Shown: positions 1 through 21,879 of the stretch, one piece after another
How the letters are laid out: every line of letters starts with the position of its first letter
Numbering within the stretch: the stretch's first letter is position 1
Origin: a virus
Reading direction: 5' to 3' (one strand)
DNA: 21,879 bases
IMG/VR virus record: IMGVR_UViG_3300008266_011995
Location: 1 to 21,879 of that record
Made by a program: the position numbers and the translations under genes
Notes under the pieces: model-generated
What the model was told of the DNA's origin: nothing
The model's database searches: none
The model's input: the letters and a program-made list of their open reading frames with translations, nothing else

Positions 1-2658
1 ATTTCACTTGACGCTATTGAACAATTACAGGTTAACGTAGCACCATTTGACATTCGCCAATCTGGATTTACAGGCGCTGGTATCAACGCTGTAACACGTT
101 CAGGTTCAAATGAAGTTGAAGGTAGTGTTTACCAAACCCAAAGAAACAATTCATCAACTTATGTTGGTAACAATGCTCGTGGTACAACTGTAACCGCAGC
201 AAAGTTTGATGAAAAAGTTCAAGGTTTTAGATTAGGTATGCCTGTTATCAAAAACAAATTATTCTTGTTTGGTAACTATGAAAGTATTGAAAGAACTGAA
301 CCTGGAACTAACTGGATTTCAGAAGGTTCACCTTTAACAGGTACTCAGATCAGCCGTGTTAAGTATGCTGATATGAAAGCTCTTTCTGATTTCATGAAGG
401 ATAAATTTGGATATGCAACTGGTCCTTGGGAAGGATATTCTAATACAAATGCTTCTAAGAAATTTTTGATTCGTGCTGACTGGAACATCAACGATAAGAA
501 TAAATTGACTGCTCGTTATGTTCATCATAACTCTGAAGCAGAAATTAATATTTCAAACTCTCAATCAGCAGGTGCAGGTAATAGAACCACACAATTCAAT
601 GCAATGTCATTTAAAAACAGTGGTTATATTATTCAAGACAATACCCGTTCAGCAGTATTGGAATTAAACTCAAAATTATCAAATACTTTACATAATAATT
701 TGATTGTTTCTTATGACAAACAAATTGAAGATAGAGGATATTTAAGTCAAATGTTCCCAACAATTGATATTAGAGAAGGCTCAGCAACTTACACTTCAGT
801 AGGTTTTGATCCATTTACTCCTGGTAATAAGTTAAATTATTGGACGTTTAACGTAACAAACAACTTAACTAAGTATCTAAATAAACATACTTTAGTAGGT
901 GGTTTTAACTTTCAAGTATACCAATCAAATAACTTGTTCTACCCAGCATCTAATGGTGTTTATATCTTCAATAGCTTAGCTGATTTCTATAAAGCAGCAA
1001 ACGAAAGTTTAGCTAATGGTGGTAAACCATCAACTACTGTTCCTGCTCGTTTCCAACTACGCTATTCAGCTTTGCCTGGTGCTATTGAACCAATGCAAGT
1101 GTTAGAAACATATAGAACAGATTTATACATGCAGGATGAATACAATGCTACAAAAGATCTTAAATTAACTTTTGGTTTAAGAGCTAATATTATAGAATTT
1201 AAAAATACTGCATTAGAAAATCCTGTTATTACTTTGATGACGTTTGCTAACAGCGAAAAGTTCAATACAGGTGATATGCCTAAAACACAAATTTTATTCG
1301 AACCACGTTTCGGATTTAATTATGATGTAAAAGGACAAAAGAAAACACAAATTAGAGGTGGTACTGGTATTTTTACTGGTCGTCCTCCTTATGTATTCTT
1401 ATCTAACCAAATTGGTAATAATGGTAGATTAACAGGATTTATTGATGTATCAGGTGCAGCAGCTACAAACTATGGTTTTACTGCTAATCCTAATCAATAC
1501 TTTATCCCACAAACACCAACATTACCGTCTACATTTGATTTAGCATTAACAGATCAAAATTATAAATTTCCACAAGTTTGGAAAAACAATATTGCTGTTG
1601 ATCAAAAATTACCTTGGTTAGGCTTAGTAGCTAGTGTTGAATTACTCTACAACCAAACATTGAACGCAGTTCATTATTATAACGCTAACCTAGACAAACC
1701 AGTTGGTAAATTAGGTGGTGTTGATAATAGAGATTTATTTGCAGGAAATGATAATGGTGTTCGTGTAAACGATAACGTATCAATGGCTGCTGTTTTAACT
1801 AACAAAAATGGTGCTTATAATCGTTCAGCAACATTTAAATTAGAAAAACCAGTATCTAAAGGTCTTTGGGGCTATGTAGCTTATACAGCTGCTAAAGCTG
1901 AAGACTTTATGAGTGCAGGTTCTATTGCTTCTGGTTCTTGGCAATCAGCAGTATCAGTTAACGGTAACAATAATTTAGGATTATCTATTTCTGATTTCTT
2001 AGTTAAAAACCGTATTGTAGGTTTATTAGGATATAGATTAGATTATGGTAAGAAAAATGGTGGTGCAACTACATTCACATTAGGATATGTAGGTTCACAA
2101 AATAATCCATTCTCTTATATCGTTGCTGGTGACTTAAATGGTGACAGAGTATCTAACAATGATTTAGTATTTGTACCAAACAAAGGATCAGATATTAAAT
2201 TTGCACCATTAACAGTAGGAACTCGTGTTTACACTGAGGTAGAACAACAAGCAGCATTTGATGCTTTTATTTCTCAAGATCCATATTTGTCAACTCGTAG
2301 AGGTCAATATGCAGAAAGAAATGCATTAGACCTTCCTTTCTTACATAGATTTGATTTATCAGTAGCACAAGATTTATTTGTTAAGATTAAAGGTAAGCGT
2401 AACGCTTTCCAAATCAGAGCTGATATTTTGAATTTTGGAAATATGTTGAACAATAAATGGGGTGTTTCACAACGTGCAACAGCTTCTCAATTGTTGAATT
2501 TTGTAAGCCGTGACGCTGCAGGGGTTCCAACATATAGATTAGCAACACAAAGAGATGCTAGCGGTACTTATTTAGCTAAAGATACATACCAATACAATTC
2601 ATCAGTATTTGATGTGTGGACAGCTCAGTTAGGTATTCGTTATACTTTTGGTAGATAA
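1..2658 (+). CDS. TonB-dependent receptor, Oar-like, 5' truncated by window edge
   Basis: The frame is open from base 1, so the N-terminus lies outside the window and 885 residues are visible. The first residues (ISLDAIEQLQVNVAPFDIRQ, then GFTGAGINAVTRSGSN) match the end of the plug domain of Oar-like TonB-dependent receptors of Bacteroidota. The rest alternates short Asn/Gly-rich turns with aromatic strands and ends in LGIRYTFGR, a typical outer-membrane beta-barrel C-terminus. Such proteins import large substrates or act as adhesins using TonB energy, and they often serve as phage receptors. Family members are usually about 1000-1100 residues, so signal peptide, carboxypeptidase-like domain and plug start are probably missing. 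A strong terminator follows. The family is cellular, so its place beside phage genes is odd: it may be host flank, phage-carried cargo or an assembly chimera. Family call is strong; exact substrate unknown. Confidence 0.9.
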   Translation: MSLDAIEQLQVNVAPFDIRQSGFTGAGINAVTRSGSNEVEGSVYQTQRNNSSTYVGNNARGTTVTAAKFDEKVQGFRLGMPVIKNKLFLFGNYESIERTEPGTNWISEGSPLTGTQISRVKYADMKALSDFMKDKFGYATGPWEGYSNTNASKKFLIRADWNINDKNKLTARYVHHNSEAEINISNSQSAGAGNRTTQFNAMSFKNSGYIIQDNTRSAVLELNSKLSNTLHNNLIVSYDKQIEDRGYLSQMFPTIDIREGSATYTSVGFDPFTPGNKLNYWTFNVTNNLTKYLNKHTLVGGFNFQVYQSNNLFYPASNGVYIFNSLADFYKAANESLANGGKPSTTVPARFQLRYSALPGAIEPMQVLETYRTDLYMQDEYNATKDLKLTFGLRANIIEFKNTALENPVITLMTFANSEKFNTGDMPKTQILFEPRFGFNYDVKGQKKTQIRGGTGIFTGRPPYVFLSNQIGNNGRLTGFIDVSGAAATNYGFTANPNQYFIPQTPTLPSTFDLALTDQNYKFPQVWKNNIAVDQKLPWLGLVASVELLYNQTLNAVHYYNANLDKPVGKLGGVDNRDLFAGNDNGVRVNDNVSMAAVLTNKNGAYNRSATFKLEKPVSKGLWGYVAYTAAKAEDFMSAGSIASGSWQSAVSVNGNNNLGLSISDFLVKNRIVGLLGYRLDYGKKNGGATTFTLGYVGSQNNPFSYIVAGDLNGDRVSNNDLVFVPNKGSDIKFAPLTVGTRVYTEVEQQAAFDAFISQDPYLSTRRGQYAERNALDLPFLHRFDLSVAQDLFVKIKGKRNAFQIRADILNFGNMLNNKWGVSQRATASQLLNFVSRDAAGVPTYRLATQRDASGTYLAKDTYQYNSSVFDVWTAQLGIRYTFGR

Positions 2659-2676
2659 TATAAATTTACGTATATT

Positions 2677-2705
2677 AAAGGGGACGCCTAGCGTCCCCTT
2701 TTTTT
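2677..2705 (+). terminator. Rho-independent terminator after the TonB receptor
   Basis: A perfect 11-bp stem (2677-2687 AAAGGGGACGC with 2691-2701 GCGTCCCCTTT) encloses a 3-base loop, and a T run continues to 2705. It ends transcription of the receptor gene and separates it from the phage-type genes. Confidence 0.9.
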
Positions 2706-2714
2706 ATATTTATA
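2706..2714 (+). promoter_or_regulatory. ATATTTATA motif, copy 1
   Basis: The 9-mer ATATTTATA sits directly after the terminator T run and 20 bases before the ATG at 2735. It is one of seven identical copies in intergenic gaps. No TTTG box lies at the expected -33 position. Proposed as a phage promoter core; function inferred from recurrence only. Confidence 0.45.
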
Positions 2715-2734
2715 CGTAGTATATACATTATAAT

Positions 2735-4042
2735 ATGGCAGGATTATCTAAGGGCATGTCAATTAATGACATAGCTAATAAACATAAGTTGGATGTTGAT
2801 GTCCTTAAACAGGAATTAAAAAAAGGTATCAAAGTTGAAAAAGAACATACAGACGATGTAAAACGTGCTGCACGTATTGCTATGGATCATTTATTTGAAG
2901 ATCCAAAATATTATACTAAATTAGATAAATTAGGTTTAGAAAATATTAAAGTTAAAGTATATCCTGGAGGGTTAGGTGCCGATGTTGATTATGATGAAGA
3001 AGAATTTGAGCAGTTACCTACTAAATCAATTCCGTTAGACCAATTAACTTTAAATGAGCCTGCTGAAAAAATGAAGCAGCCTAAATCTAGAGCCACATTA
3101 AAGCAACTTATTAAATCTATCAAAAATGGTGAGGAAATACCTCCTATTATTGTTCGTAAAGTAAATAATAAGTATCAAATTTTAGATGGCCACCATAGAT
3201 ATTTTGCTTATAAAGCATTAGGTAAAGATAATATTAAAGCTGTTATAGTTGACCCTAAAGATGTTGAAATATTAAAAGAAAATTTAAATAAAGATTTAGT
3301 TAAAGAGTTTATGAAGCATGTAATGGGTGAACTTCAATTAAATAAGTTACCTAAAATTACATTATCCAACGATTCTCAAGAAGCTATAGATATGAAATCA
3401 TGGGGCGGTTATAGGCCAGGTACTAAATCAATTCATATAGTAACTGCTAAAAGACACCCAGCAGATATATTTAGAACATTAGCACATGAATTAGTTCACT
3501 ATAAACAAGATATAGAAAAACGCTTAAAACCAGATTCTGGTAAAACAGGTAGTGAGGATGAAAACGAAGCTAACTCTAGAGCAGCTGTTATAATGCGTAA
3601 TTTTGCTCAAGCAAAACCTAATTTATTTGAACACCTTATAAATGAAATAGGTGAAATATCAAATCCATTTGATTGGGGGTTTAGAGATGTTGATGATGAT
3701 GGAAACTATTTTTATAGATTTGACTCCCCCCAAAATGAATATTCAGTAGGTATTACATACAATGGTGATGATTCATATGAGTTATCCTTTACTACAGTAG
3801 GCGAAATGGGACAAGATACTGGAGAGGGAGTAGCTACACGTGTATTATCTACTGTAATGGAAGTAGCACTTGATTTTATTGATAGAGCTAATCCACAAGA
3901 AGTTATTTTTAGACCAATAAAAACTAAAGGTGAAGAAGATAGAAGACGTTTTAATGTCTATGGAATCTATTTAAAGAAAAATTTACCATCCAACTATAAT
4001 ATGATAACGCTAGGAGATACCTATCGTTGGATAAAAAAATAA
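2735..4042 (+). CDS. Multidomain polyvalent-type protein: ParB-like domain fused to HExxH metallopeptidase
   Basis: This 435-residue protein has at least three parts. Residues 34-63 hold an EHTxD...DHLxExPxYYxxL pattern that recurs in phage multidomain proteins (I believe DUF5661). Residues 98-175 look like a ParB/sulfiredoxin fold with the signature DGHHR at 151-155. Residues 245-285 contain HELVH (251-255), a zinc-metallopeptidase motif, followed by ENEAN (276-280), which could supply the third ligand. The C-terminal 120 residues are a separate alpha/beta domain I cannot name; a GNAT-like fold is possible. Fusions of ParB-like and zincin domains are typical of polyvalent proteins, which phages and conjugative elements are thought to deliver into the host with their DNA. 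It is the first gene after the receptor terminator. Domains are fairly clear; the biological target is unknown. Confidence 0.75.
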   Translation: MAGLSKGMSINDIANKHKLDVDVLKQELKKGIKVEKEHTDDVKRAARIAMDHLFEDPKYYTKLDKLGLENIKVKVYPGGLGADVDYDEEEFEQLPTKSIPLDQLTLNEPAEKMKQPKSRATLKQLIKSIKNGEEIPPIIVRKVNNKYQILDGHHRYFAYKALGKDNIKAVIVDPKDVEILKENLNKDLVKEFMKHVMGELQLNKLPKITLSNDSQEAIDMKSWGGYRPGTKSIHIVTAKRHPADIFRTLAHELVHYKQDIEKRLKPDSGKTGSEDENEANSRAAVIMRNFAQAKPNLFEHLINEIGEISNPFDWGFRDVDDDGNYFYRFDSPQNEYSVGITYNGDDSYELSFTTVGEMGQDTGEGVATRVLSTVMEVALDFIDRANPQEVIFRPIKTKGEEDRRRFNVYGIYLKKNLPSNYNMITLGDTYRWIKK

Positions 4043-4046
4043 AGTT

Positions 4047-4616
4047 ATGCAAGAGACAACTCTTAAAAAACAGTTTACTGAACGAGATCTACAACGTATC
4101 AGAAATTTAGCGCAAAAAAAAGTACATGAAAAGACAGTAACTTCTGTTGGTTATACTAAAGCCGAAGAACACCACGTTGAAGGTGATGTTTGGGAAGAAA
4201 ACGGCAAAACATGGACTATTAAAAGCGGTATAAAACGTACATTACGTAAAGTTGATGGCGTTGCTGTTCCAATACTGTGTCCAAAATGTTCAAAACCAAT
4301 GAAACACCATTTAGATAAAAAAATGTATGGTATACACCAAATGTGTATGTCTTGTGTTGTTACAATGGAAACAGATTTAAAAATGCAAGGCAAATATGAA
4401 GAATATGAAAAAAATATGCTTCGTAAAAACGCCCAATATTTTGCTGATAATATTACTACTGGTATTGATCAATTTTTAGACGATTTGATTAATGAAACAT
4501 ATGTGATGGAAGACGGTACTATTCAAAACTGGATAGGAAACGGTTTAGACAAAACAGAGGTTAAAAAACAAATCATGGATCGTATACAAAAATTAAAAGA
4601 TACACTTAATTCCTAA
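4047..4616 (+). CDS. Conserved phage protein with a zinc ribbon
   Basis: The product is 189 residues. It contains two CxxC pairs (C78/C81 in CPKC and C100/C103 in CMSC), as expected for one structural zinc ribbon. Upstream of it, residues 33-58 (SVGYTKAEEHHVEGDVWEEN, then GKTWTIK) form a pattern I recall from unnamed proteins of aquatic T4-like phages. The N-terminus is basic and helical (FTERDLQRIRNLAQKK), and the C-terminal half is helical and charged. The gene starts 4 bases after the ParB/metallopeptidase gene and is probably co-transcribed with it. The ribbon suggests binding to nucleic acid or protein, but no enzymatic motif is visible. Function unknown. Confidence 0.7.
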   Translation: MQETTLKKQFTERDLQRIRNLAQKKVHEKTVTSVGYTKAEEHHVEGDVWEENGKTWTIKSGIKRTLRKVDGVAVPILCPKCSKPMKHHLDKKMYGIHQMCMSCVVTMETDLKMQGKYEEYEKNMLRKNAQYFADNITTGIDQFLDDLINETYVMEDGTIQNWIGNGLDKTEVKKQIMDRIQKLKDTLNS

Positions 4617-4625
4617 ATATTTATA
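4617..4625 (+). promoter_or_regulatory. ATATTTATA motif, copy 2
   Basis: The 9-mer follows immediately after the upstream TAA stop and lies 17 bases before the ATG at 4643. It is identical to the other intergenic copies. Role as a promoter core is inferred. Confidence 0.45.
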
Positions 4626-4642
4626 GGCAATAACCTGAGCTT

Positions 4643-4918
4643 ATGACAGATAATATCTATACGGTTTTGATGACAGCCATTACAGTATTAGGTAGTGCCG
4701 CCGCTTTTCGATTTTATGAGAAAAAGTCAATGCGCAAAGAACGTGATGAAGAATTTATTCGCCACGACTGCAAAGATCGCATATCTAAATTAGAAGCATT
4801 ATTAGCTGAATCTGCTAGAGAAAAAGATGAATTACGTGGTATTGTTTTAAAATTAACTGAACAAGTGGCTGAACTACGTACTAAAGTTGAATTTTTTGAA
4901 AAATTTAAAAATGCATAA
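4643..4918 (+). CDS. Small membrane-anchored coiled-coil protein
   Basis: The product is 91 residues. Residues 5-22 form one hydrophobic helix (VLMTAITVLGSAAAF core). The rest is a charged helix with leucine spacing suggestive of a coiled coil (ISKLEALLAESAREKDELRG and onward). It was probably made as an inner-membrane protein with the helix bundle on one side. This layout fits an i-spanin or a holin-like accessory protein, but no family-specific motif is visible and no lysin gene is nearby. The next gene overlaps its last 8 bases, which suggests translational coupling. Confidence 0.6.
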   Translation: MTDNIYTVLMTAITVLGSAAAFRFYEKKSMRKERDEEFIRHDCKDRISKLEALLAESAREKDELRGIVLKLTEQVAELRTKVEFFEKFKNA

Positions 4919-5147
4919 ATTAACTGAATTATTAGGACTTGTTACTGAAGGTAAAATTGAATACCCAGCAGATCACGAACCAGGAATGCGTGTAACTAAA
5001 GGTGGCTCAATGTGTGCTAACTGTGAATATTGGGTTGAAAAAGGCAATTTATGTAACAACAAATATTGGTTACAATGGCACGATGGCGATGCTAAAATAC
5101 CAGCACCTGCTGACGAATATTGTTGTAATTGGTGGCATGCAAAATAA
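4911..5147 (+). CDS. Small cysteine-rich conserved phage protein
   Basis: I take the start at ATG 4911 rather than an in-frame ATG at 4887. From 4911 the product is 78 residues, overlaps the upstream gene by only 8 bases, and begins with MHKLTELLGLVTEG, a short amphipathic N-terminus like those of several neighbours. It has cysteines C35 and C38 (CANC), C48, and the pair C71/C72, surrounded by Trp/Tyr residues (YW, WLQWHDG, CCNWW). The pattern recalls small metal or iron-sulfur (HiPIP-like) proteins reported in phages, but the cysteine spacing differs from classical HiPIP. A zinc or Fe-S site is plausible; function unknown. Confidence 0.65.
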   Translation: MHKLTELLGLVTEGKIEYPADHEPGMRVTKGGSMCANCEYWVEKGNLCNNKYWLQWHDGDAKIPAPADEYCCNWWHAK

Positions 5148-5153
5148 CATAGT

Positions 5154-5795
5154 ATGAAAAAACAAGCAATTTATGAAGTTAATGATTGTGGATGTAACGG
5201 TCCTAAATTATTACTTAAGGAAGGATGGGAATTAATTACTATTTCTGAAGGACTTAAATATCATATTCAAGAAGGTAGAATGTTAGTTCATAACATTTAT
5301 CGTCCACTATCTGAAAACTATTTTTCTTTATTTCGTGAAGCACGCGAATTATACAATGAAGGTTTACTTTCCGTGACTGAAGATGATGCTGAATTACTTG
5401 AGTCAAATATCGGAGAATACGCGTTTTATAATGGCGTTAGAGTACCATTAGACTACCCAATATCAGTTGATGAATTAGTACAATTACATGAAGAATTAGA
5501 GCTTGAAGAAGCAGATAAAAAGAAAAAAACACCACCAATTGGCAAACCAAAACGTGGTGGTTCAAAAAAATTCTACGTTTACGTTAGAGATAAAGGTAAA
5601 ATTAAAAAAGTATCATTTGGTGATACAACAGGATTACGTGCAAAACTAAATAATCCCAAAGCACGTCAGGCATTCTCAAAACGCCACGACTGTCCAAATA
5701 AAAAAGATAGAACCAAAGCATCATACTGGAGCTGTCGTTTACCACGCTACGCTAAACTGTTAGGATTTAAAACATCATTTAGCGGTTATTGGTAA
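5154..5795 (+). CDS. Conserved phage protein with C-terminal Lys-rich mini-domain
   Basis: The 213-residue product has two parts. The N-terminal 110 residues contain a CGC motif (12-14) and an alpha/beta-looking segment with no recognised family. A Lys-rich linker (KKKKTPPIGKPKRGGSKK) leads into a C-terminal module of about 80 residues. That module contains FYVYVRDKGKIKKVSFGD, then HDCPNKKDRTKASYWSCRLP and YAKLLGF. I recall the same module from many large aquatic phages, where it is appended to otherwise unrelated proteins (a DUF5872-like module, from memory). Cys/His content suggests metal binding and the charge suggests DNA contact. The gene begins 6 bases after its upstream neighbour. Confidence 0.7.
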   Translation: MKKQAIYEVNDCGCNGPKLLLKEGWELITISEGLKYHIQEGRMLVHNIYRPLSENYFSLFREARELYNEGLLSVTEDDAELLESNIGEYAFYNGVRVPLDYPISVDELVQLHEELELEEADKKKKTPPIGKPKRGGSKKFYVYVRDKGKIKKVSFGDTTGLRAKLNNPKARQAFSKRHDCPNKKDRTKASYWSCRLPRYAKLLGFKTSFSGYW

Positions 5796-5798
5796 AAT

Positions 5799-6446
5799 AT
5801 GAATTATTTCCATAGTGAAAAATACATATGGATATTACCTGAAAGAACAGGCAGTAGAGCATTAGGACAATTACTTAATTTTTGGGTTGGAGAAAAATAT
5901 TGTAATAGTAATGCCCAAGAAATAGGGAGAAAAAAAGATATAAGGGGCAATTTTATTCAATTTTATAGTCACGACTGGAATCTAGTATATAAAGATGCTC
6001 AAGACTATACTTTTTGCCTTACAGTAAGAAACCCATACGCACGAATGTTAAGTTACTATAAAAGCATATTTTTGAAAAAAAATTGCAAAGACAAAGAGTG
6101 TAAATATACGTTTAGTGAGTTTGTAAAAACATCAATGATAGAAAATAAACGTATTTGGCATCTTGAATACGAAAATGTTTTCAACGAAACCAAAATTGAT
6201 TACATAATTCATCTAGAAAATATTGAAGAGGAACTTATGCAAGTTCCTATGATTCAACAAAAATACACAGAATCAGAAGAATTTCGTAAAGAGTGGGATA
6301 GGGTCATTAAAAATAATATATTTGATAAAGAATCTAAAAATAATTATACAAAAGTATCTAACGAAGATGCCCAAATTATATACGATTGTTTCCCAAAACA
6401 ATTTGAACTATTTGGTTATTCAAAAGATAGTTGGATGTACTTATAA
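5799..6446 (+). CDS. Sulfotransferase family protein
   Basis: The 215-residue product shows both PAPS-binding signatures of sulfotransferases: a P-loop-like PERTGSR at residues 14-20 and the 3'-phosphate motif RNPYARMLSYY at 77-87. The C-terminal tail (EDAQIIYDCFPKQFELFGY) is the usual end of the Sulfotransfer_2-like group. It would transfer sulfate from PAPS to a hydroxyl or amine on a sugar or other acceptor, which cannot be told from sequence. In the first 50 codons, four of five Ile are ATA and every Arg is AGA/AGG, unlike the CGT/ATT-rich neighbours. This suggests separate acquisition. It sits 3 bases after the previous gene and 9 before the next. Confidence 0.8.
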   Translation: MNYFHSEKYIWILPERTGSRALGQLLNFWVGEKYCNSNAQEIGRKKDIRGNFIQFYSHDWNLVYKDAQDYTFCLTVRNPYARMLSYYKSIFLKKNCKDKECKYTFSEFVKTSMIENKRIWHLEYENVFNETKIDYIIHLENIEEELMQVPMIQQKYTESEEFRKEWDRVIKNNIFDKESKNNYTKVSNEDAQIIYDCFPKQFELFGYSKDSWMYL

Positions 6447-6455
6447 TTATATAAA

Positions 6456-6716
6456 ATGAAACCATACACAGATATAGAAAATAACGACTCATATATCATC
6501 CGTGAATTTAATGAAAATATTGATCCCATTGAATTGCTGTGGCACCGTGATGATGAAGATCGTACAATTGAAATAATAGGACACACTGACTGGCAGCTAC
6601 AATTGGAAAACTGTTTGCCAACTTCGCTGAATAAACCCATATTTATACCGAGACATACTTGGCATCGTGCTATAAAAGGTACGGGGACATTACGTTTAAA
6701 AATATATAAGCGTTGA
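6456..6716 (+). CDS. Small cupin-like protein
   Basis: The product is 86 residues. It carries ELLWHRDDEDRTIEI (26-40) and FIPRHTWHRAIKGTG (63-77), an arrangement that looks like the two conserved strands of a mini-cupin or jelly roll. H30, E34, H67 and H70 are possible metal ligands. I recall similar WHRDxEDR proteins from T4-like cyanophages, without known function. It lies directly behind the sulfotransferase and its TGA stop overlaps the TTG start of the next gene. A role in modifying or sensing small molecules, perhaps linked to sulfotransfer, is only a guess. Confidence 0.6.
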   Translation: MKPYTDIENNDSYIIREFNENIDPIELLWHRDDEDRTIEIIGHTDWQLQLENCLPTSLNKPIFIPRHTWHRAIKGTGTLRLKIYKR

Positions 6717-7873
6717 TTAAATTAACAGACATACTATTAGAAACATTAACTGAAAAGAAGCTGTGTCCTAAAGGCAAAGCTTATTATAATCGTCGCATAG
6801 CAGCTGGTGAAAAACCGTCCGCATATCTATCAGGGCGCGCAGTTAAAGTATGTAAAGGATTAATGAGTGAAGAAATTGACCCATCAGAAGCATTTAATGA
6901 TACAGATGCTATTAATACATTAGTTAATAGAAAACGTGACTTAGCTTTCATAGTTAAAGACTCTAATACAGACGAAAATTGGGCAAATATTCAAAAAATT
7001 ATCAAGGATAATGACATTAGAATAATGTATGTTAAGGGAAATCCCCACCATGCATATATTGCTTATTTACCTGGTAGTGAAAATAAAGCAACTCAATTAA
7101 AAGATTTAGCTGAGAAATATGACGGATATTTATCCGCTCAAGCATCTAAAGAAGATGCCATTAAAATGGGTCGTTTATTAGGATATAAGGAAGATAAAAT
7201 AAAGGATTTTATTAATAAAAATTTTCCTAACGATCCTATAGACGAATCATTACGCGATTGGTTTAAAAAAGAAGATTGGGTTCGTATTGATACTCAAGGC
7301 AACATTACAGGTCCTTGTGGTACAATGAAAAAAGGTAAAGCAACTACACGTTGTTTGCCTCGTGCCAAAGCAAATCGCTTGACTAAAGCTGAACGCGCTG
7401 CTACTGCTCGTAAAAAAGTAGCTGGTTCTAAAAAAGGAAAACAATTTGTTCCTAATACTGAAAAAGCAAAAGTAAAACTTAATAAAGAAAGTTTAGATGA
7501 AATGAATTTAAAACAAGGACTAGCAGCAGCTGGTATTGCTTTAAGTTCACTCCTAGGAACTCCAGATACTGCAAAAGCAGCAGCACCAACATCTATATCT
7601 CAAGTAGCGGCAAAAAGCATTATTGAAAAAGTAGTTAAAGGATTTGAAAAGGAAGGATATAGTATTGATTTCCTTGAAACAGCAAAATATAAAAATTTTG
7701 AAAATGCTGGTGAAGATGATATTAAAGTAGAATTAGGAGCAGCAAAAACAGAATCAGCAGCTAGATTGGTGATGATGCAATTTATTAAAATTAATAATTT
7801 AGATCGCAATAAAACCTTATTTATGTTCAACCCAAAGGAAGGACAATTCGCCATAATATATATAAAAAAATGA
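6713..7873 (+). CDS. Multidomain phage protein with internal signal-like segment
   Basis: The start is a TTG overlapping the upstream TGA stop by 4 bases. It gives MIKLTDILLETLTEKK, an amphipathic start shared with neighbours. The 386 residues show four parts. Residues 17-51 form a Cys/Lys-rich module (LCPKGKAYYNRRIAAGEKPS ... VCKGLM). Residues 58-172 form an alpha/beta domain with FIVKDSN, IMYVKGNPHHAYIAYL and GRLLGY. Residues 182-250 form a basic module (DWVRIDTQGNITGPCG ... RCLPRAKA). Residues 264-386 start with MNLKQGLAAAGIALSSLLG and AKA, like a bacterial signal peptide, then a small C-terminal domain. Such mosaics are common in large aquatic phages and may be virion-packaged. No catalytic motif is visible. 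Confidence 0.7.
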   Translation: MIKLTDILLETLTEKKLCPKGKAYYNRRIAAGEKPSAYLSGRAVKVCKGLMSEEIDPSEAFNDTDAINTLVNRKRDLAFIVKDSNTDENWANIQKIIKDNDIRIMYVKGNPHHAYIAYLPGSENKATQLKDLAEKYDGYLSAQASKEDAIKMGRLLGYKEDKIKDFINKNFPNDPIDESLRDWFKKEDWVRIDTQGNITGPCGTMKKGKATTRCLPRAKANRLTKAERAATARKKVAGSKKGKQFVPNTEKAKVKLNKESLDEMNLKQGLAAAGIALSSLLGTPDTAKAAAPTSISQVAAKSIIEKVVKGFEKEGYSIDFLETAKYKNFENAGEDDIKVELGAAKTESAARLVMMQFIKINNLDRNKTLFMFNPKEGQFAIIYIKK

Positions 7874-8802
7874 AACATTCAGAAATAAAAGAAATGATTC
7901 GCCGTGTAGTAAGAGAAAGAAAACTTACAAAAGCGGAAGAAAAGAAAAAAGAAGATATCGTTAAAGGAATGAAAAAATCCTTTAAAGGTGATAAAGCATC
8001 TATGTATGCTATTGCTACTGCTAAAGCTAAAAAAATAGCTGAAGCTGATGATAGTATTAAAGTTAATCAACCTGATTATAAAGGTACAATTCGTAAAGTA
8101 GAAGGTGGGTATCAATTATATGATGTTAATGGTAATGTAGAAGATAAAGAAGTAGGACCTTTTAAAACAATGAGTAGTTTGATGTCATATTATGATATTA
8201 GTATGGATCAATTAAATGAAGCTAAAGGTACTGAATTGACTAGTAAAATATTCGATATTGGTTCTACACTTAAAAAAGTAGAAGCTGCTATGGATTTTGG
8301 TATGGATCAAGACCCACAAATAATTAAAGGTTTAGATCAAGTATACGATGAATTAATTAATGTTTTAGCTCTTATTGAAAAAGATAGAGAAGAAAATAAA
8401 TTTGTTAATGAGGATATTGATATTGGACATCAAGATGATGAACCAGGAATGCTTAAAAATGAATTAGCTAGAACAGCTAAAATGGCTGCTATGCTATATA
8501 AGAAAATTAAAGCATACGGTGATACAGGTGCTGAAATAGATTTCCCACAATGGTGGCAATCAAATATTATTAAAGCTAAAGACTATTTACAAGGTGCTTT
8601 TGATTATTTAGATGGTGAAGAAAGTGTAGCTAAAATTGACGCTACAATGGATGCTTTAAAATTTGAAGAAAAAGACCCATTAGATGTTGTTGTAGCTGAA
8701 AAGAAAGGTAAAGATTTAGATGGCGATGGCGATGTAGATAGTGAAGATTATTTAAAAGCAAGAGATATTGCTATTAAAAAAGCGCAAGCTAAAAAGAAAT
8801 AA
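7870..8802 (+). CDS. Multidomain virion-associated-type protein with C-terminal EF-hand loop
   Basis: The ATG overlaps the upstream TGA (ATGA). The 310-residue product starts with an amphipathic helix (MKHSEIKEMIRRVVRERK). It continues with the Lys-rich module LTKAEEKKKEDIVKGMKK ... MYAIATAKAKKIAE (19-58), a form I recall from many T4-like phages. A middle region follows, then DDEPGMLKNELARTAKMAAM ... DFPQWWQSNIIKAKDYLQ (189-241), another recurrent phage segment. The C-terminus contains a textbook calcium-loop pattern, DLDGDGDVDSED at 282-293 (DxDxDGxVxxxD), followed by a basic tail. A structural or packaged-protein role in the head is plausible, but no function is established. Confidence 0.7.
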   Translation: MKHSEIKEMIRRVVRERKLTKAEEKKKEDIVKGMKKSFKGDKASMYAIATAKAKKIAEADDSIKVNQPDYKGTIRKVEGGYQLYDVNGNVEDKEVGPFKTMSSLMSYYDISMDQLNEAKGTELTSKIFDIGSTLKKVEAAMDFGMDQDPQIIKGLDQVYDELINVLALIEKDREENKFVNEDIDIGHQDDEPGMLKNELARTAKMAAMLYKKIKAYGDTGAEIDFPQWWQSNIIKAKDYLQGAFDYLDGEESVAKIDATMDALKFEEKDPLDVVVAEKKGKDLDGDGDVDSEDYLKARDIAIKKAQAKKK

Positions 8803-8804
8803 TT

Positions 8805-9284
8805 ATGGAATTTCAATCAAAAGAAGAATTAGTAGCACACATTAGAGGTAGAGTGCGTCAAATGATGGGCAAACAATCAGAACAAGCCTATCAAGGTGAT
8901 CCTAACTCTCCTATGAATGTGATGCTCTATAGATTCCCTGAATTGCGTCAGGCATTAGAAAAGTTAATGACAATGCAATTTAGAATATTTGTTGACGATA
9001 TTCAGTGGGTTGCTCCTAAACCAACAACGTTTAGAATTATTCTTGCAAATGGACAAACATTTACTTTAATTTGGAATACAGAAGATTTTATTGCTAAAAT
9101 AGCAGGGGTAAAATATGATATGTTAACGCTTAAGGAACGTGAAAGAGCCACTAAAGAAGTAGCTGAATTGTTACAATATGGCCCAATTAATGCTAACTTA
9201 TCTGGTGATGATTTAGCACAACAAAACCTAACCCCAGCTAAAGGCGAGCCAGTTAATCCTGCTCCACCTCCAGGACAAGTATAA
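8805..9284 (+). CDS. Conserved phage protein, unknown function
   Basis: The 159-residue product starts 2 bases after the previous stop. It begins with MEFQSKEELVAHIRGRVRQM, an amphipathic helix like those of neighbouring products. The middle (residues 45-110) alternates strands and helices, with FPELRQALEKLMTMQFRIFV and TFRIILANGQTFTLIW. The last 25 residues are disordered and Pro-rich (NPAPPPGQV). I do not recognise a family. By position it is the last gene of the 4643-9284 run, and the shared N-terminus suggests it belongs to the same virion-associated set. Confidence 0.65.
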   Translation: MEFQSKEELVAHIRGRVRQMMGKQSEQAYQGDPNSPMNVMLYRFPELRQALEKLMTMQFRIFVDDIQWVAPKPTTFRIILANGQTFTLIWNTEDFIAKIAGVKYDMLTLKERERATKEVAELLQYGPINANLSGDDLAQQNLTPAKGEPVNPAPPPGQV

Positions 9285-9288
9285 TAAA

Positions 9289-9320
9289 TTTGGAAACCCC
9301 AAATATTATTATTACTTTCA
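9289..9320 (+). promoter_or_regulatory. Possible host-type promoter with TTTGG palindrome
   Basis: TTTG at 9289-9292 and a weak TACTTTCA box at 9313-9320 are 20 bases apart, loosely matching the Bacteroidota TTTG/TAnnTTTG pattern. TTTG is part of the palindrome-like TTTGGAAACCCCAAA (9289-9303), close to the element at 11046-11060. It would drive the exonuclease gene. The -7 match is poor. Confidence 0.3.
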
Positions 9321-9341
9321 TAATTAACTTACATATTTGTT

Positions 9342-10100
9342 ATGAGTAAACTAAAAAAGAAAAGACTCTTCTTTGATATTGAAACTAGTCCAAACATTGG
9401 TTTCTTTTGGCAGTCTGGATACAAATTAAACGTACCGTACTCTAATATCATTAAAGAAAGAGCAATCATCTGTATCTGTTACAAATGGGCAGATGAAAAA
9501 CAGGTTTATGCACTTACATGGGATGACAACCAAGATGATAAATCAATGTTGGAAAAATTTATGGTAATCGCTAATGAAGCTACTGAATTAGTAGGACATA
9601 ACAGCGATAAATTTGATTTACCATGGGTTAGAACACGTTGTTTATTTCACCGTATCCCAGTATTTCCAACCTACACTACAATTGATACATTAAAACATGC
9701 TCGTTCTAAGTTCCGTTTTAATAGTAATCGTTTAGACTACATTGCACAATTCCTTAATGTAGGCGAAAAATTAGAAACTGGATTTAATTTATGGAAAGAC
9801 ATTGTTCTTAAAAAGGACAAGAAAGCCTTAAAGCAAATGGTTGATTATTGTAAAAATGACGTTGGAATACTTGAAAAAGTATATAACGAAATTGCAAATT
9901 ACGTTCCACACAAAGTACATTACGGTGTTCAACACACTGATGATAAATGTTCATGTCCTGAATGTGGCTCTACTGATATGAGATTTTCACAAAGACGTTT
10001 TACAGCATCAGGATTAGCACGAATCCAATTACAGTGTAACAGTTGCCACAAATACCATACCGTTTCTAATAGAACATATGAGTCTAGTGTAGAGGAATAA
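9342..10100 (+). CDS. DnaQ-like DEDDy 3'-5' exonuclease with C-terminal zinc ribbon
   Basis: The 252-residue product carries the three exonuclease motifs. Motif I is FFDIETSP with D12 and E14, motif II is GHNSDKFDLPW with D92, and motif III is YCKND with Y169 and D173. This makes it a DEDDy-type RNase H-fold nuclease (the predicted-exonuclease RNase_H_2-like group). It should remove nucleotides from 3' ends using two metal ions. After residue 200 two cysteine pairs (C205/C208 and C232/C235) form a zinc ribbon, probably for nucleic-acid binding. It is not fused to a polymerase. A likely role is phage DNA repair, recombination or host nucleic-acid turnover. It opens a unit of three genes that ends at the 11008 terminator. 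Confidence 0.85.
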   Translation: MSKLKKKRLFFDIETSPNIGFFWQSGYKLNVPYSNIIKERAIICICYKWADEKQVYALTWDDNQDDKSMLEKFMVIANEATELVGHNSDKFDLPWVRTRCLFHRIPVFPTYTTIDTLKHARSKFRFNSNRLDYIAQFLNVGEKLETGFNLWKDIVLKKDKKALKQMVDYCKNDVGILEKVYNEIANYVPHKVHYGVQHTDDKCSCPECGSTDMRFSQRRFTASGLARIQLQCNSCHKYHTVSNRTYESSVEE

Positions 10101-10111
10101 CGAAACATTAC

Positions 10112-10120
10112 ATATTTATA
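10112..10120 (+). promoter_or_regulatory. ATATTTATA motif, copy 3
   Basis: The 9-mer ends 3 bases before the ATG at 10124, much nearer than most copies. If it is a promoter core, the transcript for 10124 would be leaderless or start inside the gene, so this copy could also mark an RNA processing or translation signal. Confidence 0.4.
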
Positions 10121-10123
10121 TTC

Positions 10124-10483
10124 ATGGAAATCGGTCAATTAAAACAAAACATTATCACTGAGGTAAGGAGACTTGTTAAAGAACAAGCTATCCCTATCAG
10201 TCGTACTGAATTAGTTGACAAGATTAAAGCTACAGATCCTCGCAATTCAGGTAGAGGTGAATTCTTTACAGTAACATTTGTTAAAAGAACAGATGGTTCT
10301 ACAAGAACAATGAATGCTCGTTTAGGTGTAAGACGCTATTTAAAAGGTGGAGATTTACCATACGACGCAGCTGCTAAAGAATTATTACCTGTATTCGATG
10401 CACAAAAAGGAGACTATAGAATGATTGATCTACGTAGTATGATTTCTGCTAAAGTAGGTGGTCAAGAATATATTGTAAAATAA
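10124..10483 (+). CDS. SH3-like beta-barrel phage protein
   Basis: The 119-residue product begins with MEIGQLKQNIITEVRRLVKE, the amphipathic N-terminus seen in several neighbours. The remainder (FFTVTFVKRTDGSTRTMNAR, LGVRRYLKGG, DYRMIDLRSMIS, VGGQEYIVK) fits the small SH3 beta-barrel fold proteins often annotated in phages. In those homologues the barrel is usually the whole protein; here it has a helical tag of about 25 residues in front. A nucleic-acid-binding or virion role is possible; no activity is known. Family call is from recalled pattern, not from a search. Confidence 0.65.
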   Translation: MEIGQLKQNIITEVRRLVKEQAIPISRTELVDKIKATDPRNSGRGEFFTVTFVKRTDGSTRTMNARLGVRRYLKGGDLPYDAAAKELLPVFDAQKGDYRMIDLRSMISAKVGGQEYIVK

Positions 10484-10501
10484 AATTAAAAAGTATAACA
10501 A

Positions 10502-10948
10502 ATGGCAAAACAATTTATCTCAGAAGCACAAAGAATGCAAAAATTAGCTAATATGCCTATTAGCGAAATGGCTATCCCAGAAATGGCCCGTACAGCAGGT
10601 ACTGGTGGTGCTTATACTATCACAGAAAAAGGTGAAGAAATTTTAAAGCAAGCTAAAGCTTCTGGAGCTGCTCCTGAAGGTATTAAAAATAGCGAACTTG
10701 CTGCTTTAGTATTCTTATTTAAAGCTAAAAAAGATGGTAAAAGAGTACAAAAAATCGATTACGCTAAGGAAAGAAATGTACCTCAACCAGCAGTAAATCC
10801 TATTTTCAATAGCTTAGAAGTTAAAGAATTAGTATCTAGAGAAGGATATACTTCAAAACAAGAAGAACCTAAAACATCTAGACCAAGACCAGACGTTGGA
10901 TCTATGTTAGGTGATTTAGATATTGAAGAAGCAAAATCTGAAGAATAA
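10502..10948 (+). CDS. Winged-helix-like phage protein
   Basis: The 148-residue product starts MAKQFISEAQRMQKLAN. The FISEA at residues 5-9 resembles the capsid-targeting start of T4 internal proteins (FIAEA, cleaved after Glu). Residues 38-115 look like a winged helix-turn-helix: TITEKGEEILKQAK, then SELAALVFLFKA, the helix DYAKERNVPQPAVNPIFNSL, and a wing LVSREGY. The C-terminus is disordered and acidic. It may bind DNA as a regulator or as a packaged protein delivered with the genome. It is the last gene before the palindromic gap and terminator. Confidence 0.6.
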   Translation: MAKQFISEAQRMQKLANMPISEMAIPEMARTAGTGGAYTITEKGEEILKQAKASGAAPEGIKNSELAALVFLFKAKKDGKRVQKIDYAKERNVPQPAVNPIFNSLEVKELVSREGYTSKQEEPKTSRPRPDVGSMLGDLDIEEAKSEE

Positions 10949-10954
10949 CACACA

Positions 10955-11007
10955 GACTAGATTCATAGCCTAGTCGCCTCATTAGAGGTTCTATATATAT
11001 AGCAGCT
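10955..11007 (+). other. Cluster of short palindromes in the 3' gap
   Basis: Four small palindromic structures precede the terminator. GACTAG/CTAGTC (10955-10960 with 10970-10975) closes a 9-base loop. CCTC/GAGG (10977-10980 with 10985-10988) closes ATTA. CTATATATATAG (10991-11002) and CAGCTG (11003-11008) are perfect palindromes. No tRNA cloverleaf or T-arm is present. It may be a structured 3' UTR or a small RNA. Confidence 0.4.
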
Positions 11008-11043
11008 GTGGCGCTCCTTGAAAAAGGATGCGCCACTTTTTTT
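11008..11043 (+). terminator. Rho-independent terminator
   Basis: The stem 11008-11019 (GTGGCGCTCCTT) pairs with 11024-11036, with one bulged T at 11029 and a GAAA loop. Seven T residues follow. It ends the 9342-10948 unit just upstream of a host-type promoter. Confidence 0.9.
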
Positions 11044-11045
11044 AT

Positions 11046-11077
11046 TTTGGGGAAACCAAATAAAAATACTAACTTTA
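11046..11077 (+). promoter_or_regulatory. Bacteroidota-type promoter for the 11082 gene
   Basis: TTTG at 11046-11049, a 20-base spacer and TAACTTTA at 11070-11077 match the Bacteroidota consensus TTTG/TAnnTTTG except for the last base. The -7 box ends only 4 bases before ATG 11082, so the mRNA is predicted to be leaderless or nearly so. The -33 box lies in the palindrome-like TTTGGGGAAACCAAA. Confidence 0.6.
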
Positions 11078-11081
11078 TATT

Positions 11082-11558
11082 ATGAATATATTTTATATTA
11101 ATACAGATCCAGTCGTTGCAGCACAAGAACTATGTGACGACCATATCCGCAAGATGCAAATTGAATCTGCTCAAATGTTATGTACAGCACATTGGGCTGT
11201 TGGTAGTGAAGCACCATACAAACGTGCCCATTTCAACCACCCATCAACTAAATGGACACGCGAATCAATTCAACATTATAGGTGGCTTGTAGAACATGGT
11301 CTGGAAGTATGTCGTCAATTTACTTTACGTTATGGAAAACACCATAAAACACAAGATGTACTTGAATGGTGTCGTGATAACGAACCTAATCTTCCTGATA
11401 ATGGATTTACACCACCACCTCAAGCAATGCCTGAAGAATATAAAAATGAAGATACAATAGAGGCATATAAAACTTATTATATTCAAGATAAAATAAAAAT
11501 TAAAGGATTAAATTGGAACAAATTAAACAACAAACCGATATGGATAAAAGAATTTTAA
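11082..11558 (+). CDS. Conserved phage/bacterial protein, HCDxHxxKM-type family
   Basis: The 158-residue product opens with NIFYINTDPVVAAQELCDDH, then IRKMQIESAQMLCTAHW, and later HFNHPSTKWTRES, RYGKHHKT, GFTPPPQAMPEEYK and AYKTYY. I recall this pattern as a widespread family in T4-like phages and aquatic bacteria without firm function. Its ending (AYKTYYIQDK ... KPIWIK) vaguely resembles the end of the T4 pyrimidine-dimer glycosylase group, which hints at DNA repair but is not proof. The many His, Trp and Cys residues suggest a metal or nucleotide site. The remnant start of the next gene (ATG 11540) lies inside its last 19 bases. Confidence 0.7.
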   Translation: MNIFYINTDPVVAAQELCDDHIRKMQIESAQMLCTAHWAVGSEAPYKRAHFNHPSTKWTRESIQHYRWLVEHGLEVCRQFTLRYGKHHKTQDVLEWCRDNEPNLPDNGFTPPPQAMPEEYKNEDTIEAYKTYYIQDKIKIKGLNWNKLNNKPIWIKEF

Positions 11559-12731
11559 TTATTGGAGCTGGAGTTGCAGGGCTTACCTGAAGAGGTAATG
11601 ACAGGTATGCTAGGTGCTGGTGGTTGGTCTGATGGTAAATTAACTTACCATACAGCAATTGGTGGTCAATTATCAAAGTATTGTGGTGAGGAAAAAGCCA
11701 TGCAATTAATGGATCAAGTTATTAGTAACTTCAGACGTTTCCACCCAAAACCAGAAGAAATATTCATGTCTGATCCTCAGGAAGAACCTGAATTTATTAA
11801 ACCATACTTTGGTTTGAGAATGTTTCCTGTATGGCACATTGGATCAAATTATTTACATGAGATTGCTAAAACATGGTATCAATATTTAGTTGATAAAGGG
11901 GTTGCTTACGATAAATTAATATTCGCAGTAGGTAAATCAGGTATTGATTTTGCTCAACAATTATCTGATACTTACAAGTTACCAACTGAACCCAAATCAG
12001 TACAAATTGGTGTTCGATTTGAAGCACCACAAAAATATTTTCAAAAATTAATAGATATAAGTTATGATTTTAAACTTTACCAAAAATTTGATAATGTTTC
12101 TCTTCGCAGTTTTTGTACTAACAATAATGCTGCATATGTTGCTGTCGAAGAAACCTATGGCGACGTAAGTTATAATGGCCACGCTAAAAAAGGAGAAGAA
12201 TTTAGAAATGATATGACTAATTTTGGTATTTTAATGGAAATTAAGGGTATTGAAGATCCATTTAAATGGTCACGTGATGTAGTACAGAAATGTCAAACAT
12301 TAAAACTAGATTTAGGTGCTGATTGGTCAGAACATGGTGGTGGATTATATTACTCACCAAGTAGAGAAATAAGCACTACATCAGAATATGCTCTTATTAA
12401 AGCAACTAAAGTAGGTGATTTGGGTGTATTTAAAAATGCTTTTGGAGAATATGCTGATTATATAATGAATTTTATTGACAATATGAACAGTGTATTTAAT
12501 TTTGGTGATGATTGGGGAATGTATATTCCTGAGGTAAAGTACCTATCACCTGAACCACTAGTTAATTATCACGATTTATCATTAACAACATATCCAAATG
12601 TACACTTTGTAGGTGATGCTTTATCAGCTCGTGGTATTACAGTTTCAGGAGCACATGGTATTTATGTTGCTGAAAAGTTAATCCAACACAGCCATCTTGT
12701 AGAATTAACACAACTTTTGGAAACAGAATAA
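11540..12731 (+). pseudogene. FAD-dependent oxidoreductase, N-terminal Rossmann region broken (deletion plus frameshift)
   Basis: The body (open from TTG 11562, first ATG 11598) reads LGAGGWSDGKLTYHTAIGGQ near its start and VHFVGDALSARGITVSGAHG near its end. These are the middle and C-terminal FAD-contact motifs of COG2509-like oxidoreductases. No dinucleotide-binding glycine motif lies in this frame. It lies in another frame just upstream: ATG 11540 gives MDKRILIIGAGVAGLT, a perfect FAD-binding start, and then hits TGA at 11588. In intact relatives tens of residues (helix A, strand 2 with its ribose-binding acid) separate the two parts. A deletion that also changed frame explains this best. 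Without that region FAD binding should fail. It could also be an assembly collapse. Confidence 0.75.
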
Positions 12732-12746
12732 TTGATTGTACCTTTA
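12716..12746 (+). promoter_or_regulatory. Bacteroidota-type promoter for the 12751 gene
   Basis: TTTG at 12716-12719, a 19-base spacer and TACCTTTA at 12739-12746 fit the Bacteroidota pattern. The box ends 4 bases before ATG 12751, and the sequence CTTTATATTATG is identical to that before 11082. The -33 box lies inside the end of the upstream gene. Confidence 0.55.
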
Positions 12747-12750
12747 TATT

Positions 12751-13014
12751 ATGGAAGAACGTAGAGGCAGACCAAAAACAATAGTACATACAGATCATCC
12801 ACGCAAATTTACTCGTACATACGAAGATGAATTTACTGTTGAAACGTGGAAATTTGATTTAGATAAATTTGATAAGGGTCCTATTGAAGTAGATATTAAA
12901 TATAAAGCTGGTGCTGAGAAAAAATTAAAACAAATAGCTAAGGAAGTAAAGCAGCAAAAGAAGATTGAAAAACAAATGAAAAAAATAAACGAAAAAAATG
13001 GAAAGAAAAATTAA
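12751..13014 (+). CDS. Small basic protein, unknown
   Basis: I place the start at ATG 12751, 4 bases after the promoter box, rather than at a TTG at 12736 in the same frame. The 87-residue product begins MEERRGRPKTIVHTDHPRKF. It has a central acidic/aromatic stretch (YEDEFTVETWKFDLDKFDKG) and ends in a Lys-rich helix (KKLKQIAKEVKQQKKIEKQM). RGRPK resembles an AT-hook core (GRP), so minor-groove DNA binding is possible. No family is recognised. The next gene starts 17 bases before this one ends. Confidence 0.55.
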   Translation: MEERRGRPKTIVHTDHPRKFTRTYEDEFTVETWKFDLDKFDKGPIEVDIKYKAGAEKKLKQIAKEVKQQKKIEKQMKKINEKNGKKN

Positions 13015-13279
13015 AACAACAGAAGGACACACATTAGTTATTTCTCAGACAACACGTTTAGGTCATGATATTACAGACAAAAAAGACCCTAAAGCAAATG
13101 AAAAGATTTGGGTATTACATAATGTAGAAGGTCCTGCCTTAATTACACCAGATAATAAAAAAGAATATTATTTCTGGGGCATTTATCAAGGCAATACAGT
13201 TGAAGTACTTAAAGATTTAAAACGTAATCATACAGGACTTCCACCAGCTAAAAATCCATTATTTAAAACTAGATTATAA
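12998..13279 (+). CDS. Small conserved phage protein, unknown
   Basis: The 93-residue product overlaps the previous gene by 17 bases and its TAA shares one base with the next ATG (TAATG), so the three genes are probably translationally coupled. It contains WVLHNVEGPALITPDNKKEY and FWGIYQG, a beta-rich motif (HN.EGPA....yyfwG) that I recall from unnamed phage proteins. There is no membrane segment, cysteine pair or catalytic signature. Function unknown. Confidence 0.6.
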   Translation: MERKIKTTEGHTLVISQTTRLGHDITDKKDPKANEKIWVLHNVEGPALITPDNKKEYYFWGIYQGNTVEVLKDLKRNHTGLPPAKNPLFKTRL

Positions 13280-13809
13280 TGAAGATAGGTTTTGCAGGTA
13301 CAATGTCAGTAGGTAAAACTACATTAGTTAAAGCACTAGCTGAATTGCCTGAATTTAAAGATTATTATGTTGCTACTGAACGTAGCAAGTATTTACGTGA
13401 TTTAGGTATTCCGTTAAATACTGATTCTACAATACCTGGTCAAATGATATTTTTGGCTGAACGTGCTAGCGAAGTATTGCGTGATAATGTACTGACAGAT
13501 CGTACTATATGGGATGTATGTGCATTTACTTTAAGTGCACAATCCATAAGCAAATACGAAAAAAATACATTTGTAGACGCCGCTTTACTGTTAAAAGACT
13601 ATTATGATATTGTATTTTATGTTAGTCCTCGTGGTGTTAAAGTTGAAGATAACGGCGTTAGAACAACAGATTTAACGTATAGATTCAAGATCGATAAAAC
13701 AATACGTGAGCTGCTTGACGAATATCCACCACAACGATTAGTGGAAATTGAAGGAACAACAGAGGAGCGCATTAGCATTGTGTTAGAAACATTTAATAAA
13801 TATTTATAA
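13279..13809 (+). CDS. P-loop NTPase, AAA_28 / nucleotide-kinase-like
   Basis: The 176-residue product has a Walker A loop GTMSVGKT at 7-14, directly after the first strand (KIGFAG). Residues 34-35 (ER in VATERSKYLRDLG) and D74-R75 (LTDRTIWD) correspond to the substrate and DRx motifs of thymidylate and deoxynucleoside kinases. A hydrophobic strand (YDIVFYVSP) and Arg-rich lid-like segment (GVRTTDLTYRFK) follow. This group (AAA_28, NadR-like) phosphorylates nucleosides, nucleotides or related small molecules with ATP. In a phage a dNMP-kinase role in supplying DNA precursors is likely, but the substrate is not readable. It shares one base with the upstream stop codon. Confidence 0.8.
   Translation: MKIGFAGTMSVGKTTLVKALAELPEFKDYYVATERSKYLRDLGIPLNTDSTIPGQMIFLAERASEVLRDNVLTDRTIWDVCAFTLSAQSISKYEKNTFVDAALLLKDYYDIVFYVSPRGVKVEDNGVRTTDLTYRFKIDKTIRELLDEYPPQRLVEIEGTTEERISIVLETFNKYL
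13800..13808 (+). promoter_or_regulatory. ATATTTATA motif, copy 4
   Basis: The 9-mer overlaps the last codons and stop of the kinase-like gene and lies 20 bases before ATG 13829. That position marks the switch from enzyme genes to head-assembly genes. Confidence 0.45.
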
Positions 13810-13828
13810 CGGACACAAACAACAAACA

Positions 13829-14901
13829 ATGAAAAAAAACGAATTAAAAGAATATATTAAATCACGTGTTCGTGAAGCATTATATGTAGGTAAAGCTGCT
13901 GAAGATGAATTGCAAAAAGATAAAAGATTTAGTGCTTTACCTCCTACTGAAAAAACCAATGCTGTTTCAAAATTAAGAATGGGTGGATCTGTTGAGTTAG
14001 GTGAAACTGAACTCATGGAAATGGCACGTAAAGCAGCCACATTTAAAGTAGCAGCTGATTTTAAGGAAAAAGCTAAAGGTATTAAAACTGGTGGTCCAAT
14101 TAGTCCTAAAAAATTAGAGGATATTATAGCACCACTGGTCCTGCAATTGCTGCTGGTGTTGGTTTTGAAGGTAAAATGCCCCGTATATATCCTATATTCG
14201 CTGCTTTAATTGATGTTGGTGCTCTTGTAGGCACAGAACAAGAAAAAACAGAAGATATCCCTGAAACACCTGAAAATGAAGACGAGGATATTGAAGATAT
14301 TTTAGATCCTGAAGATACTGTTGAAGATGAAGGTGAAGATGAATTTGAAAAAGAACCTGGTGCAACAGATATTGAAAAAGCACCTCCAATAACAATGGAT
14401 CCTGTATCACAAGCATCAGTTGAATTTGTTACAAACAACGATAGATTAATTCAATCTATTATCAATAATTATAAAGAATCAAGATCACGTTTGGGTGCTA
14501 TTCGTGAGGAAGAAGGCGATTTAAATGCTGCTGACTATAAAAAAGCACTTAAGAAAAGTAAAGAATTAGCTACAGATGTATTAACACAAAAAATAGATAC
14601 ATTAGTAGATAAAATCAAAGAATTAGAACCATCAGTACAAGATAAAGTACTTAAATCACTTGATTTCAAATTCAAATCAGTAAATGCTGATTATCTTTCT
14701 AAAATTGTAGCTAAAAAATTAGGTAAAACTATAGCTCCATCTGCCCCTGAAAAACAAGTAGACGTAGATATTGATATTGAAGATATCGATGATGAAATAA
14801 TGGAAGATACAGGTGTTGAAGATGTAAGCTATGAACCAACGTTCAAAGATTATGAAAACATATATGAGCGTATGCAAAAACTTGTAAACTATAAAGGATA
14901 A
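13829..14901 (+). CDS. Acidic coiled-coil-type virion protein, frameshifted near 14131
   Basis: Two overlapping frames appear to be one gene. Frame one (13829-14209) starts MKKNELKEYIKSRVREALYV and is sensible up to KKLEDIIAP, then becomes an unlikely Leu/Val run. Frame two, open from 14110 and ending at 14901, becomes sensible at TGPAIAAGVGFEGKMPRIYP (from 14134). Adding one base near 14131-14134 gives a continuous 357-residue protein reading IIAP-TGPAIAAG. The repaired protein has an amphipathic N-terminus, a Gly/Ala-rich segment, a very acidic region (EDEDIEDILDPEDTVEDEGE), helices, and another acidic stretch near the C-terminus. Acidic helical proteins in this position may be scaffold or head-internal proteins. 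No classic slippery heptamer is seen, so mutation or assembly error is likelier than programmed shifting. Confidence 0.65.
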
Positions 14902-14905
14902 TTGT

Positions 14906-15625
14906 ATGAAAAAAATATTAGATATTATTTCTAAAAACAAAAAACCGTTATTAATAATTGCTATTATTATTTTATTATTTGTTTTACTTGGTCTTTTTAA
15001 TAACAAGTATCATAAAAAAGAAATTAAAGTATTAAAGCAACAAATTGAACAGAAAGAAGAGGAGTTTAAAGAAGTAATGGCTGAAAAAGAGCGTTTACAA
15101 GATTCATCTGAATTTTATGAAGCAGCTGCCTATAAAGCAGATGCTGCAGTTGTTCAAGCAAAAGCTAAAGCAGAAAAATTACGTAAAGAAAAAGAAGCAG
15201 CATTAGCTGCACTAAATAATCTTCCCAAAGACGTTATTGATTCATTTTTTGTAAAACGCTATGTTCATGTAGAAAAAATCGGTGTTGATTTAGCTCTTGA
15301 TCAAAATGTAGGTAATGAAGTAGTGAAAGAATTAACTGAAAAAGATTTTTTAGTTACTGAAGTAAGTATAGAAAAAGACCAAAACAAATTATTAAGTGGC
15401 CAAGTAGATACATTAAAAGTAGCACTCAATTTTAATAAATCAGCATTAAATAAAGCCGATTCAGCTATTAAAATTAGAACTCAACAATTACAAATATCAA
15501 AAGATCTCGTTAGTATATTAGAAAAAGATCTTAAAACAGCAAAGAAAAAAGCATTTTGGGGCCGTATTAAAGGCGTTGGTGTAGGTGTTGCTGCTGGTAT
15601 AGTAATCGGTGTTATTGTTAAATAA
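14906..15625 (+). CDS. Two-segment membrane coiled-coil protein
   Basis: The 239-residue product has an N-terminal transmembrane helix (residues 14-31, PLLIIAIIILLFVLLGLF). Long charged helices follow, with coiled-coil character (35-105 and 160-215), and a Gly/Val-rich hydrophobic C-terminus (GRIKGVGVGVAAGIVIGVIV, 219-238). Lys-rich residues on the N-terminal side suggest that end lies in the cytoplasm. The layout fits an inner-membrane spanin-like subunit or another lysis or envelope protein, but no lipobox partner is visible. It begins 4 bases after the frameshifted gene and ends 42 bases before terminase. Confidence 0.6.
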   Translation: MKKILDIISKNKKPLLIIAIIILLFVLLGLFNNKYHKKEIKVLKQQIEQKEEEFKEVMAEKERLQDSSEFYEAAAYKADAAVVQAKAKAEKLRKEKEAALAALNNLPKDVIDSFFVKRYVHVEKIGVDLALDQNVGNEVVKELTEKDFLVTEVSIEKDQNKLLSGQVDTLKVALNFNKSALNKADSAIKIRTQQLQISKDLVSILEKDLKTAKKKAFWGRIKGVGVGVAAGIVIGVIVK

Positions 15626-15634
15626 TAATTTCTA

Positions 15635-15670
15635 CATGCACCTATATATTTATATATAAACACGTGCATG
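15635..15670 (+). promoter_or_regulatory. Hairpin covering the terminase start codon
   Basis: CATGCAC (15635-15641) pairs with GTGCATG (15664-15670), and TATATA (15643-15648) pairs with TATATA (15653-15658) around a TTTA loop. The terminase ATG (15668-15670) lies in the outer stem, so folding of the RNA could block translation. It is seen only as pairing potential. Confidence 0.35.
15646..15654 (+). promoter_or_regulatory. ATATTTATA motif, copy 5
   Basis: The 9-mer lies 13 bases before the terminase ATG, in the apical part of the hairpin 15635-15670. If transcription starts just downstream of it, the outer stem would not be complete in that RNA. Confidence 0.45.
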
Positions 15671-17248
15671 AGCGATCAGAATATTAAGGATATAATTAAG
15701 CAGGAGTACGTTAAATGCATGACGGATCCTGCACATTTCATGAAAAAATATTGTATGATCCAACACCCAACTAGGGGTCGCATACAATTCCATTTATATC
15801 CTTTCCAAGAAAAAGTACTATATCAATTCCAAAAAAATAATTACAACATAGTACTTAAATCTCGTCAGTTAGGTATCTCTACTCTTGTAGCTGGTTTTTC
15901 ATTATGGATGATGTTATTCCATAAAGATAAAAACGTGTTGTGTATTGCAACTAAGCAAGACACTGCTAAAAACATGGTTACTAAGGTAAGATTTATGTAT
16001 GACAATCTACCTTCGTGGTTAAAAGGTGCTGAGAAACCTTTGGAAAACAACAAACTTTTACTTAAATTGGCAAATGGCTCTCAAGTAAAAGCTGTTTCGG
16101 CTGCTAGCGATGCTGGTAGATCTGAAGCAGTATCTTTACTGATAATAGATGAGGCTGCGTTCATTGAAAGTATTGAAGAGATATTTGCTTCTGCTCAACA
16201 AACCTTAGCTACTGGTGGTGGATGCATAGCATTGTCTACTCCTAATGGTACAGGAAACTGGTTTCACCAAACATGGCAGAAAGCAGAAATAGGAGACAAT
16301 TCATTTGTACCTATTCGTTTACCATGGAGTGTACATCCTGAACGAAATCAAGAATGGAGGGTTAGACAAGATAGTGATTTGGGTTTAAGGATGGCTGCTC
16401 AAGAGTGTGATTGTGATTTTGCAACTTCAGGGGATACAGTATTTGAACCTGAAATTATAGGATGGTTTGAAGCTAATTTGTTAGATCCACTTGAAAAAAG
16501 AAGTGTAGATGGTAACTTATGGATATGGGAACAACCCGATTATAGCAAAAGTTATCTAGTAGTAGCCGACGTAGCTAGAGGTGATGGTAAAGACTATTCT
16601 GCGTGTCATGTGTTTGATATTGAAAATGCAACACAAGTAGCAGAATATAGAGGACAAATTGGTACTCGTGATTACGGCCATATGTTAGTAGGTATAGCAT
16701 CAGAATATAATGATGCTTTGTTATCAATAGAAAATGCTAACGTAGGTTGGGATACAGTACAAACAGCCATTGATAGGGGATATAGAAATTTATATTATTC
16801 TCCAAAACAAGATGCATTAACATCTGATCAATGGGCTAGACGATATGAAAGTGATGGAAATTTAGTGGCTGGTTTTACTACATCTGTAAAAACTAGACCA
16901 CTAATGATTGAAAAATTTAGAGAATATGCACATGAAAAATCATGTATTATTCGCTCAAAACGATTAATAGAAGAAATGAAGGTTTTCATTTGGAAAAACA
17001 GTAAAGCCCAAGCACAAGACGGATACAATGACGACTTAGTAATGTCATTTGCTATGGGATTATATTTACGTGATACAGCATTGCGTTTTAGAAAACACAA
17101 TATGGAACAAGATCGCGCAACCTTAACAGGATTTTCAGTAGATAAAGGATTTATGAATCCATATGCTGCTAGAGGCCATAATGCACCTAACGCATGGCAA
17201 ATGCCTACGGATCATGGCAATGAAGATCTTACTTGGTTATTAGGATAA
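15668..17248 (+). CDS. terL: Terminase large subunit, T4 gp17-like
   Basis: The 526-residue product is the DNA-packaging motor and headful nuclease. The ATPase half has a variant Walker A, SRQLGIST (65-72), Walker B LLIIDE (157-162) with catalytic E162, and coupling motif STPNGTG (190-196). The RNase H-fold nuclease half has VVADVARGDGKDYS with D301, LLSIENANVG with E355, and YNDDLVMS with D455/D456, giving the expected acidic triad. Length fits gp17-type terminases (about 520-610). It docks on the portal, whose gene follows at once. No small terminase is recognised nearby. Translation may be affected by the hairpin over its ATG. Confidence 0.95.
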   Translation: MSDQNIKDIIKQEYVKCMTDPAHFMKKYCMIQHPTRGRIQFHLYPFQEKVLYQFQKNNYNIVLKSRQLGISTLVAGFSLWMMLFHKDKNVLCIATKQDTAKNMVTKVRFMYDNLPSWLKGAEKPLENNKLLLKLANGSQVKAVSAASDAGRSEAVSLLIIDEAAFIESIEEIFASAQQTLATGGGCIALSTPNGTGNWFHQTWQKAEIGDNSFVPIRLPWSVHPERNQEWRVRQDSDLGLRMAAQECDCDFATSGDTVFEPEIIGWFEANLLDPLEKRSVDGNLWIWEQPDYSKSYLVVADVARGDGKDYSACHVFDIENATQVAEYRGQIGTRDYGHMLVGIASEYNDALLSIENANVGWDTVQTAIDRGYRNLYYSPKQDALTSDQWARRYESDGNLVAGFTTSVKTRPLMIEKFREYAHEKSCIIRSKRLIEEMKVFIWKNSKAQAQDGYNDDLVMSFAMGLYLRDTALRFRKHNMEQDRATLTGFSVDKGFMNPYAARGHNAPNAWQMPTDHGNEDLTWLLG

Positions 17249-17250
17249 AA

Positions 17251-17259
17251 ATATTTATA
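17251..17259 (+). promoter_or_regulatory. ATATTTATA motif, copy 6
   Basis: The 9-mer fills the 14-base gap between the terminase stop and the portal ATG at 17263, ending 3 bases before the ATG. The same spacing is seen at 10112-10120. Confidence 0.4.
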
Positions 17260-17262
17260 CAC

Positions 17263-19125
17263 ATGATAGACACATCTTTATTTGGTAGGTTAAAAAGATT
17301 ATTTTCAACTGACGTTATTATTCGTAATGTTGGTGGTAATCAAGTATCAGTAATAGACACTGATCATATTCAATCAACAGGAGTAGTACAAACCAATATG
17401 TACCCTGAAAGATACCAGAGAATATATACTGGTGGTTTAGGTACATACATTGGTAATGCTCCTTACTCTAATTATACAATATTAAGACCGCAGTTATACA
17501 ATGACTATGAAGTAATGGACGGTGATCCAATCGTAGCATCTGTATTGGATATTGTAGCTGACGAATCTACACTTAAAAATGGTGCAGGTGAAGTGTTAGC
17601 TATTAAATCACCTGACGAAAATATTCAAAGAATATTATATAATTTATTCTACGATATATTAAATATCGAATTTAACCTTTGGGGTTGGGTTCGCTCAATG
17701 TGTAAGTATGGTGATTTTTATCTACATTTACACATCTCAGAAAAATATGGTGTTTATCAAGTAATACCTCTTAACGTTTACAACGTTATCCGTGTAGAAG
17801 GACTTGACCCTAAAAACCCAGCTTATGTGGAGTTTAGAGTTGAACCAAATGCATCATATACAGGTGTATTAGGAATGAGTGATAAAACAAGTGTTAAGTT
17901 TGAAAACTATGAAATAGCAAACTTTAGATTATTAGGTGACTATAACTTCCTTCCTTATGGCCGTTCATATATTGAACCAGCTCGTAAGATATTTAAGCAA
18001 TTAGCATTGATGGAAGATGCAATGTTAATTCACCGTATTTTAAGAGCACCGCAACGTCGTGTTTATTATGTTGATACAGGAAATATTCCACCGAATGAGA
18101 TTCCTACATTCATGGAAAAATTAAAAACGCAAACACAACGTACTCCATTTACAGATCCTAAAACAGGTGAATATAATTTACGTTACAACATGATGAACGT
18201 AAATGAAGATTTCTATGTACCTGTTAGAGGTGGAAATACAAATACTAAAATTGAAACATTACCTGGTCTTGAATATAATGCAATTGAAGACGTAGTATAT
18301 TTAAGAGATAAAATGTTAGCTGCTATGAAAGTTCCTAAGGCATTCTTAGGATATGAAGCTGACGTTGAAGGTAAATCTACATTAGCACAACAAGATATTC
18401 GTTTTGCTCGTACAATTGAGCGTATTCAACGTATAGTAGTGAGTGAATTAACTAAAATTGCGTTAGTACACTTATATGCGCAAGGATATACTGACGAGAA
18501 TTTAACGAATTTTGAGTTGGAATTAACTACACCATCAATTGTATACGATCAAGAACGTATTGCATTGATGAAGGAAAAAGTTGATCTAGCTAAAAATATT
18601 ATGGATGCTAGCTTGTTCCCATCAGACTATATCTACGATTACTTATTCCATATGAGTGAAGACAAATATGATGAGTTACGTGATCAAGTAGTTGAAGACA
18701 AAAAGCGCCAATTCCGTTTATCTCAAATTGAAAATGAGGGTAACGACCCAGTTATGAGTGGTCAATCATACGGAACACCACATGATTTAGCATCACTATA
18801 CGGAAAAGGACGTAACGGAGTAGGTGTACCGCCAGCATATGATGAAACAAATCCTGTTGGAAAACCACAAGAAAAAACATCAGTGTATAATACACAGAAA
18901 CGCACATTGGGTAAAGATCCATTAGGAAAAAGTATAGATATCCAACCAGACTCACCTAAACCCGCTGAACCTAAAAATGGTTCACCTCTAGCACTTGAAA
19001 GTACTAAGGCTATATACATGCAGAATAAACAAATGCTTGAGGAAATGTTTAAAAAATCTAATGTATTTGACAAAGAGAACACTGGAGATTCGCTGCTGGA
19101 TGAATCAAATATTAAAGATATATAA
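17263..19125 (+). CDS. Portal protein, T4 gp20-like
   Basis: I take ATG 17263 (MIDTSLFGRLKRLFSTD), not the in-frame TTG at 17233. The extra ten residues from TTG lie in the terminase gene and spell the ATATTTATA motif. The 620-residue product shows the T4-type portal core: DGDPIVASVLDIVADEST, then WGWVRSMCKYGDFYLHLH, a region with ISEKYGVYQVIPLNVYNVIR, then DAMLIHRILRAPQRRVYYVD and VPKAFLGYEADVEGKSTLAQ. It forms the dodecameric ring at one head vertex for DNA entry and tail joining. The C-terminal 120 residues are Pro/Gly-rich and probably flexible. Unlike T4, no sheath and tube genes separate it from terminase. Confidence 0.93.
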   Translation: MIDTSLFGRLKRLFSTDVIIRNVGGNQVSVIDTDHIQSTGVVQTNMYPERYQRIYTGGLGTYIGNAPYSNYTILRPQLYNDYEVMDGDPIVASVLDIVADESTLKNGAGEVLAIKSPDENIQRILYNLFYDILNIEFNLWGWVRSMCKYGDFYLHLHISEKYGVYQVIPLNVYNVIRVEGLDPKNPAYVEFRVEPNASYTGVLGMSDKTSVKFENYEIANFRLLGDYNFLPYGRSYIEPARKIFKQLALMEDAMLIHRILRAPQRRVYYVDTGNIPPNEIPTFMEKLKTQTQRTPFTDPKTGEYNLRYNMMNVNEDFYVPVRGGNTNTKIETLPGLEYNAIEDVVYLRDKMLAAMKVPKAFLGYEADVEGKSTLAQQDIRFARTIERIQRIVVSELTKIALVHLYAQGYTDENLTNFELELTTPSIVYDQERIALMKEKVDLAKNIMDASLFPSDYIYDYLFHMSEDKYDELRDQVVEDKKRQFRLSQIENEGNDPVMSGQSYGTPHDLASLYGKGRNGVGVPPAYDETNPVGKPQEKTSVYNTQKRTLGKDPLGKSIDIQPDSPKPAEPKNGSPLALESTKAIYMQNKQMLEEMFKKSNVFDKENTGDSLLDESNIKDI

Positions 19126-19133
19126 TAAAATAC

Positions 19134-19142
19134 ATATTTATA
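19134..19142 (+). promoter_or_regulatory. ATATTTATA motif, copy 7
   Basis: The 9-mer lies after the portal gene and 17 bases before the GTG start at 19160, the same spacing as copy 2. Confidence 0.45.
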
Positions 19143-19159
19143 ATTAGTAAATTCATAGT

Positions 19160-20011
19160 GTGAAACTAAAACATAATAAATTTAAAAATACTGGTATTTT
19201 ATTTGAACTTCTCACCAGGCAAATCACTGCTGATATCATGTCTAATAAAGATTCAGCAGCTGTTGGTATCGTAAAAAATTATTTTTCGCGCGGCGAGATT
19301 GCCAAAGAATATAAGTTATACCAAACATTAACTAAGGTAACATCATTAAGTGAAGCTAAAGCCGAAATTGTTATTTCGTCTACTATTAAATTAGCTGAAC
19401 GTTTAAATCGTTCTAATCTCCGCAAAGAAAAATATAACTTAATTAAAGAAATTAAGGAAAACTACGATTTAGAAGAGTTTTTCAAAGCAAAAATACACAA
19501 CTATAAAGCACAGGCTGCTATCTATAATTTAATAGAAGCGCATATTTCAAGTGAGTTTATAGATCCTTCTTTTGTTGTTGATAACAAAGTAACTTTACTT
19601 GAGTTTTTAACGAAACAAAACGTAGATAAAAATAAGATTGAAGATCAAGTAATGCTTGAATATACTTCTCAAGACAAAGCTACCCGTAATTTGATTTCTA
19701 AAATAATGATTGAGAAATTTAATGAAAAGTATGCTAATTTGTTGCCTGAGCAGCGTGATGTATTAAGAATATATATTAATAAAATATCTAATACTGTTTC
19801 TTTACGTGAATACGTTAACAAGAGCTTTGAAGATGTTAAAAAATCATTAGTTGAATTAAGTGCTAAAGTTGCTGATCAAAGAACACAGATCAAACTTAAA
19901 GAACTTCAATCAATTATTAAGCCACTTGACAAAAATGAATCAGTTAAAGATGAAGATATATTAAATCTTCTTCAGTTTCATGAACTAATCCATGAAATCA
20001 AAACATTATGA
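19160..20011 (+). CDS. Conserved portal-adjacent phage protein
   Basis: The start is GTG, giving (M)KLKHNKFKNTGILFELLTRQ. The 283-residue product is almost wholly helical, with no membrane segment or cysteine cluster. Its opening (KHNKFKNTGILFELLTRQIT) is a pattern I recall in aquatic T4-like phages, in a gene next to the portal. Later features include HNYKAQAAIYNLIEAHIS and EQRDVLRIYINKISNTVSLR. By position between portal and scaffold-like genes it may be a head-core, head-completion or packaging protein. No enzymatic motif is seen. Its TGA overlaps the next ATG (ATGA). Confidence 0.7.
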   Translation: MKLKHNKFKNTGILFELLTRQITADIMSNKDSAAVGIVKNYFSRGEIAKEYKLYQTLTKVTSLSEAKAEIVISSTIKLAERLNRSNLRKEKYNLIKEIKENYDLEEFFKAKIHNYKAQAAIYNLIEAHISSEFIDPSFVVDNKVTLLEFLTKQNVDKNKIEDQVMLEYTSQDKATRNLISKIMIEKFNEKYANLLPEQRDVLRIYINKISNTVSLREYVNKSFEDVKKSLVELSAKVADQRTQIKLKELQSIIKPLDKNESVKDEDILNLLQFHELIHEIKTL

Positions 20012-20598
20012 TACCAGAGGCATTAAAAAAATATATTGATGAATTAATTACGTCTCATTTAGAAGAAATGGACGGTGCTACATCAACTACTGCTAGCGCT
20101 GGTGGTGAATATACTAGCAAATATTTTCTTAAAAAACCTAAAAAGTTAGAAGAAAAAACACCAACATTAGCTGCAGGAACAGCTAATATTAGCACATATA
20201 CTAAAGATGGTTTTACAAAAGCTAAAGAAGGCATGCCATCTGATTCTAAAATATACGATTACAAACAATTTCCTGCAAAACCAGAACCAAAAAGATATAA
20301 ATTGTATAAGGAAGCATTAAAAGATATGATTAAAGACGAATTATTAAACGAAATTTCATATCGCCGTTTTGCAGAAAACGTATCTAAAATTTCTTCTGAA
20401 CGTAAAATTACTCGTGCATTAAATGAAGTTAGAAAACGCATTAGAGAGATTGAACAAGTAATTGAATATTCTAATAGATTAAAAACTGAAAATACAATTA
20501 AAAAAGAATCATTTTGGACTTCAAAAACAGAGCAATTAAGTGCATTGTCTGAAAGACTTAATGAATTATCAAATAAAATTAGAACTTTATCTCAATAA
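20008..20598 (+). CDS. Prohead core-like protein with candidate protease sites
   Basis: The ATG overlaps the upstream stop by 4 bases. The 196-residue product starts MIPEALKKYIDELITSHLEE, followed by MDGATSTTASAGGEY. A helix ending in LEE and then a Gly/Thr/Ser/Ala-rich linker is the layout of a cleavable propeptide. A second copy of this arrangement occurs at residues 103-118 (ALKDMIKDELLNEISY). The C-terminal 80 residues are a charged coiled coil (ALNEVRKRIREIEQVIEYSN and onward). Position and composition suggest a prohead core or scaffold component cut by a prohead protease, which is not in this window. No firm family. Confidence 0.6.
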   Translation: MIPEALKKYIDELITSHLEEMDGATSTTASAGGEYTSKYFLKKPKKLEEKTPTLAAGTANISTYTKDGFTKAKEGMPSDSKIYDYKQFPAKPEPKRYKLYKEALKDMIKDELLNEISYRRFAENVSKISSERKITRALNEVRKRIREIEQVIEYSNRLKTENTIKKESFWTSKTEQLSALSERLNELSNKIRTLSQ

Positions 20599-20605
20599 TT
20601 AAAAT

Positions 20606-21106
20606 ATGAAAGACGATAAAAAAATATTAAGTAAAGAAGAGCTTAAGAAAAAGCTTGACGAATTAGGTGATGAAATCAAATATCGTGTAGCTGAAGCTAA
20701 AAAAGCTGACGCAAGTATAGCTGGTGCTCATAAAACTGATATTAGTGAGTTGATGAAAGGCTATCGCGAAATGAAAGAAGCATACGAAAGAATGTTAAGA
20801 ACTGAAGCTGAATCATTACAACTTGAAGATATTTTAGCGTCTTTAGCTGAAGAAAAAGAAGAAGATCCTAAAAAAGTTGAAGAAAGAGAAAAACTTCATG
20901 AAGATAGAGTTAAGGCTTTTGATGAATTAATTGATATGGTTGCTAAAATTAAAGCAGCTTTACCAAAAGCTAAAAAACAAACTGAACAATACTATAAAAA
21001 GAACCCAAAATCATTTGCTGTTGTATTTTCTACTGATCAGATGAAAAAAGATTTAGCAGAAATTTTGGAACAATTAGTTGGTAAAGAAGAAAAAACCGAA
21101 GAATAA
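20606..21106 (+). CDS. Charged coiled-coil, scaffold-like protein
   Basis: The 166-residue product is nearly all Lys/Glu/Asp/Ala/Leu and should be one or two long helices (ELKKKLDELGDEIKYRVAEA, LMKGYREMKEAYERMLR, ILASLAEEKEEDPKKVEERE). It has no cysteine and one short aromatic patch (FAVVFSTDQM). Such composition is typical of prohead core and scaffold proteins, such as T4 gp67/gp68/gp22, but I see no direct sequence match. Its stop shares one base with the next start (TAATG). Function inferred from position and composition. Confidence 0.6.
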   Translation: MKDDKKILSKEELKKKLDELGDEIKYRVAEAKKADASIAGAHKTDISELMKGYREMKEAYERMLRTEAESLQLEDILASLAEEKEEDPKKVEEREKLHEDRVKAFDELIDMVAKIKAALPKAKKQTEQYYKKNPKSFAVVFSTDQMKKDLAEILEQLVGKEEKTEE

Positions 21107-21879
21107 TGAAAAGTATTAGCGTACAATACCAAGAGTTAAAAGAGGGTAAAATGACTCAACATCAATTTTTGCGTAATGCAAGAATGATGTTCCCTAACTT
21201 TGTAACTAACCATAACTCATTCGATGATTCAGTTAAAATCCTTAAAAATAAAGGATTACTGAATGAAGGTAATGCTGTAAAAGGTACTCCTGATAAGGCT
21301 CCTACTTACGATTACCCAACTCAACCTGGTAAGTACATGAAAGTTGTACAAGAACCAGAAGTTGATGAACAAGATGGCATTTATCCTGCTACTACTGTAA
21401 CAGATATTCCTAAAGAGGAAGTTAGCAAGCCAATTAAGAGCAAAACTAGGCCTGATGGTTTAGAACCAATTAAGGATAAAGACACTAAAAACGAGATGAA
21501 GAAAATTCGCATCGTTAAAGAGTCAAAAAAAAACTTAACTGAAGCTAACATAGCTTTTGCTTTGTTTGCTCCTGATTTAGCTAAAAGTATGGGTCGTATA
21601 GCTGAAGCAGAGGATCTTTCTCCTGATGCTAAGGCTTTTATTGATATGATTGAAAAAAATCCTACAATTAAAGGCAGACTTGAAAAAATAAGCAATCCTA
21701 AAGAAATAGAAGACATAGTCTCTAAACTATTTGCAAAAATAGACCCAGAAGTTCTAAAAAACATACCAGGAGTAAAATCCGCTGTAACAAAAGGAATAAG
21801 CAAAATCGCAGGTATTTCTGATAAAGAAGAATTTCGTCCTGGAGTTGATTTAGGTAAATCATCTGAAAAATTTTTAGGC
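21106..21879 (+). CDS. Conserved phage head-region protein, 3' truncated by window edge
   Basis: The frame runs open from ATG 21106 to the last base, giving 258 residues with no stop. It starts MKSISVQYQELKEGKMTQHQ, FLRNARMMFPNFVTNHNSFD and DSVKILKNKGLLNEG. The FLRNARMMFPNFVTNHNSFD block is one I recall from the N-termini of aquatic phage head-region proteins of unknown role. LLNEG (51-55) and NLTEAN (143-148) resemble prohead-protease sites (LxE before a small residue). The middle is Pro/Lys-rich and probably disordered; after residue 145 it is helical (IAFALFAPDLAKSMGRIAEA). Candidate roles are scaffold, core or internal head protein. The C-terminus is unknown. Confidence 0.65.
   Translation, partial: MKSISVQYQELKEGKMTQHQFLRNARMMFPNFVTNHNSFDDSVKILKNKGLLNEGNAVKGTPDKAPTYDYPTQPGKYMKVVQEPEVDEQDGIYPATTVTDIPKEEVSKPIKSKTRPDGLEPIKDKDTKNEMKKIRIVKESKKNLTEANIAFALFAPDLAKSMGRIAEAEDLSPDAKAFIDMIEKNPTIKGRLEKISNPKEIEDIVSKLFAKIDPEVLKNIPGVKSAVTKGISKIAGISDKEEFRPGVDLGKSSEKFLG

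Follow-up and report, generated by a model that had tools for sequence, protein, structure and literature searches.

A repeated AT-rich motif as the probable late promoter core in T4-like relatives of Flavobacterium phage immuto

The 9-mer ATATTTATA is a real, strand-specific signal in the window, by which we mean the whole 21.9-kb stretch of viral DNA analyzed here, and its likeliest function is that of a divergent late promoter of the T4 type. From sequence comparison, we consider it probable that, in a clade of T4-like relatives of Flavobacterium phage immuto, ATATTTATA represents the late promoter core. This explanation is favored because the motif is strand-specific, lies in gaps between genes, is followed by an A at a fixed distance and is segregated from the early promoter class, and because a gp55-like sigma protein is predicted in the same phages. 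In the proposed mechanism, the host RNA polymerase together with a phage-encoded gp55-like sigma domain-2 protein would open the promoter DNA at the element (A/C)-12 T-11 A-10 T-9 T-8 T-7 A-6 T-5 (A/T)-4, with neither a -35 nor a -33 element, and transcription would start at the A 12 bases past the first base of the motif. An ATG located at that A (a 3-nt gap) would give a leaderless mRNA, and an ATG further away would give an mRNA with a short A-rich leader.

Occurrence of the motif in the window

The window carries genes for a portal (PF07230) and a terminase (PF03237) that identify it as part of a T4-like phage genome. Among isolates, Flavobacterium phage immuto is closest to it, with identities of 60.6% for the terminase and 55% for the portal; the next nearest terminases are those of Mel-JY01 and the uncultured phage LR756508, and that of RM378 is far. 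The hosts of the motif-bearing clade are probably Bacteroidota, given its relatedness to immuto.

Eight copies of ATATTTATA are found on the gene (+) strand of the window and none on the minus strand, against a mean of 1.51 and a maximum of 5 on both strands together in 100 dinucleotide-preserving shuffles. Words with one mismatch occur at chance level (40 versus 36 expected), and the ATATTTATA word is therefore specific. Our recount reproduced the eight exact copies that had been listed, all on the + strand and seven of them 3–20 nt before a start codon (20, 17, 3, 20, 13, 3, and 17 nt in coordinate order). All seven had been described as lying in gaps; six are indeed wholly inside the noncoding DNA, which totals 484 bases, and the seventh, at 13800, runs over the last codons and the stop of an open reading frame (ORF).

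The first putative late promoter core (2706..2714, +) directly follows a terminator-like hairpin and T-run (2680..2705, +) and precedes the gene at 2735 (DUF5661/ParB-like), with a predicted +1 at 2718. The second (4617..4625, +; predicted +1 at 4629) precedes the gene at 4643, and both copies are kept in the sister contig L324. The copy at 10112..10120 (+) would place +1 at 10124, the A of an ATG (leaderless class), and its 3-nt gap is identical in the sister contig L011. The copy at 13800..13808 (+) overlaps the 3' end of ORF 13279-13809 and stands ahead of the gene at 13829. Two further copies precede the T4-like terminase large subunit and portal gp20, both downstream late genes. The one at 15646..15654 (+; predicted +1 at 15658) lies upstream of the terminase gene (15668..17248, +; PF03237, phrog_2), and its sister match is in L018, the L011 alignment ending short of that place. 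The one at 17251..17259 (+) would put +1 at 17263, the first base of the portal start codon ATG (leaderless class; gene 17263..19125, +; PF07230, E 1.1e-67), and its 3-nt gap is identical in L009-L018. The last copy (19134..19142, +; predicted +1 at 19146) precedes the gene at 19160, which has a GTG start, and is kept in L011 and L018. The ATATTTATA copies of the window thus recur at corresponding places of sister contigs. The remaining copy (6639..6647, +), correctly described before as lying inside a gene, is within ORF 6456-6716, with the next start (6713) 65 nt downstream. It is shared with L011, where it also lies within conserved coding sequence, and may be either a promoter or a chance occurrence.

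Strand and placement in related phages

The IMG/VR record consists of this 21.9-kb fragment, and the genome-wide test of the motif was therefore made on relatives. Counting by strand and in noncoding DNA, as had been proposed, revealed a strong bias: 80 related terminase-bearing contigs hold 165 forward and 6 reverse copies, and ATATTTATA ranks first among the 9-mers in 28.5 kb of noncoding sequence of relatives (170:6 by strand). The main tolerated variant in noncoding DNA is ATATTTATT, at 71:2. The motif is distributed 16:1 by strand in immuto, with 14 of the 16 copies in gaps. A second clade carries CTATTTAT(A/T), and a clade fetched independently via the sigma protein has CTATTTATA (81:1).

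In contigs with mixed counts, off-strand copies are mostly intragenic and gap copies face the next gene; the exceptions, with off-strand copies in gaps, are contigs L233 and L236. In Mel-JY01, one gene on the minus strand is preceded by a motif copy on that strand. The motif is gene-oriented and upstream of late genes, as expected for a T4-type late promoter, and the flank logo of 163 copies likewise shows no conserved -35 element, only weak T-richness. The T4 likeness had initially been seen in the complement, in the reverse orientation to the genes. This idea was not supported, since gap copies face their gene with few exceptions and the likeness, apart from two central substitutions, is seen when the motif is read in the direct orientation. 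An association with terminators (13.6% versus 2.8% against all starts) largely vanishes with length-matched gaps and was not used.

Proposed early and late promoter classes in immuto

A second repeated motif in immuto consists of GTTGC and, about 20 bases on, TATATTTAGGTATCAATAATTAAAACA, which is a host-like -33/-7 layout; the well-formed early boxes read TATATTTAG with a -33 GTTG. The Bacteroidota primary promoter type appears to serve as the early class in this phage. The two classes occupy different parts of the genome, with 14 early-type gap copies versus 1 late-type copy at 60-78 kb, and 0 versus 25 at 78-160 kb. The late motif is the mark of the structural block, the host-like -33/-7 motif that of the early block. 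A long repeated early-type promoter with the conserved initial transcribed sequence GGTATCAATAATTAAAACA was also observed in L090 (immuto 60-74 kb) and L107-L122.

Spacing to the start codon

The distance between motif and start codon was surveyed for 360 motif instances ahead of 63 downstream gene families. Gaps of 0, 1, 2, 3, 4, 5, 6, 7, and 8 nt were counted 1, 3, 0, 91, 19, 9, 4, 0, and 4 times, respectively, and gaps of 10-20 nt are common. Many of the 91 instances with a 3-nt gap are copies from few families, so the family count (nine of the 63) is the safer one. Position 12, which lies 12 bases after the first base of the motif, is A in 88% of leadered copies; the CTATTTAT clade replicates this (93%), and Mel-JY01 has a purine there in 10 of 12 cases. 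Position 13 is A in 82-93% for the main motifs where the ATG is distant. The ATATTTATT variant keeps the A at position 12 (86%) and not that at position 13.

A single coordinate is thus the A of the ATG in the gap-3 class and the fixed A in the leadered class, which fits a transcription start. The gap edge together with the fixed A leads us to infer that +1 is the A 12 bases after the first base of the motif, and genes with a 3-nt gap, such as the portal gene and the gene at 10124, would have leaderless late mRNAs. Starts with a gap of 0-1 nt number four. In two of them another ATG follows in frame, at a gap of 21 (L011) and 4 (L178); the instance at IM 1336 has a further ATG at codon 10, and that at L135 2787 opens a 60-aa ORF whose reality is doubtful. 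In L324, another gap-1 ATG opens just 33 codons. The mRNAs of F. johnsoniae are mostly leadered, 87% of them by over 10 nt (PMC6847099). This and the small number of gap-3 families count against the late-promoter explanation.

Comparison with the late promoters of T4 and Aeh1

Before the papers on T4 and Aeh1 were consulted, the conserved A and the gap edge had already set the register. The T4 late box TATAAATA spans -13 to -6, with a T-13 that is poorly conserved, most T4 relatives not keeping it (PMC1524935); the motif clade resembles most T4 relatives in having no conserved -13. Numbered with +1 at position 12, the motif is A-12 T-11 A-10 T-9 T-8 T-7 A-6 and agrees with T4 at five of seven positions (-12, -11, -10, -7, and -6). 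Its core, (A/C)TATTTAT, departs from the TATAAATA consensus at -9/-8, where it has TT and T4 has AA. Like the T4 late promoter, it is a -10-like element alone, with no -35 element, and precedes late genes for head and packaging functions; unlike it, the motif adds T-5 and A/T-4, and many of its starts would have no leader. The late promoter of Aeromonas phage Aeh1 is CTAAATA from -12 (PMC1524935), so that the CTATTTAT clade shares its C at -12 and differs from its AA at -9/-8. The motif would work like a T4-type late promoter but is, by this comparison, a variant of it.

A candidate late sigma factor

The T4 late promoter works with gp55, gp33, and the gp45 clamp. A search for a gp55-like sigma factor, which the initial annotation had suggested, yielded a candidate in immuto, Mel-JY01, and LR756508; the gene is absent from the window and from the 66-kb sister contig, both of which are fragments, and no homologue was retrieved with the Mel-JY01 sigma as query. 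The immuto protein, immuto26A_153 (immuto 78174-78872), is the only match to a gp55 profile in that genome (phrog_234, E 0.008), and the phrog_12791 and Sigma70_r2 profiles have no match there. In sequence comparison, its similarity to gp55 is not above that of shuffled sequences, which score equally, and HMM and profile-profile comparisons with gp55 were not significant. Conserved members of the family occur in immuto, Mel-JY01, LR756508, and many IMG/VR contigs, and 21 of 31 members show weak matches to Sigma70_r2 (Pfam region 2).

We used an AlphaFold model of a homologue of immuto26A_153 (pLDDT 75.7) for structural comparison. The top chain in VIA-align is 7d7c_F, T4 gp55 in a promoter complex (rmsd 5.7 over 123 residues), with a Z of 9.2, a Z of 9 being moderate for a helical protein. 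Nearly all of the best 50 VIA-align matches listed are sigma factors, and the top BFVD hits include phage sigma factors; a Foldseek search of the PDB yielded nothing below E 0.75. On the predicted model, the candidate carries the sigma region 2 fold.

T4 gp55 accommodates promoter bases in pockets, that for -12 being formed by Y97, that for -9 by N13/H95, and that for -8 by T99 (PMC7892883). In a MAFFT alignment at about 21% identity, the equivalents of Y97 and F86 are kept (F86 is Y in Mel-JY01), and Y97, which stacks on A-12, is conserved in all rows. N13, H95, and T99 are replaced by T, F/Y, and Q/G (S in Mel-JY01), respectively. At 21% identity, it is suggestive that the -9 and -8 pockets differ where the promoter differs. 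The candidate resembles T4 gp55 in its predicted region 2 fold, with 7d7c_F as best structural match, and differs from it in the three replaced pocket residues, in lacking recognizable sequence homology above shuffles, and in having about 95 additional residues that form a C-terminal domain.

No recognized relative of this C-terminal domain was found, and the C-terminus shows no obvious sliding-clamp-binding motif. A gp45-type clamp was not found by PF09116, which gave a match in T4 only and misses distant clamps. The extra C-terminal helices suggested a fused gp55-gp33 sigma, to which a question raised in PMC2988020 also points; no clear sigma-4 or gp33 match was obtained, and we do not propose such a fusion.

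The candidate sigma may well be the protein that reads the ATATTTATA motif. In a more extended proposal, whose chances we consider about even, a gp55-type sigma with an extra C-terminal domain would have changed its -9/-8 pockets, and throughout a large aquatic T4-like group the late promoter would have shifted with them from TATAAATA to (A/C)TATTTAT. Certain genes, such as portal, would have leaderless late mRNAs, in hosts whose mRNAs are mostly leadered.

Alternative explanations

Besides the phage-specific late promoter that we favor, the initial annotation had offered an RNA processing site and a translation enhancer. In the former case, a nuclease would cut a few bases past AUAUUUAUA on read-through RNA from upstream and leave short leaders or none. 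A cut at a set distance would be consistent with the fixed A, the strand bias, and the edge at 3 nt, but the register and the C/A alternation match the T4 and Aeh1 late promoters (PMC1524935), and the motif is separated by genome block from the early promoter class. The predicted presence of a gp55-like sigma protein, and strong terminator-like hairpins ahead of some copies (e.g., that at 2706), also speak against processing, which we consider unlikely.

A host sigma-A promoter, used by unmodified host polymerase through a degenerate Bacteroidota -7 box (TAHHTTTG), is a still less probable source of the signal. The late motif is an AT-rich box about one turn upstream of the predicted +1, like the box of the primary Bacteroidota promoter; TATTTATA shares T-12, A-11, T-8, and T-6 with the consensus, and +1 would be position 13, one base from our predicted site (PMC6847099). 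The nearly invariant T-7 and G-5 of the -7 box (PMC6847099) are absent from the motif, as is a -33 element. Separate TATATTTAG boxes of the early class, with their -33 GTTG, also stand elsewhere in the immuto genome, against this explanation.

Bacteroidota do without Shine-Dalgarno sequences to our knowledge, and an AU-rich word near the start codon might for that reason raise initiation. The motif does lie near starts, and A-rich leaders favor initiation in F. johnsoniae (PMC6847099), but such a translation element fits poorly and is highly improbable, because the spacing is inconstant (3 nt in some cases and 8-40 nt in others), position 12 keeps its A in a fixed place relative to the motif and not to the ATG, a minority of genes carry the motif, and A-richness needs no exact 9-mer.

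Implications

If ATATTTATA is a late promoter core, the T4 late transcription system extends to an abundant aquatic phage group, in which a search for TATAAATA would miss the (A/C)TATTTAT type. Promoter bases -9/-8 and sigma pocket residues would offer a case of natural co-variation, and the motif would serve as a genome-wide predictor of late transcription starts for phages with little functional annotation. The 3-nt class, if true, would be an unusual and regular use of leaderless mRNA in a lytic phage. The motif was not found reported in the open-access literature searched.

Additional observations

Positions 1-2658 of the window hold an 885-aa ORF for an outer-membrane beta-barrel (Oar/TonB-receptor-like), with 70% identity to a protein from a MAG labelled Odoribacter. 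This ORF is missing upstream of the ParB-like gene in L324, whose similarity to the window begins at 2699, inside the T-run after the hairpin. The stretch is probably host DNA, joined through a real junction or an assembly chimera. Among the phage genes, a sulfotransferase-like gene (PF03567) lies at 5799-6446, and a weak match to a pyrimidine dimer glycosylase (PF03013) at 11082-11558.

In RM378 (L094, L100, and L101), which encodes its own region-2/region-4 sigma, noncoding DNA ahead of genes shows a weak bias to TATTTAAA/TTATTTAA (21:8 and 22:9). Mel-JY01 (PP395634, 22183-22410; L095) has a gene for ribosomal protein S21, located between those for the prohead protease and the capsid; its presence is of interest alongside unusual leader use. 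Finally, many late genes, including those at 10124 and 13829 of the window and others in relatives, share the N-terminal stretch K-x-x-E-L-K-x-x-I-x-x-x-V-R/K, perhaps a signal for head targeting or one related to the protease.

Follow-up and report, generated by a model that had tools for sequence, protein, structure and literature searches.

The leader principle is already known in T-even phages, the group in which a packaging leader has so far mainly been described. The internal proteins of T4, which disarm host restriction at injection (PMC12373910), carry capsid-targeting sequences, as described for IPI, IPII, and IPIII (Mullaney and Black 1996, as cited in PMC9026906). In IPIII (MKTYQEFIAE↓A, the arrow marking a known or predicted cleavage site), residues 4 and 7 direct targeting while residues 8 and 10 direct processing (PMC9026906), and the first 10 residues of gp24 (MAKINELLRE↓S) are removed (PMC9958956). 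In the head propeptides of phiKZ and SPN3US, too, a diverged prohead protease cleaves behind Glu, and identical short N-termini occur there on diverged paralogues; however, cleavage in these phages is at S/A-x-E, and the propeptides are mostly much longer (PMC5694885, PMC9026906).

The window analyzed here is the whole of a virus contig (IMGVR_UViG_3300008266_011995; 21,879 bases, ~33% GC). Like T4, it has a short N-terminal leader common to otherwise unrelated proteins; one class of leaders, MIKLxDILxE, keeps the spacing of the T4 capsid-targeting sequence (hydrophobic residues at 4 and 7, [ILV] at 8, Glu at 10), and a cleavage-type site goes together with a protease of the gp21 family, seen in the relatives. 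The system differs from that of T4 in dividing its leaders among about four classes, where T4 has a single consensus, in placing the site anywhere from residue 8 to 24, in having many more bodies, some of them enzyme-like, and in belonging to Bacteroidota-type far-T4 phages. The propeptide of gp24 has nearly the same pattern as MIKLTDILLE↓T of the window and MSTINSLLE↓S of the relatives' major capsid protein, but gp24 is a vertex shell protein and not cargo. The sites are [ILV]xE within residues 8-24, and neither the S/A-x-E motif nor the long propeptides of the phiKZ type were encountered. No description of this breadth, of the exchange between classes, or of the cassette was found in the literature searched.

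Eight similar N-termini in a far-T4 head module

Relatives were collected with the portal protein as query. The nearest is an 86-kb metagenomic genome, G001 (portal 88% identical), and among isolates Flavobacterium phage immuto (NC_055915, grown on Flavobacterium sp. LMO8) and Microcystis phage Mel-JY01 come closest (portal 54-55% identical; no paper on the latter was found). A megablast search of positions 2700-21879 against phage records gave no matches, and Pfam and PHROGs gave nearly no annotation for the leader-bearing proteins of the window. From 2.7 kb onward the window is T4-type, the head module of a far-T4 phage, with the terminase (15668) followed by the portal (17263) and head-operon proteins, and ending in a cut ORF at 21106. 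At positions 1-2658, an open-ended ORF encodes an outer-membrane beta-barrel protein of the TonB/Oar type (PF25183) that shares 68% identity with a protein of a Bacteroidota MAG. Because the relatives have primase and exonuclease genes at this place and the GC skew shifts near 2-3 kb, this part may have been acquired as a gene or may be host sequence that the assembly joined on. The features are as follows.

4911-4949, + strand: leader MHKLTELLGLVTE↓G on a Cys-rich 78-aa protein, body at 4950-5144 (51 related loci)
6713-6754, + strand: leader (L/M)IKLTDILLE↓TLTE↓K, TTG start, before the body KKLCPKGKAYYNRR (exact T4 spacing: 4, 7, 8, E10)
7870-7917, + strand: helical leader MKHSEIKEMIRRVVRE on a 310-aa protein (leader clustering; comparison with G001_48330)
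8805-8870, + strand: amphipathic N-terminus MEFQSKEELVAHIRGRVRQMMG (MEFQSKEELVAHIRGRVRQMMGKQ), no [ILV]xE site (clusters with other helical leaders)
10124-10183, + strand: helical leader MEIGQLKQNIITE↓VRRLVKE↓Q on a predicted SH3-like beta-barrel protein (G001 orthologue; model)
10502-10567, + strand: leader MAKQFISE↓AQRMQKLANMPISE↓M, MQKLAG class, on a predicted winged-helix-like protein (cluster of 13 genes)
13829-13876, + strand: helical leader MKKNELKEYIKSRVRE↓A on a 126-aa protein (leader clustering; homologue G003_9326)
15668-17248, + strand: terminase large subunit (PHROG_2, E 4e-49)
17263-19125, + strand: T4 gp20-type portal protein (PHROG_213, E 5e-61)
20008-20067, + strand: leader MIPEALKKYIDE↓LITSHLEE↓M on a head-operon protein (clustering; lies between the portal and the position of the protease in relatives)
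21106-21879, + strand: head-operon protein truncated by the window end (prohead protease gene directly after its orthologue in G001)

All eight N-termini begin at genuine in-frame starts. A sequence-only reading of the window had proposed eight similar N-termini and had quoted five cleavage-type sites. Each of the five is in the sequence, VTE↓G (4911), LLE↓T (6713), VRE↓A (13829), FISE↓A (10502), and LEE↓M (20008), and two further sites, VRE↓R (7870) and VKE↓Q (10124), can be added. The proposal holds for seven of the eight N-termini; the weakest, 8805, has the helix but lacks a cleavage-type [ILV]xE site. Exact T4 spacing is found in the window at 6713 only, whereas the other leaders have the site at residues 8-22, either keeping phi-[ILV]-x-E at other distances or missing part of the pattern. 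The E10 spacing of 6713 was read straight from the sequence, the gene caller having chosen a later start; the TTG start is supported because the orthologue in L147 starts with ATG (MIKLTDILLEIITEKKLCPKGKAYY / MIKLTDILLEIITE).

E20 of 10124 is invariant across six orthologues, as are I6, E8, and MQKLA in the orthologues of 10502. A homologue of 13829, G003_9326, is 38% identical to it across the N-terminal region including the leader, with the site shifted. The AlphaFold model of 10124 has a helix at 3-21 followed by a strand-rich domain, and that of 10502 has a winged-helix-like domain behind a low-confidence leader; the predicted fold labels are drawn from the secondary structure of these moderate-confidence models and from weak Pfam hits. 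The Cys-rich body at 4950-5144 (CANC...C...CCNWW), which is conserved in 51 viral loci, resembles by eye a high-potential iron-sulfur protein, and a Pfam match is absent. Amid the leader-bearing genes, 5799-6446 encodes a sulfotransferase-family protein (PF03567) without a convincing leader.

Leader classes, excess over chance, and exchange between bodies

The gene set comprised the window, ten relatives (G001-G010), immuto, and Mel-JY01; genes of the metagenomic relatives were called by a simple script, and some of their starts may be wrong. That similar N-termini stand on otherwise unrelated products, as had been claimed, was borne out when residues 2-19 were compared between unrelated bodies of the window and the 12 relatives (533 body families, grouped on residues 31 onward). 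Pairs scoring at least 34 make up 6.35 per 10,000 N-terminal pairs, versus 0.56 for shuffled N-termini, 1.05 for internal segments, and 1.55 for C-termini, which is 11 times the shuffled and 6 times the internal value. A stricter pattern, phi-x-x-phi-[ILV]-x-E with the Glu at residue 10 (E10), picks IPII, IPIII, and gp24 in T4 as a positive control, and is present in 43 of 1075 genes versus 1.9 expected.

These counts bear on the idea that the leaders reflect nothing but AT-rich, Lys/Ile-rich starts in a phage of ~33% GC, combined with a loose [ILV]xE motif. Such a motif is common and does occur by chance, and 8805 and 5799 look like cases of this kind (the match of the sulfotransferase to the loose rule is probably chance). 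Under the loose rule, 5 of 28 genes in the window match, versus 2.4% of internal 17-residue windows. However, with shuffling confined to residues 2-25, so that composition was kept, about 2 genes with the E10 motif are expected in the window and G001-G010, versus 38 of 686 found, and with one count per body family 2.5 +/- 1.6 are obtained versus 25. In addition, the motif is found in 0 of 95 genes of crAss001, a control phage without this head system. Chance is thus scarcely credible as the explanation.

Unsupervised clustering of N-termini over the window and relatives gave about four leader classes in place of the single shared helix that had been supposed: helical leaders, MKKSELKxxIKExVxxxLxE; MIKLxDILxE, with 4911 and 6713 as window members; MKKQ(F/I)(I/L)(S/T)EExxRMQKLAGIITE, with 10502; and MENFDLKKFLVENKLTxNSKxLxE. 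The first two form one cluster of 44 body families, including a few ordinary head proteins, and were divided by judgement; the window members outside the second and third classes are all helical. The MQKLAG cluster comprises 13 genes in 12 body families. A tblastn search with concatenated leaders was uninformative, with E values of at least 3 for all matches listed. Leader-bearing genes are concentrated near the head genes, with 29% between -18 and +10 kb relative to the terminase versus 6% elsewhere (p=1.5e-18, the genes of related phages not being independent).

The same body is found with different leaders. The G001 orthologue of 10124 (G001_50263) begins MDNFDLKRFLVENKMTRNSQILNE, with bodies 47-51% identical; G003_6032 (MKQADAFDLRKFLAE) and G010_1839 (MIITEETLRLQKLAGIISE) have different leaders on bodies that are 79% identical; and 7870 shares a 62%-identical segment with G001_48330, which has another leader (MFNLENILNE). 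At the level of sequence, a given body has exchanged its leader from phage to phage. The body of 4911 is present at 51 related loci with 29 distinct leaders, nearly all 10-15 residues long, and [ILV]xE coincides with the junction in 19, being close to it in the others (MHKLTELLGLVTE↓G, MYSLLELLKLQE↓G, MISLIKILKE↓G, and MIKLSELILNE↓G are examples). As judged from these alignments, leader length varies on the 4911 orthologues while the [ILV]xE junction persists. One outlier, MKRKFRPGLQARKVPEPT, which matches by a chance VPE only, is probably without a leader. A separate observation concerns L121:13591-14469 (G009_13588): its 293-aa product starts with a helical leader at residue 1 and has another, of the MQKLAG class, around residue 131, as though a pair of tagged cargo proteins had become a single precursor by fusion.

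Amphipathic N-terminal helices may also bind membranes or target host components, and the leaders could in principle serve such a role inside infected cells, with no link to the head; the diversity of classes would suit this. Such a role is very unlikely given the T4 spacing, the conservation of [ILV]xE at the junction immediately ahead of the body, the clustering near head genes, and the presence of the same sites in the capsid protein, and the virion result for S-CREM2 described below also speaks against it, as far as Table 3 of PMC10665884 covers it.

Prohead protease, capsid sites, and virion proteins

A gp21-like protease had been named as the enzyme to look for. An S77 prohead protease is present in eight of the ten relatives, including G001, but it is absent from the window itself. 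In G001 its gene (60707-61342) is the one immediately following the orthologue of the last ORF in the window; the window ends just short of the protease gene, and the protease is therefore seen in relatives only. The relatives' proteases retain the GELxHP (His) and SSRGxGS (Ser) motifs of T4 gp21. At ~25 loci outside the window, sites of the types LLE↓S, LLE↓G, and L(V/I)xE occur in the major capsid propeptides of the relatives. In T4 itself, gp61.1 (gene 61.1, NC_000866 18966-19130, annotated as hypothetical) begins MKTFKEFIKEDM, which reads as a near-perfect candidate capsid-targeting leader.

No virion proteome was found for this phage or a close relative. In the cyanophage S-CREM2, a distant relative, the virion proteome given in Table 3 of PMC10665884 includes all 5 of the E10 proteins of at least 60 aa, namely a SAM hydrolase, a kinase, a cytidylyltransferase, ORF13, and ORF136 (p=0.0015; p=0.003 without the length cut), under a rule that follows published T4 data but was used on S-CREM2 after its list was seen; a looser rule (E8-16) gives p=0.10 only. 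In S-SCSM1, also a distant relative, 1 of 4 E10 proteins is in the virion list consulted, which is not significant alone; the virion NMNAT of this phage carries the leader MKSFLQFLKE↓A. Pooling the two lists gives P=0.007. This support concerns leaders of the MKxFxxFLxE type, as opposed to the MQKLAG, MENFDLKKFL, and long helical ones. The cyanophage virion NMNAT, kinase, and SAM hydrolase thus resemble the proteins described here in having E10-type leaders (MKNFSSFLTE↓A, MKRFDAFLTE↓E, MKDFDSFLEE↓F, and MKSFLQFLKE↓A), but in the portions of PMC10665884 and PMC9602691 used here they are reported just as virion-detected, possible contaminants, with no leader named; the authors of PMC10665884 are undecided whether such enzymes are cargo or contaminants. 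A Cas9-annotated virion protein of S-CREM2 (OR473000 7704-10313) has a leader-like FASFMAE↓A at residues 18-24, which suggests packaged cargo or a misannotated start.

The position of 20008 in the head operon, between the portal and the protease position of relatives, makes it more likely a core/scaffold protein than cargo. Together with the similar N-termini on major capsid and scaffold proteins, this would agree with the idea that all of the leaders are docking helices of structural core or scaffold proteins, which build the prohead and are then destroyed or left, with no cargo involved. That idea is improbable as a general account, since leader-bearing bodies in the relatives match enzyme-like families in Pfam (Zeta-toxin-like kinase, NT5C nucleotidase, and CTP_transf-like), differ from phage to phage, and occupy a cassette upstream of the terminase; the SAM hydrolase, kinase, and cytidylyltransferase with such leaders in the S-CREM2 virion list also argue against it. 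(ADP-ribosyltransferase bodies, suspected by eye in G005_31263, G007_31636, and MEL_60276 by analogy with T4 Alt, are not claimed because Pfam gave no support.)

Taken together, the sharing and exchange of leaders, the retained junction, the protease and capsid sites of the relatives, and the S-CREM2 list as far as it goes support the T4-style capsid targeting first proposed by the sequence-only reading. Very probably, these N-termini represent capsid-targeting leaders of the T4 type on a cargo cassette, from which we infer packaging, cleavage, and injection for this phage. The leader, an amphipathic segment of 9-24 residues, would bind to the scaffold core while the prohead assembles, and during maturation the S77 (gp21-type) protease would remove it by cutting at its terminal [ILV]xE. 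Most leader proteins of 4.9-14.2 kb would then be internal cargo, probably ejected with the DNA, while 20008 would probably be a core protein. The leaders may be viewed as plug-in modules of about four classes, shuffled from one unrelated body to another within a variable cargo cassette that lies upstream of the terminase.

Implications for uncultured phages

It is somewhat probable that these features amount to a plug-in packaging system of far-T4 phages, with at least four interchangeable classes and dozens of cargo bodies, by which one virion delivers a set of enzymes and effectors. Since one and the same body can bear other tags in related phages, the tags allow a prediction, made from the sequence alone, of the proteins that a phage probably takes into its host. 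The leader is recognizable across far-T4 phages and cyanophages, and it provides candidate injected effectors, anti-defence or metabolic, for uncultured phages as well as new leaders for loading proteins into phage heads. The cargo-or-contaminant question of cyanophage proteomics becomes directly testable. If true, the plug-in system would explain the NMNAT, kinase, and SAM-hydrolase proteins in cyanophage virions, and the injected proteome of thousands of uncultured phages would be readable from sequence.
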